A stretch of DNA of 64,000 nt from Pseudoalteromonas sp. N1230-9 (GTDB lineage Bacteria > Pseudomonadota > Gammaproteobacteria > Enterobacterales > Alteromonadaceae): the NCBI RefSeq assembly GCF_032716425.1, contig NZ_CP090419.1:1800001-1864000 (forward strand), given 5' to 3'. The notes beneath the pieces are model-generated. The model had not been told where the DNA came from, did no database searches, and was given only the letters and a program-made list of their open reading frames with translations. Below are positions 1-64,000 of the stretch, piece after piece; the first letter of the stretch is position 1, and each line of letters starts with the position of its first letter. The position numbers were made by a program, and so were the translations under genes.

Positions 1-1242
1 GCCGCTTTCACTGCAGTGAAGGTAAGTGTGGCCTTTATAATTTTGTTTATTTTATTCAGCTACTTTAGATTGCACGAAGCTTTTCCTTTTTTAATGCCTT
101 TTAAAATTCCTAAGTTACTCGCGCTTGCATCCTTATTGGGAATAGTTTGGCATCTGTTTATCTCACAAAAATTAAAGCCACACTGGCATACTAATCATTT
201 GATATTTTTTGCTTGGTTTATTTGGCTGACTGTTTGTGTTTTTAGTGCCTCTAATCGGGGTTTAGCGATGGAGTACTGGTCAGGAGTACTGACAAAAGTA
301 CTTATTATGGTATTTGCAATCTCCTGGTGGATGAGCACATTAAAGCATTTTAATGTGGTTAGAATTGGCATCATGATCTCAGGAGCCGCTATTGCCTTGG
401 TTGCCCTGAGTAACAAAATGAATGGAATTGGTCTAGTTGAAGGAACCCGCGTCACTATTTCTCGTGAGCTGCGTTCACAGTTAGGTGACCCAAACGATTT
501 ATCGCTGGTAATGATGTTCCCTGTGTCTTTTTTAGCAGCCGAAGTGTTTGATTCAAATGCGCATAAACTAAGACGTATCATAGCCTTTATCTGTTTGATC
601 ACGGCAATTAGTGGCGTAGTTGCGACGCAAAGTCGAGGTGGTTTACTCGGCATTGCTGCTGTACTTAGTTTTTTCATTTATCAAAAAGTTAAAAACCCAA
701 TTGTTGTTGGCTGTATTGGTGCGGTAGGCATGTTAGCTATGGTTGCATTTGCGGGTATCGCAGACAGGCAAAGTGGTGGCTCACACGAAGGGGGAGTAGA
801 TGAATCAGCAATGGGCCGTATCTACGCATGGCAAGCGGCAATCAATATGGCGATACATAATCCATTAACTGGGGTTGGGGTTAATAACTTTGTCGTTAAC
901 TACTATTTTTATAGCCCACATTGGGATGGCAAGAATCATGCAGTACACAGTACATGGTTTCAGGTGTTAGGTGAAACAGGCATCGTAGGAATATGCATTT
1001 TTGTACTCGTGATTGCCTGTATTTATCGCACCTTAAACCGTGTTTTTTTAATCAATAAACAGATTAATGACAAACAAATAGATGTAAATGCGAAAGCGCT
1101 AAAGGGCGGCCTAATTGGCTTTATGGTATCAGGAACCTTTTTAACTCAGGCATTTACATGGCCTATTTATATCATTCTTGCTTTAACTATTGCCTTAGAA
1201 AAGCTTGTAATTGATAAACAAAGGGAGACTTCACATGAGTGA
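1..1242 (+). CDS. sypL: O-antigen ligase/polymerase-like membrane protein (SypL-like), 5' end outside window
   Basis: Polytopic inner-membrane protein of about 410 residues with roughly ten hydrophobic segments. Near its C-terminal third is the periplasmic-loop signature of the Wzy/WaaL family: GVGVNNF, then an H-S-T-W-F...GETG stretch. Such proteins polymerise or ligate undecaprenyl-linked sugar repeats at the periplasmic face. The frame is open to base 1. The first possible start, GTG at 16, has no ribosome-binding site, so the true start is probably just upstream of the window. The 3' end overlaps the next gene by 8 bases. The order ligase, acetyltransferase, GT, Wzz, GT, GT2 and sugar transferase is that of sypL-R in Vibrio fischeri. 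The family call is firm; the gene name rests on synteny. Confidence 0.8.
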
Positions 1243-1945
1243 ACAAATTAAACACTGGCTTAAATCAAGCGACAGTGCAATTGCAAAATCGCTTTTTCAA
1301 GTTGCAAAATCGATTCGCAATCCGCAAATGTGGGTGATCCCAGGTATTCATTCATTAATATATAAACTGCATTTATTGGTTAAAACTTTAGTAAGTGAGC
1401 TAGGGCGCATTTTTTATTACACACCACTATTTAAAAGCCAAATTAAGGGCTCAAAAGCAAATTTATACCTGTATTCTGGCATGCCGCAAATATTAGGAAA
1501 ACTTGAAATTAGCTGTAATGACAACACGCGAATTAGTGGCATCAGCACTTTTTGTGGGCGTAGTCATGGTAATTACCCCCCCAAACTGATTATTGGTAGT
1601 AATGTGGATATTGGTTGGCAAAATGCGTTTTCTGTTGGTCGTAAAATTGTACTAGAAGATGATGTGCGTTTAGCGGGCAGGGTATTTTTAGCTGGCTTTC
1701 CTGGTCACCCTCTAAACTCTGAACGTCGTGCTCTTGGTGAGCCTGATGACGATTCACAAGTTGGCGATATCATTATCAAACAAGGCGCTTGGATAGGCAC
1801 CGGCGCAACTGTGCTTGCAGGTGTAACAATAGGCGAGGGTGCCATAGTTGCTGCAAGTGCTGTAGTTACTAAAGATGTGCCAGCAAATACTATTGTTGCT
1901 GGTAATCCAGCAAAAATTGTTAAACAGCTGGAGGATTCGCTATGA
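1235..1945 (+). CDS. sypM: Left-handed beta-helix acyltransferase (SypM-like)
   Basis: Predicted O-acetyltransferase of 236 residues that would decorate the polysaccharide. The C-terminal half carries hexapeptide repeats of the LbetaH fold (runs such as [30 protein letters not shown]) and ends with the typical [11 protein letters not shown] segment. I chose ATG 1235 over the in-frame TTG at 1211 because an AGGGAG Shine-Dalgarno lies 7 bases upstream of 1235. It is translationally coupled on both sides: 8-base overlap with sypL-like, ATGA overlap with the next GT. The acceptor sugar cannot be read from the sequence. Confidence 0.82.
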
Positions 1946-3078
1946 AGTTTATTGTATTCGGCGAAGACTGGCAAAGCCACCCAAGTAGTACACAGCACCT
2001 ATTTAAACAACTAGCAAAACAACATCAGGTTATTTGGATTAACTCGATTGGTATGCGAAAACCAACACTTCGCTTGATTGATGTGAAACGAGTTTTTAAT
2101 AAATTAAAAAGCCTTTTTTTATCTAAGCGCAATAGGCCAAAAGCTGAAACAACGAATACTAGCCAAAACATTAATTTAACAGCACACACATTAGCGTTTT
2201 TACCTTGGCACGATAACGTTATAGTAAGGCTATTTAATAAATGGATTTTTAATCAAAAAGGTTTCATAGATGATGAGCCAATTGTTTATTGGCTTAGTGT
2301 GCCTACTGCAATTAGTCTAATTTCACCGCGAGTGCAGGATAAAGTCATTTATTACTGTGGAGATGACTTCTCGGCACTTGCGGGTGTTGATCATAAAATG
2401 GTCGCGCCTTTTGAAAGTGACCTTATCGCAAAATCAGACACCATCTATGTTGTGAGTGAGTTTCTTGCCAACAAAATGCCAAAGTCTAAAGTTAAAATGC
2501 TTTCTCACGGCGTCGATTTAGAACTTTTTACCACGCAAACCACAAAAGCCGTTGAACTAGAGCGAATAAGCAAACCTATTATTGGTTTTTACGGCTCCTT
2601 GAATGCTTGGCTCGATAAAGCCTTACTGTTGAGACTAGCCAAAGAAAGGCCTGAGTATCAATTAGTATTGATAGGCCACCTTGTCGAAGACTTCTCTGCT
2701 CTCCTCAAGTTAGACAATGTAACCCATATACCGACTGTAGATCATCATCGCTTAGCTTCATTTTCTCAGCATTGGCAGGTATCTATCTTACCATTTGTTG
2801 ACAATGAGCAGATCAGAGCCTGTGATCCACTTAAATTAAAAGAATACATTGCCACAGGCACACCTATTGTGACAACACGCTTTGCTGCGGTTAACCCATA
2901 CCAAGAAACCATATTGATAGCAGACAACCACCAGGGATTTATTGAGCGTGTAGACTATGCTGTTAGTCTAAGTAAATCAAACAACTTGAATTGGCGAGCA
3001 AATCAATCTCAGCAGGCAAGTGATCATAGCTGGCAAGCAAAAGCCAAGTTAGTCTGTAAACAACTTAGGTTTTGCTAA
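1942..3078 (+). CDS. sypN: GT-B glycosyltransferase (SypN-like)
   Basis: A 378-residue cytoplasmic glycosyltransferase of the GT1/GT4 superfamily. The C-terminal nucleotide-sugar half is recognisable from IIGFYGSL near residue 213 and a late [17 protein letters not shown] motif, the usual acceptor/donor loop of these enzymes. A classic E-x7-E pair is not evident. It starts at the ATGA overlap with the acetyltransferase and is followed by a terminator-like hairpin, so it probably closes the first polysaccharide transcript. In syp order it occupies the sypN position. Sugar specificity is unknown. Confidence 0.75.
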
Positions 3079-3100
3079 ACAAGCCTTTCTACCCAAAGCT

Positions 3101-3133
3101 GCATTTTGTACCAGTACAAGATGCGGATTTTTT
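3101..3133 (+). terminator. Rho-independent terminator after sypN-like gene
   Basis: An 11-base inverted repeat (GCATTTTGTAC / GTACAAGATGC, one G-U pair) with a very tight loop is followed 3 bases later by six T residues. It lies 22 bases after the sypN-like stop and just before a sigma-54-type promoter, so it seems to separate two transcripts. Confidence 0.6.
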
Positions 3134-3138
3134 CATTT

Positions 3139-3155
3139 TGGCTCACTAACTGCAA
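3139..3155 (+). promoter_or_regulatory. Candidate sigma-54 (RpoN) promoter for sypO-P-QR
   Basis: TGGCTC-N5-CTGCA keeps the invariant GG at 3140-3141 and GC at 3152-3153 with the required 10-base spacing. Predicted start of transcription is near 3165. SypG, encoded in this locus, is a sigma-54 activator, which gives the site a plausible partner. The match is by eye. Confidence 0.55.
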
Positions 3156-3177
3156 TTAACTAACTATCTATAGAAAT

Positions 3178-3214
3178 CTCGGTTGTTTTTATCAATTTGC
3201 AAATTAAAACCGAG
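3178..3214 (+). promoter_or_regulatory. Stem-loop in the 5' leader of sypO-like gene
   Basis: CTCGGTT (3178-3184) pairs perfectly with AACCGAG (3208-3214) around an AT-rich loop that could extend the stem. With the start predicted near 3165, it would sit in an untranslated leader of about 80 bases. It might be an attenuator, a stability element or a protein operator. No T-run follows, so it is not a terminator. Confidence 0.35.
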
Positions 3215-3247
3215 CAATTTCGCAAAATGCAAAGCAAAAGGTAAAGT

Positions 3248-4723
3248 ATGTTAGTTAAAGAGCAGATCAAACGGTTAATTTATTTAGGGCTTTATGCGCT
3301 TTACACGCGTATTAAGCTCTTTATTATTCCGTTTTGCATTGTGCCAATCGTCGTCATTGCACTTGGTTTATCTGCGCAAAAACAATATACCAATCACGCA
3401 ACCATCTTAATTGAAGAGTCAGCACTACTTAATCCTTACTTAGATGATCTGTCTTTCTCGTTTCAGCTTTCTGATCGTATGGCAGCACTGCGTACCTTAG
3501 TTATCAGCCGTAAGGTACTTATTGCTGTAGCAAAAGAAACCCAATTAATAGCTGAAGATGCTACGCCAAAACAAGTTGAAGAAATTCATCAAAAACTATC
3601 TAAAGCGTTATCACTTTCGTTAATTGGCGATGAGCTGGTCCGCATTAACTTTATTTGGCATGACCAATCACAAATGAAGCCAGTGCTTGAAAAGGTGGTA
3701 GAAAAATTTATTGAACGTTTATTAGCACCAACAAAGGCGTCACTTGATACTTCTGAGCAGTTTTTCTTTAAGCAGCTGGATAGTTTACGCGAAGAACTTG
3801 AGTTATCTGAAGAAGCACTGGCTGATTTTAAAACCAAAAACAGTAACACCTTACCCGATGTTTTACATAGCAATCGTCAAACCTTCGACAGCTTACTAAG
3901 TGAAAAACAACAAAAGCTGATTGCTCTTTCAGGGGCTAAAGCAAAACTGAATGCCTTAGTGAGTAAAGTTGGACAAGCCAATCCAATTTTAGGCAATTTA
4001 GAAGAGAAGATAATTCGTACTGAATCTGAATTAAGTCTTTTGAGAACACGCTATACCGATAAACATAGCAAGATTATCGAGAAAAAACGCACACTGGCAA
4101 ACTTAAAAAGTCGCCAACAGGCGCTGTTAGCATCTAGTGAAGAGCTAGACACAACGAATCTTGATCAGTTATGGCAAATGGTGAATACGCTTCCGTCCGG
4201 TGATGGTAAAGAGAACAGCGTTTTAGTTTCACAACTTCTTGCGCTTGAAGAGGCCCGTAATAATTTACTTCAGCAAGAGCAAGAATTTGCAATGCTCGAA
4301 GAGCAAGTGCAGCTTGTCAGTGAACGTCTGTTAGTAACCAGTGATGTAGAAAGACAATTACGTAAACTAGAGCGTGATTACGATGTTAAACAGTCACTTT
4401 ATAAAGACATGCTTAGCCGTTACGAAATGGCCAGAGTCACAGGCAAATTAGTTAAATACGAAGGACCTGACAAAGTTAAAACTATCGAACGAGCTTATAG
4501 CCCAACACAACCTATCAATACCTCAATGCTGATGACCGTTATCGTTGGCATTGTGCTTGGGATTTTCACAGGTAGTGCAAGCGTATTTGTTGCTGCACTT
4601 TGTGATAGTCACTTAAAAGATATTAAAACCATAGAAAAACTTACCAGCGCAGAGGTGGTAACAGTACTTCCTATCGTCAATGCCGAAACTAACTTCGGTA
4701 ATATTGAAGGAGATAAATCATGA
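3248..4723 (+). CDS. sypO: Polysaccharide co-polymerase, Wzz/GumC type (SypO-like)
   Basis: A 491-residue chain-length determinant of the inner membrane. Transmembrane helix 1 spans about residues 23-43 and helix 2 about 427-452, framing a long periplasmic region rich in heptad coiled coil (about 170-400). The proline-rich PTQPINTS stretch just before helix 2 is typical of the family. The cytoplasmic tail is only 39 residues and has no kinase domain, so any tyrosine-kinase-like partner would be the separate SypD-like protein. An AAGG ribosome-binding site precedes ATG 3248. It overlaps the next gene by ATGA. It follows a candidate sigma-54 promoter and occupies the sypO position. Confidence 0.85.
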   Translation: MLVKEQIKRLIYLGLYALYTRIKLFIIPFCIVPIVVIALGLSAQKQYTNHATILIEESALLNPYLDDLSFSFQLSDRMAALRTLVISRKVLIAVAKETQLIAEDATPKQVEEIHQKLSKALSLSLIGDELVRINFIWHDQSQMKPVLEKVVEKFIERLLAPTKASLDTSEQFFFKQLDSLREELELSEEALADFKTKNSNTLPDVLHSNRQTFDSLLSEKQQKLIALSGAKAKLNALVSKVGQANPILGNLEEKIIRTESELSLLRTRYTDKHSKIIEKKRTLANLKSRQQALLASSEELDTTNLDQLWQMVNTLPSGDGKENSVLVSQLLALEEARNNLLQQEQEFAMLEEQVQLVSERLLVTSDVERQLRKLERDYDVKQSLYKDMLSRYEMARVTGKLVKYEGPDKVKTIERAYSPTQPINTSMLMTVIVGIVLGIFTGSASVFVAALCDSHLKDIKTIEKLTSAEVVTVLPIVNAETNFGNIEGDKS

Positions 4724-5799
4724 ATGTCATGCACTTAGTTCAACACCTACAAGTAGGTGGCCTAGAAAAAATGGCAATTACTTTGCTCAAAAACAGTCAA
4801 TTTAGTAGCTCGAGTATTATTGTTTCGCTCGAAGGAGACAGACACTCTGCTTTTGAACAGTGGCCAGAATTAGAAGAATTTAGCCATCGTGTTATTTGCT
4901 TAAACAAAAAACCAGGCGTGAGTATTTCTGTTATCGCAAAGATAAAGGCATTAATAAAAGAGCATGATATCGATATTATTCACAGTCATCATGTTGGCCC
5001 TGTTATTTATGCGGGCTTAGCGTGCGCATTGTCGGGTGATTCAGTTCGTCACATATCAACAATTCATGATGCCTGGTATTTAAACAATGTTAAACAATGT
5101 ACTTTCACTAAATTACTTGATTCGCTAACTAACATTTATTGGGTTGCAGATGCACACATTGTTGCCGATGAGTTTAGAGCTAAAACAGCAATCATTCCTG
5201 AGCGCACAATTTTAAATGGTATAGATTGCGATAATTTTGTTGCAATTAACCAATCAACCGCCAGAAATCAGCTCAATTTACCCCACAAAGTTAAGCTAGT
5301 TGGCTGTGCTGCAAGGTTAATTGCGGGAAAAGGACACAAAGATCTTATTCATGCATTGCATTACTTACCTGAAGTATACCATATGGTTTTTGCTGGAGAT
5401 GGCGATCAAAAAGTTATTTTAATGAACTTGGTACGTAATTTAGGGCTTAACAACCGTGTGCACTTTTTAGGCAACGTTCACGATATGCGAGCCTTTTATT
5501 CAAGCATTGATGTTATGTGTTTGTATTCACAACGTGAAGGTTTGCCATTATCGATTATTGAAGCCATGGCATGTGGTATTCCAGTTGTAGCGTCTGATGT
5601 AGGTGGTATTCATGAAGTTCTCACAGATAACGAAGGTGAACTAGTGTCTTTGAACGAGTTTAACAAGCTTGCACCGGCTATTTTGAGAACATGTAAACTG
5701 CCACATGGTCTTTGCATTCGTCATCATGCTATTGCAGTCGCAGATGCAAAAACCATGAGTAGTAAATACGACAATTTATATTCTGCATTAGCAGTGTAG
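4720..5799 (+). CDS. sypP: GT4-family glycosyltransferase (SypP-like)
   Basis: A 359-residue retaining glycosyltransferase. The N-terminal acceptor domain contains MHLVQHLQVGGLEKM and a DIIHSHHVGP segment. The C-terminal donor domain has GCAARLIAGKGHKDLI and the E-x7-E motif EGLPLSIIEAMACG with glutamates at residues 273 and 281. All are hallmarks of GT4 enzymes that build bacterial exopolysaccharide. The start codon overlaps the stop of the Wzz-like gene, and the next gene follows after 9 bases. The transferred sugar cannot be deduced. Confidence 0.85.
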   Translation: MNVMHLVQHLQVGGLEKMAITLLKNSQFSSSSIIVSLEGDRHSAFEQWPELEEFSHRVICLNKKPGVSISVIAKIKALIKEHDIDIIHSHHVGPVIYAGLACALSGDSVRHISTIHDAWYLNNVKQCTFTKLLDSLTNIYWVADAHIVADEFRAKTAIIPERTILNGIDCDNFVAINQSTARNQLNLPHKVKLVGCAARLIAGKGHKDLIHALHYLPEVYHMVFAGDGDQKVILMNLVRNLGLNNRVHFLGNVHDMRAFYSSIDVMCLYSQREGLPLSIIEAMACGIPVVASDVGGIHEVLTDNEGELVSLNEFNKLAPAILRTCKLPHGLCIRHHAIAVADAKTMSSKYDNLYSALAV

Positions 5800-5808
5800 G
5801 AGCCAACC

Positions 5809-7620
5809 ATGACTATTTTTACTACATTATTTATCATTTTAATGTGTATTGTTGCGTATCATCATGTTGGCTACCCATTACTGCTAAAGTGTGTTGCAGG
5901 CAAAAAGCAAAAGCACAACAAGCAAGCCGTTTTTGATGACAACTATAAACCGAATATTGCTGTTTTGATGTGTGCGTACAATGAACAACAGCATATTGCA
6001 GAAAAACTTTATAACTTAGCATCATTAGTTTATGACACACATCATTATTCTATTCATGCTTATTTTGATGGTTGCACCGATAAAAGCTATCAACAAGCTC
6101 TTAAAGCACAGCAGGTATTACATAAACAAGGCGTGCAGTGTTACTTTCATCATCGTGATGAAAACCAAGGGAAAGTACAAGGATTAAATACCTTGATGGG
6201 GATGGCAAAATATCACAATGATATTTTACTGTTCACTGATGTTAGTGCTTTATTGAGTATAGATGCATTAAACAAAGTGGCTAAGCAATTTAGTGATCCG
6301 CAAGTGGCAATTTCGACAGGTGTTTACACCTTAGATGAAAATGCACAAGATGCGCAAAAAGCCTACTGGCAGTACCAAAACCAAGTGAAAAAATCTGAGT
6401 CAAACCTTGGCGCTGTGATTGGCGTACCAGGAGCTATGTTTGCCATGCGTGCTGAGTATGCAAATGAATTAGAGAAAAACACCATTAACGACGACTTCGT
6501 GCTCTCAATGAAAGCTTTAAGCAAAGGGGGTAAAGCCGTTGTCGATGAAGATGTTGTCATTTACGAACGTGAATGCGACGAACAAAGCGAAGATTATAAA
6601 CGCAGAGTACGTGTTGGCGCTGGTAACTGGCAGCAGATTAAAGCACTGCTTTTATTACTTAATCCGCGCTTAGGCTGGACGTGTCTAAATTTCTTTTCGC
6701 ATAAAGTCCTACGTGGAGTGATGCCAGTTATTTTAGCGGGTATTTATGTCTGTGTCTTTTTAGAAGCCCTCGTGTCGCAATCGTTGTGGTCTGAACTTAT
6801 CGCAACAGCAATTTTATCACTTCATACCGTGCAAGCGATTAAAACGCTATTCGAGATTAAAAAACATATTCCTATCGTCGATAAAGTGAATTACATCTTA
6901 AATAGCTACTTTTTAGCACTTTGGGGGATCATCCGTTACGAGCAAGGTTATTTTAATAACCCATGGCAACGGGTGAAAACGGCAAGTAAAAAACCAACAA
7001 AATCGATTATTAAAATCATTAAGCGAAGCTTAGATATTACAGGTGCCTTATTTGCGCTAAGTCTTGTTTGGCCTGTTTGTTTAATTGCAGCGCTGGCTAT
7101 AAAGCTAACATCTAAAGGTCCTATCATCTTTAAGCAACTTAGAGTGGGTGAAAGCTCAGATGACTTCGTTGAGTTATTTTATGTTTACAAGTTTCGCTCT
7201 ATGGTGGTTGATGCTGAGTCACGTTCTGGCGCTGTATGGGCTAGTAAAGATGACCCAAGAATAACGGCAGTAGGGCGCTTTATGCGTAAAACACGAATTG
7301 ACGAACTTCCGCAATTAATTAATGTGCTTAAAGGCGAGATGTCTCTAATTGGTCCAAGACCAGAGCGCCCTGTATTTTATGGCAAATTAGAAAAAGACAT
7401 CCCTTATTTTTGCCAGCGTACTTACGGTGTTAAACCAGGTATTTCTGGTCTTGCCCAAGTGATGAACGGCTATGACGAAACTATAGACGATGCTCGCAGT
7501 AAAATTGGCTGGGATTACGCCTATTCACTGAGTATGTCTTCACCGCGTGCTTGGGTGAAACTTGAGTTTTCAATTGTGATTAAAACATTACAAGTTGTCT
7601 TTACGGGCAAAGGGCAGTAA
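5809..7620 (+). CDS. sypQR: Fused GT2 glycosyltransferase and undecaprenyl-phosphate sugar transferase (SypQ-SypR fusion)
   Basis: A 603-residue two-enzyme protein. After an N-terminal membrane helix, residues about 46-270 are a GT2 domain (AVLMCAYNEQ, AYFDGCTD, LLFTDVSA, NDDFVLSMKA, then the basic RRVRVGAGNWQ stretch). Three or so membrane segments follow. From about residue 397 to the end is a bacterial sugar transferase: membrane anchor, PIIFKQLRVGE, FYVYKFRSM, DELPQLINVLKGEMSLIGPRP, YGVKPGISGLAQV. That domain starts repeat-unit assembly by loading a sugar phosphate onto undecaprenyl phosphate. In V. fischeri these are separate neighbours, sypQ and sypR. Here no stop or frameshift separates them. 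The symbol is a descriptive label. Confidence 0.85.
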   Translation: MTIFTTLFIILMCIVAYHHVGYPLLLKCVAGKKQKHNKQAVFDDNYKPNIAVLMCAYNEQQHIAEKLYNLASLVYDTHHYSIHAYFDGCTDKSYQQALKAQQVLHKQGVQCYFHHRDENQGKVQGLNTLMGMAKYHNDILLFTDVSALLSIDALNKVAKQFSDPQVAISTGVYTLDENAQDAQKAYWQYQNQVKKSESNLGAVIGVPGAMFAMRAEYANELEKNTINDDFVLSMKALSKGGKAVVDEDVVIYERECDEQSEDYKRRVRVGAGNWQQIKALLLLLNPRLGWTCLNFFSHKVLRGVMPVILAGIYVCVFLEALVSQSLWSELIATAILSLHTVQAIKTLFEIKKHIPIVDKVNYILNSYFLALWGIIRYEQGYFNNPWQRVKTASKKPTKSIIKIIKRSLDITGALFALSLVWPVCLIAALAIKLTSKGPIIFKQLRVGESSDDFVELFYVYKFRSMVVDAESRSGAVWASKDDPRITAVGRFMRKTRIDELPQLINVLKGEMSLIGPRPERPVFYGKLEKDIPYFCQRTYGVKPGISGLAQVMNGYDETIDDARSKIGWDYAYSLSMSSPRAWVKLEFSIVIKTLQVVFTGKGQ

Positions 7621-7658
7621 ACCACGTCCTTTTTGCAAAATAAATTAAGCAAATCACG

Positions 7659-7703
7659 TTGCATAATGCAAATTAACAGCAAAAAGTTAATTGCATTATG
7701 CAT
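7659..7703. promoter_or_regulatory. Long inverted repeat upstream of sypA, candidate activator (SypG) enhancer
   Basis: TTGCATAATGCAAATTAAC (7659-7677) and GTTAATTGCATTATGCAT (7686-7703) are near-perfect inverted copies separated by 8 bases. Each arm contains the palindrome TGCATnATGCA. The pair lies about 70-110 bases upstream of the start expected from the sigma-54 promoter at 7745, the usual place for an enhancer-binding protein site. Binding by SypG is inferred. Confidence 0.5.
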
Positions 7704-7744
7704 CGCCCCATCATTTAGTCTTTAAATTTCAAAACGTTATAAAC

Positions 7745-7760
7745 TGGCATTTTAGTTGTA
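7745..7760 (+). promoter_or_regulatory. Candidate sigma-54 promoter of the sypABCDE operon
   Basis: TGGCAT-N5-TTGTA matches the -24/-12 consensus with GG-N10-G spacing. The only departure at key positions is T instead of C at -12. Transcription would start near 7771, 30 bases before sypA. A strong inverted repeat sits upstream. Confidence 0.55.
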
Positions 7761-7800
7761 CTAGTTACTATGACTAACCAATTTAACTAAGGTGAAGATC

Positions 7801-8121
7801 ATGGCTAACAACACATCATTTTCTAACGATACCAAACTAATTTCACTACCTAGTGACTTTTCTGGTCTAGCCGTCGATGGCTTTAAAGATCAGTTTGAAG
7901 AAGTTGCGCATGGCAAACAGCAAAGTGTGGTACTCGATTTTAGCTCTACCACATTTATTGATTCATCTGGAATTGGTGCCATGGTGTTCCTGTACAAACG
8001 CATCGAGAAAAAAGGACAAAAACTATCACTGCTTAATGTGTCTGGGCAACCACACAAATTAATGAGTCTATTAAGAGTTGATAAGACGATTCCATTTATC
8101 GAACAAGCTGATATCGCGTGA
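7801..8121 (+). CDS. sypA: STAS-domain anti-anti-sigma-like regulator SypA
   Basis: A 106-residue single STAS domain, the fold of SpoIIAA/RsbV. The phosphorylatable serine motif FIDSSGIGAM is intact. Counting from ATG 7801, the second serine is residue 56, the position I recall as the phospho-switch of V. fischeri SypA, which supports this start over GTG 7792. AAGGTGA lies 5 bases upstream. In the known system unphosphorylated SypA promotes biofilm, and SypE phosphorylates and dephosphorylates it. The gene opens the second transcript of the locus, with sypB 8 bases downstream. Confidence 0.9.
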   Translation: MANNTSFSNDTKLISLPSDFSGLAVDGFKDQFEEVAHGKQQSVVLDFSSTTFIDSSGIGAMVFLYKRIEKKGQKLSLLNVSGQPHKLMSLLRVDKTIPFIEQADIA

Positions 8122-8129
8122 GGTGATTT

Positions 8130-8987
8130 ATGAAGCACATACTATTTACAATCATTTTGCTAACGCTTGGTGGATGTGCTTCTTGGCCTGATGAGGGGCA
8201 AGGAGGCTGGGCTGAAAAATATCAAAATTATCCGCTTACTGATGAACAACACGAGATGATTTACGACACACAAGAAACCGTGGTAATGAGCGAATTTGAA
8301 CATCATGTTTTAAAGTTAGATTTATTAAAAGCACAGGGGATACAGCAATGTATGCCAGCTCAACTGCTAAAAGCACAAATATACGAAAACCGTATAAGAC
8401 GCCTAATAGCAGCACAAATGTGGTCTGATGCTGAGCATGATTTACTTATTCACTATCACGGTTTAAATCAGCTTGCGAAGCACTTTGAAACGGTTAATGC
8501 GATGAGCCAATGTGCAGGCGTTACTAACACTGAAAAAAACATGACAGCATCAATTAAAGACCAGATCACTGAGCTTTTAAATAGTGATAATCAGTTTTCA
8601 TTGAATGATTTTCAGGTTACTCCTAAATACGTTACACGTTTAGCACAAGCGGCTGACTTAATTAAACAAGTTGATGAGGTTAACTTACTGCTTGTTGGTC
8701 ATGCTGACATTAGTGGTCAGCAACAAAACAACTATGAGTTAGCACTTAAGCGTGCAGAAACAGTAAAACACTGGTTAGGTATTTATGGTGTAAACCCAGC
8801 AACAATAACAACCTTAACACAAGGTAGTTTAACGCCGTACAGCGACGAACCTGACTCACGCTCAAAACGTCATTCAGATAGGCGTGTAGAGGCAATTATT
8901 ATCGACATGAGTGACGATAAAGCCACTAAACAAAAACATGCATTATCCAGCTGGACCAAAATCTTAAATGGTCCTAAGGAGCAATAA
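8130..8987 (+). CDS. sypB: OmpA-domain lipoprotein SypB
   Basis: A 285-residue predicted outer-membrane lipoprotein. The signal peptide ends in the lipobox LGGC (Cys15). The C-terminal ~110 residues are an OmpA/MotB peptidoglycan-binding domain (LLVGHADISG, NYELALKRAETVKHWL, RHSDRRVEAII). The middle is helical and unrecognised. It lies between sypA and the export gene sypC, as in the syp locus, and probably anchors or organises the export apparatus at the cell wall. An AGGTGA ribosome-binding site precedes the ATG. Confidence 0.85.
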   Translation: MKHILFTIILLTLGGCASWPDEGQGGWAEKYQNYPLTDEQHEMIYDTQETVVMSEFEHHVLKLDLLKAQGIQQCMPAQLLKAQIYENRIRRLIAAQMWSDAEHDLLIHYHGLNQLAKHFETVNAMSQCAGVTNTEKNMTASIKDQITELLNSDNQFSLNDFQVTPKYVTRLAQAADLIKQVDEVNLLLVGHADISGQQQNNYELALKRAETVKHWLGIYGVNPATITTLTQGSLTPYSDEPDSRSKRHSDRRVEAIIIDMSDDKATKQKHALSSWTKILNGPKEQ

Positions 8988-8988
8988 C

Positions 8989-11055
8989 ATGAAACAGTTA
9001 ATCTTACTTTGCTTACTTATATTCGCATTACCTACTTTCGCAGAAGAGATTGAAGTCGGTAATAAACTTTACTTATACCTACCAGGTGAAGCTGAATTTA
9101 GCGAACCGTTTGAAGTCGATAAAGAAGGCGCTATTACCTTACCTGAGCTAGGTCGTTTTAAAGTAGCTGGCTTACAGCTAGATGATGTGCAAAGCCAACT
9201 ACACACAGCATTAAGTGAAATTTATGTGGCGATGGATGACTTTTATGTCGAAATTCACTCACGAGATATTTTTATCAATGTTATGGGCTATGTGAACGAC
9301 CCATCACAAGTAAGTATTCCTAAAGATGGCAACATTCAAATGGTCATCGCCCGTGCAGGCGGCTTAAAACCAGGCGCTCAATTAGACCGTTTACAAATTC
9401 GCCGTGGCACCGAGATGATTGAGTTTAACTATAAAGCCTACTTAGATTCAGGCAACATTGATTTATTACCTGCATTACAAAGCGCTGACACGGTCTTTGT
9501 GCCAGTGTCTCCGCTGTTAGGTAACGTACAAATTGACTTTGATGCACAAACCTTAAGTGCATCAGGTGATGCAAGTGATAACAGTGCTATTACTTTACTT
9601 GGTGAAGTACATAACCCAGGTAGCTTTTCATTTAAAGAAAACATGAGTGTACTTGATGCGCTAATGCGTGCTGAGGGTGTAACCCGCTATGCAGATGTAA
9701 CCAAAATTCGCGTTATCGTAGATAAAACCCCAGTCGTGTTCGATTTAAAAGCGTATTTAGATAAACCTAATAACGACACTATGCCAGAGCTAAAAGCGGG
9801 TTCTACTATTTATGTGCCTATTATGGTGGATGATGTAAATACCACTTCAAGAACAGTTTATATCATGGGTGAAGTACAAAAGCCTGGCGCTTATGAAGCA
9901 GCAGATAACACCAGCTTCTTAGACATACTTGCCAATGCAGGTGGGCCAACTCGCTTTGCCGAAACGCGTCAAATAAAAATCTTAACGCCAGCCGGCGAAA
10001 GCATCCTGTTTGACCTGCAAGGCTACAGTGAAGGGCTCATTGCTGTAAAAGTGCCTAATCTAAACCCAGGTGATGTAATTTTTGTACCAGAAAAAACCGA
10101 TCAAAATGAAAAAAGCTGGTTAAAAGTACCGCCTAAACGTGCCATCAAAATCATTGGTGCCATTTTATCTCCAGGCCGCTATGAGTGGAGCCCTGAAATG
10201 GACTTTACAGACTTACTTGCCCATGCCGGCGGTCCAACCAAAGGGGCAAACATCAATGACATTAAAATTGTTAGAAACGGCGAAATCACTAAACGTTTTG
10301 ATTTAGAGCAATACACGATTAATGATTCGGGTAAATACGCATTACCTAACTTATTGGCTGGCGACACCATTATTGTTGAAGAGCTACCGGTTGACCCTGC
10401 AGACAATAAGTCTCAATGGATCCGTCAAGAATCAAGCAAATCAATTTATATTATGGGGCAGGTGGGCTCACCAGGTCGCTATGCATTTAATACAAATATG
10501 CACTTTATCGACATTTTAGCCGCCGCTGATGGCCCTACAGATAACGCCGATTTACGCAATATTCGTATTACTCATCGTAACGGCAATGCAGCAAGAGTAA
10601 GCAAATTAAACCTTGCACTGTATTTTGAAACCGGTGATGAAACTTTATTCCCGCATGTGTTACCGGGCGATACTATCTACATTCCAGAAAAAGATAAAGA
10701 CTGGCTACGTACACCGAAAGAGCAAGTAGTTCGTATTATGGGTGCGGTTGAAAAGCCAGGTCGTTATAGCTTTGATGACACTATGACCGTACTTGACGTA
10801 TTAGCAGAAGCGGGCGGCCCATCAAGCTCAGCGCTTATCGACAAAATCGTGGTGGTAAATCATTCATGCTGTAAAGAGCAGTCTCGTGTATTTGATTTAG
10901 AAGAATTCGTTAAAAACCCTAACTCAGCGTATATCCCTGTATTACGGGCTGGCGACACCCTGTATGTGCCAGACAAAGGCCAGGACTTAATGAGCCAGTT
11001 TAAATCAAACTTCTTAGATTTTATTACTGTTTTAGCTTTAGTGGTGGGCTTATGA
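8989..11055 (+). CDS. sypC: Polysaccharide export outer-membrane protein with six SLBB repeats, SypC
   Basis: A 688-residue Wza-family export protein. A cleavable signal peptide (cleavage near PTFA-EE) is followed by a Poly_export domain (about 25-105). Six successive SLBB-type repeats follow, each marked by a core such as GEVHNPGSF, GEVQKPGAY, GAILSPGRY, GQVGSPGRY or GAVEKPGRY and ending in an AGGP-like turn. Unlike E. coli Wza there is no lipobox cysteine, and there are more repeats. The C-terminus ends in a hydrophobic segment that could insert in the outer membrane. ATG 8989 has a TAAGGAG site and replaces the longer GTG start. It overlaps sypD by ATGA. Confidence 0.88.
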   Translation: MKQLILLCLLIFALPTFAEEIEVGNKLYLYLPGEAEFSEPFEVDKEGAITLPELGRFKVAGLQLDDVQSQLHTALSEIYVAMDDFYVEIHSRDIFINVMGYVNDPSQVSIPKDGNIQMVIARAGGLKPGAQLDRLQIRRGTEMIEFNYKAYLDSGNIDLLPALQSADTVFVPVSPLLGNVQIDFDAQTLSASGDASDNSAITLLGEVHNPGSFSFKENMSVLDALMRAEGVTRYADVTKIRVIVDKTPVVFDLKAYLDKPNNDTMPELKAGSTIYVPIMVDDVNTTSRTVYIMGEVQKPGAYEAADNTSFLDILANAGGPTRFAETRQIKILTPAGESILFDLQGYSEGLIAVKVPNLNPGDVIFVPEKTDQNEKSWLKVPPKRAIKIIGAILSPGRYEWSPEMDFTDLLAHAGGPTKGANINDIKIVRNGEITKRFDLEQYTINDSGKYALPNLLAGDTIIVEELPVDPADNKSQWIRQESSKSIYIMGQVGSPGRYAFNTNMHFIDILAAADGPTDNADLRNIRITHRNGNAARVSKLNLALYFETGDETLFPHVLPGDTIYIPEKDKDWLRTPKEQVVRIMGAVEKPGRYSFDDTMTVLDVLAEAGGPSSSALIDKIVVVNHSCCKEQSRVFDLEEFVKNPNSAYIPVLRAGDTLYVPDKGQDLMSQFKSNFLDFITVLALVVGL

Positions 11056-11750
11056 AACTAATACCAGCGCAATACCAAGAACTTGAAGCCGTGTGTAACG
11101 AAATAGATAACAGCAAAGCCCGTTGTATCTGCTTTATTTCGTTAACCGGCAACGAAGGCTCTACATCACTTTGTGCTAGTGTTGCACAGCGCTTAAGTTT
11201 GCAAGCAGCCAAAGTACTTATAATTGACTTAAATCCGTTAAACCCATTTAAGTTTGATGAACCAAAAAAACCAGAGTCTTGGTGCTTTAGTGATATTTCG
11301 TGTCAGCTGAATATTATCAATACTGAGCAGGTAGACCTGCTCACCATGGCGCACCTTAAAGAGCTTGAATCGGTGAAAAATAAAAGCGTACTAAATGATG
11401 CCATAGAGCGTATAAAGCAAGAATATGACTATATATTTTTAGATATGAGCCCTGCTCTTAAATGTAATCGCGGTAACGTACCGCTGCATGCACTTAGTTT
11501 ATGTACCGAACTGACATTTTTAACGGTATCGCTTGGTTATAACGACGAAGAAGCTTTATGTCACGGCATGGCAAATCTAGAGCACGCAGGCGTTAATAAC
11601 GTAAAAATTGTTGTTGCGCAGCATCAGTTTGCTCCATTGGGTAGCCGCATCGTGAAAACGCTCAAAGCGTTTCAACCAAAATGGCCTAAACTCACAGAGT
11701 ACTTATTAAACAAAGTTATAAAACAGCGCTGGTTATTTTTACCTTATTGA
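11052..11750 (+). CDS. sypD: CpsD/Wzc-like P-loop protein with degenerate Walker A, SypD
   Basis: A 232-residue member of the BY-kinase/MinD-like ATPase family, expected to pair with the Wzz-like SypO. Walker A-prime (VLIIDLNP, near residue 55) and Walker B (YIFLDMSPAL) are clear. The Walker A loop, residues 30-39 (SLTGNEGSTS), lacks the lysine found in the canonical GEGKST. The C-terminus is not tyrosine-rich: it ends QRWLFLPY with no Tyr cluster. Catalytic kinase activity is therefore doubtful, and it may act as a scaffold or regulator. Placement directly after sypC and before sypE matches V. fischeri. Confidence 0.8.
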   Translation: MKLIPAQYQELEAVCNEIDNSKARCICFISLTGNEGSTSLCASVAQRLSLQAAKVLIIDLNPLNPFKFDEPKKPESWCFSDISCQLNIINTEQVDLLTMAHLKELESVKNKSVLNDAIERIKQEYDYIFLDMSPALKCNRGNVPLHALSLCTELTFLTVSLGYNDEEALCHGMANLEHAGVNNVKIVVAQHQFAPLGSRIVKTLKAFQPKWPKLTEYLLNKVIKQRWLFLPY

Positions 11751-11758
11751 GAATCTGA

Positions 11759-13216
11759 ATGGACTGCTTATACCAAAAATCATTTAGTTTAGATTGGCCT
11801 ACAGTCAGTGAGATTCGCCATATTTTAAAACATGTTTTGACGGCGATCAGTGTTAAAAATCAAGATATTGATGCTGCAGGGTTAGTAGCAACCGAATACC
11901 TTACCAATCTGCTACGCCATAGCCAAGAAACCTCAATGCATGTGCAGTTTACTATGCATAAACTGCCCGATAAACAGCTTTTAATTGAATTTAAAGACAG
12001 CATGCCAAGCTATGATTTATTTAATCAACAAGCATCAGGCTGGCAATTAGACAGTGGCGAGTTAGTTGAAGGGGGCATGGGGGTTGCGCTCATCAAGCAT
12101 TACTTTCCAAATGCTTGTTATAAAACTGTTGGCCAGCAGAATACGTTCTCTTTTTGTTTAACCAATATAGATAAACGACCCACACTTATTTACATAGACG
12201 ATGATAAAGCACAACTCGCTTTGCTGAATGCTTATTTATCTGAGCATTTTCAAGTTATTTGCTGTGAAGACAGTGAATCGGGGTGGCAAGAAATTCTCAC
12301 CTCTGGGGCAACAATTTTATTGCTTGATCATAAACTTAAAAATGGAACCAGTGAGCCATTACTTAAAAAACTCAACCAATCTAACCTAAAAACTAATTTA
12401 TCTGTGGTTATGCTGACAGGTGATGACAGTGAAGAGCTAATAAAGCGCATAAACCTATTGGGGGTTGATGATTATTTAGTAAAGCCAGTTAGCAAAACAC
12501 GTTTACTCCAAAGCATTGAGCGGATTGTGCATCGTTTTTCAGCACTAAAGTATTTAATTAATGAAGAACGTATGCAAACCAAACAAAAAATAGGCGAGTT
12601 TAATGCCTATAATTTTGGCTCAATCATCAGTCAAAATGGCGGGGATTTTTGTATGTACCCCCACCAGCAGCAAGCGCCTGTGATTATTGGCGATATGATG
12701 GGGCACGGTATAACAGCACTAAAAGAAAGCTTTGCCATCAAGGGATTTTTAAGTGGCTGTTTAGCGACAGAAATCCCGATACAAAACGTTTTAACCACCT
12801 TGAATCAAGCCCTGTATGAACAACGGTTATGTAAAACTAGTCTAGTCACTTTACTAATAAGTTTTATTGAAAATAACACACTTCACTGGTTTAACGCAGG
12901 TCATCCTGCGCCTTGTGTGATAACCAAAAATGGTAAATTGATCCAGCTAAGCGGTACTGATCCCTTACTGGGCCTTAGTGATGATCATGTTTATCAACAT
13001 TATAGTTATGACGTAAATGACGTTGAACACATTTTATTATTCACCGATGGTTGGCTTGATAATCAGAAATTAAGCGATGTTGATCAAATAACTGCCAAGT
13101 TAAGTGACGATAATTTGCAAAGTGAAGAGTTTGCTTATGCACTTTGGCAGGCAAGCCAAGTTGAGTTATCTGCTGAAATCGACGATGCCTCGTTAATTGT
13201 GATCAATAAACACTAA
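11759..13216 (+). CDS. sypE: Response regulator with RsbW-like kinase and PP2C phosphatase domains, SypE
   Basis: A 485-residue protein with the unusual three-part build of SypE. Residues about 10-135 are an RsbW-type serine-kinase ATPase (N-box asparagine at 50; GGMGVALI motif). Residues about 141-262 are a receiver domain with phospho-acceptor Asp190 (LLLDHKL). Residues about 280-484 are a SpoIIE/PP2C phosphatase (IIGDMMGHG with Asp312, FNAGHPAP, FTDGW, IDDASLI). From memory, the V. fischeri equivalents of Asn50 and Asp190 are Asn52 and Asp192, a constant offset of two. It should phosphorylate or dephosphorylate SypA depending on its own receiver. All key residues look intact. Confidence 0.9.
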   Translation: MDCLYQKSFSLDWPTVSEIRHILKHVLTAISVKNQDIDAAGLVATEYLTNLLRHSQETSMHVQFTMHKLPDKQLLIEFKDSMPSYDLFNQQASGWQLDSGELVEGGMGVALIKHYFPNACYKTVGQQNTFSFCLTNIDKRPTLIYIDDDKAQLALLNAYLSEHFQVICCEDSESGWQEILTSGATILLLDHKLKNGTSEPLLKKLNQSNLKTNLSVVMLTGDDSEELIKRINLLGVDDYLVKPVSKTRLLQSIERIVHRFSALKYLINEERMQTKQKIGEFNAYNFGSIISQNGGDFCMYPHQQQAPVIIGDMMGHGITALKESFAIKGFLSGCLATEIPIQNVLTTLNQALYEQRLCKTSLVTLLISFIENNTLHWFNAGHPAPCVITKNGKLIQLSGTDPLLGLSDDHVYQHYSYDVNDVEHILLFTDGWLDNQKLSDVDQITAKLSDDNLQSEEFAYALWQASQVELSAEIDDASLIVINKH

Positions 13217-13319
13217 AGTTTGAGTTTACAAACCGGCCAAATACGCACTAAGCTACTAATAAGGAACTGTTAAATAATCACTTTATCTCAGCATAAAACG
13301 ATAATAAAGGAAGTCTGTA

Positions 13320-14774
13320 ATGCCACCTAAAATACTCATTGTTGAAGATACAGAATCGCTAGCGCTGATGTACCAATCTTATTTGATCCCAACTGGGGTC
13401 GAAACATGCATTGCCTACAATGGTGAACAGGCCGTCGTTGCTCTACAGGAATTTGAGCCTGATTTAGTGATTTTAGATGTTATGCTGCCAGATATGAACG
13501 GGCTAGATATCTTATCCTCTTTAGACCCAGACACAGCTCCACAAGTGATTGTTTTAACAGGGCATGCCACTAAAGAAATGGCAATCAAAGCCATTAAACT
13601 CGGTGCCAGTGACTTTCTAGAAAAACCAATTGAAGCCGATCGTTTTCGCATTACAGTAAACAACGCATTAAAACTTAAAGATTTAAAACAAACAGTCAAA
13701 AGCTATCAAACCACTTACGAGAACGGTAAATACTACGATTTGATCGGTAGCTCATCAGAAATGCAATCTGTTTACCAAATCATAAAATCAGCATCCGTAA
13801 GTAAAGCCACTGTATTTATCACTGGTGAAAGTGGCACTGGTAAAGAGCTCTGTGCCCGTGCGGTACATTTAGCATCACCACGTGCTAACAAACCGTTTGT
13901 AGCCCTTAACTGTGCAGCTATACCCAAAGATTTAATTGAAAGTGAAATATTCGGTCATTTAAAAGGAGCGTTCACTGGCGCGATAGCCAATCGCGAAGGG
14001 GCGGCAGGCCAAGCTGACGGCGGTACGTTGTTTTTAGATGAACTATGTGAAATGGACATCAATCTGCAAAGTAAGCTACTGCGCTTTATTCAAACCGGTT
14101 GTTATCAGCAAGTCGGTAGCGAAAAAGAAGTGAAAGCGGATGTGCGCTTTGTGTGTGCCACCAATCGCGACCCTTTATTAGAAGTGCAGGAAGGCCGTTT
14201 TCGTGAAGACTTATATTATCGCCTACATGTTATCCCTATTGCCTTACCGCCTTTAAATCAGCGTGGCAAAGATGTAATCGAAATTGCCGATGCTCTTTTT
14301 AAAAAAATAAGTAAAGAAGAAGGCCGCGCATACAAAGGCATGTCAGAAGGCGTTAAAAATCTATTTTTGAGCTATGGCTGGCCTGGTAATGTTCGCCAAT
14401 TAGAAAACACCATCCGTAACATTCTCGTTTTGCATGATGAAGCTTACATTGAAGCGAGTATGATCCCAGCACTACCAAACGCACAAAATCAATCACAACC
14501 AGTCGCAGCAGCGGTTAATGCTATAACCCCAGAGGTGATGCCGTCACCAAGCTTTGCTGCATCATCAACTGAAATCACTCCTGTCATCAGCAAGGTAGCA
14601 ACAGTATTTTCTCAAGCTGATATTGAACCGCTTTGGTTGGTAGAAAAACGTTATATTGAGCAAGCCATTGATGCTTGTGATAACAATATTCCAAAAGCTG
14701 CAGCTCTTTTGGATGTTAGCCCATCAACCATTTATCGTAAAATTAAAAGCTGGGAAGAGATGCAAGTAAGCTAG
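13320..14774 (+). CDS. sypG: Sigma-54-dependent response regulator SypG
   Basis: A 484-residue NtrC-type activator. The receiver domain has phospho-acceptor Asp53 (VILDVMLP). The AAA+ domain has Walker A GESGTGKE at 169-176 and the sigma-54 contact loop GAFTGA at 216-221. A Fis-type helix-turn-helix covers the last ~40 residues. In the syp system it activates the syp promoters, and two sigma-54-like promoters are present in this window. A 103-base gap separates it from sypE, and no sypF is there. AAGGAAG precedes ATG 13320. Its last 32 bases overlap the convergent glycosyltransferase gene. Confidence 0.9.
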   Translation: MPPKILIVEDTESLALMYQSYLIPTGVETCIAYNGEQAVVALQEFEPDLVILDVMLPDMNGLDILSSLDPDTAPQVIVLTGHATKEMAIKAIKLGASDFLEKPIEADRFRITVNNALKLKDLKQTVKSYQTTYENGKYYDLIGSSSEMQSVYQIIKSASVSKATVFITGESGTGKELCARAVHLASPRANKPFVALNCAAIPKDLIESEIFGHLKGAFTGAIANREGAAGQADGGTLFLDELCEMDINLQSKLLRFIQTGCYQQVGSEKEVKADVRFVCATNRDPLLEVQEGRFREDLYYRLHVIPIALPPLNQRGKDVIEIADALFKKISKEEGRAYKGMSEGVKNLFLSYGWPGNVRQLENTIRNILVLHDEAYIEASMIPALPNAQNQSQPVAAAVNAITPEVMPSPSFAASSTEITPVISKVATVFSQADIEPLWLVEKRYIEQAIDACDNNIPKAAALLDVSPSTIYRKIKSWEEMQVS

Positions 14775-15777
14775 AGTTATAAACTCTATCTAACTGTTTA
14801 AATTGCTGTTCCCCAGAAAAACGTTGTTTAACAAGTCGTTGTGCACTGCCTAGCATGTAGCTTCTTTGATCAACGCTTAACATAAGTACGTTGTTTAACT
14901 GCTTTTGTAAACCACCGCTTGTAATTTCAGTCATCATTAACCCATTTGAGAGGTGATTAATTATCTGTGGTAACTGACCAACAGGCGATGCAATAACTAG
15001 CACCCCTTGTGCCATTGCTTCTAATGCCACCATTGGCAGACCTTCAGCCCGAGAACAGATCACTAATACATCAAGCTGTTGCCATATTTGTTGTTGTTCA
15101 CACTGGCCATGATAAGTCACAGCGGATAAATCAAGGTTATTGACCATAGGGCCATCACCAAACATGTGAAAGTTTAAGTTTGCTGTGTTGAATCGCTTGG
15201 CAGTTTCAATAAAAATATCAGGGCCTTTTTCGTGGGATAAACGCCCAACAAAGCCGATATTTAACTCATCATTATTTTTTAGATCTAAAACTTTAGTAGG
15301 TTCATTTACTGGAATAAAATTTTCAAGTAATTCAGCATTGTAAAGCTCTTCAGTCAGTTTGCTAGAAACAGCAAAATTGCGTGAAAAGTAACTTAGCAGT
15401 TTGTCGAGTTTATTGTATAAATAAACCTTCCCCGTGCCAGCTTCTCCAGCATGATAGGTTGAAATACAAGGGCGGTTTTGCCAGCGACACACTAACTTGC
15501 CCATGATACTTGCCTTGTACCCATGGGTATGTAGTAAAGCTGAACGAGGAAACATTTTTAGTATTTCGTTCAAGCTTTTTAAATTTCCGCCAGCAAAACC
15601 GAAAGTGATATTTGCATTTTCTAAGCGCTTATATAATTCACGGTTATTATGATCTTGATAAAATAGTACCGAGCTCATAATATTGTATCGTTCTAAGAGC
15701 TTACTCATGGCAATCAAATGGCTTTCGATACCACCAATTAAGCTTGAATCTACAAATAAAATAACACTATATTTCAT
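14743..15777 (-). CDS. GT4-family glycosyltransferase, convergent with sypG
   Basis: A 344-residue GT-B enzyme. The N-terminus has VDSSLIGGIESHL and a LLHTHGYKAS motif. The donor domain has NIGFVGRLSHEKGPDI and an E-x7-E motif, EGLPMVALEAMAQG. It is probably one of the syp glycosyltransferases (sypH, I or J in V. fischeri), but I cannot say which. I chose ATG 15777 over an upstream in-frame start because TTGGAGTGA sits just before it. It is divergent from the Hpt gene with only 20 bases between start codons, and its 3' end overlaps sypG by 32 bases. Confidence 0.82.
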   Translation of the reverse strand: MKYSVILFVDSSLIGGIESHLIAMSKLLERYNIMSSVLFYQDHNNRELYKRLENANITFGFAGGNLKSLNEILKMFPRSALLHTHGYKASIMGKLVCRWQNRPCISTYHAGEAGTGKVYLYNKLDKLLSYFSRNFAVSSKLTEELYNAELLENFIPVNEPTKVLDLKNNDELNIGFVGRLSHEKGPDIFIETAKRFNTANLNFHMFGDGPMVNNLDLSAVTYHGQCEQQQIWQQLDVLVICSRAEGLPMVALEAMAQGVLVIASPVGQLPQIINHLSNGLMMTEITSGGLQKQLNNVLMLSVDQRSYMLGSAQRLVKQRFSGEQQFKQLDRVYNSSLLASLPSF

Positions 15778-15797
15778 ATTCACTCCAAGGTAAGACC

Positions 15798-16130
15798 ATG
15801 ATAGATACTGCGACCTACGCGCAATTACAACAGGATGTTGGTGACGACCTAGCAAAACAGCTTTTGCAGGTATATATTACTGAGTCCCGCCAAATCGTTG
15901 CTGATCTTGCTGATGCAACGAAACAGTCTGAAATCGAAATAAATGCCCATAGTTTAAAAAGCAGTAGCCGTAGCTACGGGGCATTAGCTGTAGGCGGCCT
16001 TGCAGAACAAATCGAGCAAAAAGCGAAGGCATCACAATATGATGACGAATTACAAAGCTTTATTGCCTTACTGCAAGACCAATTTGCACAAACCCTAACT
16101 CACGCGCAAAGCTTGATTGCTGCTGACTAG
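15798..16130 (+). CDS. Stand-alone histidine phosphotransfer (Hpt) protein
   Basis: A 110-residue, all-helical Hpt domain with the phospho-accepting His51 in INAHSLKSSSRSYGA. Such proteins shuttle phosphate from a hybrid kinase receiver to a response regulator. In V. fischeri the Hpt domain of SypF does this for SypE and SypG. Here sypF is absent and this separate protein lies one gene from a hybrid kinase that lacks Hpt, so it is the likely missing relay step. An AAGGTAAG site precedes ATG 15798. Its last 36 bases overlap the convergent YvcK-like gene. Confidence 0.85.
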   Translation: MIDTATYAQLQQDVGDDLAKQLLQVYITESRQIVADLADATKQSEIEINAHSLKSSSRSYGALAVGGLAEQIEQKAKASQYDDELQSFIALLQDQFAQTLTHAQSLIAAD

Positions 16131-17000
16131 TTGCTCAGCTTCTAGTCTCAACGGCATTTTTAATATTTCGCCAAATACATTACTCAACTGCTCAATGTCG
16201 TGCTGTTGGTTTGGCGATTTAACAACATCGTCAAAGTGCGACACAATTTCACTAAGCGCATCTAAAGAGATGCTTAAGTCACAAAAGCTGTAACCGAGCA
16301 TGCCTTCGAGCCAATCAACCGGTTTCATATCAAGCGATTTAATTACACTGGCTTCTTTTGCAATATTTTCGATAAACACGCGGCATGCTGATGTTTTTTG
16401 CACCGCTTTAGCTATGTCTTCAACTAACATAGCGGGCATTACACTGGTAATTAAGCTACCAGGGCCAATTATTAGCATATCGGCGTTTTCAATAGCTTGA
16501 ACCACTCCAGGCGCAGCATTTACGTCTTGTGAGAGAGTTACATAGTCAGGAAGCTCTTTTTGTGAATCAATTTCGCATTCACCAAATACTTTGATACCTG
16601 ATGACATCACAGCCAATAAATCGGTCGGCTCGTCTGACATAGGAAGAATTGTTTCTGAATTACCCAGCATAGCATTGAACCAAGCTACAGCTTGAGTTGC
16701 TGAGTTAGTTTGCTCAGTTAAGCTTAATAAGGCTAAATTACCAAGGCTGTGACCATTTAGTTCACCACCATCAAAACGGTGGTGAAAAACTTGATGGATT
16801 AATGAGTCACTATCAGCTAATTGCAAACAACAACGTCTAATATCACCAAGGGCAACGACATCTTGGCTTTGACGTAATTTACCTGTGCTGCCGCCGTTGT
16901 CTGTGGTTGCAACTATGGCAGTTAAATCAGCGCAATGCGGTCTAATTGCACTTAACATATGGGATAAACCGTGTCCGCCGCCTATGCATACTATTTTCAT
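16095..17000 (-). CDS. yvcK: YvcK/YbhK (CofD-like) family protein
   Basis: A 301-residue member of the YvcK/CofD superfamily, close in length to E. coli YbhK. It has the nucleotide-binding start CIGGGHGLSHML, the family signature ATTDNGGSTGKLR, NGHSLGNLALL and LIIGPGSLITSVMP. In Gram-positive bacteria YvcK binds UDP-sugars and affects cell-wall precursor flow; the role in gammaproteobacteria is unsettled. A link to nucleotide-sugar supply for the neighbouring polysaccharide is speculative. ATG 17000 is preferred to GTG 17003: a GAGG site lies 8 bases upstream. Its end overlaps the Hpt gene, and it is divergent from the hybrid kinase. Confidence 0.8.
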   Translation of the reverse strand: MKIVCIGGGHGLSHMLSAIRPHCADLTAIVATTDNGGSTGKLRQSQDVVALGDIRRCCLQLADSDSLIHQVFHHRFDGGELNGHSLGNLALLSLTEQTNSATQAVAWFNAMLGNSETILPMSDEPTDLLAVMSSGIKVFGECEIDSQKELPDYVTLSQDVNAAPGVVQAIENADMLIIGPGSLITSVMPAMLVEDIAKAVQKTSACRVFIENIAKEASVIKSLDMKPVDWLEGMLGYSFCDLSISLDALSEIVSHFDDVVKSPNQQHDIEQLSNVFGEILKMPLRLEAEQLVSSNQALRVS

Positions 17001-17169
17001 CACTCATACCTCACTGAACTTTATTAATAATTGAAAGCAGCTGCTATACCAAGTTTTCAGTTTCTATAAGATGATGAAATTTAATAAATTAATTTTGTTT
17101 TTTTATGGCTAATCTGAAAACTGTTTTCTATATTTGCAATATGCGATGCATTATTAACTAGGAATGGCC

Positions 17170-19140
17170 ATGGCGGAGTTAAACTTAGAGCAATTACAAA
17201 TTGAGTTAAAAGCATTTCATGGCATAAATGATAGCCACACTCTCAAAGCTCAACTTGAAAAAGTGCTTCTGCCATATTTTTCGTTTAAAGAGTTTTGCTT
17301 AATAAACTTTGAAGACTCAAAAGCTTCCCTCGAAATGCGCACAATAAAGTACATTGAATTTGATGAAGCTTTATTAAAATCCAAATTACAACACACACAG
17401 TCACAGTGGTTGCTTAATGAAGATAACTCGCTGTTTTATAGTAATGAATTTGTCAACAACCTAATTTTTCATGTTGAGATATCTGAGCATACAACTCAGT
17501 GCATGGTATTTTTTGACATAAAACAGCAAGTTAAATTTAATGAAAAATCACAAGCTGGCATCATGATTTTATTGCAACAAGTAGCGGTTCAACTAGCTGC
17601 GCAAACTCGGCTTAATCGGCAAAAGTTTCACTCAACCTCCTTATTAACGCGACTTGGCGAGTTATCTGAGTTATTTAGAGACTTTGCGAGTGAATGGTTT
17701 TGGCGTACTAATAAAGAAGGGCTATTTATTAATGTTTTAACTACAGAGAGTCACAGTAACTTATACAAACGCCACTTTTTACATAAAAATTTTGCTTCCA
17801 TCATCACTGAACAAGAACAAAGCCAGTTAAAAAAATGGTCTCATTTTAAGCACTTAATCGCTGATCATGCTGAGTTTTTAGATTTTGAATTTGAAGTTAA
17901 CTCGTCTCCACCTGCATGGGTGTCGTTTAGTGGTAAACCACAATTTGATTCAAGTGGAAAATTTAGGGGGTATTTGGGCATAGCTAAAGACATCACTGTA
18001 AGTAAAGATCGTGAACAAGCACTGCAACAAGCCAAAGAAAAGGCTGAAGAAGCAAGCCTTGCTAAATCTCAATTTCTAACTGTAATGTCGCATGAGATAA
18101 GAACCCCAATGAACGCAATCGTTGGTATGCTTGAATTACTTGCTGATTCCGAACTAAGTGATAAACAAAATCGCTGGCTTGATTATGCTAATTCGAGCGC
18201 AGACCTGTTGCTAGATTTAATTAGTGATGTACTGGATTTTTCTAAAATTGAAAGCGGCTCGATGGAGCTCGATATAAAAGCCACTGACGTAAATGCACTC
18301 GTTAAAAATATAACTTCACAATTTCAAGAAACAACACAGAATTCAAAAGTGGTGTTTTCAACTGAGTTAAAAGAAGGGTTACCAGATAAGATCAATATAG
18401 ATGGAGTGCGAGTGGGTCAAATATTATTTAATATTTTAGACAACGCAATCAAGTTTACAGAAATTGGCACAGTAAATTTTATTGCTGATTTTAGCGATAC
18501 ACATCTATTGTTTGAAGTAGCTGATACAGGCCAAGGTATACCATCCTCTCAAATTGAGTCTATTTATGATGCTTTTAAGCAACACGACTATGGAGTAAAC
18601 AGACAAATCGAAGGTATTGGCTTAGGCCTTAGTATCACCAAAAGTCTTGTTGATTTAATGAAAGGGGAAATTAAAGTCACAAGTAAAGTTAATATTGGTA
18701 CTAAATTTACTATCTGTATTCCCTATACAATAGTGACAAATGATAAACAAACTGTAGAAAATGACCAACCGCTTGAACCAATGACAATTCTCGTCACTGA
18801 AGACAATAAAACTAACCAAGTCTTGATTAAAGCTTTTCTAGAGAAGTTAAATCATCACGTAACGCTTGCAGACAATGGTCAACAAGCTATCGATAAAATT
18901 CAACTTAAGCATTACGATCTAGTGCTTATGGATATGATGATGCCAGTGATGGATGGTATAACAGCAACGAAGTATATTCGTAATGAGCTAAACATGGCGC
19001 TGCCAATCCTTGCACTAACAGCTAATGCTTCATACCAAGATAAAGCAACATGTATTGAAGCAGGTATGAACAAAGTGCTGACAAAACCAATTCGTTTTCA
19101 CGATCTAAATCGCGCCTTACGGATTTTATTCAGCCAATGA
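17170..19140 (+). CDS. Cytoplasmic hybrid histidine kinase (HK-REC), candidate SypF equivalent
   Basis: A 656-residue soluble sensor kinase. Residues about 1-150 resemble a GAF-like sensory domain and 165-285 a PAS domain (WRTNKEGLF...YLGIAKDIT). HisKA follows with His308 (MSHEIRTPMN), then HATPase (N box NILDNAIKF, GQGIPSSQ, GIGLGLSI) and a receiver with Asp588 (LVLMDMMMPVMDG). No transmembrane helix and no Hpt domain are visible. ATG 17170 is preferred to 17164 because the AGGA site is 6 bases upstream of it. As nearest kinase to the Hpt gene and syp regulators, it probably feeds that relay. The signal is unknown. Confidence 0.85.
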   Translation: MAELNLEQLQIELKAFHGINDSHTLKAQLEKVLLPYFSFKEFCLINFEDSKASLEMRTIKYIEFDEALLKSKLQHTQSQWLLNEDNSLFYSNEFVNNLIFHVEISEHTTQCMVFFDIKQQVKFNEKSQAGIMILLQQVAVQLAAQTRLNRQKFHSTSLLTRLGELSELFRDFASEWFWRTNKEGLFINVLTTESHSNLYKRHFLHKNFASIITEQEQSQLKKWSHFKHLIADHAEFLDFEFEVNSSPPAWVSFSGKPQFDSSGKFRGYLGIAKDITVSKDREQALQQAKEKAEEASLAKSQFLTVMSHEIRTPMNAIVGMLELLADSELSDKQNRWLDYANSSADLLLDLISDVLDFSKIESGSMELDIKATDVNALVKNITSQFQETTQNSKVVFSTELKEGLPDKINIDGVRVGQILFNILDNAIKFTEIGTVNFIADFSDTHLLFEVADTGQGIPSSQIESIYDAFKQHDYGVNRQIEGIGLGLSITKSLVDLMKGEIKVTSKVNIGTKFTICIPYTIVTNDKQTVENDQPLEPMTILVTEDNKTNQVLIKAFLEKLNHHVTLADNGQQAIDKIQLKHYDLVLMDMMMPVMDGITATKYIRNELNMALPILALTANASYQDKATCIEAGMNKVLTKPIRFHDLNRALRILFSQ

Positions 19141-19141
19141 A

Positions 19142-19164
19142 AAGGCCCCAATTGGGGCTTCTTC
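19142..19164. terminator. Bidirectional terminator between convergent genes
   Basis: GCCCC-AATT-GGGGC (19145-19158) lies immediately after the hybrid kinase stop. On the minus strand it is followed by TTTT and on the plus strand by TTCTTC, so it can serve both convergent transcripts. Confidence 0.6.
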
Positions 19165-19190
19165 ACACGAAAACCTGCACGTATATAAAT

Positions 19191-20513
19191 CTACAAAACC
19201 ATAGCCGCAACCCAGCCTGCAATAAGTAGCGGAATATTAAAGTGGATAAAAGTAGGTACCACAGAATCCCAAATATGGTCGTGTTGACCATCCGCGTTTA
19301 GGCCTGATGTTGGGCCAAGTGTTGAGTCTGAGGCAGGGGAGCCTGCATCACCTAAAGCGCCCGCGGTACCAACCAATGCAGCAGTTGCCATAACCGAAAA
19401 ATTAAGTTCCATACAAAGTGGTACAAATAGGGTGGCTATAATTGGCACTGTTGAAAACGAGCTACCAATGCCCATAGTGATTAATAACCCTACGAGTAAA
19501 ATTAATGCTGCGGCAAGAGGCTTGTTACCTTCAATTAACCCTGCGGCAGAGGTAACTAATGTAGCGACATCACCCGTTGCTTTCATCACCGAAGCAAAGC
19601 CCTGTGCTGAAATCATAATAAAACCAATCATCGCCATCATAGCAATGCCTTTACTGAATACATCGCCGTTTTGCTCAAGCTTAACAACACCAAACAAGGT
19701 AAATATCGCTACACCAACAAGGCCGCCTAAGATCATAGAGCCACTAATATTTTGTGCGATTAAAGAGCAAAGTACGGCAGCAATACCAACAGCTAACACC
19801 TTTTTAGGCTGCTCTATCACAACCTCTTGTTGTTGCTCTGTTAGGCTATGAGACTCATAACTACGGCGTTTTCGATAGCTGATAAATACCGCAACCAATA
19901 AACCAAATAACATCCCAATAGCTGGAATGATCATTGCAATTGGTACTTGTGTATTAACAATCTCTAAGCCATTTTCAGTGAGGTTTTTGTGCAAAATGGA
20001 ATATAAGTAAATGCCACCAAAACCATAGGGTAGCACCATATAAGAGGTGGCTAAGCCGAAGGTTAAGATACACGCAATGGCACGCCTATCAAGACGTAAC
20101 TTGTTAAACACAACAAGTAAAGGCGGAATTAGAATTGGGATAAAAGCAATATGTACGGGTATCAAATTTTGCGATGAAATCGCACAGAGTAAAATAATAC
20201 TTAATATAAGATAACTAAGCGTAGTTTCGCCTCTATGGCTATTCTCGTTTACTTGCTTAAGTAACTTAGACGCTAAAATACGTGTTAAACCTGACTTAGA
20301 AATAGCCACCGCAAACGCACCTAACATCGCATAGCTCAGTGCTATTTCTGCGCCACCCGATAAGCCATCATTGAATGCATTAACAGTTTCAGTTAAACCA
20401 AGGCCTGCGGTTAAGCCCGCAACAATAGCACTTACTGTCATCGCGACAATGACATTAATTCGACAAAGCGTTAAAACCAGCATCAACATAACGCCGACAA
20501 TTACTGCATTCAT
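19191..20513 (-). CDS. Na+/H+ antiporter family protein (YuiF/NhaC-like)
   Basis: A 440-residue carrier with 11-12 hydrophobic segments of the ion-transporter superfamily. Recognisable parts are the N-terminal [32 protein letters not shown], and [20 protein letters not shown] near the C-terminus, typical of the Bacillus YuiF-like Na_H_antiporter family. It probably exchanges Na+ for H+, or an amino acid, across the inner membrane. It is the last gene of the operon beginning at 24724, starting 8 bases after the transglutaminase gene. A functional link with the upstream genes is not evident. Confidence 0.75.
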
Positions 20514-20521
20514 ATTGTTCT

Positions 20522-22462
20522 CTATTTGGCTGTTTTGAGAGAGTTTAACAGAACTCGCACACGGTTTTTGCGATTTTGAGTATATGATTGTTGTTGATAG
20601 CGTACTTCGACGATTATTTGCTCAAATTCGTTTAAATAAGGCTTTGAACTTGGTATCTGCTGTTTGATCAAAGCGATATTTTGTAGTGGTGTGTTGGTAT
20701 CAAGAGGCGAGTGGCCTTGCTTTTTAGCCCACTGATAAAGCTTAGTGATGTCATCAACCAATGGATCGCTACTTCGAACTGGGCGCTTACTATATAAAAA
20801 ATAGCCAGTAAAGCTCAGTAATAAAGTACCTAACACAACTAATGGCGTAAGCCATGCTGACTTATTACCAAACAGTGAGTCAAATAAACTTTGCTGTGAT
20901 TCTTGGTCAAACGTAAGCACCCAGTTAGTCCATTTATAGTCGAGCTCTTCAAGCTGAATTCTAAGCCAGTTTATTGCTTTAAAATGGCTCCAGCGCTTTA
21001 GACCAAAGTTAAGATTGTCGTTAAAGCTTTCGTTTAAATCCCCCAGTTGTGATAACGAACCATTTAAACGCTCTGGGGCAACAACAGCGGTGGCATCGAA
21101 TATGTGCCATTTTTGGTCGAAGAACACCTCAACCCACGCATGCGCATCATACTGGTAAATGTTAAGCGTAGCGGCTTTAGTTTGTTCTCCTCCTAAATAA
21201 CCCGACACAACACGGGCAGGGTAACCAGCGACACGAAACATAAATGCAGCCGTGCTGGCATAGTGGCCACAAAAACCACGTTTGGTATCAAACACAAACT
21301 GGTCTAACGTATTATCACCATACATTGGCGTAGGTGTTAATGTGTAAGCAAACTGCTGCTGATTAAAGTAATTAAGTAATGCGTTAAAGTAACCTTGCGC
21401 ATTTTCATGCTTAGCAGCCAACTCTTTTGCCAATGCTGTTGTTTGTGGATTGGTTGTTTTCGGTAAGCGAGTGTATAAGCGTTTTTCAAAGCCATTCAGA
21501 CTCAGCGTAGCCTCACTACTGATTACCGCGTATTTAATGTTTTTGTTTAAGTTACCTTTGCGTTTTAACAAGCCATTGTAAGTAGCGTGCACATCTGAAT
21601 TAGTACTGTGTGCAAAGCCAAGGGCAAATAGCCAACTTGAAGATGAGGGCTCTGCAATAACCTGATAATTAACGCTATTACTTTGAGTAATTGTACGGCG
21701 AATTGGGTTAAATTGTTGAGACTTCAAAATGTCCGATATTAACCAGTCACTACCATTAAACTCATCATGAATAAGGCTTCGCCAGTAATAGGGGGCTTGT
21801 ATGGCTTGCCCTGGCTGTTGTTCTACCCGAAATACTAGGTCATCTGACTCAGCTAATTTCGCAATAGAAAAGGGGTTAACTTGCTCTGATAAACCCGTTT
21901 TCGCGAGCTTTGGCCCCGGTAGCTGCCAAAACGCCGGTATTTTAGGTAAAAACAAAATCAAAAATGCTGCTATTGGTAAGGCCAGTAATATGGTTTTAAA
22001 ACTTTGTTTGTTAGCGGCCTTAAAGCTTTGCGGGCTAGTTAAATAGCCAAGTACCGCAAAGTTAACAATATAAAGTACACTGACTACCAAGGTTTCAAAT
22101 AACCCTTGATGGAATAAATACACCGTTGAAAGGTTAAAAAACACCAGTAAACACACAGTTTGATACTGTTTAACGGTTTTCGCTTGTAACAATTTAAAGT
22201 TGCTAGCAAGTAGCATCATGGATACAAACAACTTTACCGTATCGCTCACACCAACCAGAACAAATAAAGCAATTAAGCTAACTGCAGCCAAAATATTTGC
22301 CACCAATCCATTTAGTTTTTTATAAAACTTACCTAAAAACAGGTTTAAAAAGCTTAAGCCTGCCAATATGACTAAAAATGGAGTAGGTACTTCAGTAAAC
22401 AAAAAACCACTGATAACAATAAACAGCAGTGATAAAACAGTATTTATAAGCGGCGTATTCAT
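20522..22462 (-). CDS. tgpA: TgpA-like membrane transglutaminase (DUF3488-transglutaminase-DUF4129)
   Basis: A 646-residue protein with an N-terminal bundle of six or so membrane helices (about 1-190), a periplasmic transglutaminase-like core, one more helix (about 550) and a cytoplasmic DUF4129 tail. The papain-like triad is intact: Cys in [10 protein letters not shown], His in [10 protein letters not shown], Asp in [10 protein letters not shown]. Pseudomonas TgpA is an essential protein of this build. It starts 2 bases after the DUF58 gene in the order MoxR, DUF58, TgpA, which is conserved across many proteobacteria. The substrate is unknown; a role in envelope integrity is likely. Confidence 0.88.
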
Positions 22463-22464
22463 AA

Positions 22465-23424
22465 TTAAAACTCCGCTAATGCTTGCAGGCAGGCTTTTTG
22501 ATGATTGATCCCTTGGCCTTTAGCAATGTATTTCTTGGGCAAGGTTAACGAAAAAGCCATGTGTTGATCGGTTAATTGGTTTACCAAAAAGCATAATTGG
22601 CTTAAACGTTGTTCGTTATTGCCAGTTATCATATTGAAATTAAGCGCTAATTCCTGTGATGCATCACTGGTAAACTCTTTCGTTAATAGCTGCTGAGTTT
22701 TAGCGTAGTGTTTCCACGATACCTTATTAAGCGCTGTACCTTGCACAAAAGGGGTAAGTTGATGAAAGTCATCATTACCCGCTTTAACTTGTGCGTTATC
22801 GCCGTCGTGTTCGTCATTGTCATGGAGCTGAGTATCAAGCTTTTCAGAAGCGATAGGCTGTGGGTAAACATACACCGTTTCTGTTGGCTCTATGTAACTC
22901 CACACAGACACTAAACCAAATGGAAAGTGACTAATAATTTTAACTCTATCAAAGTCATAAGCACCACGTTCACTGTATTTAAGTGCTATTTCAACGGTCT
23001 TTTTCTCTTTATTTTGTAGTGACACAGTTTCAGATTCAAGGTTTTCATTAACTAGTTTTATAAGTTCACAGTGTGATTGTGCTTGTACTTGAAAGCGCGC
23101 AAAAGGGGCTTCTGGCGCATAACTTCCATTAACTGACTGGTATTTAACTGATAACCCCCTTACATTTTTATAGCCGGTGAGTATCGCAAACAGCAAAACA
23201 ACCACCATTAAATACGCCATGGCTAAAATCAGGTTGTTTTGATAGTTAATGCCCATTACAAAATTAAGTAGTGCAATCAGTAAAAACTGCCCACCGAGTT
23301 TTGAGGGTAATACATAAATCGTTTTATGTTGAAGCTCAATTTCGTTAGATTTATGCTTGTTTTTTAATAACTTATTAAAAACCGATTGACGAAATTGATT
23401 AACAAAAGCAGGGCGCTTAAACAT
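22465..23424 (-). CDS. DUF58-domain protein of the MoxR operon
   Basis: A 319-residue protein with two adjacent N-terminal membrane helices (about 45-85) and a cytoplasmic DUF58 region (YSERGAYDFDRVKIISHFPFGL..., QLTPFVQGTALNKVSWKHYAKTQ). DUF58 proteins resemble von Willebrand A domain proteins and usually partner a MoxR AAA+ ATPase encoded next door. It sits 3 bases after moxR and 2 before tgpA. The partnership is known of the family; the client here is unknown. Confidence 0.85.
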   Translation of the reverse strand: MFKRPAFVNQFRQSVFNKLLKNKHKSNEIELQHKTIYVLPSKLGGQFLLIALLNFVMGINYQNNLILAMAYLMVVVLLFAILTGYKNVRGLSVKYQSVNGSYAPEAPFARFQVQAQSHCELIKLVNENLESETVSLQNKEKKTVEIALKYSERGAYDFDRVKIISHFPFGLVSVWSYIEPTETVYVYPQPIASEKLDTQLHDNDEHDGDNAQVKAGNDDFHQLTPFVQGTALNKVSWKHYAKTQQLLTKEFTSDASQELALNFNMITGNNEQRLSQLCFLVNQLTDQHMAFSLTLPKKYIAKGQGINHQKACLQALAEF

Positions 23425-23427
23425 GTT

Positions 23428-24321
23428 TTATAAGCTTACAGGCACATGTTTTAGCGCATAGCCGCTATCACCTGCGTTTAAGCCAAGCCTGTGGTCAGTC
23501 ACACTTGGAAAAACCGCTTGTACGTCTTCAGGCATCACAAAATCACGACCTTCAATATACGCCCATGACTTTGCAGCGCGGGCAAGCGCAATACTGGCTC
23601 TTGGAGATAGTGGGTTTACAAAATGATTATCTTGGCGAGTATACGCAACGAGCTCAAGGATATAATCAACCACTGCGTTGCTTATCGTTACAGTGTTTAT
23701 TTCTTTTTGAATAACAGTAAGTTGCTCAGGGTTTATGCGAACAGGCAAGTCATCATAATTACGATTATTTAAACCTAAAATGAGGTTTTTCTCAGCGTGT
23801 TTATCAGGAAAACCTAAACTAATACGCATGAAAAAGCGGTCTAATTGTGATTCTGGTAACGGATAAGTGCCAGATTGATGCACAGGGTTTTGCGTAGCAA
23901 TCACAAAAAATGGTGATGGTAGGGCGTGTTTAACCGAATCTACCGTTACTTGTTTTTCTTCCATTGCTTCTAACAGTGCACTTTGTGTTTTAGGACCTGC
24001 ACGGTTAATTTCATCGCCTAAAACAACTTGGCTAAATACAGGACCTTGATGAAATGAAAAACTATGTTCTTTAGCATCAAAGATGTTAGTACCAAGAATG
24101 TCAGAAGGTAATAAGTCACTGGTAAATTGTATACGTTGATACGACAAGCCAAGCACTGCGGCAAGTGCATGAGATAACGTGGTTTTTCCCATGCCTGGTA
24201 AATCTTCAATTAACAGGTGGCCTTCACTAAATAAACACGTAAGGGAGAGTTTGATTTGTTGTTGCTTACCAAAAATAACCGTTGATAGGTCATCTATAAT
24301 GAGTTGGATTGTCGAATTCAT
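23428..24321 (-). CDS. MoxR-family AAA+ ATPase
   Basis: A 297-residue ATPase. It has Walker A GMGKTTLSHALA (near residue 44), Walker B and sensor region VVLGDEINRAGPKTQSALLEAMEEKQV, sensor 1 FVIATQNPVHQSGTYPLPESQLDRF, and a C-terminal AAA lid with SPRASIALARAAKSWA. MoxR proteins act as chaperones that assemble or activate enzyme complexes, usually with DUF58/VWA partners, as the next gene suggests. It lies 7 bases after the response regulator gene. All nucleotide-binding residues look intact. Confidence 0.9.
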   Translation of the reverse strand: MNSTIQLIIDDLSTVIFGKQQQIKLSLTCLFSEGHLLIEDLPGMGKTTLSHALAAVLGLSYQRIQFTSDLLPSDILGTNIFDAKEHSFSFHQGPVFSQVVLGDEINRAGPKTQSALLEAMEEKQVTVDSVKHALPSPFFVIATQNPVHQSGTYPLPESQLDRFFMRISLGFPDKHAEKNLILGLNNRNYDDLPVRINPEQLTVIQKEINTVTISNAVVDYILELVAYTRQDNHFVNPLSPRASIALARAAKSWAYIEGRDFVMPEDVQAVFPSVTDHRLGLNAGDSGYALKHVPVSL

Positions 24322-24328
24322 AAACTAC

Positions 24329-24724
24329 TTAATTTGTTATGGTTTCCATCAATTCTAGACGTTTCATAACAGAGTCGACTTTTTTTGCGTTGAATGGTTT
24401 GGCGATAAAACCTTTAGCACCAAGTTCCCAAGTGTTTTGAACATTCTCAAGACTGTTATGGCCAGAGCACATAACAACATGTGTATGTGGATGATGGTCG
24501 TTTAAGTATTCAAGAATTTCCGTACCATCAGTATTGGGTAGCTCAATATCTAGAAAGATAACGTTCGGTGACTTTTCTTCGATAACAGTTTTAGCTGATT
24601 CAAAGTCTCGACTTTCTAAAATATCTTCAAAGCCAAGACCAGTCAAAATTTGGTTTAGATAATCTCTGATGTCTTGCATATCATCAATTATCAAAATAGG
24701 TTCTAACGGCTTCACAAATTCCAT
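24329..24724 (-). CDS. Single-domain response regulator (REC only)
   Basis: A 131-residue CheY-like receiver without an output domain. The acidic pocket is Asp14-Asp15, the phospho-acceptor Asp59 (VIFLDIELPNTDG), the conserved Ser/Thr position is in VVMCSGH, and the lysine is in GFIAKPF. It begins the operon containing moxR, DUF58 and tgpA, so phosphorylation may control that membrane module by protein contact. No cognate kinase is adjacent. The start has no strong Shine-Dalgarno, but ATG 24724 gives the usual receiver length. Confidence 0.85.
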   Translation of the reverse strand: MEFVKPLEPILIIDDMQDIRDYLNQILTGLGFEDILESRDFESAKTVIEEKSPNVIFLDIELPNTDGTEILEYLNDHHPHTHVVMCSGHNSLENVQNTWELGAKGFIAKPFNAKKVDSVMKRLELMETITN

Positions 24725-25024
24725 ATTGTTACATCTTATCGTTACATCTCAAGTTGATAGTTTTAATATAAGTCATGAGATAAGTAAGCTCAAGAAACAG
24801 ACACTAATAAAATGAATAATATGATAAAATACCCCCTTAATGTCCGATACCGTCTAGTATTGGACTTAGTATGTACAGAGGATAGGTATGTCTATGTATA
24901 GATACTTAACTTCCTATAATTTATATTATGTTAAATTAACTAAAATAATTAAAAGTGGGAATTAGAATTGCTAGCTTACCCACTTTATTTTCAGTTTAAG
25001 TCAGTATTTACAGCTGAATGAAAC
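24725..25024. other. Intergenic stretch of 300 bases before the accessory patch
   Basis: No coding frame is supported here. It should contain the promoter of the response-regulator operon (minus strand). A 9-base stem (GTCCGATAC / GTATTGGAC, 24842-24865) has a 6-base loop but no T-run. The terminator of the HNH gene lies at 24952-24986. The sequence is strongly AT-rich, like the two genes that follow. Confidence 0.5.
24952..24986 (-). terminator. Terminator of the HNH nuclease gene
   Basis: On the minus strand AAAGTGGG and CCCACTTT form an 8-base perfect stem around a 19-base loop, followed by TTAATTATTTT. It begins 38 bases after the HNH stop codon. Confidence 0.5.
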
Positions 25025-25972
25025 CTAATCAACAGGCCAAAATATAACTTTGCCAAACATGTCGTTATTCCGCTTATTTAATTGATCTTTTAATAGCTCA
25101 ATAAATTTATTCTCGGAAATGCCTAAGGCACTATGATTAATATTTGAAATATTTAATTCAGAACCATCAAGATTTTTATAGCTATCCATTTCATTTAACT
25201 GTTCATTATTCACCAACACTTTAAAGTCAGAATCTATAATGATATCCCCTGAATCATAGAGACCATGGATGTCTCTTCTCAATAGCAAGCAATTCCATGG
25301 GTGAAAAGACTCATCAAGTATTGAAGTCTTGTGATGTACTATATGTGCTGCCTCTAAAGCAGATTTCGGTGCATCACCTGTTATAATACATTTTCTGCCG
25401 TATACACGAAATGCATTCAATCTAAACTTTCCTTGAGCATCACTATCACGCGCCGAAGACGTATTCTGTTTATTTGGCTTAGCATCTATGAGACTACACT
25501 TTAACTGTAGGTTAAAGATAAATGTTTCTGAACGCTGTTCAGGTTTTGGTAATCTGGATTTATAGTAACCCTTAGCACGAACCCCATTTATTATTTCACG
25601 ATGATAAGCTATGGAAAGTGGCTTAGCCCTTTCGACTTGCATGTCAGTAAGCTTTTCTTTAACTGACTTTATTCCTGCAACATAAAACCTTGGATGCTTA
25701 CTTTGAAAGTTAAGGGTGAAAATTGCAAAGCCTTTATTCGGCTTGAATCTACCAAACTCTAATCTGGTGTTATTTTCCCTTGTCCAAATATCTAGCGCTC
25801 CAATCTGCTCATGCAAAGTTTTAACAAGCCATTTAATAAATTCCATAGTGTTTTCACTGACGCCACCAACACTTCCCTGAACACAGAATAGTACTAATGC
25901 TTCTTCAACTTCTTTAAGTCGCGATGGAAAATCACTTCCAACTTTAACAAGTAATCTTTCACTATTTTGCAT
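25025..25972 (-). CDS. HNH endonuclease domain protein
   Basis: A 315-residue protein with a C-terminal HNH_2-type nuclease: KCIITG, then LEAAHIVHH, HPWNCLLLRRDIHGLYDSGDIIID. The histidines, asparagine and final His match the beta-beta-alpha-metal fold of family members (AAHI...NGLLL...LHxxFD). The N-terminal ~200 residues are not recognised and may bind DNA or sense a signal; TFIFNLQLKCS and an RLPKPEQRSE segment are visible. ATG 25972 is preferred to 25978, as AAAGGG lies 6 bases before it. It is a lone nuclease with no methylase nearby, set in AT-rich DNA. A defence role is possible but unproven. Confidence 0.75.
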   Translation of the reverse strand: MQNSERLLVKVGSDFPSRLKEVEEALVLFCVQGSVGGVSENTMEFIKWLVKTLHEQIGALDIWTRENNTRLEFGRFKPNKGFAIFTLNFQSKHPRFYVAGIKSVKEKLTDMQVERAKPLSIAYHREIINGVRAKGYYKSRLPKPEQRSETFIFNLQLKCSLIDAKPNKQNTSSARDSDAQGKFRLNAFRVYGRKCIITGDAPKSALEAAHIVHHKTSILDESFHPWNCLLLRRDIHGLYDSGDIIIDSDFKVLVNNEQLNEMDSYKNLDGSELNISNINHSALGISENKFIELLKDQLNKRNNDMFGKVIFWPVD

Positions 25973-26050
25973 CAACATCCCTTTTTAATTCTGAAGTTTT
26001 CAGCAATTTAAAAACTTAGCTAATTTAACATATATAATCAAAGCACTTAA

Positions 26051-26149
26051 GCTTATTATGCATACATTGCTCGAGAAGTGGTGGATGTTGTAGTAGCAAA
26101 CATTCAAAGTAATGGTGCAATTATTCGCTCTATAAATCGAGCTGCTTAG
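26051..26149 (+). pseudogene. Short coding-like remnant
   Basis: A 32-codon frame without ATG, GTG or TTG at its 5' end reads like protein (its core is VDVVVANIQSNGAIIRSI) and ends at TAG 26147, just ahead of the membrane protein gene. It may be the 3' end of a lost gene. The evidence is only its protein-like composition, and I do not recognise it. Confidence 0.2.
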
Positions 26150-26198
26150 TTGTTAAGTGATTGAGATTCGTGTAAAAAAGGAGTTTTTATACGGGGGA

Positions 26199-27086
26199 AT
26201 GCTTGTGAAGTATTTGATAGAATCATTAGGGAAAAATTTAGTTAGTTTAGTAGTGTTAATAGTTTTATTAGGGTGTTTAACTTTAGCAATTGTTTTTGAA
26301 AAACGTTTTAATTTTGAATATTCATGGCCTATGGATAAATGGATGAATTCCTTTATTTATTTAAATAACGCAATATCGCCCCTTCTTTTGTTAGCTTCAG
26401 TAATACTTTTATATCAAACTTGGCTTGGCTCTCGTGAAGCACTTAAAGTACAGAAGCGTGAATTAGAAGAAACTAAGAATGTGCTGAAAGAGCAAACTGA
26501 CACGCAGAACTTTGGTGTATTTAAAGATGCACTATTTGAAGTTACCGACTCAGTTGCATTAATGCTAGAAACAAAAGTGTTACTAAAAAGAACTGAGAGT
26601 GATGTACAACTTTTTATCGAAAAATCTTGGGGTTATAAAGTTAATCAGGAGTTATTGACGGATGATGAGAGGATTATGACTTTTAAAAGTTTTTTATGTC
26701 ATTACTTTGAAGTAATGAGTGTAAAACCTTTAGAAGAAGACTCACATACGGCAAGTTTTAAAAGACTTTTGATACCTGGTGAAACCTTTCCTTATATAGA
26801 GAAAGTTAAAACAATTGCTTTACTGTTTCACAAACAAAAATTAAATGTTCATTTCGACACTTTAGAAATCATTATTTTTCACCGTTTGGATATGTTCACT
26901 TGGTTATTGTTTGTTGAGATCGCATTTTATCTGTTTAAAACATCAAAAGAGGACGAGAAAAGTTCAGCAGAACTTGTCTTTGAAGCAATTGCTGGTTTAA
27001 CATGCAGACAGTTAAAAGAAATTAGTTGGATACATGCACTTTCAGATGAAGTACTTTTTGAGCTTCAAAAACGAAAACTAATATAA
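26199..27086 (+). CDS. Membrane protein of unknown function, AbiC-like layout
   Basis: About 295 residues. Two membrane helices near the N-terminus (VSLVVLIVLLGCLTLAIV and ISPLLLLASVILLYQTWL) are followed by a charged coiled coil (about 90-115) and a helical cytoplasmic domain with FGVFKDALFEVTDSVALML. This layout (two helices, coiled coil, then an F-rich helical domain) recalls the putAbiC phage-exclusion family, but I cannot show homology. The start is uncertain: ATG 26199 is used; GTG 26205 has a better-spaced GGGGGA site; the longest frame starts at GTG 26157. It is AT-rich and adjacent to the HNH gene. Confidence 0.6.
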   Translation: MLVKYLIESLGKNLVSLVVLIVLLGCLTLAIVFEKRFNFEYSWPMDKWMNSFIYLNNAISPLLLLASVILLYQTWLGSREALKVQKRELEETKNVLKEQTDTQNFGVFKDALFEVTDSVALMLETKVLLKRTESDVQLFIEKSWGYKVNQELLTDDERIMTFKSFLCHYFEVMSVKPLEEDSHTASFKRLLIPGETFPYIEKVKTIALLFHKQKLNVHFDTLEIIIFHRLDMFTWLLFVEIAFYLFKTSKEDEKSSAELVFEAIAGLTCRQLKEISWIHALSDEVLFELQKRKLI

Positions 27087-27182
27087 CTATGTAAACCCCT
27101 TTCCAGCCGAAAGCAAATTCCCTAAATTTACTCGTTACCAGCGTTTTACTTAAAGCCTGGTAACGATGGCAGTTCCACTTCC

Positions 27183-27419
27183 CTAACCCAAACGAGCTAG
27201 ACGCTCTAACTTTAAGTTAGTGCCTAATAGCCAAGTGCATTTGAACAAAGTCAAAAAGATACCGAGATATATAGGTATTTCACCTAGTGCTATTTCATGC
27301 AGCACGACAAAACCCACGCCGTAAATAGTGGCCCATACAGGGATCGAGGGTTGAGGTGGATGATGAAACAGCCACTTCTTGGTAATTTGTAAGCCATGGG
27401 TAAATTCATTGTAATGTAC
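27183..27419 (-). pseudogene. Membrane protein remnant (5' truncated)
   Basis: A 78-codon open frame on the minus strand has clear coding character: a hydrophilic start with KKWLFHHPPQPSIP, then two hydrophobic segments (VWATIYGVGFVVLHEI and IPIYLGIFLTLFKCTWLL) and a basic tail ending RLARLG. A TAG precedes it and no ATG, GTG or TTG occurs before the first membrane segment, so it looks like the 3' part of a decayed gene. An unusual start codon is possible. I do not recognise the family. It is the only feature I see in the otherwise gene-free bases 27087-27458. Confidence 0.45.
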
Positions 27420-27458
27420 CTACAACCACCCTAGCACGCTTATTTATAACTAGCTATT

Positions 27459-29036
27459 TTATAACACAATTTGCCTACTATAGCCGATGCTTTCTACAAA
27501 GTATTTATCATGGCTTACGAGTATAAAGCCGCCTTTAAAACCCTTTAATGACTGAGCTAAAAGCTGTTTTGATTCAAGGTCGAGATGATTATCGGGCTCA
27601 TCGAGTAACAAAAATGCGGTGCTTTCAATATTACTGACGATACACATGGCGAGCTTCATTTTCTCGCCACCACTTAAAAATACGGCATGTTTAAAAACAG
27701 CATCTTTTCTAAAGCCAATACTGGCAAGTAGAGTACGTGCGGTACTCTCATCTAGGTTTTTGCAGTAAAGCATGATGTTTTCAAGCAGGGTTAGCTCGTC
27801 GTTTATTAATGTAAAATGTTGGTCTAAATAATAGAGTGCTTGATTGCAATGTAACTGCCCTGCTTTTACTGGTATGTCGTATGTCAGAGTTTTAAGTAAG
27901 GTTGATTTACCAGTGCCATTAGCACCCGCTAAATGAATTTTATCATCACTGAACACCTGTAAATTAATTGGTTTTTGTGTGCCGTGCGCTAATAGAACGT
28001 CCTTCAAGCTAAGCACTTTGTGGTGTTTAATCTCAACAGATTGCGCTAAATAAAATTGCTGCGCTTTAGTTTGTTCAAGCTGGCTAGAGAGCTCATGTTT
28101 ATTTCGAGTGAGTTCACCCTCTCGCTTAGCGGTATTTTTGATTTGTGATGATAAATTGGCGCTGGCTTTATCTTTTTTGGTATCCATTAACTTTTTGGGT
28201 TGGCTGCCAGACTTTCTAAGTTTTGCACCTTGGTTTGCTCGCTTTTGTGCTTTTTGCTTTTGTAGTTGCTCTGCTGCTTTGAGTTTAGTTTGCTGTTTAA
28301 CAACGTGGTTTAACTTGTTTTCAAGAGCATAAACTTGTTGCTGTTTTTGCGTTTGGTACTCAGAAAAACACGTGCCATATTGTGTTAAACCAAGGGTTGT
28401 TAGCTCCCAAATTTCATGGGCTTGTTCTAACAATTCTTGATCGTGACTTATTAGTAATAATTGCCCTTTAAAGTTGTGTATTTGATTTATAAGCCAGCTT
28501 TTGCCTTTTGCATCTAAGTGGTTAGATGGTTCATCCAGTATTAAAATGCCAAGCTTAAGGCAGTTTAACTGTGCCCAAAGCTTTAATTGACTAAGCTGGC
28601 CGCCGCTTAAATGTTTGCTAAAGGTATTAGGGGTTTTGCTTTTTACGCCTAGCCTTAAAAGCTCTGCGTTAAAGCGATCTAGTAAATCCCAATTACCCTC
28701 AAGCAAAGTAAAGTTTTGCTCTGTAACTTGCCCTTGGTTTATAGCATCAAGGGCATTAAATACAGGCTCTAAGCCAATAGCCTCAGCAATTGTTTGGTTT
28801 TCAGCCTGATTTACATCGTTCATTTGCTTATAAAAGCCAAGGGTTGAATGGCAAACAACCGTGCCAGAGCTAGGCTCTTTTTGCTTCGCGAGTATTGACG
28901 CTAATATAGATTTACCACAGCCATTTTTGCCGACTAAGGCAGCAACTTTAGCTGTGAGTGAGAATGAAAGGTCGTTAAATACAACATCGCCATTGCCATG
29001 TTGGTAACATAAATTAAAAGCTTGAAGTTGTGGCAT
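27459..29036 (-). CDS. ABC-F family ATPase, unassigned subgroup
   Basis: A 525-residue protein with two ABC ATPase domains and no membrane segment. Domain 1 has LVGKNGCGKSIL, LSGGQLSQLKLWA and ILDEPSNHLDAKG. A lysine-rich linker follows (about 250-320). Domain 2 has LAGANGTGKSTLL, LSGGEKMKLAMC and LLDEPDNHLDLES. ABC-F proteins act on ribosomes, in translation control or antibiotic protection. It is shorter than Uup or YheS and distinct from the YbiT gene at 46732. ATG 29036 has a strong CAGGAGG site, so the longer frame is rejected. A repeat element lies just upstream. Which antibiotic or ribosome state it serves is unknown. Confidence 0.85.
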   Translation of the reverse strand: MPQLQAFNLCYQHGNGDVVFNDLSFSLTAKVAALVGKNGCGKSILASILAKQKEPSSGTVVCHSTLGFYKQMNDVNQAENQTIAEAIGLEPVFNALDAINQGQVTEQNFTLLEGNWDLLDRFNAELLRLGVKSKTPNTFSKHLSGGQLSQLKLWAQLNCLKLGILILDEPSNHLDAKGKSWLINQIHNFKGQLLLISHDQELLEQAHEIWELTTLGLTQYGTCFSEYQTQKQQQVYALENKLNHVVKQQTKLKAAEQLQKQKAQKRANQGAKLRKSGSQPKKLMDTKKDKASANLSSQIKNTAKREGELTRNKHELSSQLEQTKAQQFYLAQSVEIKHHKVLSLKDVLLAHGTQKPINLQVFSDDKIHLAGANGTGKSTLLKTLTYDIPVKAGQLHCNQALYYLDQHFTLINDELTLLENIMLYCKNLDESTARTLLASIGFRKDAVFKHAVFLSGGEKMKLAMCIVSNIESTAFLLLDEPDNHLDLESKQLLAQSLKGFKGGFILVSHDKYFVESIGYSRQIVL

Positions 29037-29063
29037 AGTGCCTCCTGTATTACAGGGGCAGTG

Positions 29064-29109
29064 ATACCAATTCACAATAACACTTAATCATTATTAAGCG
29101 AATTGGTAT
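29064..29109. repeat. REP-like inverted-repeat element
   Basis: Perfect 10-base terminal inverted repeats ATACCAATTC (29064-29073) and GAATTGGTAT (29100-29109) enclose 26 AT-rich bases. The ACCAATT-type end recurs at the repeat near 54960. It looks like a dispersed intergenic palindrome of the kind common in Alteromonadales genomes. Confidence 0.6.
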
Positions 29110-29330
29110 TAAGCGCTTGATCACACGAGAAGTAATATAGTGTAAGTGATAGTGAGCAACGCCTACTAACCCTGTTGGTCCAAAAAGATAAAAATGAAAT
29201 TGGATAACAGGTTTAGATGTTCATGTTGGCGGTAACTCCTAAAAAATGAGGTTAGATAATAACCAGTTAATACCTAAATAGCAACGAGTTATGCTAGTCT
29301 TAAGTCATTGAATGCTTGAAGGACTACATT

Positions 29331-30038
29331 TTGAATTTAGTGAATTGCCAAGTTGTATTACAAAACCAAACGCAAGTTAAACTTCAGTTAGATAAAAACA
29401 AGCGGGTCTTTGTTATTGGCGATTTAGATGCTGACTTAGCAAAATTTGAACAAGCGCTTAAATCTGTTAATTTTGATAAAAATCACGATGTGCTGTTTTC
29501 GCTTGGTGATGTTATAGATAGAGGTAATGATAGCGTAAAGCTTCTTCAACGCTTTATTGAGTTGGGTGTTTACATGTCATTGGGTAATCACGAACATATG
29601 TTGCTGGAATCATTATTGGCACATGATGAAGCCTACTTTTCGTTATGGGTTAAAAATGGTGGTCGCTGGCATATAGATGCAAGTGATGATGAACTTGAAT
29701 TTGTTTGCAATTACTTACGCAAACGCCCTCTTTCATATTTGTTAGATTATCAAGGTGTTAAAATAGGTTTATCACACACTGTATCGCATAATTGGAATTG
29801 GTTGGTCCCTTCGAAAAATAAACAATTTGCTGTGTCTGCACTTTTGTGGGAACGAACAATAGCAAAGCAGAAGATAGTTGAAGATAACCTGAGCGTTGAT
29901 TTTTCTATCCATGGTCATAACACAACTCAACGCGCCTATTGGCTTGGCAACACTTATCATATAGATACCAACTACCTTGGCGGGAAGCCAACGATTGTAG
30001 AGCTTGAACCTTTAATTAATCAGTACAAAGCCTTTTAA
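29331..30038 (+). CDS. PPP-family metallophosphatase (PrpA-like), degenerate first motif
   Basis: A 235-residue calcineurin-like phosphoesterase similar to bacterial PrpA/PrpB serine-threonine phosphatases. Motifs GDVIDRG (near residue 67) and LGNHEHM are intact, and two later histidine motifs (GLSHTVSHN, IHGHNTT) are present. The first motif, normally GDxHG, reads GDLDAD, so the metal-ligand histidine is replaced by aspartate. TTG 29331 is the likely start because GAAGGA lies 7 bases upstream; the longer TTG frame at 29316 has none. It overlaps by 4 bases the convergent small protein gene. Activity may be altered or lost. Confidence 0.75.
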   Translation: MNLVNCQVVLQNQTQVKLQLDKNKRVFVIGDLDADLAKFEQALKSVNFDKNHDVLFSLGDVIDRGNDSVKLLQRFIELGVYMSLGNHEHMLLESLLAHDEAYFSLWVKNGGRWHIDASDDELEFVCNYLRKRPLSYLLDYQGVKIGLSHTVSHNWNWLVPSKNKQFAVSALLWERTIAKQKIVEDNLSVDFSIHGHNTTQRAYWLGNTYHIDTNYLGGKPTIVELEPLINQYKAF

Positions 30039-30406
30039 TGTAAAGTGGCAAGTCTCGTCACTGCGTTTTCTTCGAGGTATTGTTTATATTGATAGCGGGC
30101 GTGCCAAAGTTGCTCATTTGTTTGCTGCAGATAGATTATAGGTCCACTGCTCTTCTTAGCTAGGTTTGTTAGTTTTGTATATTCAAGCGTATCAATCTTA
30201 CCATCACTAAAATAGCTTCTAGCGACTTGCAAAAACTCTTCATCTTTGTAGATATCGCTATGCCATATGAGTGAGCGATACATACTTGCGGTTATTTCGC
30301 GTGGCTTATCATTTGAGCTAAAGAGTTTAACCTCGGAGTAAATCGAGTTACCTGTGATTACAATCCCTATTAATGAAAGCGTAGTGAGAGTCATCATCCA
30401 TTTCAT
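30035..30406 (-). CDS. Small exported or membrane-anchored protein, unknown
   Basis: A 123-residue protein with an N-terminal hydrophobic segment (about residues 4-24, signal peptide or anchor) and a hydrophilic helical rest. The stretch SDGKIDTLEYTKL resembles the second half of an EF-hand loop, but the first calcium ligands are missing. GAGGATAG lies before ATG 30406. It is convergent with the phosphatase gene (4-base overlap) and has no obvious operon partner. I do not recognise the family. Confidence 0.55.
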   Translation of the reverse strand: MKWMMTLTTLSLIGIVITGNSIYSEVKLFSSNDKPREITASMYRSLIWHSDIYKDEEFLQVARSYFSDGKIDTLEYTKLTNLAKKSSGPIIYLQQTNEQLWHARYQYKQYLEENAVTRLATLH

Positions 30407-30567
30407 GCTTCTATCCTCACAGTTAATTACTTTTAACTATAGGAGAGAAAGATGAATGCTTGCTGTTTATTTAATCAATTTGTTGTGGGTTAAGTATTCT
30501 CTAAACACTTAGTTATTGTTTTAAATGTTGTTTAACGTATCAGGTAAAACCTAATACGTTATCAACG

Positions 30568-31140
30568 TTAATGCAGTGCAGCTGTAAATGGAATTTGCTT
30601 ACAAATTTCTGCTTCAGCAACGAGGATCTCTTCTAATCTTGTATCCACTTCTGCTTTGTCAAAGTATTCGTATGCAAGTTCTACAAATAAGTTTTTATGT
30701 TTTTCTTCAGATTTAGCGATAGCTACATAAAAATCTTTTTCTTTACCAGCAGGAAGTGCCTCTGCAACTAAAGAGAAGCGTTCATGACCTCGCGCTTCAA
30801 TGACGCCAGCGACTAATAAACGGTCCATTAAAAACTCATCACGGCCGTTTCTGAATAATGCGCGAATATTCTTAATATAAGGATCTTTTTGATCATTACC
30901 TAATGAAACATCACGTTCCATTAAAAGCTTGAGTACTTGTTTAAAATGAATCATCTCTTCTAAAGCTAAATCAGTCATAGCTTTAACCAGCTTACGACGA
31001 TCTGGATAATGAGATAGCATTGACATAGCCATACCAGAAGCTTTTTTTTCAGCTGCGGCATGGTCTTGCAAGAAGGTATCAAAGTCTGCAAGAACACCTT
31101 CAGTCCATTCAAATGGCGTGTGATATTTTAATTCAAACAT
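30568..31140 (-). CDS. miaE: tRNA-(ms2io6A37)-hydroxylase MiaE
   Basis: A 190-residue non-haem di-iron enzyme of the ferritin-like fold that hydroxylates 2-methylthio-isopentenyl-adenosine at tRNA position 37. The iron ligands are visible in paired E-x2-H-type motifs: DHAAAEKKASG, LEEMIHF, EARGHERF and KSEEKHKNLF. The longer frame starts at TTG 31152; ATG 31140 gives the usual N-terminus. It is a single gene with its own promoter region. All ligand residues appear intact. Confidence 0.88.
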   Translation of the reverse strand: MFELKYHTPFEWTEGVLADFDTFLQDHAAAEKKASGMAMSMLSHYPDRRKLVKAMTDLALEEMIHFKQVLKLLMERDVSLGNDQKDPYIKNIRALFRNGRDEFLMDRLLVAGVIEARGHERFSLVAEALPAGKEKDFYVAIAKSEEKHKNLFVELAYEYFDKAEVDTRLEEILVAEAEICKQIPFTAALH

Positions 31141-31189
31141 AATAGTGAACAACTTAACTAATAATGGCGGCGATTTTAGCGTATTTACG

Positions 31190-31828
31190 TTATAAAATCT
31201 TGTGATTGTAACCCAGTGACTTATCTATTTTTCCATTTCGTGTAGAGGCCACTTTGTTAGGGTGTTTAATGTCATTCCAAGCTGTTACTTTGCCCGCTAT
31301 ATTCAGTGGTTTAAAGGTGATAGTTTGCTCTGTTTGAAGAAAGCTTTGTAGTAGTTTAGGACTTTGCTCATCAGCAACATCCAAAGACAAGAGCTGGTGC
31401 TCTCGCCCTCTAAAATACTCAGAAACTTGATTTTGGTGGCGGTTATAACACTGTGTTAGGTATTCGTCAGATTCAATATCGGACAAATTAAAACGGCCAA
31501 AAGTATCTAAGTAACAACGTTTAAGGTGAGTATTAAAACCACCATCTTCTCGCATTAAGTTGGTATGCATTCTTGTAAGTAGTTGTCTTATTGATGGCAA
31601 CCATTTAGTTAGCTCACGCTCTAAATTAATAAATCTACAATTATCAAAGTGCTTGTCGAGTAGTTTATATTCATTGAACACAGGGGTATCGGCAATTACT
31701 TCTGCGCTGTGAATTGATTGTTGGGTATAAGCAGTGTGTGCGGTTTTATATCCTAGCTCTAAAAAGCTATGGCATATGCTGGTTGTGCCTGTGCGTGGCA
31801 AACCGATTATAAATATCTTATTTTTCAT
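31190..31828 (-). CDS. Sulfotransferase-family protein
   Basis: A 212-residue P-loop protein with the sulfotransferase 5'-PAPS motif IFIIGLPRTGTTSICHSF at the very N-terminus, followed by ADTPVFNEYKLLDKHF and NCRFINLEREL, as in Sulfotransfer_4-type proteins. It would transfer sulfate from PAPS to a carbohydrate or small acceptor. Its start lies inside the end of the binding-protein gene upstream (11-base overlap), so the two are probably co-translated with the MAPEG gene. The acceptor is unknown. Confidence 0.72.
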   Translation of the reverse strand: MKNKIFIIGLPRTGTTSICHSFLELGYKTAHTAYTQQSIHSAEVIADTPVFNEYKLLDKHFDNCRFINLERELTKWLPSIRQLLTRMHTNLMREDGGFNTHLKRCYLDTFGRFNLSDIESDEYLTQCYNRHQNQVSEYFRGREHQLLSLDVADEQSPKLLQSFLQTEQTITFKPLNIAGKVTAWNDIKHPNKVASTRNGKIDKSLGYNHKIL

Positions 31829-32729
31829 TCACAGTCTGTATTGTTAACCACAAAGACGCATCGTCTACTGGGGTTAGTGGAGGTAAATCTTTGTTCTCTA
31901 ATTCTATAATAGTCTTAGTGTGTATGCTGGCATTATTGATTGCTGCACCATTATATTTATAAAAAAGGCGATCAAATTCACCATTTTCACGCATGATGTT
32001 AATACCTTTAGTCACTGCGTCAGCAATGTCAGTGTTGTTCTTATTAAAAAAGAAATATATTGGGCTTGGGTATTTCAGCATGAGTTGTGGTAACACTTCA
32101 AGTTCCATATCATTTTCAAACATTGCTTTTTCTATATCCACTTCCAAAATTGAACGAGGAAACAATTGCCCTCGCCCTTTATTTAGCATGTTAAAAAGTG
32201 ACGTATAATCTAAAGAGGTAGATACAACTAGTCCGTTATCTCGTAATATTTTTGTATCTGGCCAGTCTTGCCCTTGAACGAAGTAAACCGTTTTTAAATC
32301 ATCTAACGTGTGCAGTTGCTCTAGCTGTTTTAATTGCGATTGGGTTGTTAAAAGTAAACGCCATCCGTATAAACCTTTAAACAAAGGCACTCTTAACGGG
32401 AATAATCGTTGCTCTCGCTCAATCGTTGTCATGGTCCAGTTGACGTTGATCTCTCCACCAACTTCTATTTGTCTTAGTACGCGGCTTTGACCTAGAAGAT
32501 GCTTAGAAGGAGTTAGTGTGAACTTTACACCACTCTGTTCTAAAGCAGAGCGAAGTAAAATGAGCGGATAAAGCACGTCTTCATCTAAATTCGGCATGGT
32601 CTTAGGATAGACAACACGGAGCGTTTGATTTTCTGAAGTTATGCTTGATGTTGGATTGTCTATTTTTACACTTGCAAACACGCTTTGACAATATAAAAAA
32701 AAGGCAAGTGTAAAAACAGACGTTTGCAT
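31818..32729 (-). CDS. Periplasmic solute-binding-like protein
   Basis: A 303-residue secreted protein. The signal peptide is hydrophobic and ends near VFAS. The rest has the overall pattern of an SBP_bac_3-type periplasmic binding protein: TLRVVYPKTMPNLDE early, YFVQGQDWPDTKILRDNGL in the middle and INIMRENGEFDRLFYKY at the end. No permease or ATPase gene is nearby, so it may be a sensor or enzyme-like stand-alone protein. It starts 3 bases after the MAPEG stop and overlaps the sulfotransferase gene. Confidence 0.65.
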   Translation of the reverse strand: MQTSVFTLAFFLYCQSVFASVKIDNPTSSITSENQTLRVVYPKTMPNLDEDVLYPLILLRSALEQSGVKFTLTPSKHLLGQSRVLRQIEVGGEINVNWTMTTIEREQRLFPLRVPLFKGLYGWRLLLTTQSQLKQLEQLHTLDDLKTVYFVQGQDWPDTKILRDNGLVVSTSLDYTSLFNMLNKGRGQLFPRSILEVDIEKAMFENDMELEVLPQLMLKYPSPIYFFFNKNNTDIADAVTKGINIMRENGEFDRLFYKYNGAAINNASIHTKTIIELENKDLPPLTPVDDASLWLTIQTVNEK

Positions 32730-32732
32730 AAG

Positions 32733-33107
32733 CTAAATAACTCGTGTAATTAATAATAAAACTGCGCTTAATAACATCGTTAAAAATGTAAGCGCCATAC
32801 CAATAACACGGAATTTCAATTGATTTTCTGCTAGTGCGTAACTGTGGCAAATGCGTCCGACGACTAACATTAACCCTAAAACATAGCAGTAATGGCTTGA
32901 AAGACCTTGATACTCTACTAAAAATAGCAGAATCAACGAAAAAGGCACGTATTCGATAAAATTTCCGTGGGTGCGAATTGCAGCATTTAATGTGCTGTCT
33001 CCGCCGTCTCCCAACGAGATTTTCTTCTTTTTGCGTAGTTTAATTACCCTAAAACTTAACTGGATGTACATTATCGCCAAAACGGCTGCAAATATTGAAA
33101 CAATCAC
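32733..33107 (-). CDS. MAPEG family membrane protein
   Basis: A 124-residue protein with four hydrophobic helices and the MAPEG signature between helices 1 and 2: LNAAIRTHGNFIEYVPFSLI (R-x-H-x-N-x2-E). MAPEG members are glutathione-dependent membrane enzymes or peroxidases; bacterial ones are mostly uncharacterised. GTG 33107 is the likely start, with GGA a few bases upstream. It is first of a probable three-gene operon (MAPEG, binding protein, sulfotransferase). Confidence 0.85.
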   Translation of the reverse strand: MIVSIFAAVLAIMYIQLSFRVIKLRKKKKISLGDGGDSTLNAAIRTHGNFIEYVPFSLILLFLVEYQGLSSHYCYVLGLMLVVGRICHSYALAENQLKFRVIGMALTFLTMLLSAVLLLITRVI

Positions 33108-33228
33108 ATTTTTTCCAAATTTTTATTTAACATTAGACGCTTAGCCAAGTTTATTGCTAGGCTGTTTGTATATTCTTAACTATTATGACTTGATCATATC
33201 GAAAGTCTAACTGTTCTTAAGGAAGTGC

Positions 33229-34587
33229 ATGTTTACGCCAAGAAAATTAGCCGATAACTACCGAGAAATGATAAGCAGTATAGGGTTTTACCCATCTATG
33301 CTCTCGGTGATGTTTTTAGTTTTTGCTTTAGTGACAACGGCTATTGAATATTCGTCTTTATCGATGGAATTTAAAGAGCTAATTGGTGTGTTACTGGTCG
33401 ACAGTGAAGAAAACGCCAGAACTATCTTAAGTACACTAGCAGGCAGTATTATTTCACTCACTGTATTTAGCTTTTCGATGGTAATGATTGTATTAAATAG
33501 TGCCAGTGCCGGCCTATCTCCCAGAGTACTACCTGGCCTAATTACTCGTAAATCACATCAACTTGTACTGGGTTTCTATTTAGGCAGCATTATTTACACC
33601 ATTATTATGCTTATTAATATCCGTACTATTGGAGATGGAGATACGGGGATCCCTTCTTTAGGCATCTTGTTTTCATTAATTTTTGGCCTTATTTCATTGG
33701 GCTTTTTTGTTTACTTTATTCACTCAATTTCTAAAGCAATTCAAGTGGATAATGTTCTCAATGATTTGTTCAAGAATACCAAAGCTGAGCTAAAGAGTAT
33801 TATTTCAATGCAGGAGGAGAACCCTGTTAACGACTTTCCTCGCTTTGATGATTGGCATAGCATTAAAAGTAAAACAGAAGGTTACTTTAAAGGTGCACAC
33901 AGTGATAAATTATGTGCTTTGTGTAAAAAACATAACATCAGAATTTATATCTCGGTTAAACAAGGTTTTTTTACGGTTAAAGGTTATCCCTTTTTAAAGT
34001 GTGATACGGATTTATCAGATAAACCTGAACTTGTAGAAGAGCTGCTTGCTTGTTTTATTTTTTATATCGAAGAATACATTCGTGACCATTACCGCTATGG
34101 TATGACGCAAATTTCTGAAATCGCAGTAAAAGCAATGAGCCCAGGTATTAATGATCCTGGTACGGCAGTAAAAGCGATTGATATGTTGAGTATTCTACTT
34201 ATTAAAAGGCTCAATATTAGCGATGTGAACTACTCGCTGAAGCATGCTGAGGGTGATAAGCCGTATTTATATCTCCACGAAACATCTTTTGACGAGCTAT
34301 TGCACGATAACTTTACCCCTATACGCAATTACGCCAAGGGTGATGCCTATGTAATGGTTAATGTACTCGAAGCATTTAAAAATATTCTATTTAGATCGTC
34401 TGAAAACAGTGAAGCCACAGAGAGCCTATTCATTTATTTAGAGGCGATAGTAGAGGATATAGACCGCAATACAAATAATGATTACGACAGAGAGCAAATT
34501 ACCAACATGCTAAAAGCAATTGCGAGAATATCTGAAGACAAAGGGGAAAAATTGGTGGCAAAATTTACCACCAATTCTGAAGATTAA
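33229..34587 (+). CDS. DUF2254 membrane protein
   Basis: A 452-residue inner-membrane protein of the DUF2254 family. Four membrane helices occupy the first ~170 residues, with family-typical SSASAGLSPRVLPGLI (near 92) and LGFYLGSIIY. A soluble C-terminal region contains DIAVKAMSPGINDPGTA-like text, here EIAVKAMSPGINDPGTAVKA, the strongest family mark. Function is unknown. An AAGGAAG site precedes ATG 33229. The 3' end overlaps the convergent SIMPL gene by 4 bases and contains that gene's terminator. Confidence 0.85.
   Translation: MFTPRKLADNYREMISSIGFYPSMLSVMFLVFALVTTAIEYSSLSMEFKELIGVLLVDSEENARTILSTLAGSIISLTVFSFSMVMIVLNSASAGLSPRVLPGLITRKSHQLVLGFYLGSIIYTIIMLINIRTIGDGDTGIPSLGILFSLIFGLISLGFFVYFIHSISKAIQVDNVLNDLFKNTKAELKSIISMQEENPVNDFPRFDDWHSIKSKTEGYFKGAHSDKLCALCKKHNIRIYISVKQGFFTVKGYPFLKCDTDLSDKPELVEELLACFIFYIEEYIRDHYRYGMTQISEIAVKAMSPGINDPGTAVKAIDMLSILLIKRLNISDVNYSLKHAEGDKPYLYLHETSFDELLHDNFTPIRNYAKGDAYVMVNVLEAFKNILFRSSENSEATESLFIYLEAIVEDIDRNTNNDYDREQITNMLKAIARISEDKGEKLVAKFTTNSED
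34550..34576 (-). terminator. Terminator of the SIMPL gene inside the DUF2254 coding end
   Basis: AATTGGTGG (34550-34558) and CCACCAATT (34568-34576) form a perfect 9-base stem with a 9-base loop. Read on the minus strand it lies 7 bases past the SIMPL stop and is followed by TTT and CCCC. It encodes the last codons of the convergent DUF2254 gene. Confidence 0.6.
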
Positions 34588-35300
34588 TTTTCGATGAGGT
34601 AAACAGCGTAACTACTGGCCGTGATGGTGATTTCACCACTTTGATAGGAATCAGGCACGTAGTTACCTGATGCATCTGCGGCAACCATCATTTTTTCAGC
34701 ACGCATATACGGTTGTACATCGCTCCTTAGAGGACTGTTCGAAGCCGTATATAAACCTTTAAGCTCTACACCATAATCACTAGCAAACTCTTTTGCTGCT
34801 GCTTTGGCATCTTTTATTGCGAGCTTTTGTGCTTGTTTGTGCAGTTCATCATAGCGGCTAGAAACAAATTGAGTTTGATTTATTTCATTAATACCTGAAT
34901 CAACAAGTTGTTGTAATAAAACTGGGTATTTTTTTAAGTCTTCTAGAGTCAAAGATAAGCTTCGCGTTACACGGTAACCAACAAAATTTTGTTTACCTGT
35001 TTCTCTATTGTATTCAGTTTGCCTATGAATCGAGATATTAGAAGCATAAATACCTTTTTCATCTACACCTTGGCTTTTGGCTAACTTTATCGCTTTAGCC
35101 ATTGTGGTGTCAGCTTTATTTTTTGCTGCTATTAGGTCTTTATCAACTTCGACGATACCCACTGTCAGCTTGACGTTATCAGGAATAGCGGTAACGGTTG
35201 CTTGGCCTTGAATGTAGATATGAGGTGAATCAGGTGCTGATTGAGCAAATACATTTAAACTGATTGCACTGGCAATTGTGGCAAAAACGAACTTACGCAT
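34584..35300 (-). CDS. SIMPL-domain (DUF541) periplasmic protein
   Basis: A 238-residue secreted protein with a signal peptide (cleavage near NVFAQ-S) and a SIMPL/DUF541 domain: HIYIQGQATVTAIPDNVKLTVGI, then VGYRVTRSLSLTLEDL and AAAKEFASDYGVEL. E. coli YggE is the best-known relative and is linked to oxidative stress tolerance; the mechanism is unclear. AAGGA lies before ATG 35300. It is monocistronic and convergent with DUF2254. Confidence 0.85.
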   Translation of the reverse strand: MRKFVFATIASAISLNVFAQSAPDSPHIYIQGQATVTAIPDNVKLTVGIVEVDKDLIAAKNKADTTMAKAIKLAKSQGVDEKGIYASNISIHRQTEYNRETGKQNFVGYRVTRSLSLTLEDLKKYPVLLQQLVDSGINEINQTQFVSSRYDELHKQAQKLAIKDAKAAAKEFASDYGVELKGLYTASNSPLRSDVQPYMRAEKMMVAADASGNYVPDSYQSGEITITASSYAVYLIEN

Positions 35301-35401
35301 AATTCATGTTCCTTAACTATAAACTCCTATCATTATCACCTTAAAGGGTTAATTCAATATGAACAAGGTGATTGCGCAAATTTTTTAATAACGATAAAAA
35401 A

Positions 35402-35421
35402 AACAGGCTTAAAAGCCTGTT
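35402..35421 (-). terminator. Terminator of maeA
   Basis: AACAGGCTT / AAGCCTGTT is a 9-base perfect stem with T-runs on both sides, 22 bases after the maeA stop. It could act in both directions. Confidence 0.75.
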
Positions 35422-35443
35422 TTTTCTAAATAGAAATAAAGAA

Positions 35444-37138
35444 TTAAATACTACGACGTTTGTAGTTACGGTATTCAGGTAACCAGTAATTCTTTTCGAT
35501 TGCAGCCCATAAAGCTTCATCGCTTAATTCTAGTGCAACGCCCTCTTCCATCGCTTTTTTAGCGACAGCAAAAGCAATACGTTTACTTAAAGCTTGGATC
35601 TCAGTTAAGGCTGGTAACAAACTACCTTTACCAGTGTTAGCGCGAGGCGATGACTCTGCTAACGTTTCACTTGAAACAATTAACATTGCATCTGTAATAC
35701 GGGTTGCTTTAGCTGCAATAACGCCTAAGCCAATACCAGGGAAGATGTAGCTGTTGTTACATTGAGGAATTGGAAATACTTGGCCATTGTAATTAACAGG
35801 ATCAAATGGGCTACCTGAAGCAACGATTGCTTGGCCGTCTGTCCACTCGATTACATCTGCAGGAAGCGCTTCCACTTGCTTCGATGGATTACTCAATGGG
35901 AAAATAATTGGCTGTGCACATGATGCATGCATTGCACGAATAACTTGCTCTGTAAATAATCCAGGTTGACCAGATACACCGATTAAGATGTCTGGTTGTG
36001 CACAGTGCATTACATCAAGAAGTGATGCGTACTCACCACTGTAAGTCCACTCACTTAAGTGTGCTTTCGGTTGAGCTAGTGCATCTTGGAAATCACGTAA
36101 ACCTTCCATACCCTCAGTAAGTAGACCAAAACGGTCAACCATGAAGATTTGAGAACGAGCTTGCTCATCGCTAATGCCTTCAGCAACCATAGTACTGATA
36201 ATTTGCTCAGCGATACCACAGCCAGCAGAACCTGCGCCAACAAACACTACTTTTTGCTCAGAAAGCTTAGCACCTTTTACACGACATGCAGCAAGTAATG
36301 AACCCACAGTCACAGCAGCTGTTCCTTGGATATCATCATTAAAGCTACAAATTTCGTTACGGTAACGTTTCAGTAAAGGCATTGCGTTCGGTTGTGCAAA
36401 ATCTTCAAACTGTAACAGCACACTAGGCCAGCGACGTTTAACGGCTTTAATAAATAATTCTAAGAATTCATCATACTCGTCTTGTGAGATACGCTTATGA
36501 CGTGCGCCCATGTACATTGGGTCATTAAGCAGTTTTTCGTTATTTGTACCAACATCAAGCATTACAGGTAATGTATAAGCAGGGCTAATACCACCACACG
36601 CTGTGTAAAGTGATAATTTACCGATTGGAATACCCATGCCACCAATACCTTGGTCACCTAAACCAAGAATACGCTCACCGTCCGTTACAACGATAACTTT
36701 AACTTTACCTTTTGTAGCATTACGTAAAATATCATCAATTTGGAAACGATCTTCATAAGAAATAAATAAACCACGGGCACTGCGGTAAATATCCGAGAAT
36801 TTTTCGCACGCATCACCTACTGTTGGTGTGTAAATGATAGGCATCATTTCTTCAAGATGATCACGCACTAAGCGGTAGTATAAGGTTTCGTTGTTATCTT
36901 GAATTGCGCGTAAGTAAATGTGCTTATTTAGGTTGTCGCTAAAGCTTGAATATTGCTGATAACAACGCTCAACCTGCTCTTCGATAGTCTCGTAACGAGG
37001 AGGTAATAAGCCAGCTAAGTTGAAACTTTCTCTTTCTTTTTGTGAAAAAGCGCTGCCTTTGTTTAATAGCGGCGTTTCAATAAGGCCTGGGCCTGAATAA
37101 GGAATATATAGATAATTTGGATCGGTATTTGTAGTCAT
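35444..37138 (-). CDS. maeA: NAD-dependent malic enzyme MaeA
   Basis: A 564-residue malate dehydrogenase (oxaloacetate-decarboxylating), near-identical in length to E. coli MaeA (565) and similar along its whole sequence. It converts malate to pyruvate and CO2. Visible motifs are the N-terminal [16 protein letters not shown], the substrate region [22 protein letters not shown], metal/catalytic FEDFAQPNA and [13 protein letters not shown], and the Rossmann motif [15 protein letters not shown] chose ATG 37138, which matches the E. coli N-terminus, over the ATG at 37177. It is monocistronic with its own terminator. Confidence 0.95.
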
Positions 37139-37281
37139 ATTTCCAAGCTTTGATGCGTCATAATTATGACCTGACATTATTACTGTTGAAGGTGAAATTG
37201 CAATGACAATCCACCTTGTCAGACCATTGAAGAAAATGAATTTTATGCTCTAAACTGCATACTCTTTAGTATACATGAAAA

Positions 37282-37305
37282 CTCAGCAGCTTTAAGGCTG
37301 CTGAG
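37282..37305 (-). terminator. Terminator of ggt
   Basis: CTCAGCAGC / GCTGCTGAG forms a 9-base stem with a 6-base loop. On the minus strand it follows the ggt stop by 7 bases and is followed by TTTT. Confidence 0.7.
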
Positions 37306-37312
37306 CACGTTT

Positions 37313-39070
37313 TTAATGGCTTTTATCACTTAAAGCGATACCTTCACGACGCGGATCAGCAGCGCCGTAAAGTTTACCCTCTTTTAGTTCAACAGCATGT
37401 AAACCAGAGTTTAAATCTAAGATGCGAATATTGTGTCCACGGTTAACAAAATCAGCTTTATGATTTGCAAGCTCGGTGCCTTTTTCAAGGCTGGTATAAT
37501 TATTTCGGTTTGTAATGCGTGGTAAGTTTATCGCTTCTTGCGCGTCTAAATTCCAATCAAGCACACCAACAACCACTTGCGCTACATAATCAATGATACG
37601 ACTACCACCGGGTGAACCAACCACTAAGCGCAAGCTACCGTCTTTGTTAAACACCATTACAGGCGACATTGAGCTTCGCGGGCGTTTACCTGCTTCAACA
37701 CGATTTGCTAAAGGTTTACCATCTTTTGTTGGCGATAAAGCAAAATCAGTCAGTTGATTGTTTAAAATATACCCGTTCACCATGACTGTTGAACCAAACG
37801 CCATTTCAATAGAGCTTGTCATCGAAACCGCATTACCTTCACTATCAACAATAGATACATGAGTTGTTGATGGCAATTCATACGCATCATCTTGTGCATA
37901 AGCAAGTGAGTTAGGCGGCGTGCCTGCTTCGGCATGAACATCTTTCTCTGAAATAAGTTTAGCGCGACTGGTAATGTACTCTTTGTTTAACAAGCCTGCG
38001 GTAGGAATTGCCATAAAATCAGGGTCACCCATGTATACATTTCTGTCGGCAAAAGCTAAACGCGATGCTTGAGTAAAATAATGAAGCGCTTGTACTGAGT
38101 TAGGTTCAAGTTTTGCCATTTCTTTGTGCTCAAGCAAGGCTAGAATTTGTAACACAGCAACTCCCCCACTACTAGGTGGTGCCATTGAGCACACTTCATA
38201 TTGATGATAATCAACACACACTGGCGCACGCTCTTTGCTTTGATAGTTTGCTAAATCCTCTACGCGAAGTGTGCCTGGCGCTACAATTGAATTTTGCACT
38301 GCATGAACAAGTTGTTGTGCATTTTCGCCTTTGTAAAAAGCATCAATACCTCGTTTTGCTATTTCTTTATAAAGTGCTGCAAGCTCAGGGTTTTTCTTAA
38401 CAGTGCCAATAGCGAGCGGCTTTCCGTCTGGAAAAAAGTAATCACGAATAACAGGTAACTTTGTAACCCCAGGATTTAGTTCTTTAGCTAGTAACTTATG
38501 CAAGCGAGGCGAAACAACAAATCCTTGTTCTGCAAGGGCAATTGCAGGTTGAAATAACGTTTCCCACGAAAGCTTGCCGTAGCGCTTATGAGCTGATGCA
38601 AAGGCATGTAAAATACCCGGAACACCCACTGAGCGACCACCAACCACCGCTTCAATCCATTTTACCGCTTTACCGTGCTCATCTAAAAACAGTGTTTCAT
38701 CCGCATTACTAGGCGCAGTTTCACGGCCATCAAAACTTGTTAAGGTCTTTGACTTGTTATCAAAGTACATCATAAAGGTGCCACCACCTATGCCTGATGA
38801 TTGTGGCTCAACTAATGTAAGGACGAGTTGAGTAGCGATTGCTGCATCAACGGCTGTACCGCCTTGTTCAAGCATTTTTTGCCCTGCTTTTACAGCATAA
38901 GGATTGGCTGCTGCGACCATATATTTATCGCCTTCAACGACTTGCTTATGAGCAAATCCCGTTGCAGCTTCTGGTTCTCTTGTTTCAATTTTTGCCGGTG
39001 CTGCTAAAAGTGTTGAACAATACAGTAATGAAGAAGAGAGCACGATAAGTGCTTTGGTTTTAAAAAACAT
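37313..39070 (-). CDS. ggt: Gamma-glutamyltransferase (periplasmic)
   Basis: A 585-residue proenzyme with an N-terminal signal peptide (ending near LLAAPAK). It cleaves glutathione and other gamma-glutamyl compounds. The self-processing site is Thr402 of the TTHVSIVD motif, which becomes the N-terminal nucleophile of the small subunit. GIGGGTFMMYFD, the substrate arginine in FDGRETAP, PPSSGGVAVLQIL and VGSPGGSRIIDY are all intact. It is divergent from the rhombosortase gene and monocistronic. Confidence 0.93.
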   Translation of the reverse strand: MFFKTKALIVLSSSLLYCSTLLAAPAKIETREPEAATGFAHKQVVEGDKYMVAAANPYAVKAGQKMLEQGGTAVDAAIATQLVLTLVEPQSSGIGGGTFMMYFDNKSKTLTSFDGRETAPSNADETLFLDEHGKAVKWIEAVVGGRSVGVPGILHAFASAHKRYGKLSWETLFQPAIALAEQGFVVSPRLHKLLAKELNPGVTKLPVIRDYFFPDGKPLAIGTVKKNPELAALYKEIAKRGIDAFYKGENAQQLVHAVQNSIVAPGTLRVEDLANYQSKERAPVCVDYHQYEVCSMAPPSSGGVAVLQILALLEHKEMAKLEPNSVQALHYFTQASRLAFADRNVYMGDPDFMAIPTAGLLNKEYITSRAKLISEKDVHAEAGTPPNSLAYAQDDAYELPSTTHVSIVDSEGNAVSMTSSIEMAFGSTVMVNGYILNNQLTDFALSPTKDGKPLANRVEAGKRPRSSMSPVMVFNKDGSLRLVVGSPGGSRIIDYVAQVVVGVLDWNLDAQEAINLPRITNRNNYTSLEKGTELANHKADFVNRGHNIRILDLNSGLHAVELKEGKLYGAADPRREGIALSDKSH

Positions 39071-39155
39071 AAAAAACTAAATCCCGGTTGTTTAATTGGC
39101 ATCTTGGTGTGAAACGTGCACAATATGCAAAAAATTTCTAAGCTATAAAAATAAC

Positions 39156-39752
39156 ATGATCAACCTGCCCCTGAAACCACTATATGTACTTCCTCCCCTA
39201 TGTTTAATCTTACTAAGCTCTTTTTTTGCGGCATTTAATCTAAATGATTATTTAGAATTTAACCGGTTGTTAGTTACAAATGGTGAATATTGGCGGATTT
39301 TCACTAGTCAATTCGTTCATGCAAATTGGCCTCATCTTTTATTAAATTGCGCTGGTATTTTTTTAATATGGGCATTACATGCTGAACATACATCACCATT
39401 TAGATACGCTTTTAACATCGCTGTTCTTGCACTTTGGTGTGGATTAGGCGTGTGGTTATTTTGCCCTGATATTTATATTTATACGGGACTTAGTGCATTA
39501 CTGCATGGTGTAATAATTTGGGGATCGGTAAAAGACGTACAAGCAGGCCTATTTTCAGGCTGGTTGTTGTTCGTAGGCACATGGGCGAAAGTTATTTGGG
39601 AGCAAATTGCAGGCCCTAGTGATTCAGTTAGCCAATTAATTGCATCAAATGTGGCTATAGATGCTCATTTGATTGGTGCACTTGGTGGCACAGTACTGGC
39701 TTTGCCAGTATTTTTAAATGTTTTAAAGTCTACATATAAAAACAGCCACTAA
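39156..39752 (+). CDS. rrtA: Rhombosortase (GlyGly-CTERM processing rhomboid)
   Basis: A 198-residue, six-helix rhomboid-family serine protease. The catalytic serine is in YTGLSALLHG (helix 4), and the partner histidine is in IDAHLIGALGG (helix 6). HANWPHLLLNCAGIFLIW is the rhomboid helix-2 mark. The small size and GLSxxxHG motif fit rhombosortases, which process proteins carrying a C-terminal GlyGly-CTERM tail. No protein encoded in this window has such a tail. ATG 39156 is preferred to the much longer frame at 39096, which would add a non-family cysteine-rich leader; its ribosome-binding site is weak. Confidence 0.82.
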   Translation: MINLPLKPLYVLPPLCLILLSSFFAAFNLNDYLEFNRLLVTNGEYWRIFTSQFVHANWPHLLLNCAGIFLIWALHAEHTSPFRYAFNIAVLALWCGLGVWLFCPDIYIYTGLSALLHGVIIWGSVKDVQAGLFSGWLLFVGTWAKVIWEQIAGPSDSVSQLIASNVAIDAHLIGALGGTVLALPVFLNVLKSTYKNSH

Positions 39753-39768
39753 TAAGTGGCTGTTTTGT
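39741..39768. terminator. Bidirectional terminator, rrtA and S9 peptidase genes
   Basis: AACAGCCACT-AATA-AGTGGCTGTT is a perfect 10-base stem. The rrtA stop codon TAA lies inside it. T-runs occur on both strands, so it can also end the converging peptidase transcript. Confidence 0.75.
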
Positions 39769-39781
39769 ATAAGTTCTAAAA

Positions 39782-42274
39782 CTAAAGCGTTTCTTTGAAC
39801 AACTTATAAATACGACGGTATTCATCTAACCAGCTTGATGGCTGTACAAAGCCATGTGGTTCAACTGGGAAAATAGCTGTTTCAAAGTTTTCTTTTTCAA
39901 GCTCAATTAAACGCTGCACTAAGCGTACTGAGTCTTGGAAGAATACGTTGTCATCTACCATAGGTGCGTTGATTAATAAGCGATTTTTCAAACCTTCCGC
40001 AAAATAAATTGGTGAACTCTTCTCATACGCAATTGGGTCAACATCTGGGTGATTTAAGATGTTCGACGTGTAAGGACCATTGTAGTGAGCCCAATCAGTT
40101 ACCGGACGAAGCGCTGCACCTGCTTGGAATAGATCAGGTTGTGTAAATAGCGCCATAAACGTCATGAAACCACCGTAAGAACCACCGTAGGTGCCTACCG
40201 CTTGTGTATCTACGTTAGCGTTGTCTGCCATCCAGCTTACGCCGTCTGCTAAATCTTGAATTTCTGGCGTACCCATTTGGCGATAAATTGCTGTACGCCA
40301 GTCACGCCCATAACCTTTAGAGGCACGGTAGTCCATGTCCATGACTACGTAGCCTTCTGAAGCCAGTAGTGAATGGAACATAAACTCGCGGAAGTAACCA
40401 GACCAACCCATGTGTGAGTTTTGTAGGTAACCAGCACCGTGGTTAAAGATAACCGCTTTACGGTTTTTACCTGTTTCGCCCTCTTTATAATCAGCTGGGT
40501 AATATACTTTTGCGTAAATTGGCTGATCAGTGTGGCTTGAAGGCACAGCAACAATCTTAGGTGCAATTAACTTCTTCGCTAAGAACTCACCAGATACCGT
40601 ATGCGTTAGTTGAGTTGCTTGGGTATTTGCTTTTGCATCAGCAACATATAGCTCAGGCGGCGACATAATCTTAGAGTGGGTTAGCAATAGTTTGCTTTCA
40701 TCTGGACTTAACTGGTAGTCAGTCATGCCATCAAGGTTAGTGACTTGCTCAGACTCACCGTTTGCAGGGTTTACACGATAGATTTCGTAGAGACCTGGGT
40801 GCTCAACGTTTGCTTTGTAGTAAATCGCTGAGTTATCAGCCGTTAACGTTAAGTTAGAAACAACAAATTGGCCTTTAGTAAGCTGCGTTGCTTTACCGTT
40901 AAGTGGCTTTTTGTAAATGTGGCTGTAACCAGACTCTTCAGATAAGTAGTAAAGCGTGTCTGAGTTGTTCAACCAACCAAAATCGTTGTATGCGTAGTTT
41001 ACCCATGCATCGTCATGTAAACGGTGCTGTGAAACAAGTTTGTTGTTTTGTGTATCAACAGTGGCTAACCAACGGTCTTTGTTATCCCATGCTTCAAGCA
41101 TAAGAGCCACGTGTGAACCATCTGTGTTCCACTGGATAGCACTTTGATCCCAACCCCAATCCATCATTAGGTTGATAGCGCGTGGCGCTTTTTCAGACTT
41201 GTAAGTTTTGCCATCACGAGCGTAGTTTTCTTTCTTAACAGCTGCAAGAACGTCTTCATCAAAACCTGGTAAGGTATCGAATGCAAGGGTTGTTTGCTCG
41301 CCTGATTTAAGGTCGATGTAAATAACATCTGAGCTGATTGGTTTTTCATCCGCAACGCGACGACGTACTTTTTCAGCTTTTACGCGAGCATCATCAGCAA
41401 TGTAATTAGGCATGATATCGCCTTCATCACGCCATGAGCGGTTTTCAGTGGTTACTGCAACGAGTGCTTGGCCATTTGGTGAAAGCTGTACATCTGCTAA
41501 ACGTTTATCTTTGCCTAAATAGAACTGTGAATTAGCAATACTGTCGTTTTGCTCATTAATTTGCTCTTTACGCGCTTCACGGTCTTTTTTGTTTTTGTGA
41601 GTCAGCGCAATGTAATCAATTAGTTTGTGCTGCTCTTTTGCAATATACGTGTCTGGCTCTTGCACACCTTTAGGTGCATCGTCTAGGTGTAAGTTAACTA
41701 ATTCAACTTGACGGCCTGTTGCCAAATCAAGTTTATAAAATGCATTACCTTGGCGATACGCAAGGCTGCCATCCGTTAAGAACTGCGGCTTTGATTGCTG
41801 TGCGCTGTCGTGCGTAATTTGTGTAATTTGACCGGTGCTTAAGTTTTTAACAAAGATATTACCTTCAAATGCATACGCCTGTTGCTTCTTATCAGCTGAG
41901 TAAACTGCGTTTTTTGCACCTACGGTGTGCAATTTGTTTAACGCTAATTGTGATGCAGACTGACTATTAACCGCTTGAACATATAAATCGCGTAACTCAC
42001 TACCCTGTTGCTTTTGTGCATAAACAATGCTGTTAGAATCACCATTCCAGAAAGCACGTTCTGGCTGACGGCCTAACCAATCAGGGTGAGCCATTGCTTG
42101 CTCTAACGTGATTTCAGCTGAGCCTGTGTCAGCAGGGGTAACAACAACTGGGGCTACATTGGTTACTTGTTCTTCAGAAGGTGTTGAGGCGGTTGATTGA
42201 CAACCAGCTAGCATAAAGCTAGATGCGACTGCGAGAGCCACTAACGTTTTATTAGCAGTGGTTTTGAATTTCAT
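39782..42274 (-). CDS. S9 family prolyl-oligopeptidase-like lipoprotein
   Basis: An 830-residue envelope peptidase. The signal peptide ends in the lipobox LAGC. Residues about 60-570 form a beta-propeller with WD40-like peptide repeats (for example SPNGQALVAV, SPDESKLLLTH). The C-terminal alpha/beta-hydrolase has the nucleophile in GTYGGSYGGFMT, an Asp in the APMVDDNVFFQ segment and the His in VEPHGFVQ. It should act as a dipeptidyl or oligopeptidase on extracellular peptides. ATG 42274 gives a proper lipoprotein leader, unlike the longer frame. It ends next to the shared terminator. Confidence 0.88.
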   Translation of the reverse strand: MKFKTTANKTLVALAVASSFMLAGCQSTASTPSEEQVTNVAPVVVTPADTGSAEITLEQAMAHPDWLGRQPERAFWNGDSNSIVYAQKQQGSELRDLYVQAVNSQSASQLALNKLHTVGAKNAVYSADKKQQAYAFEGNIFVKNLSTGQITQITHDSAQQSKPQFLTDGSLAYRQGNAFYKLDLATGRQVELVNLHLDDAPKGVQEPDTYIAKEQHKLIDYIALTHKNKKDREARKEQINEQNDSIANSQFYLGKDKRLADVQLSPNGQALVAVTTENRSWRDEGDIMPNYIADDARVKAEKVRRRVADEKPISSDVIYIDLKSGEQTTLAFDTLPGFDEDVLAAVKKENYARDGKTYKSEKAPRAINLMMDWGWDQSAIQWNTDGSHVALMLEAWDNKDRWLATVDTQNNKLVSQHRLHDDAWVNYAYNDFGWLNNSDTLYYLSEESGYSHIYKKPLNGKATQLTKGQFVVSNLTLTADNSAIYYKANVEHPGLYEIYRVNPANGESEQVTNLDGMTDYQLSPDESKLLLTHSKIMSPPELYVADAKANTQATQLTHTVSGEFLAKKLIAPKIVAVPSSHTDQPIYAKVYYPADYKEGETGKNRKAVIFNHGAGYLQNSHMGWSGYFREFMFHSLLASEGYVVMDMDYRASKGYGRDWRTAIYRQMGTPEIQDLADGVSWMADNANVDTQAVGTYGGSYGGFMTFMALFTQPDLFQAGAALRPVTDWAHYNGPYTSNILNHPDVDPIAYEKSSPIYFAEGLKNRLLINAPMVDDNVFFQDSVRLVQRLIELEKENFETAIFPVEPHGFVQPSSWLDEYRRIYKLFKETL

Positions 42275-42380
42275 AGTGCTTCTTACGGGGTTATTATAAT
42301 TCGCCCTATTTAAGCAGAAGCACTGATGAAATAGCAATTTTTATAGGATAAACAGCCAAACTTTTCCGTTTAATTACAGC

Positions 42381-43544
42381 TTATTTCAAGCTGATATCAA
42401 GCCACACCATACGATGATCAGATGATGCATTACGATCTTTAATCAAACGGTATAATTCTGAACTTTTTATTGGCCAAAATACCCCGCCGTCGTTGATCTC
42501 AATACCATAATTAGAAGGGAGTACGTAATCAGCACGGGCTTGCCAATAAGCCGTGTAGTTTTTTGCATATTCTTCTTTATAGGATTGTTTAGCCCCTTTG
42601 CTAGAAGGTGTAAATGAGGTATTTATTAGAGGATTTTTCAAAATTTGGTCTGTTGTTTCAGGACGAGCTTTACTTCCTTCAGGTGCTGCATTTAAATCAC
42701 CAACAATCACAAAGCGACTTTTCGCTTTTAAGCCCCCTTTTTGACCTTTATCATCATAAATGTAGTTAGCATTGTTGATGTAATCAGCAATCAGGCGCAC
42801 TTCATCGTGGTTACGCTTACCGTTACGGTCTTCATCACCATCAAAAACTGGTGGAGTTGGGTGTGAAGCAAGTAAATGAACCGTTTTTCCTTTAACATCA
42901 ATTGGTAAATCCCAAAATGATTTAGAGCTTAGGTGAATTGCTTGCCATTCCTCAGCAGAATACCAGTTTTTACCTGTTTTAGGGTCGATAGGCATTTGTG
43001 CATTAGGCATATCTTTATATTTGAATGTTTGTAAAGTACGCGCTTTATCTAAATCAATTGGGTAGCGAGAAAGTACTGCCATTGCATAATGCCCTTCAAA
43101 GAAGCCAAAGCCTTGCGCGTCGCCTTTGTAATGCCCCTTTACACCATCGTTATCTAAATCAAACTCAGTAGGTAACCCCGTATTGACTGGTGCAATAAAA
43201 TAATACGGATAATCAATTGCAACCTGCTTATTTTGCGATACTTGCAGGTAGTTTTTACGAAATACGTTAATGCCTTTGTCGGCATCAATATAATCAAACT
43301 CGTTCAGTAGAATAACATCTGGTCTTACACGTTGAATAATCTCTGCTATGTTGCGAATTTGCTGGTGGTTACTTGCTAATGCTTTGCTTAATGCATCTTT
43401 ATCGACCGCCTCACCTTTTTTAGCATAGTTTGTTGCATCCATGCTCACGTTGAAAGTGGCAACACGCAGATCTGCAGCCGCTAAATTATTAGCAAATAAG
43501 CCTGCAGCGAGTGCTATTGAAGAACTTAATAAGGAATTTTTCAT
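42381..43544 (-). CDS. Secreted endonuclease/exonuclease/phosphatase family protein
   Basis: A 387-residue exported protein with a signal peptide ending near NNLAAAD. The EEP fold is marked by LRVATFNVSMDA, DVILLNEFDYID, FVIVGDLNAAPEGS and the final SSDHRMVWLDI, containing the usual Asn, Glu, Asp-Asn and Asp-His catalytic residues. The substrate could be DNA or a phosphoester, as a periplasmic or extracellular nutrient scavenger. Its ATG overlaps the stop of the YeiH-like gene (ATGA), so it is coupled to it. Confidence 0.82.
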   Translation of the reverse strand: MKNSLLSSSIALAAGLFANNLAAADLRVATFNVSMDATNYAKKGEAVDKDALSKALASNHQQIRNIAEIIQRVRPDVILLNEFDYIDADKGINVFRKNYLQVSQNKQVAIDYPYYFIAPVNTGLPTEFDLDNDGVKGHYKGDAQGFGFFEGHYAMAVLSRYPIDLDKARTLQTFKYKDMPNAQMPIDPKTGKNWYSAEEWQAIHLSSKSFWDLPIDVKGKTVHLLASHPTPPVFDGDEDRNGKRNHDEVRLIADYINNANYIYDDKGQKGGLKAKSRFVIVGDLNAAPEGSKARPETTDQILKNPLINTSFTPSSKGAKQSYKEEYAKNYTAYWQARADYVLPSNYGIEINDGGVFWPIKSSELYRLIKDRNASSDHRMVWLDISLK

Positions 43545-44473
43545 GAAATAAATCCGTCTACTATTAGTAGTAAAATAATACTGCTGACAATGATCCATAA
43601 AATCATCGCCATGATAAAAGGTTTAATGCCCGCTTGTTTTAAGACTGAAATTGATAAACCACTGCCGATTAAAAATAAGGTCATTACTAAAACTTGCTTA
43701 GCACCGATGTTAAGGGCATGCCACAATGTTTGATACTCTGGAAAACTTGAGTTAATAAGCGCAGCCGCCAAGAAACCTATAATAAACAAGGGTATACTGG
43801 CTTTTTCATCAGACTTCCAAAACACACCCGCGATGCTTGTATAGGGGATGATCCACATCGCTCTGGTGAGTTTAATAGTTGTTGCAATAGCAAGTGCTGA
43901 TGCGCCATAAGCAGCGGAAGCCCCTACTACACTACTGGTATCGTGAATCGCAAGTGCCGCCCAAACCCCAAATTGCTGCTCAGTCAGGCCAAAGTAATGA
44001 CCAATCATTGGGAATAACACTAAGCCGAGGGCATTTAATAAAAACACCACAGCGAGTGATATAGCTACTTCGTGATCTTTGGCCTTTATAACCGGCGCCA
44101 TTGCAGCTATGGCGCTACCACCACAAATGGCAGTACCAAATGAAATAAGTACACCGGTGTTTTTATTTAATTTAAATAACTGCGATAAAATTTCGCCAAG
44201 GCCAATAATCGCGGTAATACTAACGATTGTAAGCACAATAGAGCTACGCCCTACTTCTATTACTTGACTAAAATCAACAGCAAAGCCGAGGCCAATAACC
44301 GCTAATTTTAGCATCCATTTACTCATTTTTTGTGACTGTGCTGCAAATGGGTTACCTAATAACATGGCAAACAAAGCACCAACAACAAGTGCCGTAGCTG
44401 AGCCAACAAATGGCAAAGCAGATGCTATAAATAACGCTATAAATAGTATTTGTTTTGGGCGTTCGGCTATCAC
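43541..44473 (-). CDS. YeiH family putative sulfate exporter
   Basis: A 310-residue membrane protein with about ten helices, of the Cons_hypoth698/YeiH family (LKLAVIGLGFAVDF, GTAICGGSAIAAMAPVI, AIHDTSSVVGASAAYG). The family is called a putative sulfate exporter, a weak assignment. GTG 44473 overlaps the stop of the DUF2798 gene (GTGA), and the 3' end overlaps the next gene by ATGA, so three genes are translationally linked. The E. coli relative is controlled by a LysR regulator, but none is adjacent here. Confidence 0.8.
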   Translation of the reverse strand: MIAERPKQILFIALFIASALPFVGSATALVVGALFAMLLGNPFAAQSQKMSKWMLKLAVIGLGFAVDFSQVIEVGRSSIVLTIVSITAIIGLGEILSQLFKLNKNTGVLISFGTAICGGSAIAAMAPVIKAKDHEVAISLAVVFLLNALGLVLFPMIGHYFGLTEQQFGVWAALAIHDTSSVVGASAAYGASALAIATTIKLTRAMWIIPYTSIAGVFWKSDEKASIPLFIIGFLAAALINSSFPEYQTLWHALNIGAKQVLVMTLFLIGSGLSISVLKQAGIKPFIMAMILWIIVSSIILLLIVDGFIS

Positions 44474-44700
44474 AACGGCGCTCTGATTAGTTTGTTGGTT
44501 AACTTATGTACTACAGGTGCGACAAAAATAACGGTAGGAAATGCCACACAAAAAGCAAAAGCCCATGCTTTAAGCCAAATGGTTGCAATGCTATCGATTA
44601 AACCAACATTAAAAATACTGATCACCAATGACATAAATCCAGACATAAACAGCGCCATAAAAAACGCAAATACGACTGTTCTAAATCGAGGATGTAACAT
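44470..44700 (-). CDS. DUF2798 family small membrane protein
   Basis: A 76-residue protein with two hydrophobic helices and the DUF2798 pattern: ALFMSGFMSLVISIFNVG, then WLKAWAFAFCVAFPTVIFVAPVVHKL. Function is unknown. It starts the three-gene run with the YeiH-like exporter, whose GTG start overlaps this stop. It is too regular in composition and placement to be a shadow frame. Confidence 0.75.
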   Translation of the reverse strand: MLHPRFRTVVFAFFMALFMSGFMSLVISIFNVGLIDSIATIWLKAWAFAFCVAFPTVIFVAPVVHKLTNKLIRAPL

Positions 44701-44797
44701 AACAAGCTAATATTAATATAAAAATATTAGTCTATAGGAAGAAAAACCTGACGCAAGTGCTTTGAGACAAGAGGTGTTATTCTACTAGAGGAATTAA

Positions 44798-44818
44798 AAG
44801 CCGAGATAAACTCGGCTT
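44798..44818 (-). terminator. Terminator of purEK
   Basis: AAGCCGAG / CTCGGCTT, an 8-base stem with a 5-base loop, lies 18 bases after the purK stop and is followed on the minus strand by TTAATT. Confidence 0.7.
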
Positions 44819-44835
44819 CTTAGAATTTAAACTGA

Positions 44836-45984
44836 TCAGTTTAAAATAAGTTGGGTACTGGTAGCAGCTACGCCTGGGTAATCGTGCTCGGGCAGCACTT
44901 CAGCAAGTGCCGCTAAACGCTCACCAAGCTGATGAAGATTATTGGCCGAAACATTAATATGCCCCATCTTACGACCCGGTTTAGCCGTTTTACCATACCA
45001 GTGACTTGTAACGTCTGGCGTTGCAAGTACTGAGTGTGGAATAGAAGGCTGGCCTAGTACATTGATCATAGCAGTAGGACGAAGTAACTCTGTACTACCT
45101 AATGGTAAACCAGCAACTGCACGCATATGATTTTCGAATTGTGAGCAATGTGTACCCTGCTGTGTCCAGTGACCAGAGTTATGAACGCGTGGTGCAATTT
45201 CGTTTACTAATAACGTACCTTGCACATCAAAAAACTCAATTGCTAATACACCTACATAATCAAGTTCTTGCGCAAGCTTGTTAAATGCAACCTCAGCTTG
45301 TTCTTGGATCGCTGCTTTTTCTTTACCCGCAACTGAAAGCGTAAGTACACCGTTAATGTGTTGGTTTTCAGTGAGGGGATAAATAACTGTGTTACCCGCT
45401 TTGTCGCGTGCCCCAATAATAGATACTTCACGGTCAAACGGAATCATCTTTTCAGCGATAATCGAGTGCGGTGCAGTTTCGGTGCCTGATGCGATGAAAT
45501 CTGCCATTTCTGACCAGATTTGGTCAATTTCATCATCAGACTTTAAGCGCCACTGCCCTTTTCCATCGTAACCCGCTTGGCAAGTTTTGATCACAAGCGG
45601 CTTGCCTAAGCGCTCTACAGCAGCAATAAGGTGTGCTTTTTCTGTAATTAATTGGTAAGGCGCACATTCAACATTTGTTTTATCAAGTAATGCTTTTTCA
45701 AGGGCGCGGTCGCCACCGGTTTTAATCGCTGCTTTACCTGGGTAAAACTTATTGCTTTGACAGCATAGCGTTAGTACATCATCAGGAATGTGTTCAAACT
45801 CAGCTGTAATGGCGTCTGCGTTATCAATAGCTTGTTGTAATGTGCTATTGTGAACTTCACCGGTTAACGGATGAATGATTTTTTCAATACCCACATCGTA
45901 GGCAACAACATTTAAATCAAGCGGTGCACCCGCTAAGCTCATCATGCGAGCTAACTGACCTGCACCTAAAATTAGAATATTCAT
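44836..45984 (-). CDS. purK: N5-carboxyaminoimidazole ribonucleotide synthase PurK
   Basis: A 382-residue ATP-grasp enzyme that carboxylates aminoimidazole ribonucleotide with bicarbonate and ATP in purine synthesis. Visible marks are the start ILGAGQLARMMSLAGAPLD, CQAGYDGKGQW, EKMIPFDREVSIIGARD, and the metal-binding NEIAPRVHNSGHWT. It follows purE after a single base and shares its promoter and terminator. Length and motifs are standard. Confidence 0.95.
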   Translation of the reverse strand: MNILILGAGQLARMMSLAGAPLDLNVVAYDVGIEKIIHPLTGEVHNSTLQQAIDNADAITAEFEHIPDDVLTLCCQSNKFYPGKAAIKTGGDRALEKALLDKTNVECAPYQLITEKAHLIAAVERLGKPLVIKTCQAGYDGKGQWRLKSDDEIDQIWSEMADFIASGTETAPHSIIAEKMIPFDREVSIIGARDKAGNTVIYPLTENQHINGVLTLSVAGKEKAAIQEQAEVAFNKLAQELDYVGVLAIEFFDVQGTLLVNEIAPRVHNSGHWTQQGTHCSQFENHMRAVAGLPLGSTELLRPTAMINVLGQPSIPHSVLATPDVTSHWYGKTAKPGRKMGHINVSANNLHQLGERLAALAEVLPEHDYPGVAATSTQLILN

Positions 45985-45985
45985 A

Positions 45986-46468
45986 TTACTCTGCAGGATT
46001 AGGGTTAGCTAAGATAGTGTCTGTTTGTTCTTTACGGAAAGCTTCAACTTTTGCGAAAATTTCTGGCTGTTGGCAACCTAAAATTTGTGCCGCTAAAAGG
46101 CCAGCATTTGCAGCACCCGCTTCACCGATAGCCAGTGTACCTACCGCAACACCTTTAGGCATTTGGCAGATAGATAATAAAGAATCAACACCATTAAGTG
46201 TTTTAGATTTAACTGGCACGCCTAAAACTGGCAGTGAGGTAAACGCCGCGGCCATACCAGGTAAGTGCGCAGCACCACCGGCACCGGCGATAATAATTTT
46301 AATGCCACGATCTGCAGCTGAGCTTGCATAGTCAGCAAGTAATTGAGGGGTACGGTGAGCAGAAACAACTTTAGTTTCGTATTCAATGCCAAATTTTTCT
46401 AGCATTAATGCCGCATGTTCCATCGTTGGCCAGTCTGATTTGGAACCCATAATAATGCCAACTGTCAT
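45986..46468 (-). CDS. purE: N5-CAIR mutase PurE
   Basis: A 160-residue class I PurE, which moves the carboxyl group of N5-CAIR to carbon 4 in purine synthesis. The family signature [16 protein letters not shown] is at the N-terminus, with [14 protein letters not shown] (catalytic His) and [13 protein letters not shown] following. A GAGGT site precedes ATG 46468. It is first in the purEK operon. A repeat element lies in the upstream intergenic region. Confidence 0.95.
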
Positions 46469-46541
46469 AAATACACCTCAGTTAAATTGTTTTCTAAAAA
46501 GCGGACTTTTGTCCTTATTTTGTGGCGGGTATTATATACCC

Positions 46542-46675
46542 AAACCACATCAAGATGCGAGTTTCAGTTGGAATTAAAAGCGATTTAGGCAAGGCATTGA
46601 TTGCAAATAATAGTGGTTCTATTGTTAAAATCGATAACGCAGTATAAATCGCTTTTAAACCACATCAAGATGCGA
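46542..46675. repeat. Composite intergenic repeat with direct and inverted ends
   Basis: A 19-base direct repeat, AAACCACATCAAGATGCGA, occurs at 46542-46560 and 46657-46675. Between the copies, TTAAAAGCGATTTA and TAAATCGCTTTTAA form a perfect 14-base inverted repeat, enclosing about 57 bases. The structure resembles a small non-coding dispersed element. No open frame is supported inside. Confidence 0.6.
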
Positions 46676-46689
46676 CTCTAGAAGCACAA

Positions 46690-46714
46690 AAAAGCCATGA
46701 CATGCATGGCTTTT
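46690..46714 (-). terminator. Terminator of ybiT
   Basis: AAAAGCCATG / CATGGCTTTT, a perfect 10-base stem with a 5-base loop, lies 17 bases after the ybiT stop and runs into T residues on the minus strand. Confidence 0.75.
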
Positions 46715-46731
46715 AATCACTCATAAGCACA

Positions 46732-48318
46732 TTATGCTTCTTTGCTTGCTAGGTACTCAGTGTATGTACCTTTAAAGTCGATAATTTTGCCGTCTTTGAT
46801 TTCCCAAATACGGTTAGCAAGTGATGATACAAATTGTCTATCGTGTGATACGAACAACAAAGTCCCTTCGTATGCTTCAAGTGCTAAGTTAAGCGCTTCG
46901 ATAGATTCCATATCCATGTGGTTGGTTGGCTCATCCATTAATAAGATGTTTGGTTTATGCATCATAATTTTGCCAAACAACATACGGCCTTGCTCACCAC
47001 CTGAAATAACTTTTACTGACTTTTTAATGTCGTTTTGTGAAAACAGCATACGACCTAAGAAACTACGAACAACTTGCTCGTCGTCACCTTCTTGTTGCCA
47101 TTGTTCCATCCACTGGAATAAGTTCATATCTTGTTCGAACTCGTCAGCATGGTCTTGTGCGTAATACCCAATATTAGCGTTATCAGACCATTTAAACTCA
47201 CCTTGTTTAGGTGCTAAACGACCTGCAAGGGTATTTAATAATGTAGTTTTACCAACACCGTTCTCACCGATGATCGCAATACGCTCGCCTACTTCAACTA
47301 AGCCTTCAAGGCCACTGAAGAGCATGTTATCGAAACCTTGTGCTAAGTTTGTTAGCTCTAAGGCATTACGAAATAATTGCTTTTCTTGTTCAAAGCGAAT
47401 AAATGGGCTTTGACGCGAAGATGCTTTAACTTCTTCAAGCTGAATTTTATCAATTTGTTTAGCACGTGATGTCGCTTGCTTTGCTTTTGAAGCGTTTGCA
47501 GAGAAGCGCGATACAAACTGTTGAAGCTCAGCAATTTGGCTTTTCTTCTTCGCGTTTTCGCTAAGTAGACGCTCGCGAGCCTGTGTTGCAGCAAACATGT
47601 ACTCATCATAGTTACCAGGGTAAATACGAAGCTCGCCGTAATCGATGTCAGCCATGTGTGTACATACTGAGTTTAAGAAGTGACGGTCGTGCGAAATGAT
47701 GATCATGGTGCAGTCGCGCTGGTTTAACACGTCTTCTAACCACTTGATGGTGTAGATGTCCAAGTTATTGGTAGGCTCATCGAGTAGCATGATGTCTGGA
47801 TCAGAAAACAGTACTTGTGCAAGTAACACACGCAGTTTAAAACCCGGTGCGATTTCAGACATAGGGCCGTAGTGCTGTTCTGTGCCAATACCAACACCAA
47901 TCAGTAACTCACCCGCTTTTGCTTCTGCTGAGTAACCATCCATTTCGGCAAACTCAGTTTCAAGGTCTGCTACACGCATACCATCTTCTTCGCTCATTTC
48001 AGGCAAGCTGTAAATACGGTCACGTTCTTTTTTTACTTCCCACAGCTCTTTATGACCCATGATTACCGTGTCGATTACAGAAAACTCTTCGTAAGCAAAC
48101 TGGTCTTGGTTTAGTTTTGCAACACGCTCGTTTGGATCTGTACTGACGTTACCTGAAGATGGTTCAAGCTCGCCACTTAGGATTTTCATGAAGGTTGATT
48201 TACCACAGCCATTCGCACCGATTAAACCGTAACGGTTACCATCGCCAAATTTTGCTGAGATATTTTCGAATAAAGGTTTAGCACCAAATTGCATGGTGAT
48301 ATTAGCTGTACTAATGAT
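46732..48318 (-). CDS. ybiT: ABC-F ATPase YbiT with probable Ile (ATC/ATT) start codon
   Basis: A soluble ABC-F protein of about 528 residues that matches E. coli YbiT (530) throughout: [81 protein letters not shown]. The first ATG (48294) has no ribosome-binding site and cuts off the conserved start: E. coli begins MLVSSNVTMQFG, and here the frame upstream reads [12 protein letters not shown] strong CTGGAGGG site sits 8 bases before an ATC codon at 48318 (11 before ATT at 48315). No ATG, GTG or TTG is available there. An Ile start codon is inferred; a sequencing error is the alternative. Confidence 0.85.
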
Positions 48319-48452
48319 AGCGGTACCCTCCAGCGGGTAAAAAAGTAAAACGAAACTGTGTGCAATTTTAAACTAAAGCCGCCTAGCACGCTATGAAAGA
48401 TTGTTTAAAACAACCTAGTCATTTTACAACTTAATTAACTAGGTCTATCTTT

Positions 48453-48490
48453 AGTGAACATGCTCACTTTTATTAGTGAACGCGCTCACT
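48453..48490. promoter_or_regulatory. Tandem palindromic operators upstream of the TetR gene
   Basis: AGTGAACATGCTCACT (48453-48468) and AGTGAACGCGCTCACT (48475-48490) are two 16-base palindromes of form AGTGAAC-N2-GCTCACT, 22 bases centre to centre (about two helix turns). They lie 35 bases before the TetR start and between it and divergent ybiT. Autoregulation by the adjacent TetR protein is the simplest reading. Confidence 0.65.
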
Positions 48491-48524
48491 TTAAAATTAC
48501 TTTAAATAAAACAAGATAATAGCT

Positions 48525-49046
48525 ATGGGCAATCATAATAAGACACACCAGCATATTTTAAATACTGCGTGGCAGCTTTTCGCAGAGCATGGATTTAATG
48601 ATACGTCTACACGTCAAATATCTTCTGCTTGTGGTGTTGCTGTCGGTACTTTGTTTAAACATTTTGAGAGTAAGATCGCGATTTTGGAGGCATGTATTGA
48701 ATTGAGGTTTAATGATGTATTAGAGCGCGCTAAAGAAACCGATATTCATCGCCCTCCCCGATTAAAGATCAATCATTACGCACAATACTTTTACCAATTT
48801 TATTGCTTACATCATCAATTTTATAAAGTGCTATTTAGTGAGCGTTTATTTTCTAAAACATTCCAACAGCGACATATGGAGTTAATTCAAACTTTAGTGT
48901 TTTCTGAACAACCACAGTTTAATAAAGTAAAGGCTGCCATCTTGTTGGATTGTTATTTTATGACCCTTATTTATGGGTTAAGTGCTGAAATCCCTAATAC
49001 CAAACTAATGCTCAGAACGTTGAGTCAAAAAGTGTCTATTTTTTAA
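48525..49046 (+). CDS. TetR/AcrR family transcriptional regulator
   Basis: A 173-residue repressor. The N-terminal helix-turn-helix is typical: ILNTAWQLFAEHGFNDTSTRQISSA split as helix 1-2, then GVAVGTLFKHFESK. The C-terminal ligand domain (about 60-173) is unique and somewhat short. Two matching palindromes sit just upstream, so it probably represses itself and perhaps ybiT or the porin downstream. The inducer is unknown. The start ATG 48525 has only a weak purine-rich site. Confidence 0.85.
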   Translation: MGNHNKTHQHILNTAWQLFAEHGFNDTSTRQISSACGVAVGTLFKHFESKIAILEACIELRFNDVLERAKETDIHRPPRLKINHYAQYFYQFYCLHHQFYKVLFSERLFSKTFQQRHMELIQTLVFSEQPQFNKVKAAILLDCYFMTLIYGLSAEIPNTKLMLRTLSQKVSIF

Positions 49047-49217
49047 CTAGAGTAAGCCATTGATAATTCAACATAGTGAACCTAAAATGAATAAATTTTC
49101 CCCACAAAGCGGTTCTTTCATGATTTTTTTTCACTTTTTCATGCATTTTAGCTTTGATAATCTCATTCTTTTAGTTAATTTAGACCTATTAGGGACAACA
49201 ATTAAACAAGGTACTTT

Positions 49218-50426
49218 ATGAAAAGAACACACGCTGCCATTTTTCTCGCTGGCTTAACGATAATCCCAACAGCAAATGCCATTGAGATTTATAAAGATGA
49301 AACAAACAGTGTCACTTTTGGCGGCTTTATTGATGCAAGAGTTATTAACACTCAAGGGGAAACCGAAATTGTAAACGGTGCATCACGCATTAACTTTGAT
49401 TTTAAACGACAATTAAAAAATGGCTGGCAAGCTTTTGCACTACTTGAATGGGGTGTAAACCCTGTTGGCAGCACAGACATAATCTACAATAACCGCTTTG
49501 AATCGATTCAAGATGAGTTTTTATATAATCGATTAGGTTATGTAGGATTAAAACACGATGACTATGGCCAAGTAACAATCGGAAAGCAATGGGGTGCATG
49601 GTATGACGTGGTCTACAATACAAACTATAGCTTAGTGTGGGACGGTAACGCTGCAGGTGTCTATACATACAATAAAGATGATGGTGCGGTAAATGGCACA
49701 GGCCGTGGTGATAAAGTACTCCAATACCGGAACACTTGGGGGAAATTTCATGTTGCATTGCAAGCTCAGTTGAAATCGGATGACTTTTATACCTGCGACA
49801 TAGCGGATATATCTCGTAGTTCATGCGAATTATTATTTGAGCAAGGTAACCCTGCGGCGCAAAATGTTGAGTTTAACTCGACTTATGGCGCAGCTGTTAC
49901 CTATAGAGCAACTGATAACCTAAAATTTACTGCCGGTATTAACAGAGGTGAATTCGATATTGTTTATGCAGATGGCCGTGACCAGCTTGTTACCGATTTA
50001 ATTTACGGTGTAGGTATAACGTATGGTGACTTTTACAAACTAGGTTGGTATGCCTCTGCCAATATAAATAAAAATGAAAACCACGATACCGATAATTTAG
50101 GTCGTTTGATAAAAGATGCTGTCGGTTTAGAGTCTATCTTAAGCTATCGCTTTGATAACGACATTCGTACTTTCGTTGCTTATAACGTATTTGACGCAGG
50201 TGATGATTACGTAATTCAACCTAACTTTAACGCCGACCCACAAGACGTATTTAAACGCCAATTTGCTGTAGTAGGCGCGCACTACTTTATGAGCGATGAC
50301 ACTATTTTGTATATAGAAGCTCGTAAAGATTTTAGTGACTTTTCGAGTAATAACGCTGAGCAAGAAGCTCAAATGTCACAAACAGAAGATGATGGTATAG
50401 CCATTGGATTTAATTACACTTTGTAA
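49218..50426 (+). CDS. Outer-membrane general porin
   Basis: A 402-residue porin of the Gram-negative OmpC-like superfamily. A signal peptide ends near TANAIE. The barrel shows alternating strands from SVTFGGFIDARVIN through YVGLKHDDYGQVTIGKQWG, the usual loop-3 region, to a final aromatic strand IAIGFNYTL. The last residue is Leu rather than the more common Phe. A strong terminator follows. Substrate selectivity cannot be predicted. It is 171 bases from the TetR gene and may be under its control. Confidence 0.87.
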   Translation: MKRTHAAIFLAGLTIIPTANAIEIYKDETNSVTFGGFIDARVINTQGETEIVNGASRINFDFKRQLKNGWQAFALLEWGVNPVGSTDIIYNNRFESIQDEFLYNRLGYVGLKHDDYGQVTIGKQWGAWYDVVYNTNYSLVWDGNAAGVYTYNKDDGAVNGTGRGDKVLQYRNTWGKFHVALQAQLKSDDFYTCDIADISRSSCELLFEQGNPAAQNVEFNSTYGAAVTYRATDNLKFTAGINRGEFDIVYADGRDQLVTDLIYGVGITYGDFYKLGWYASANINKNENHDTDNLGRLIKDAVGLESILSYRFDNDIRTFVAYNVFDAGDDYVIQPNFNADPQDVFKRQFAVVGAHYFMSDDTILYIEARKDFSDFSSNNAEQEAQMSQTEDDGIAIGFNYTL

Positions 50427-50442
50427 TTAGCAATTAACGCTT

Positions 50443-50464
50443 AAGCCCACCTTGGTGGGCTTTT
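50443..50464 (+). terminator. Terminator of the porin gene
   Basis: GCCCACC-TT-GGTGGGC is a strong 7-base GC-rich stem followed by TTTT, 18 bases after the stop codon. Confidence 0.8.
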
Positions 50465-50526
50465 ACCTACCCTATTTTATGCACTACTCAAATATTTTGC
50501 TTTTTAGCCGCAATACCAATCAATAA

Positions 50527-50694
50527 ACTAATTCTAGTTACATCAATTTCAAGCATTTCGTTTATGCTCTTTTACTAACTAAAAGAATCGGAGCGTTAGC
50601 TCGGATTATAGGATTTGTTATTGGTGTGGTGTTAATTATATTTAAATTAAAAAAGCATTGGGCGTTTTTAAAACAAACGTTTAAACCTTTATGA
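50527..50694 (+). pseudogene. Possible degraded small membrane-protein frame
   Basis: A 55-codon open frame without a standard start codon reads KRIGALARIIGFVIGVVLII, then basic residues and FKLKKHWAFLKQTFKPL before TGA 50692. One hydrophobic helix with flanking positive charges looks coding-like. It may be a remnant or a small peptide with an unusual start. The gene-free bases 50427-50801 also hold the porin terminator and nothing else that I can support. Confidence 0.25.
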
Positions 50695-50801
50695 GCGGTA
50701 CAAACTTGTTTTATAAACATAGCAGATCCATTACAGATAATTTGAGTTAGCCTAAAGATAGATATTTTTGTCAATTGATACGATCTGCTATGTTCCAGAC
50801 T

Positions 50802-51185
50802 CTATAATCGGTGCAGCCCAATTGGAGTTGCATCTAGCTCGAGATTTTGGCAATAATTTGAGAGCATATAATCCAAATAGCTCAAGTCCTTAAGCTGCTC
50901 TAAATTGACAGGTCTCACTGTACATAATGGCCTGTGCCCTGCGATATTTATGTGAGTTAGATAAAAACGCTTACCCGAACCTTTAATCCCAAAACCACTT
51001 AAACCAAGCGAGCTTGCTAAAGAGGTATATGGCTCAAAGTCAAAACGATAAAAATTCATATCATTTATATCATTAGGGCTGACCTTATAACTCTGATTAT
51101 AAGAAAAGAAATCGCTTGAAATTACAGCCATCTCATTAAACATGGCTTCAATTTCATCAAAGCCCTTAAGTACATAATTTCCCAT
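50802..51185 (-). CDS. Hypothetical protein
   Basis: A 127-residue soluble protein with no signal peptide or membrane segment. Mixed alpha/beta composition; SSLGLSGFGIKGSGKRFYL is the most distinctive stretch. ATG 51185 is preferred over the upstream in-frame ATG because AGAGGTC lies just before it. It is on the same strand as the following kinase-like gene but 66 bases away. I do not recognise the family. Confidence 0.55.
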   Translation of the reverse strand: MGNYVLKGFDEIEAMFNEMAVISSDFFSYNQSYKVSPNDINDMNFYRFDFEPYTSLASSLGLSGFGIKGSGKRFYLTHINIAGHRPLCTVRPVNLEQLKDLSYLDYMLSNYCQNLELDATPIGLHRL

Positions 51186-51251
51186 GACGACCTCTTTTAA
51201 GCACAAAACCTATGAGAACAAACGCCTTATTTAGGGTTCATTAATATTTGG

Positions 51252-51776
51252 CTAAAATGTATTCGTAACCAAAGTTTCATTGTGTCTACTGAGTAACTCA
51301 CTCAACTCTTTCTTACTTTGCTCAGGGGTGTTGCCCGCAGTATCTATGACAATACGTGCTGTTTCCCACAAGTGATAATCTCTTGAAATCACACTTTCCC
51401 ATGATGGAAGTAAAAGATTTCGAATATCTGTTTGCCTGTTTTCTACACGTTGTCGATGTTCGGCTTTATTCGAGCAGATAACTTCAATTTCTATATAGGG
51501 TGATGAAGCTTTATTTGCTACGTTTATCCAACCTTCTCGAGATTCCAAAACTGGATTTGTTGAGTCAGCTACAACACAAAGGCCGCTTTTTAGATTTTCT
51601 AACGCAAGAGCAAAAGCTACCTTGTAACCTTCGTCATGTAACTTGTTAAAACCACAGTTTTTTAATTCTTGCTCAATAGTATCAATACGAATATGAACTG
51701 CGCCCAAGGAAGAAGCTAAAAACTTTGAAAGTTCAGTCTTACCTGTTGCGGGTAGACCGCCAAGGATATATAACAT
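51252..51776 (-). CDS. P-loop kinase-like AAA_33 ATPase
   Basis: A 174-residue single-domain P-loop protein. Walker A is LGGLPATGKTELSKFLA at the N-terminus; HIRIDTIEQEL and VVADSTNPVLESREGW follow in the pattern of zeta-toxin/chloramphenicol-phosphotransferase/AAA_33 proteins; RQRVENRQTDIR resembles the lid. It probably phosphorylates a small molecule or nucleic acid end. No antitoxin gene is adjacent, so a toxin role is not supported. It is monocistronic. Confidence 0.75.
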   Translation of the reverse strand: MLYILGGLPATGKTELSKFLASSLGAVHIRIDTIEQELKNCGFNKLHDEGYKVAFALALENLKSGLCVVADSTNPVLESREGWINVANKASSPYIEIEVICSNKAEHRQRVENRQTDIRNLLLPSWESVISRDYHLWETARIVIDTAGNTPEQSKKELSELLSRHNETLVTNTF

Positions 51777-52014
51777 AAAGCCTATGAATTCCTTCCATGT
51801 TGCTTTTTAAAAGTGTGCATTTAGGGTGTTTGACACTTAAAATATTGTCATAAAAATTCAAGAAAAACGATCGCATTCGATAAACAGAGAAGATTCCACG
51901 CTTGAGTTCCTATAACTACTTACCCTGTTTACCAAAATACTTAAATTTAACGTTATGCTGAGATAGACCTTAACTTAAATACAGTATGATGTGTTCCTTT
52001 AGCGTTAGTGACTA

Positions 52015-52326
52015 TTACAATGAATAATCACGTTCTACCTTCGCAATACGCGTTGTAAACGCGCTGTACCATTTGTCTTTACCCAGCTGTTGTGCGGTTA
52101 AGTGTTCTACGTTTTGCTTCCACGATTTAATGGCATCTAGATTTTGCCAATAAGATACTGTAATACCCAAACCATCACGAACAAACTCCATTCCTAAATA
52201 GCCAGGTTGTTGCTCTGCAAGCTCCACCATTCTATTCGCCATTTCTTCATAGCCAGCGGTATCGTCAGATAAGGTATTCGTGAAAATCACGGCGTAATAA
52301 GGCGGTTTTGGCGTATTCGCTATCAT
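52015..52326 (-). CDS. Antibiotic biosynthesis monooxygenase (ABM) family protein
   Basis: A 103-residue dimeric ferredoxin-like ABM-domain protein (YYAVIFTNTL, then MVELAEQQPGYLGMEFV, ITVSYWQNLDAIKSWKQN). Small stand-alone members are cofactor-free oxygenases or haem-degrading-like proteins of mostly unknown substrate. It starts 5 bases after the GFA gene, so it is the third gene of a DUF3859-GFA-ABM operon. Confidence 0.85.
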   Translation of the reverse strand: MIANTPKPPYYAVIFTNTLSDDTAGYEEMANRMVELAEQQPGYLGMEFVRDGLGITVSYWQNLDAIKSWKQNVEHLTAQQLGKDKWYSAFTTRIAKVERDYSL

Positions 52327-52331
52327 GGTTG

Positions 52332-52742
52332 TTACTTCCCTCTACTTGGTTCAAAACCATCGTAACATGGGATTTCTGTGTTAAACGTATCCCAGTTTGC
52401 TTTAGAGCTCACAAAGTTATGACTGATTGGACGCTCGTTTATATCGCTATCTAGTAAACCTAAGCGAATACGTAAGCGGTTTGAATCGTCTTTATTCTCG
52501 CTATATACAGGCGAACCACAGCAGCTGCAAAAATAGCGAATTCTACCTGGTTTAAATTCAAAGGCACTTAGATGCTGTTTGCCTTCTGTGAGGTTAAAAC
52601 CATCTCGTTGAATAAAGCCATTGGTTGCGTAGGCTGTACCTGAGTTTTTACGGCATAAAGAGCAATGACAATGAATAATTGAGTCAATGCCACCAGCAAT
52701 AGTTACTTTTACTTTGCCGCACAAACAACTTCCTTGATACAT
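52332..52742 (-). CDS. GFA-family zinc protein (CENP-V/GFA domain)
   Basis: A 136-residue protein with the zinc-binding cysteines of the GFA fold: GSCLCGKVKV, IHCHCSLCRKNSG and YFCSCCGSPVY. The family was named for a glutathione-dependent formaldehyde-activating enzyme, but most members have no shown activity. A GAGAGGGA site precedes ATG 52742. It lies between the DUF3859 gene (21 bases) and the ABM gene (5 bases). Confidence 0.87.
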   Translation of the reverse strand: MYQGSCLCGKVKVTIAGGIDSIIHCHCSLCRKNSGTAYATNGFIQRDGFNLTEGKQHLSAFEFKPGRIRYFCSCCGSPVYSENKDDSNRLRIRLGLLDSDINERPISHNFVSSKANWDTFNTEIPCYDGFEPSRGK

Positions 52743-52763
52743 AGTCCCTCTCAGGTTTAAAGA

Positions 52764-53195
52764 TTAATAACCGCGATGCTTCCAAAACTCAGTGGCAGTG
52801 CCTTCGGCTTCCTTTAATAAGTTAAAGGATTTATCGGCAATTATATGGCCATTTAACTCAATAGTCATGCGCCAAATACCGACTTTATTATCAACAGGCG
52901 CCCATATCGTATCACCTAAATAAAACTGCCAATCGTTTGTTTTAACGTACTGCTCTCCCTCAAACGGTGGCATGATCTCGCCATCCTCATCGGGGATATC
53001 TGGGTGGAAAACGCAAAATTTAATTTTTTGTCCTTTGGCCTTTTTAATATTAATAATAAAGCCAAATTCAATATCTAACTGTGCAGGAACGTCTGTTGTA
53101 AATTCGGTGATTTGAGGCAGGTCTTTTTCTTTTGCATCCCAATGACTGTAAATACCGTAACTTTCAATACTGGTAATTGCTTTGGCCTTTGCCAT
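52764..53195 (-). CDS. DUF3859 domain protein
   Basis: A 143-residue soluble protein matching the DUF3859 pattern: ESYGIYSHW, LPQITEFTTDVPAQLDIEFG, VFHPDIPDEDG, PPFEGEQYV, FYLGDTIWAPVDNKVGIW. Beta-rich; function unknown. It is probably first in the operon with the GFA and ABM genes. The upstream 82 bases to the GNAT gene may hold its promoter. Confidence 0.8.
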   Translation of the reverse strand: MAKAKAITSIESYGIYSHWDAKEKDLPQITEFTTDVPAQLDIEFGFIINIKKAKGQKIKFCVFHPDIPDEDGEIMPPFEGEQYVKTNDWQFYLGDTIWAPVDNKVGIWRMTIELNGHIIADKSFNLLKEAEGTATEFWKHRGY

Positions 53196-53277
53196 AGTTG
53201 CTGGCGCTCCTTTGTGAAAATAAGGCGCTATTTTATAGTAGCAACTCTAGCAGAACAAGATTGTACTATTATAGTAA

Positions 53278-53757
53278 TTAGCAAACGTACTTTACCCAGT
53301 GAGCGTCATGTTGTTGAAAGCCGCATTTAGTCAAAAGTTTAATACTGGCGCTGTTATTTGGGTTAACTAAAGCGACCACACTGTTTAGTGGTGCCGTTAC
53401 AAAGGTAGCCAGTTTTTCAAATAGCATATCTAATACCTTTTGCATTATTCCTTTGCCAAAGTATTGCGATGCCAATTCAAAGCCCAACATGCCCTGCCCG
53501 TCAATTATGTTAAATAAGCCCACGCTACCAATAACTTGCCCACTACTTCGTAAAACAATAACTAAACGAATGCCTTGTTGATTATAAAAACGTTCTATGT
53601 CGCCTTGAATAAAGTCATACACGTCACCTTTCGTTATATCAGTGTCGTAATCGTTAAACGTTTGTACTTGCGGATCTTTTAAAATATCCCATATCGCTTG
53701 GCAATCTTTATGACGAATTGGGCGTAAGTCAAAGGCTAAGTCATCGTGGCTAGACAC
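53278..53757 (-). CDS. GNAT family N-acetyltransferase (RimJ/RimL type)
   Basis: A 159-residue acetyl-CoA-dependent transferase: LRPIRHKDCQAIWDIL at the N-terminus, VIGSVGLFNI in the core sheet, ELASQYFGKGIMQKVL (acetyl-CoA loop Q/R-x2-G-x-G/A) and NSASIKLLTKCGFQ near the end. The pattern is that of RimJ/RimL proteins that modify protein N-termini or small amines. GTG 53757 is the only start giving the full fold; its ribosome-binding site is weak. The substrate is unknown. Confidence 0.85.
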   Translation of the reverse strand: MSSHDDLAFDLRPIRHKDCQAIWDILKDPQVQTFNDYDTDITKGDVYDFIQGDIERFYNQQGIRLVIVLRSSGQVIGSVGLFNIIDGQGMLGFELASQYFGKGIMQKVLDMLFEKLATFVTAPLNSVVALVNPNNSASIKLLTKCGFQQHDAHWVKYVC

Positions 53758-53837
53758 GTTAATTTCTTCTTTTTTCTTTATGAGCTGGCATTATTGTCTT
53801 ACTATAAACGCAATTTCAAGCAATTAGATTAAGTTCG

Positions 53838-54041
53838 ATGAGTGAAGAATTTAAAGTAATTCAACCTACCACTACAGTTTACTGTAAAGAACGTGGCGAA
53901 GGCTGGACCTTAACAGGCATCACCAGTATTGATGAACACACATCTGTGATGTTCGATGGCGTAAGGTATACCTTACCAGCCCGTGAAATTGTTGAGGTAT
54001 TATTGCCACAACAACTCGAGCACGAGAAAAAACAACAATAA
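53838..54041 (+). CDS. Conserved small protein of unknown function
   Basis: A 67-residue soluble protein with a beta-rich core (TTVYCKERGEGWTLTGIT, VMFDGVRYTLPAREIVEVLL) and a charged C-terminal tail. It is bounded by a good terminator, which argues for a genuine gene. The Shine-Dalgarno is weak. It lies convergent to htpX. I do not recognise the family. Confidence 0.6.
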   Translation: MSEEFKVIQPTTTVYCKERGEGWTLTGITSIDEHTSVMFDGVRYTLPAREIVEVLLPQQLEHEKKQQ

Positions 54042-54042
54042 A

Positions 54043-54066
54043 AAAGCCAGCATCAAGCTGGCTTTT
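54043..54066. terminator. Bidirectional terminator between small gene and htpX
   Basis: AAGCCAGC-ATCAA-GCTGGCTT is an 8-base stem with T-runs on both strands, starting right after the small gene's stop codon and 13 bases beyond the htpX stop. Confidence 0.8.
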
Positions 54067-54078
54067 TCGTGTTTAAGA

Positions 54079-54939
54079 TTAACGTAATGCGTTAATACGC
54101 TCATCAAGAGGTGGGTGCGATGAGAATAACTCGGCAACACCTTTACCGCTTGCAATACCAAACGCCATCATTGAACCTTCTAGTTGTGATGGGTGGTTTT
54201 GTTTTAAACGCTCAAGGGCGCTACGCATTTTATCTGCACCTACAAGCTTAGCAGCACCGGCATCCGCAGAGAATTCGCGTTTACGGCTATAGTAAGCAAC
54301 AATCACACTCGCTAACACACCAAATAGCACTTGGAAAATCATATCGAACAAGAAGTATGTCCAGCTACTACCGCCCTCTTCTTCATCACTATTAAGAAAA
54401 TTATCAACAATACCTGCCAATACTTTCGCCATAAAGATAACAAAGGTATTCACTACACCTTGGATAAGGGTAAGCGTAACCATGTCACCATTTGCAATGT
54501 GAGATACCTCATGAGCCAATACCGCCTCAGCTTGATCTTGGTTCATATTGTGTAATAAACCTGTGCTCACAGCTACCAGCGAGTTGTTCTTACTTGGGCC
54601 GGTCGCAAAAGCGTTCATTTCAGGGCTATCGTAAATAGCCACTTCTGGCATCGCGATACCTGCTTTATTCGCTTGCGCTGCTACCGTCGAAACTAACCAT
54701 TGTTCTGTTTCAGAACGAGGCTGTTCAATAACATGTGCACCGGTTGATTTTTTTGCCATCCATTTCGACATAAATAACGAAATAAACGAGCCACCAAAAC
54801 CAAATACAGTTGAAATAACTAAAATGCCGCCTAAACTGCGATGGCTAATACCGAGTACGCTCATCACAATAGACAACACAATACCTAACACTAGCATTAC
54901 CGCTAAGTTAGTCAGTAGAAACAAAAATACACGCTTCAT
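54079..54939 (-). CDS. htpX: Membrane zinc metalloprotease HtpX
   Basis: A 286-residue M48B protease of the inner membrane that degrades damaged membrane proteins. Two N-terminal helices (about 5-60) precede the zinc site [10 protein letters not shown] (HExxH) and two further helices; the third ligand is the glutamate in [14 protein letters not shown]. The C-terminus [15 protein letters not shown] is standard. E. coli htpX is under Cpx stress control; I saw no clear CpxR site here. Length and motifs match E. coli. Confidence 0.95.
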
Positions 54940-54959
54940 AAAAACCTCAGAATAAACAT

Positions 54960-55080
54960 ACCAATTGTATTAACTAACGACATGGTTAAAAATCGTTAGT
55001 TAATAAAATTATCTGGGTGTTCTACCAACTCAGTTTAGGGCTTATGCAATTGGTTGCAAGGAACTAATTACAACCAATTG
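54960..55080. repeat. Cluster of palindromic repeats between htpX and bioD
   Basis: Two inverted repeats fill this gap: TTAACTAACGA / TCGTTAGTTAA (54970-54980, 54993-55003) and CAATTGGTTG / CAACCAATTG (55047-55056, 55071-55080). The left edge reads ACCAATTG, so the outer ends also pair with the right edge. It resembles a compound form of the dispersed ACCAATT-type element near 29064. No open frame is present. Confidence 0.5.
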
Positions 55081-55113
55081 TGACAGAGTATGTCAAAAGT
55101 AACAACTCAATTA

Positions 55114-55797
55114 TTATGGGTTGATAGATAAAATTTCAAGTAAGGTTTTGTAAATTTTTAATTTAGGGGTGCCGTCTGTATACGGACTAATCGCTAAAAG
55201 GGGGAAAGGTAATGCGGATTTTAAGGTTTCTAAATTGGCGTCTTGTTCACGCATATTTGGGTCTACATGATTTGCAATCCAGCCCACACAATTTATACCT
55301 AGCGCTTTGAAATGAGCTGCTGTCAGTAAAGCGTGATTTAGGCAACCTAGTTTCATACCCACGACTAAAATCACATCAAGCTGCTGTGATTTAACCCAAT
55401 CACTGAGCAAATCGGTTTCGTTGATAGGTAAACACCAACCCCCTGCTCCTTCTGTAAGAATATAATCGGTATTGAGTGCTTTTACATTCGCATAAGCAGC
55501 ATCGAGCTTGTCAAATGTCAGTCTGTCGCCTACTTTGGCAGCTGCAATATGCGGTGCAATGGGTGGCTCATAGGTAAAGGGGTTAACTATGTTATATTTA
55601 ACCCCAATTGATGAGCTTTCCATTAAGGTTAATGCATCATCATTAACTAGTTGGCCAAATGCCTCTTCTGCACCTGCTGCAATGGGTTTAAAACCAACCG
55701 CACGCTGTTTATGTTGTGCTAGTAAGTTTAATAATAAACTGGTGACATGGGTTTTTCCGGCATCAGTGTCTGTACCCGTAATAAAAAATTCTTTCAT
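55114..55797 (-). CDS. bioD: Dethiobiotin synthetase BioD
   Basis: A 227-residue P-loop enzyme that closes the ureido ring of dethiobiotin from DAPA, CO2 and ATP. Walker A is FFITGTDTDAGKTHVT at the N-terminus; GFKPIAAGAE and LTEGAGGWCLPI mark the substrate pocket. It is the last gene of the bioBFCD operon, 13 bases after bioC, with no clear terminator before the repeat cluster. Confidence 0.93.
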   Translation of the reverse strand: MKEFFITGTDTDAGKTHVTSLLLNLLAQHKQRAVGFKPIAAGAEEAFGQLVNDDALTLMESSSIGVKYNIVNPFTYEPPIAPHIAAAKVGDRLTFDKLDAAYANVKALNTDYILTEGAGGWCLPINETDLLSDWVKSQQLDVILVVGMKLGCLNHALLTAAHFKALGINCVGWIANHVDPNMREQDANLETLKSALPFPLLAISPYTDGTPKLKIYKTLLEILSINP

Positions 55798-55810
55798 TTT
55801 TAAGTTAATT

Positions 55811-56602
55811 CTATTTTTCTAGTACTAAAAGGACAACTTGATAGCTCACTCTAGCATGCCCATCAACCAGAGGGTAAGCCTTACAAACACGATTAAGTGC
55901 CTGCCTTGTTAATAACCCTTGGCGCTTTTGCTTAGTTTGCAATGAGGTAGCGCCAATCGCTTTTATCGAGCGCAGTGCTTCTAAGGGAGAGTTATAGGCA
56001 TCTATATAACATCTATCGGCTGCAAAATTCAGTTTAAACCCCGCCAATTTTGCATACTCAATAATGTGAATAGCACAATGAAACTGATTAATATGGTTTT
56101 GCTCGTCTAAACAAGCAAAAGCCTGTTTGATCTCTTTGAGGGATCCATCTACCACGCAGCTTAAATAAACCTTACCACCTGCTTTTAGGGAATAAAAAAG
56201 ACTTTTAAGTAGCCCTTTTAAATCAGCAGACCATTGCATTGCAAAATTACTAAACACACAATCAAGGGAGTTTTGCTGTAATGGTAGGTTATCCATATCA
56301 GCACACACTTTTAAACAACGCGGGCTTTGCTCTGTGCTTAGCATGGAATGACTTAAGTCCATTGCCAATACAGTATCAAAATGTGTTTTAAGCATTGCAG
56401 TGTTAACTAAAGGCCCTGCCCCTAAATCAAGGCAAGTACCCTGCTGATGTTTACTTGCCATCATTTTAAATAAATGCGCAGCCGCTTGTTTTTGTACATT
56501 AGCATGGCTCGCGTAATTTGCAGCCGCTTTAGAGAACTTGGTTTGTGTTGTTAGCTTATTACTGTGTTGAAAGCTTAAAGGCGCTTGCAGTTGAACACTC
56601 AT
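55811..56602 (-). CDS. bioC: Malonyl-ACP O-methyltransferase BioC
   Basis: A 263-residue SAM-dependent methyltransferase that masks malonyl-ACP so fatty-acid enzymes can build pimeloyl-ACP for biotin. The SAM motif CLDLGAGPLVNTAML, VLAMDLSHSML and the VFSNFAMQWSADL segment typical of BioC are present. I chose ATG 56602 because GGAG lies 5 bases upstream and it overlaps the bioF stop by ATGA. No bioH is in the window. It is the third gene of the operon. Confidence 0.9.
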   Translation of the reverse strand: MSVQLQAPLSFQHSNKLTTQTKFSKAAANYASHANVQKQAAAHLFKMMASKHQQGTCLDLGAGPLVNTAMLKTHFDTVLAMDLSHSMLSTEQSPRCLKVCADMDNLPLQQNSLDCVFSNFAMQWSADLKGLLKSLFYSLKAGGKVYLSCVVDGSLKEIKQAFACLDEQNHINQFHCAIHIIEYAKLAGFKLNFAADRCYIDAYNSPLEALRSIKAIGATSLQTKQKRQGLLTRQALNRVCKAYPLVDGHARVSYQVVLLVLEK

Positions 56603-57732
56603 AAACACTCCACTAACGAATCAACCAGCTGTTTTATATCGTCAGCTTGATGCGCGCTACTTATGGTTACTCTAAGTCGTGCCGTATTAAATGGCACCGT
56701 TGGCGGTCTAATAGCTGTTAACCACACGCCTTTATTTTTAAGCTTATTAGCAACGGCAAGCGTGTGTTCTGCATCACCCAATACCAAAGGCTGAATTGCC
56801 GTTGTTGATTCCATTAATGCTAAGTTATGTTCTTTTGCAAGCGCTCTAAAGTAGGCAATATTCTCTGTAAGCTGAGCGCGTCTCTTATCCGCTTTTAATA
56901 ACTTTTCGAGTCGCTCTAAAGTACAACTTGCCATCAGTGGTGACATCGCCGTTGAATAAATGTATTCGCGATTAAACTGCAACATGTAATCAATCATTTG
57001 TTTTGATGTAAGCAGGCAAGCACCACTACTTGCTAGTGCCTTGCCAAAGGTGACGATCAGTAAATCAGGCTTGATTGCCTCACAACTTCCTAAACCTTGC
57101 TCGCCCAATACGCCAAAGCCATGAGCATCGTCAATCATCAGCCACGCATTGTATTGTTTAGCAAGTTTACAGAGTGCCTCAATGGGGGCTTGATCGCCAT
57201 CCATCGAAAACACCCCTTCACTTACTATGAGCTTATGCTTGGCTTTTGACTTTTGTAACCGAGATTCTAAATGCTTAAGGTCGTTATGATTAAACCGCAC
57301 CATGGCAGCGGCAGAGTGAAGACCGCCATCAATTAAGCTGGCATGATTGAGCTTATCTTGAAATATTGCCGATGATTGCGCCACGGTTTTATCTTGAAAC
57401 AATGCTTTTAATACGCTGCTATTAGCACTAAATCCGCTATTAAATAACATGGCGCTTTCATAGCCTAATAACTCGCATAAACGCTGCTCAAGCTTTTGCT
57501 GCGCTTGATTATAACCATTTACTAGCGCTGAACTGTGGCTACCTAGTTGCTGCGCTTGTATTTCAATAAAATCATCCGCAAAGCCAAGGTAGTCATTACT
57601 GGCAAAATTTAAATACTGTTTGCCTGCAACCTGAATAAAGCGCCCGCTTGATTGCTCAACAAGTTGACGCTTTCTCAGTAATGCATCTGCTTGTCGCTCA
57701 ACAAGATGCTCGGCAATAAAATCAAAAGCCAT
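56599..57732 (-). CDS. bioF: 8-amino-7-oxononanoate synthase BioF
   Basis: A 377-residue PLP enzyme of the alpha-oxoamine synthase family that joins pimeloyl-ACP and alanine. Visible marks are YLNFASNDYLGFADD, NSGFSANSSVLKAL, DDAHGFGVLG and the PLP lysine in TFGKALASSGA. It starts 7 bases after bioB and overlaps bioC. Length is close to E. coli BioF (384). Confidence 0.94.
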   Translation of the reverse strand: MAFDFIAEHLVERQADALLRKRQLVEQSSGRFIQVAGKQYLNFASNDYLGFADDFIEIQAQQLGSHSSALVNGYNQAQQKLEQRLCELLGYESAMLFNSGFSANSSVLKALFQDKTVAQSSAIFQDKLNHASLIDGGLHSAAAMVRFNHNDLKHLESRLQKSKAKHKLIVSEGVFSMDGDQAPIEALCKLAKQYNAWLMIDDAHGFGVLGEQGLGSCEAIKPDLLIVTFGKALASSGACLLTSKQMIDYMLQFNREYIYSTAMSPLMASCTLERLEKLLKADKRRAQLTENIAYFRALAKEHNLALMESTTAIQPLVLGDAEHTLAVANKLKNKGVWLTAIRPPTVPFNTARLRVTISSAHQADDIKQLVDSLVECL

Positions 57733-57739
57733 TTAATTG

Positions 57740-58780
57740 CTACGCTTCGTAAAATAATTCAGATGTTGCTTTATCGGCAACCTTTGATGAAAGTGATGCT
57801 TCTACTGCTTCATCTGAGTAATCTTCACGTGTTTCTGGGTTCATGCCTAATTTTTTAATCAGCATCATGTCTGCGTCTGCTTCAGGGTTTTCTGTAGTCA
57901 GTAGTTTATCACCGTAGAAAATTGAATTAGCACCAGCAAAGAAACACATAGATTGCATTTGTTCATTCATCGCCGTACGACCCGCTGATAAACGAACATA
58001 GCTTTTCGGCATCATGATACGTGCAACAGCAATGGTACGAATAAACTCAAAATGGTCTAAGTCTTCGACATCTTCAAGTGGTGTGCCTTTAACCTTAACC
58101 AACATATTAATTGGTACACTCTCTGGTTGCTGCGGCAAATTAGCTAATTGCATTAATAAACCAAAACGGTCAGCAGCCTGCTCGCCCATACCAACAATAC
58201 CGCCAGAGCATACTTTCATGCCGGCATCACGCACGTTATCGATGGTGTTTAAACGGTCTTGGTAAGTACGGGTTGTAATGATCTGCTGGTAATACTCAGG
58301 TGAGGTATCTAGGTTATGGTTGTAGTAATCAAGACCCGCGTCTTTTAATGCATGGGCTTTTTCGTTATCTAACATGCCAAGGGTCATACAGGTTTCAAGG
58401 CCTAGCTCTTTAACCTCTTTTACCATTTTTGAAATATAAGGCATGTCACGTTCTTTCGGATCAGACCACGCAGCGCCCATACAAAAACGGGTTGCGCCTT
58501 TTTCTTTAGCAACACGCGCTTGCTCAACCACTTTTTCTACTTCCATAAGGCGTTCACGGTCTAAGTCTGTTTTATAATGACCTGACTGAGGACAATATTT
58601 ACAATCTTCTGGGCAAGCACCGGTTTTAATCGATAATAAAGTAGAAATTTGTACTTCATTTGGATTGAAGTTTTCACGATGTACGCTGGCCGCTTTAAAT
58701 AACAAATCATTGAACGGCATTTCAAATAATGCTTTTACTTCTTGGTGAGTCCAATCGTGACGGACAACTGCGTGCTCCAT
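57740..58780 (-). CDS. bioB: Biotin synthase BioB
   Basis: A 346-residue radical-SAM enzyme, the last step of biotin synthesis. The 4Fe-4S motif C-x3-C-x2-C is in [13 protein letters not shown]; the 2Fe-2S ligands are in [15 protein letters not shown] and [13 protein letters not shown]; the arginine is in YVRLSAGR. Length equals E. coli BioB (346). It is first in the bioBFCD operon, divergent from bioA, and the BirA-like operator overlaps its candidate -35 region. Confidence 0.97.
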
Positions 58781-58844
58781 AATAGTCTCTTTTTTTAAAT
58801 TATTGGGACGGTTAGATTGGCTTAGTCTACGACTTGACGTAACA

Positions 58845-58878
58845 TTGTCAACGAATCAAAGTGATATAAAGTTTACAT
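58845..58878. promoter_or_regulatory. BirA operator between bioA and bioB
   Basis: TTGTCAACG (58845-58853) and AGTTTACAT (58870-58878) match the BirA half-sites TTGTMAACC and GGTTKACAA at 8/9 and 7/9 positions, with the expected 16-base spacer. The site covers the likely bioA -10 (TATAAA, 58865-58870) and overlaps a minus-strand TTGACA (58846-58851) that fits a bioB -35. One bound BirA dimer would block both promoters. Matches were judged by eye. Confidence 0.7.
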
Positions 58879-60174
58879 ATGATTAATAAGCAACCAATAG
58901 ATTTAGATTTTGATCGTGAGCATATTTGGCACCCTTATACTTCTATGACTCAGCCCCTTCCCGTGTCCCCTGTCAGCCATGCCAATGCAAATCGTATTTT
59001 CTTAGAAACAGGCGAAAGCCTAATAGATGGTATGGCTTCTTGGTGGAGTGCCATCCATGGTTACTGCCATCCTGTTTTAAATGAGGCAATCACCACGCAA
59101 GTTAGCAAAATGAGTCATGTTATGTTTGGTGGCTTAACTCATGAGCCTGCTGTTGAGTTATGTAAAAAGCTAGTCAGTATCACACCTAAATCACTCGATA
59201 AGGTGTTCTTAGCCGACAGCGGCTCAGTGAGTGTTGAAGTCGCCATAAAAATGGCCTTGCAATACTGGTTAAGCCAAGGATACACCAGCAAGCAAAAGTT
59301 AATGACGCCGCTCAAGGGCTACCACGGCGATACCTTTGCAGCCATGAGCGTTTGCGATCCAGTCAATTCAATGCACAGCATGTATTCAGGGTTTTTACCT
59401 GAGCATGTTTTTGTACCTGCGCCGAGTGCTAAATTTAATGGTGAGTTTAGTCCTGCAGAAGCTGATACACTTGAAAGCTATTTTGCTGCCCATCATCAAG
59501 ATGTTGCTGCATTTATCATTGAACCCATAGTGCAAAATGCTGGGGGCATGAATTTTTATCATCCTGATTACTTAAAGCACCTGCGCATTCTGTGTGATAA
59601 GTATGATGTTTTACTTATTTGTGACGAAATCGCCACAGGCTTTGGCCGCACCGGCACCTTGTTTGCTGTTGAACACGCCAATATAGAGCCTGATATTTTA
59701 TGTATTGGTAAAGCATTAACGGGTGGCATGATGACGTTATCAGCTACATTAACCACCAGCAAGGTTGCTGTTGGTATCAGTGAAGGTGAAGCAGGCGTAT
59801 TAATGCATGGCCCAACGTTTATGGGTAACCCGCTTGCTTGTGCCACGGCCTGTGCAAGTATTGATTTACTATTAGAGCAGCCTTGGCAAGAACAAATTAA
59901 ATATATAAATGATGTACTAACTACGCAGCTTGCTAAGTGTAAGCAGCTCGATGCGGTCGTTGATGTGCGAACATTGGGGGCAATTGGCGTTGTAGAGCTT
60001 AATCGAAGTGTAGATGTAGCAAAAATTCAACGCTTTTTTATAGAGCAAGGTGTGTGGATCCGCCCGTTTGGTAAATTAATTTACTTAATGCCACCTTACA
60101 TAAGCGATGAACAAAGCTTAACTAAGTTGTGTAATGCTATTTATGCAGCCATTGAACAACAGGCGTATTGCTAA
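58879..60174 (+). CDS. bioA: DAPA aminotransferase BioA
   Basis: A 431-residue class III PLP aminotransferase that makes 7,8-diaminopelargonate with SAM as amino donor. Marks are HIWHPYTSMTQPLPV at the N-terminus, DGMASWWSAIHGY, GYHGDTFAAMSVCDP, the DEIATGFGRTG motif and the PLP lysine in CIGKALTGG. The start aligns with E. coli BioA, yet no Shine-Dalgarno lies upstream: the BirA half-site abuts the ATG. The predicted transcription start is within a few bases of the ATG, so the message may be leaderless. Confidence 0.95.
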   Translation: MINKQPIDLDFDREHIWHPYTSMTQPLPVSPVSHANANRIFLETGESLIDGMASWWSAIHGYCHPVLNEAITTQVSKMSHVMFGGLTHEPAVELCKKLVSITPKSLDKVFLADSGSVSVEVAIKMALQYWLSQGYTSKQKLMTPLKGYHGDTFAAMSVCDPVNSMHSMYSGFLPEHVFVPAPSAKFNGEFSPAEADTLESYFAAHHQDVAAFIIEPIVQNAGGMNFYHPDYLKHLRILCDKYDVLLICDEIATGFGRTGTLFAVEHANIEPDILCIGKALTGGMMTLSATLTTSKVAVGISEGEAGVLMHGPTFMGNPLACATACASIDLLLEQPWQEQIKYINDVLTTQLAKCKQLDAVVDVRTLGAIGVVELNRSVDVAKIQRFFIEQGVWIRPFGKLIYLMPPYISDEQSLTKLCNAIYAAIEQQAYC

Positions 60175-60197
60175 AAAGGAAGCTGATGCTTCCTTTT
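60174..60197. terminator. Bidirectional terminator after bioA
   Basis: AAAAGGAAGC-TGAT-GCTTCCTTTT (60174-60197) is a perfect 10-base stem with A/T tracts on both sides, starting at the bioA stop and 11 bases beyond the stop of the convergent kinase-like gene. Confidence 0.8.
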
Positions 60198-60207
60198 CCT
60201 TTAAACT

Positions 60208-60642
60208 TTACCATTCAAACATATAAGCCATTTTACTGATCATTCTAAGCGGTACTTTATGTTCACAGCGCTTCGCGTAAAGATGCTGCAATGATTTATC
60301 TTTAATTTCACCCACGATCACTTCTTTTACTTGATAACCCAATGCAGTAGCCGCTTGTGCGTAAGCGATAAATTCCCACTTTTTGATATTGGTGTTATCG
60401 ACAATCACTAACGGGATTTCTTCAGCTAGCGCATTAATAAAACGCGCTAGGTTTAGGTTGTGGTATTCAGGTAACTTGTACTTATCAAATTGATACACAC
60501 CTTCGCTATTGTAAAAATAATCATCTGTTGCGCACACTACATAATCACTTTCATTACCAGCCACCAGCTCATCAGCTAGGCTTTGCGCATAATATGATTT
60601 ACCCGAGCCGGGTAAGCCGCGAAGAATAAAAACTTGTTTCAT
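60208..60642 (-). CDS. Small P-loop kinase-like ATPase (AAA_33)
   Basis: A 144-residue protein with Walker A LRGLPGSGKSYYAQSL at the N-terminus, VVCATDDYFYN and VIVDNTNIKKWEF, the layout of polynucleotide-kinase/N4BP2-like P-loop proteins. R-x2-K/R lid residues may be in YAKRCEHKVP. It may phosphorylate a nucleic acid end or a metabolite; the substrate is unknown. It is monocistronic and convergent with bioA. Confidence 0.75.
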   Translation of the reverse strand: MKQVFILRGLPGSGKSYYAQSLADELVAGNESDYVVCATDDYFYNSEGVYQFDKYKLPEYHNLNLARFINALAEEIPLVIVDNTNIKKWEFIAYAQAATALGYQVKEVIVGEIKDKSLQHLYAKRCEHKVPLRMISKMAYMFEW

Positions 60643-60914
60643 AGCACCTGATATACAAATTAATTAAAGATTAAAGGACCAATATCCTATTGAGAATTGT
60701 TAATAATGCCACAAAATAACCGATTAGCGCAGCGAGAATTTAAATAAACGCAAATTTTACGCAAAATATTGCTGCTATTTTACTCAATTGAAGAAAAACT
60801 ACTAAAGAGTATGCCTGAATAGTTTTTTTATTTGATTTACGAGGGTAAGATAGTCGATTCAAGTGCAATGCACAGCATATTAAATATTAGGCAACTTATA
60901 TCATTGGAGTGAAG

Positions 60915-62312
60915 ATGAGCCATTTAGCGATTTCAGAGCTATTAAAAGGCAAGGTTGCGGTAGACAGCCAAGTAACAGTAAAAGGCTGGATCCGTACACG
61001 CCGCGATTCAAAAGCAGGAATTTCATTTTTAGCCGTTCATGACGGTTCGTGTTTTGATCCTATTCAAGCGGTAGTACCTAATTCACTTAATAATTATGAT
61101 GAAGTTACACGTTTAACAGCAGGCTGCTCAGTATCGATTACGGGTGTACTGGTTAAATCAGAAGGTCAAGGTCAGTCTTTCGAAATTCAAGCTAACACTG
61201 TTGAAGTATTAGGTTGGGTAGAAAACCCAGATAGCTACCCTATGTCTGCTAAGCGTCACAGCATTGAGTATTTACGCGAACACGCGCACCTTCGCCCTCG
61301 CACTAATATCATGGGCGCAGTAACACGTGTACGTAACTGCTTAGCTCAAGCGATTCACCGTTTTTATCACGAGCAAGGTTTCTACTGGATCAGCACACCA
61401 ATCATCACAGCAAGTGACTGTGAAGGCGCCGGTGAAATGTTCCGCGTATCTACATTAGATATGCAAAACTTGCCGCGCACAGACAAAGGTGACATCGATT
61501 ACAGTGAAGATTTCTTCGGTAAAGAAGCGTTCTTAACAGTATCTGGTCAATTAAATGGTGAGACATATGCCTCAGCAATGTCAAAAATCTATACCTTTGG
61601 CCCTACTTTCCGTGCTGAGAACTCAAATACGTCTCGTCACTTAGCAGAGTTTTGGATGGTAGAACCTGAAGTTGCATTCGCAGATTTAGAAGATATCGCA
61701 AAACTTGCTGAAAACATGCTGAAATATGTTTTCAATGCGGTTTTAACAGAGCGTCGTGACGATATGGAATTCTTTGCACAGCGTGTTGAGAAGACAGCTA
61801 TCTCTCGTTTAGAAGAGTTCGTGACTAAAGATTTCGCGCAAGTTGATTACACCGATGCTATCGAAATCTTAAAAGCATGTGGCAATAAGTTCGAATTCCC
61901 TGTTGAATGGGGTGTGGATTTACAATCTGAGCACGAACGTTACCTTGCTGAAGAACACTTTAACGCACCAGTTGTAATCAAAAACTACCCGCGTGATATT
62001 AAAGCCTTCTACATGCGTCAAAACGAAGACGGCAAAACAGTGGCAGCGATGGACGTAGTTGCACCAGGTATTGGTGAAATCATCGGTGGCTCTCAACGTG
62101 AAGAACGTCTAGATGTATTAGATAAACGTCTAGAAGAAATGGGCTTAAACAAAGAAGATTACAGCTGGTACCGTGACCTACGTAAATACGGTACGGTTCC
62201 ACATTCTGGTTTTGGTCTAGGTTTTGAGCGTTTAGTTGCTTATGTAACAGGTATGGGCAACGTTCGTGACGTTATCGCCTTCCCACGTACTAAAGGTAGT
62301 GCAACATACTAA
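60915..62312 (+). CDS. asnS: Asparaginyl-tRNA synthetase AsnS
   Basis: A 465-residue class IIb synthetase that charges tRNA-Asn. The OB-fold anticodon domain (about 15-100) has [19 protein letters not shown]. The catalytic domain has motif 2 [21 protein letters not shown] and motif 3 [16 protein letters not shown] chose ATG 60915 over the in-frame GTG at 60909, which lies within the GGAG ribosome-binding site. Length matches E. coli (466). Upstream, 60643-60914 is gene-free and holds its promoter. A strong terminator follows. Confidence 0.97.
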
Positions 62313-62328
62313 TTTTAGTCATTATAGA

Positions 62329-62353
62329 AACCAGCCTATTGGCTGGTTTTTTT
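62329..62353 (+). terminator. Terminator of asnS
   Basis: AACCAGCC-TATT-GGCTGGTT is a perfect 8-base stem running into seven T residues, 16 bases after the stop codon. Confidence 0.9.
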
Positions 62354-62440
62354 GCCTAAAAATCATTATAAAACAATTCATTCTAGAAATTTTTAGTTAA
62401 TGTTCTATAGTCATAAGACCTGCCAAAAAAGGATCTATTA

Positions 62441-63376
62441 TTGGTTATGTTCATTCGCTCACTAAAAGTACTCACACTGACTTTCGTTTTCCTAGGTAAG
62501 TCTAGCTTCGCACTTGATGAAGATATTAATACAAAACCTATTTTAATTGCGGGTTCAACATCTGTGACCGAGTTACTAATCCCGCTTAAAGATGATATAA
62601 GCCTCGCTTTAGACAATACATTGCAGATAAGACCGATGGGCAGTGACAAAGGTGTAAAAGCGATTGCTGAGGGTCTTATCGACATAGGTACAACATCACG
62701 GTACCTAACGAAGCAAGAGCAAGAACAATGGCCTCATTTAAGGCAGATAATCATAGCGCAAGATGCGTTAACATTTATTGTTAACAGCGAACTAAATATT
62801 AAAAATTTGAGTATCACGACTCTCAAAAATATTTATCAAGGTAAAATAACCAAATGGTCAGACGCCTCTCAGTTAACGCCTGAATTAAGTAATAAAAATG
62901 ATGAAATACTGCTTTTTAGTAAAGCGACTCATCATGGCAGCTTCGATGTGTTTTTAGAATTTTTAGAACTGGACTATATCAAAGACCCTGAAAGCAACTT
63001 TATACGACTCAAAAATGCGGGTAATAGCGGTTTATTTTCAAATCAAAAAGTCGAACTGTATAACCAATTTAATCAAGCTCTTGGTATAGTTCAGCGTATT
63101 CCAAATGCGATTGCCTATGACTCGTATGGCGCCATTAGTAACCTTGAGAATGATCGCCGCATCAATAAAGTAACGACTCTATCGATAAATGGCGTTAAAC
63201 CTAATTTGCAAACCATAAGTGATGGCGAGTATGCGTTTGTACGACCGCTCATTTTAATTGTAAACACACAGTCTCCTCGCTCTAAGGAGATAGGTGTGAA
63301 ACTTACTGCATTACTTAAATCGCAAAAACTAAAAGATAAAATACGTGAACATGGTTACCTACCCGTTCAGTTTTAG
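62441..63376 (+). CDS. PstS-like phosphate-binding-family protein
   Basis: A 311-residue secreted protein of the PBP2/PstS superfamily. A signal peptide ends near SSFALDED. The start of the fold is PILIAGSTSVTELLIPL, with MGSDKGVKAIAEGLIDIGTTSR and LKNIYQGKITKWSDAS, the hallmark of phosphate-type binding proteins. No pstCAB genes are nearby, so it may be an orphan binding or sensing protein. TTG 62441 is the likely start: AAGGA is 7-8 bases upstream, whereas it is 13 bases from ATG 62447. It is monocistronic. Confidence 0.78.
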   Translation: MVMFIRSLKVLTLTFVFLGKSSFALDEDINTKPILIAGSTSVTELLIPLKDDISLALDNTLQIRPMGSDKGVKAIAEGLIDIGTTSRYLTKQEQEQWPHLRQIIIAQDALTFIVNSELNIKNLSITTLKNIYQGKITKWSDASQLTPELSNKNDEILLFSKATHHGSFDVFLEFLELDYIKDPESNFIRLKNAGNSGLFSNQKVELYNQFNQALGIVQRIPNAIAYDSYGAISNLENDRRINKVTTLSINGVKPNLQTISDGEYAFVRPLILIVNTQSPRSKEIGVKLTALLKSQKLKDKIREHGYLPVQF

Positions 63377-63390
63377 CCTCAAAAAATAAA

Positions 63391-63421
63391 AAAAGCTGTG
63401 CACCTAAGTGCAACAGCTTTT
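63391..63421. terminator. Bidirectional terminator between convergent genes
   Basis: AAAAGCTGT...ACAGCTTTT with an inner TGCAC/GTGCA pairing and a short loop forms a long stem with one bulge, flanked by A and T tracts. It can end both the PstS-like and etfA transcripts. Confidence 0.75.
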
Positions 63422-63442
63422 AACAACCAGAATCGTTATGAG

Positions 63443-64000
63443 TTACAGAGCGGTTTCTAGCTCTGGTAACACATCAAATAGATCAGCAACTAAACCATAG
63501 TCAGCGACTTGGAAAATTGGCGCATCAGGATCTTTATTGATGGCAACAATCACTTTTGAGTCTTTCATACCCGCTAAGTGTTGAATTGCACCACTAATAC
63601 CCACAGCAATATATAAATCTGGGGCAACAATTTTACCGGTTTGACCGACTTGCATATCGTTCGGTACAAAGCCCGCATCAACAGCAGCACGTGAAGCGCC
63701 AATGGCTGCACCAAGTTTATCGGCAATACCATTTAGTAGTGCAAAGTTTTCACCATTTTGCATACCGCGGCCACCTGAAATAACCACAGGTGCTGCCGTT
63801 AGCTCAGGGCGCTCTGATTCAGTTTGTTCTTCTGATACAAACTCACTCAAGCCAACTGAACCTTTACCCGTAACACTTGTTACAGACACTGGTGCTTGCT
63901 CTGATGAAACATCAAAGCTACTGGCACGAACGGTAATCACCTTTTTGCTATCAAGCGATTTAACTGTCGCAATTGCATTACCAGCATAAATAGGACGCTT
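63443..64000 (-). CDS. etfA: Electron transfer flavoprotein alpha subunit, C-terminal part (cut by window edge)
   Basis: The frame is open to base 64000, so about 185 codons of a roughly 310-residue protein are visible. The C-terminal FAD-binding domain is clear: [49 protein letters not shown] and [20 protein letters not shown]. EtfA pairs with EtfB to carry electrons from acyl-CoA and other dehydrogenases to the ubiquinone pool. The start, and etfB if adjacent, lie outside the window. Confidence 0.93.

Follow-up and report, generated by a model that had tools for sequence, protein, structure and literature searches.

Gene content of the locus

The analysed window, a 64-kb stretch of DNA from Pseudoalteromonas sp. 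N1230-9, contains a syp-type polysaccharide locus, with the gene series sypL-M-N-O-P, a fused sypQ-sypR and sypA-B-C-D-E-G, all on the forward strand. The synthesis part consists of a sypL-like Wzy_C polymerase/ligase gene (1–1242, its 5′ end lying 123 bp upstream of the window; PF04932; 44% to its reciprocal best hit, a Vibrionaceae SypL), genes for a sypM-like hexapeptide acyltransferase (Hexapep; 1235–1945, the listed ORF beginning at TTG 1211 but ATG 1235 being the likelier start) and a sypN-like GT1 glycosyltransferase (1942–3078), a sypO-like chain-length determinant gene with a GNVR domain (3248–4723), a second GT1 gene, sypP (4720–5799), and a single ORF in which sypQ and sypR are joined, combining a GT2 domain with an undecaprenyl-phosphate sugar transferase (Bac_transf; 5809–7620). 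These are followed by sypA (7804–8121, with a possible GTG start at 7792), encoding a STAS protein, sypB (8130–8987; OmpA family, lipoprotein-like), sypC (8968–11055), encoding an SLBB/Poly_export outer-membrane export protein with six SLBB stretches, sypD (11052–11750), encoding a BY-kinase-like AAA_31 ATPase (reciprocal best hit, 23% to a Vibrionaceae SypD), sypE (11759–13216), whose HATPase-REC-SpoIIE architecture corresponds to an RsbW-type kinase, a receiver and a PP2C domain, and sypG (13320–14774), encoding a sigma-54 activator of the SypG/LuxO type (REC-AAA-HTH_8). On the 3′ side of sypG lie an inverted sypH-like glycosyltransferase gene (14743–15777, reverse strand; the ORF is listed to 15855, the first ATG being at 15777), a gene for a stand-alone Hpt phosphotransfer protein with His51 (15798–16130), a YvcK/GlmR-type gene (16095–17003, reverse strand) and a gene for a hybrid histidine kinase (17164–19140; H310, receiver D590) that has no Hpt domain and, by hydropathy, no membrane span. 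A single SypF-like protein, i.e., a hybrid kinase including an Hpt domain, is thus replaced by two separate gene products.

Of 25 query proteins from the window and its upstream flank, 15 are reciprocal best hits with the proteins of one Vibrionaceae locus, which has the V. fischeri order: A, B, C, D, E, G, L, M, N, O, P, Q, R, the glycosyltransferase after sypG and the Hpt protein. The ORFs, the Pfam domains and these 15 pairs bear out the original prediction of sypL to sypR followed by sypA-B-C-D-E-G, with Q and R in one ORF, and the regulatory residues that it had named are in place (Ser56 of SypA, Asn50 and Asp190 of SypE, Asp53 of SypG); in SypA the predicted phosphorylatable position is Ser55/Ser56. 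Its expectation that the missing genes H, I, J and K would lie just upstream holds in part: a flippase gene, sypK, and a glycosyltransferase gene directly precede sypL, and a divergent GT2/REC-only pair is found there as well, but one-to-one matches to H, I and J are lacking. An RsbV/RsbU-type stress system can be rejected, because SypA, SypE and SypG belong to a full polysaccharide locus and match Syp proteins reciprocally. The window yielded no Rfam match and no tRNA, and a search for plasmid DNA gave nothing useful.

SypA (STAS), SypC, SypE and SypG co-occur here with the L–R synthesis genes, as in syp/scv loci, and the gene families predict a biofilm polysaccharide as the product. Such loci beyond Vibrio, including Pseudoalteromonas and the scvN-scvO (Q-R) fusion, are already described in the parts of Liu et al. 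2022 (PMC8941931) that were consulted, where sypF is also reported missing from 38 Vibrio species with scv loci. Taken simply as a gene cluster, the locus is ordinary; the regulatory set predicted outside Vibrio is present, but with SypF split and with a SypG that stands nearer, though not decisively so, to LuxO.

Gene order

The order at the locus is K-L-M-N-O-P-QR-A-B-C-D-E-G-H, with H inverted, and differs from the A-to-R order of V. fischeri. This mismatch was not taken to exclude membership, since loci already classed as syp/scv differ from one another in order and content (PMC8941931, in the sections consulted). When homologues of the query genes alone are scored, the order O-P-Q-R-A-B-C-D-E-G is found in all 35 Pseudoalteromonas loci with SypE, in each of which Q and R form a single ORF. 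Placement of R before A recurs in six Vibrionaceae and in other families. The rearrangement noted in the original prediction is thus real but no peculiarity of this genome, as it is the rule in the genus and recurs elsewhere. Most observed orders are rotations of one cyclic order, a description that does not appear in the consulted part of PMC8941931.

LuxO-type palindromes and sigma-54-like elements

Predicted LuxO-type sites (TTGCAWWWTGCAA) are accompanied in the locus by sigma-54-like elements, the combination characteristic of LuxO targets. Upstream of sypA, an exact palindrome (7659–7671) and a second one with one mismatch (7691–7703) precede a sigma-54-like element (7745–7759), which in a 16-locus alignment keeps TGGCA but is off consensus at −12 (TTGT, not TTGC). 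Before sypO, a −24/−12 element recognized by eye (TGG...TGC; 3139–3153; 14 of 15 aligned genus loci) is followed, downstream of the promoter element, by a one-mismatch palindrome (3220–3232), and another one-mismatch palindrome lies before the kinase gene (17134–17146). In 18 of 19 loci a LuxO-type site also precedes the upstream glycosyltransferase gene; the 14 loci that were aligned all show a GG...TTGC element after it.

All 35 genus loci have a palindrome with at most one mismatch in the 200 bp preceding sypA (26 exact), two such sites being present in 27. Among 1,024 half-sites compared in this region TTGCA ranks first, the runner-up reaching 11 of 35. The genome contains four exact palindromes, two between genes of the syp locus and two inside ORFs, no more than the reversed pattern gives as a control (4 and 4 per strand); likewise, the one-mismatch pattern is found four times in the window against 2.2 expected. 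These counts show no enrichment; the case for the palindromes rests on their position and their conservation among related loci.

SypG-type sites (TTCTCANNNTGM) were scored by exact matches only, since allowing one mismatch makes the motif permissive: it then occurs in 7 of the 35 Pseudoalteromonas loci (as TTCGCA, overlapping the LuxO-type sites) and, outside the Vibrionaceae, in 5 of 20 upstream regions. Exact matches before sypA were found in 0 of 35 Pseudoalteromonas loci; the published motif is exact in 10 of 13 Vibrionaceae SypG loci but in none of the 20 loci from other families. Some SypG-clade loci outside the Vibrionaceae also carry LuxO-type sites, which are absent from 2 of the 13 other loci that are neither Vibrionaceae nor Shewanella-like and from all seven Shewanella-like loci; neither type of site is found in G012 (f12), G374 (f6) and these seven. 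The prediction of LuxO-type sites before sypA in Vibrionaceae loci with LuxO but without SypG failed (1 of 6, at 312 bp; absence of SypG was judged from one match each at E 1e-110, that of G502 being without gene context). This result says little, because sypA closely follows R there, apparently inside an operon, but it lends the LuxO-type reading no support.

Relationship of SypG to LuxO

Both trees place Pseudoalteromonas SypG outside the SypG clade, whose support is 98/97 in one and 97/95 in the other. Its grouping with LuxO has support of 88/84 in one tree, is unresolved in the other and is not rejected (p 0.41); grouping with SypG gives an AU p of 0.023 under one model and 0.075 under the mixture model, and a LuxO-SypG group without Pseudoalteromonas is not rejected either (p 0.10). 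Sequence identity is 55–59% to LuxO (32 loci read with the uvrB-luxO-luxU-yvcK setting) and 45–53% to SypG (13 Vibrionaceae syp loci), and LuxO (5EP0) is the best relative of known structure; against the NCBIfam LuxO profile the protein scores 646 bits, below the cutoff of 800. Together these data suggest, though not decisively, that Pseudoalteromonas SypG is nearer to LuxO than to the SypG clade. The genome has no conspicuous second SypG-like protein: the match ranked after SypG scores 266 bits at 39% identity, compared with 1071 for the protein itself.

In LuxO a linker glycine is autoinhibitory. In the alignment this residue is replaced by Asp, Glu or Gln in 35 of 35 SypG proteins of the genus (Asp140 here), whereas it is retained in 52 of 54 other rows. 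A G145E change has reportedly been published for V. cholerae, and the replacement in Pseudoalteromonas would be its natural counterpart.

The Hpt, YvcK and kinase neighbourhood

The YvcK-type protein belongs to TIGR01826 (263.7 bits, cutoff 196), a family that binds UDP-GlcNAc, and has 2ppv and 2hzb as solved relatives. The gene is present in 35 of 35 SypE-bearing genomes of the genus versus 2 of 73 others (Fisher 2e-26, kinship ignored). In the tree the Pseudoalteromonas proteins make up a separate clade (100/100), and 24 rows of other YvcK proteins form another group (90/89). An unchanged chromosomal copy was considered and not kept; G234 has two copies, and those of Pseudoalteromonas are separate, although their branches are long and the base is poorly supported (48/10), so that any origin assigned to them is tentative. 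The Hpt protein scores 49 bits with the syp Hpt of a Vibrionaceae locus versus 25 bits with Vibrio LuxU, and 35.8 bits with the NCBIfam LuxU profile, below the cutoff of 140.

In the open-licence PMC literature no description was found of LuxO-type palindromes with sigma-54-like elements before sypA, of a SypG placed outside its clade with the linker glycine replaced, or of Hpt and YvcK-type companions recalling luxO-luxU-yvcK; in the consulted part of PMC8941931, operators, YvcK/Hpt and LuxO are not compared beyond Vibrio.

Proposed mechanism and alternative explanations

We consider it likely, from sequence, that the syp locus is driven directly by a LuxO-type activator and makes a Wzx/Wzy-type exopolysaccharide of Pseudoalteromonas, a state that perhaps lies near the point where LuxO and SypG diverged. 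Judged by their families, QR would initiate the lipid-linked unit, which would then be extended by N, P, H and the upstream glycosyltransferases and acylated by M; K would flip it and L polymerise it, and O, C, B and D would export the polysaccharide. Output would be gated both at transcription and after it. The activator encoded by sypG would bind the TTGCAWWWTGCAA palindromes and switch on sigma-54 promoters that lie ahead of sypO, of sypA, of the upstream GT-K-L-M-N genes and, probably, of the kinase gene. The soluble hybrid kinase would feed it through the stand-alone Hpt protein, while the activator may be partly freed from phosphorylation because the autoinhibitory glycine is lost. SypE would control SypA by phosphorylation after transcription, as in V. 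fischeri. A link between UDP-GlcNAc supply and the pathway may run through the YvcK-type protein; this is the weakest step. The gene order itself would be a rotation of the shared cyclic order.

That the locus is an ordinary one, with a fast-evolving but otherwise normal SypG orthologue, ancestral operators as a detail and all within published scv/syp diversity, seems unlikely. Pseudoalteromonas and the Q-R fusion do appear in the consulted part of the published survey (PMC8941931), the protein and a Vibrionaceae SypG are each other's best hits (the latter from a syp locus without a competing LuxO), and the mixture model leaves the grouping with SypG unrejected (p 0.075). Against this stand its position outside the SypG clade in both trees, its higher identity to LuxO, and sites before sypA that are of the LuxO type in 35 of 35 loci and exactly of the SypG type in none. 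A short palindrome could serve another protein, and binding by SypG is a prediction; that the TTGCA palindromes belong to a regulator other than SypG is nevertheless very improbable, as they match the published LuxO site (PMC10162802, in the part consulted), accompany sigma-54-like elements and share the locus with a LuxO-type activator, whereas Vibrionaceae SypG loci carry the SypG motif instead (exact in 10 of 13, but in 0 of 20 of other families and 0 of 35 Pseudoalteromonas).

The YvcK, Hpt and kinase genes could also be mere leftovers of an ancestral luxU-yvcK chromosome site without a role in polysaccharide synthesis, a reading that we take seriously but do not favour. The run uvrB-luxO-luxU-yvcK is conserved in Vibrionaceae, sypA-E-Hpt adjoins yvcK in Shewanella-like genomes (with moaA close by in the one inspected gene by gene), and G244 keeps YvcK and Hpt while the syp locus is absent from the 20 kb read. 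The association of YvcK with SypE-bearing genomes (35 of 35 versus 2 of 73) speaks against it, as do the cohesion of the YvcK/Hpt block even 34 kb away from the locus (G432, G434) and the kinase gene's own LuxO-type site.

With regard to origin, a LuxO-type activator driving the locus would fit a more tentative scenario, which we regard as possible but rather doubtful: LuxO-LuxU and SypG-Hpt may be offspring of one relay that first activated polysaccharide synthesis via TTGCAWWWTGCAA. Pseudoalteromonas would still have the single regulator, now partly independent of phosphorylation; in Vibrionaceae one copy would have stayed at uvrB-yvcK as LuxO-LuxU, while SypG changed its recognition helix and operators (TTCTCA), a change that would lessen crosstalk. 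According to the consulted parts of PMC10162802 and PMC12369376, there is crosstalk between SypG and LuxO at qrr1 in V. fischeri, where SypG can also receive input from LuxU. Pseudoalteromonas has one regulator of the pair, LuxO-type sites before polysaccharide operons and an altered linker, and the origin of this crosstalk is therefore testable there.

Comparison with known systems

The locus resembles V. fischeri syp, and rbd and scv of other Vibrio, in its export and polymerisation genes and in the SypA/SypE/SypG set. Unlike V. fischeri syp, it has a rotated order, fused Q-R, an inverted H, an added YvcK, SypF split into an Hpt protein and a soluble kinase, and LuxO-type sites in place of TTCTCANNNTGM. 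With the scv/syp loci outside Vibrio (PMC8941931, as far as consulted) it shares the genus and the scvN-scvO (Q-R) fusion. The LuxO-LuxU relay of Vibrionaceae has the same activator architecture and 13-bp site and a similar neighbourhood of activator, Hpt and inverted yvcK; here, in contrast, the sites precede polysaccharide operons, the linker glycine is replaced, an inverted glycosyltransferase gene separates the activator from the Hpt, no uvrB was seen next to the activator, and the window has no Rfam match corresponding to the qrr RNAs. Finally, the YvcK-type protein resembles the YvcK/GlmR family in scoring above the TIGR01826 cutoff, but differs in forming a Pseudoalteromonas clade of its own that is linked to syp.

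Gene content and order of the locus

The genome that holds the window (4.63 Mb, two contigs) carries a syp locus of a known kind, with a gene order typical of the genus. According to PMC8941931, 148 species from 28 genera have scv/syp loci, and sypQ and sypR are fused in Pseudoalteromonas. The sypA gene of the window was matched in 11 Pseudoalteromonas loci at 66–100%, with 100% reached in P. shioyasakiensis among others. The gene assignments of the original prediction were upheld by the open reading frames and by Pfam/NCBIfam scans, and every residue that it quoted is found in the window proteins, including Ser56 of SypA, which is treated in PMC4517449 (excerpt). Against the locus of G259, a Vibrionaceae genome with the V. 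fischeri gene order, 15 of the 25 query proteins gave reciprocal best hits (A, B, C, D, E, G, H, Hpt, L, M, N, O, P, Q and R), and none was obtained there for K, the two upstream glycosyltransferases, a REC-only protein, YvcK, the hybrid kinase and four flanking proteins. K has weak matches (81–112 bits) in five other Vibrionaceae loci.

The expectation that the missing genes lie upstream of base 1 was borne out in part: a glycosyltransferase and the flippase K are found directly before it, followed by the start of sypL; the SypH-like gene is located 3′ of sypG, in inverted orientation. Two other upstream genes, encoding a GT2 and the REC-only protein, are transcribed divergently. This GT2 is 45% identical to one preceding sypA in a Vibrionaceae locus (L219, G099), where it adjoins a K-like flippase. 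The counterpart of SypF, if there is one at all, would be the stand-alone Hpt together with the hybrid kinase, which is devoid of an Hpt domain. SypD (11052–11750) seemingly misses the usual lysine in its ATP-binding loop, as do some other SypD proteins (GEGVTS-like); the loop of G234, a genome of the same family, reads GEGKST.

The permuted order is real, but it is the rule of the genus: a SypE match at E 1e-20 was found in 35 of 108 Pseudoalteromonas genomes (covering only residues 1–134 in G406, and with one stop codon read through in seven), and O-P-Q-R-A-B-C-D-E-G is present in 35/35 of these loci, always with Q-R as a single ORF. The 11 Pseudoalteromonas loci matched by sypA show the same order preceded by GT-K-L-M-N, and GT-K-L-M lies upstream in 17 of 18 stretches examined among the 34 other genus loci, G406 being rearranged. 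In 33/35 loci sypG is succeeded by the inverted H and by Hpt; in G432 and G434 this block is about 34 kb away. In two loci (G489, G435) sypN and sypO are separated by an insert of approximately 3 kb, which contains a further exact LuxO-type palindrome. Two genomes of the genus without a SypE match look like stages of locus loss: G244 retains YvcK and Hpt only within the 20 kb read, and G456 retains broken L, G, GT and YvcK fragments plus Hpt and kinase.

Outside the genus, 25 loci were found in a sample of the taxonomic order, 19 of which were annotated. R precedes A in families f11 (4/4, with another gene in between) and f12 (2/2), in G234, with YvcK between R and A, and in six Vibrionaceae loci (L260–L265), all with SypE; each of these six genomes has a single LuxO/SypG match at the cut-off used, with the context of LuxO in the five checked. 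Start points vary (K, O or A), and neighbours keep one cyclic order across the annotated loci, except for the partly inverted f25 and the split Shewanella-like genomes. Such a rotation could arise by tandem duplication with subsequent loss, or through a circular excision intermediate. The Shewanella-like genomes (L082–L095, L223, L224), so labelled from their nap and moa neighbours, have A-(B)-C-D-E-Hpt next to yvcK, and, in the two genomes whose second site was read, GT-K-SypG/LuxO-like at a separate place. In one Shewanella-like genome (G001), sypA is immediately preceded by Mu-like phage genes.

Relationship of the regulator to LuxO and SypG

The window SypG shares 55–59% identity with LuxO of 32 loci read as having the uvrB-luxO-luxU-yvcK setting, and 45–53% with SypG of 13 Vibrionaceae syp loci, and its best solved relative is LuxO (5EP0). 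Its runner-up in the own genome scores 266 bits (39% identity) against a self-match of 1071, and the remaining matches reach 35–43%, several across shorter stretches. In a tree of 70 proteins (68 plus two outgroup rows), the 14 Pseudoalteromonas sequences form one clade (100/100) outside the SypG clade of 22 (98/97). With groups named after the tree was seen, the likelihood falls by 10.1 log units when Pseudoalteromonas is constrained to join SypG (p 0.023), by 1.3 when it is constrained to join LuxO (p 0.41), and by 12.6 when LuxO is constrained to join SypG (p 0.10). Under a mixture model, with 12 rows removed (five outgroup or long, seven by thinning) and two long rows kept, Pseudoalteromonas joins LuxO at 88/84, and its grouping with SypG has p 0.075. 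Because of these placements and p values under both models, a LuxO affinity of the Pseudoalteromonas sequences is favoured, not proven. The recognition helix motif N-I/V-P is kept in the seven Pseudoalteromonas and six LuxO rows shown, and Leu or Ile replaces Pro in 6/7 of the Vibrionaceae SypG rows shown.

According to PMC10162802, a linker glycine keeps LuxO inactive, V. cholerae G145E increases activity, and likely constitutive function was noted for two Vibrio SypGs that carry N or D at this position. At the aligned position, 35/35 Pseudoalteromonas loci have D (28), E (4) or Q (3), and 52/54 other rows have G; alignment to 5EP0 gives the same assignment. D53 is retained in the window SypG. 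Judged from sequence, autoinhibition would be reduced in the Pseudoalteromonas proteins.

Predicted operator sites

The binding site listed in PMC10162802 is TTGCAWWWTGCAA for LuxO and TTCTCANNNTGMDWN for SypG. In the window, two LuxO-type palindromes 32 bp apart lie 5′ of sypA and are followed by a TGGCA...TTG element. At least one such palindrome with at most one mismatch occurs in 35/35 genus loci (26 exact) and two in 27/35, with exact SypG-type sites in 0/35; since the loci are related, these and the following site counts are not independent. TTGCA ranks first among 1,024 half-sites in the 35 loci, the runner-up reaching 11. LuxO-type sites are found within 250 bp in 10/11 loci of other families (runner-up half-site 2/11), in 11/13 when 320 bp and two more loci are scanned, and in 0/7 Shewanella-like loci. 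The Vibrionaceae loci with SypG have LuxO-type sites in 0/13 and exact SypG-type sites in 10/13 (G515, with no sypA in the stretch read, was left out); exact SypG-type sites occur in 0/20 loci of non-Vibrionaceae families. Genome-wide, four exact LuxO-type palindromes are present, equal to the reversed control: one 5′ of sypA, one 5′ of the upstream glycosyltransferase and two within ORFs. Ahead of sypO (region 3139–3232 of the window), the aligned genus loci have a LuxO-type palindrome 3′ of a sigma-54-like element and 5′ of the start codon; this palindrome may act from downstream or serve as a brake.

Relation to the Lux relay

In V. fischeri the syp biofilm receives input from LuxU (PMC12369376, excerpt). 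In the literature listings searched, no paper was found that connects syp loci outside Vibrionaceae with either YvcK or LuxO-type sites. The window Hpt scores 49 bits against syp Hpt and 25 bits against Vibrio LuxU. The CofD-family gene is of the YvcK type in the Pfam/NCBIfam scan, and at E 1e-40 YvcK is found in 37/108 genus genomes, comprising all 35 with SypE and two others. The arrangement uvrB-luxO-luxU-yvcK (inverted) is present at the 32 Vibrionaceae LuxO loci read; in a separate check it is followed by moaA in 4/5 loci, the fifth (G209) being without luxO and luxU. The Shewanella-like sypA-E-Hpt block also adjoins yvcK, and G374 (f6/g45) resembles the window, with A-B-C-(unassigned)-G-H (inverted)-Hpt-(unassigned)-YvcK (inverted), but has no SypE. 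This synteny links the Syp relay to the Lux relay, although by score the window Hpt is closer to syp Hpt than to LuxU. The putative LuxO-like control of the locus is worth a second look, and may illuminate how quorum-sensing and biofilm switches diverged.
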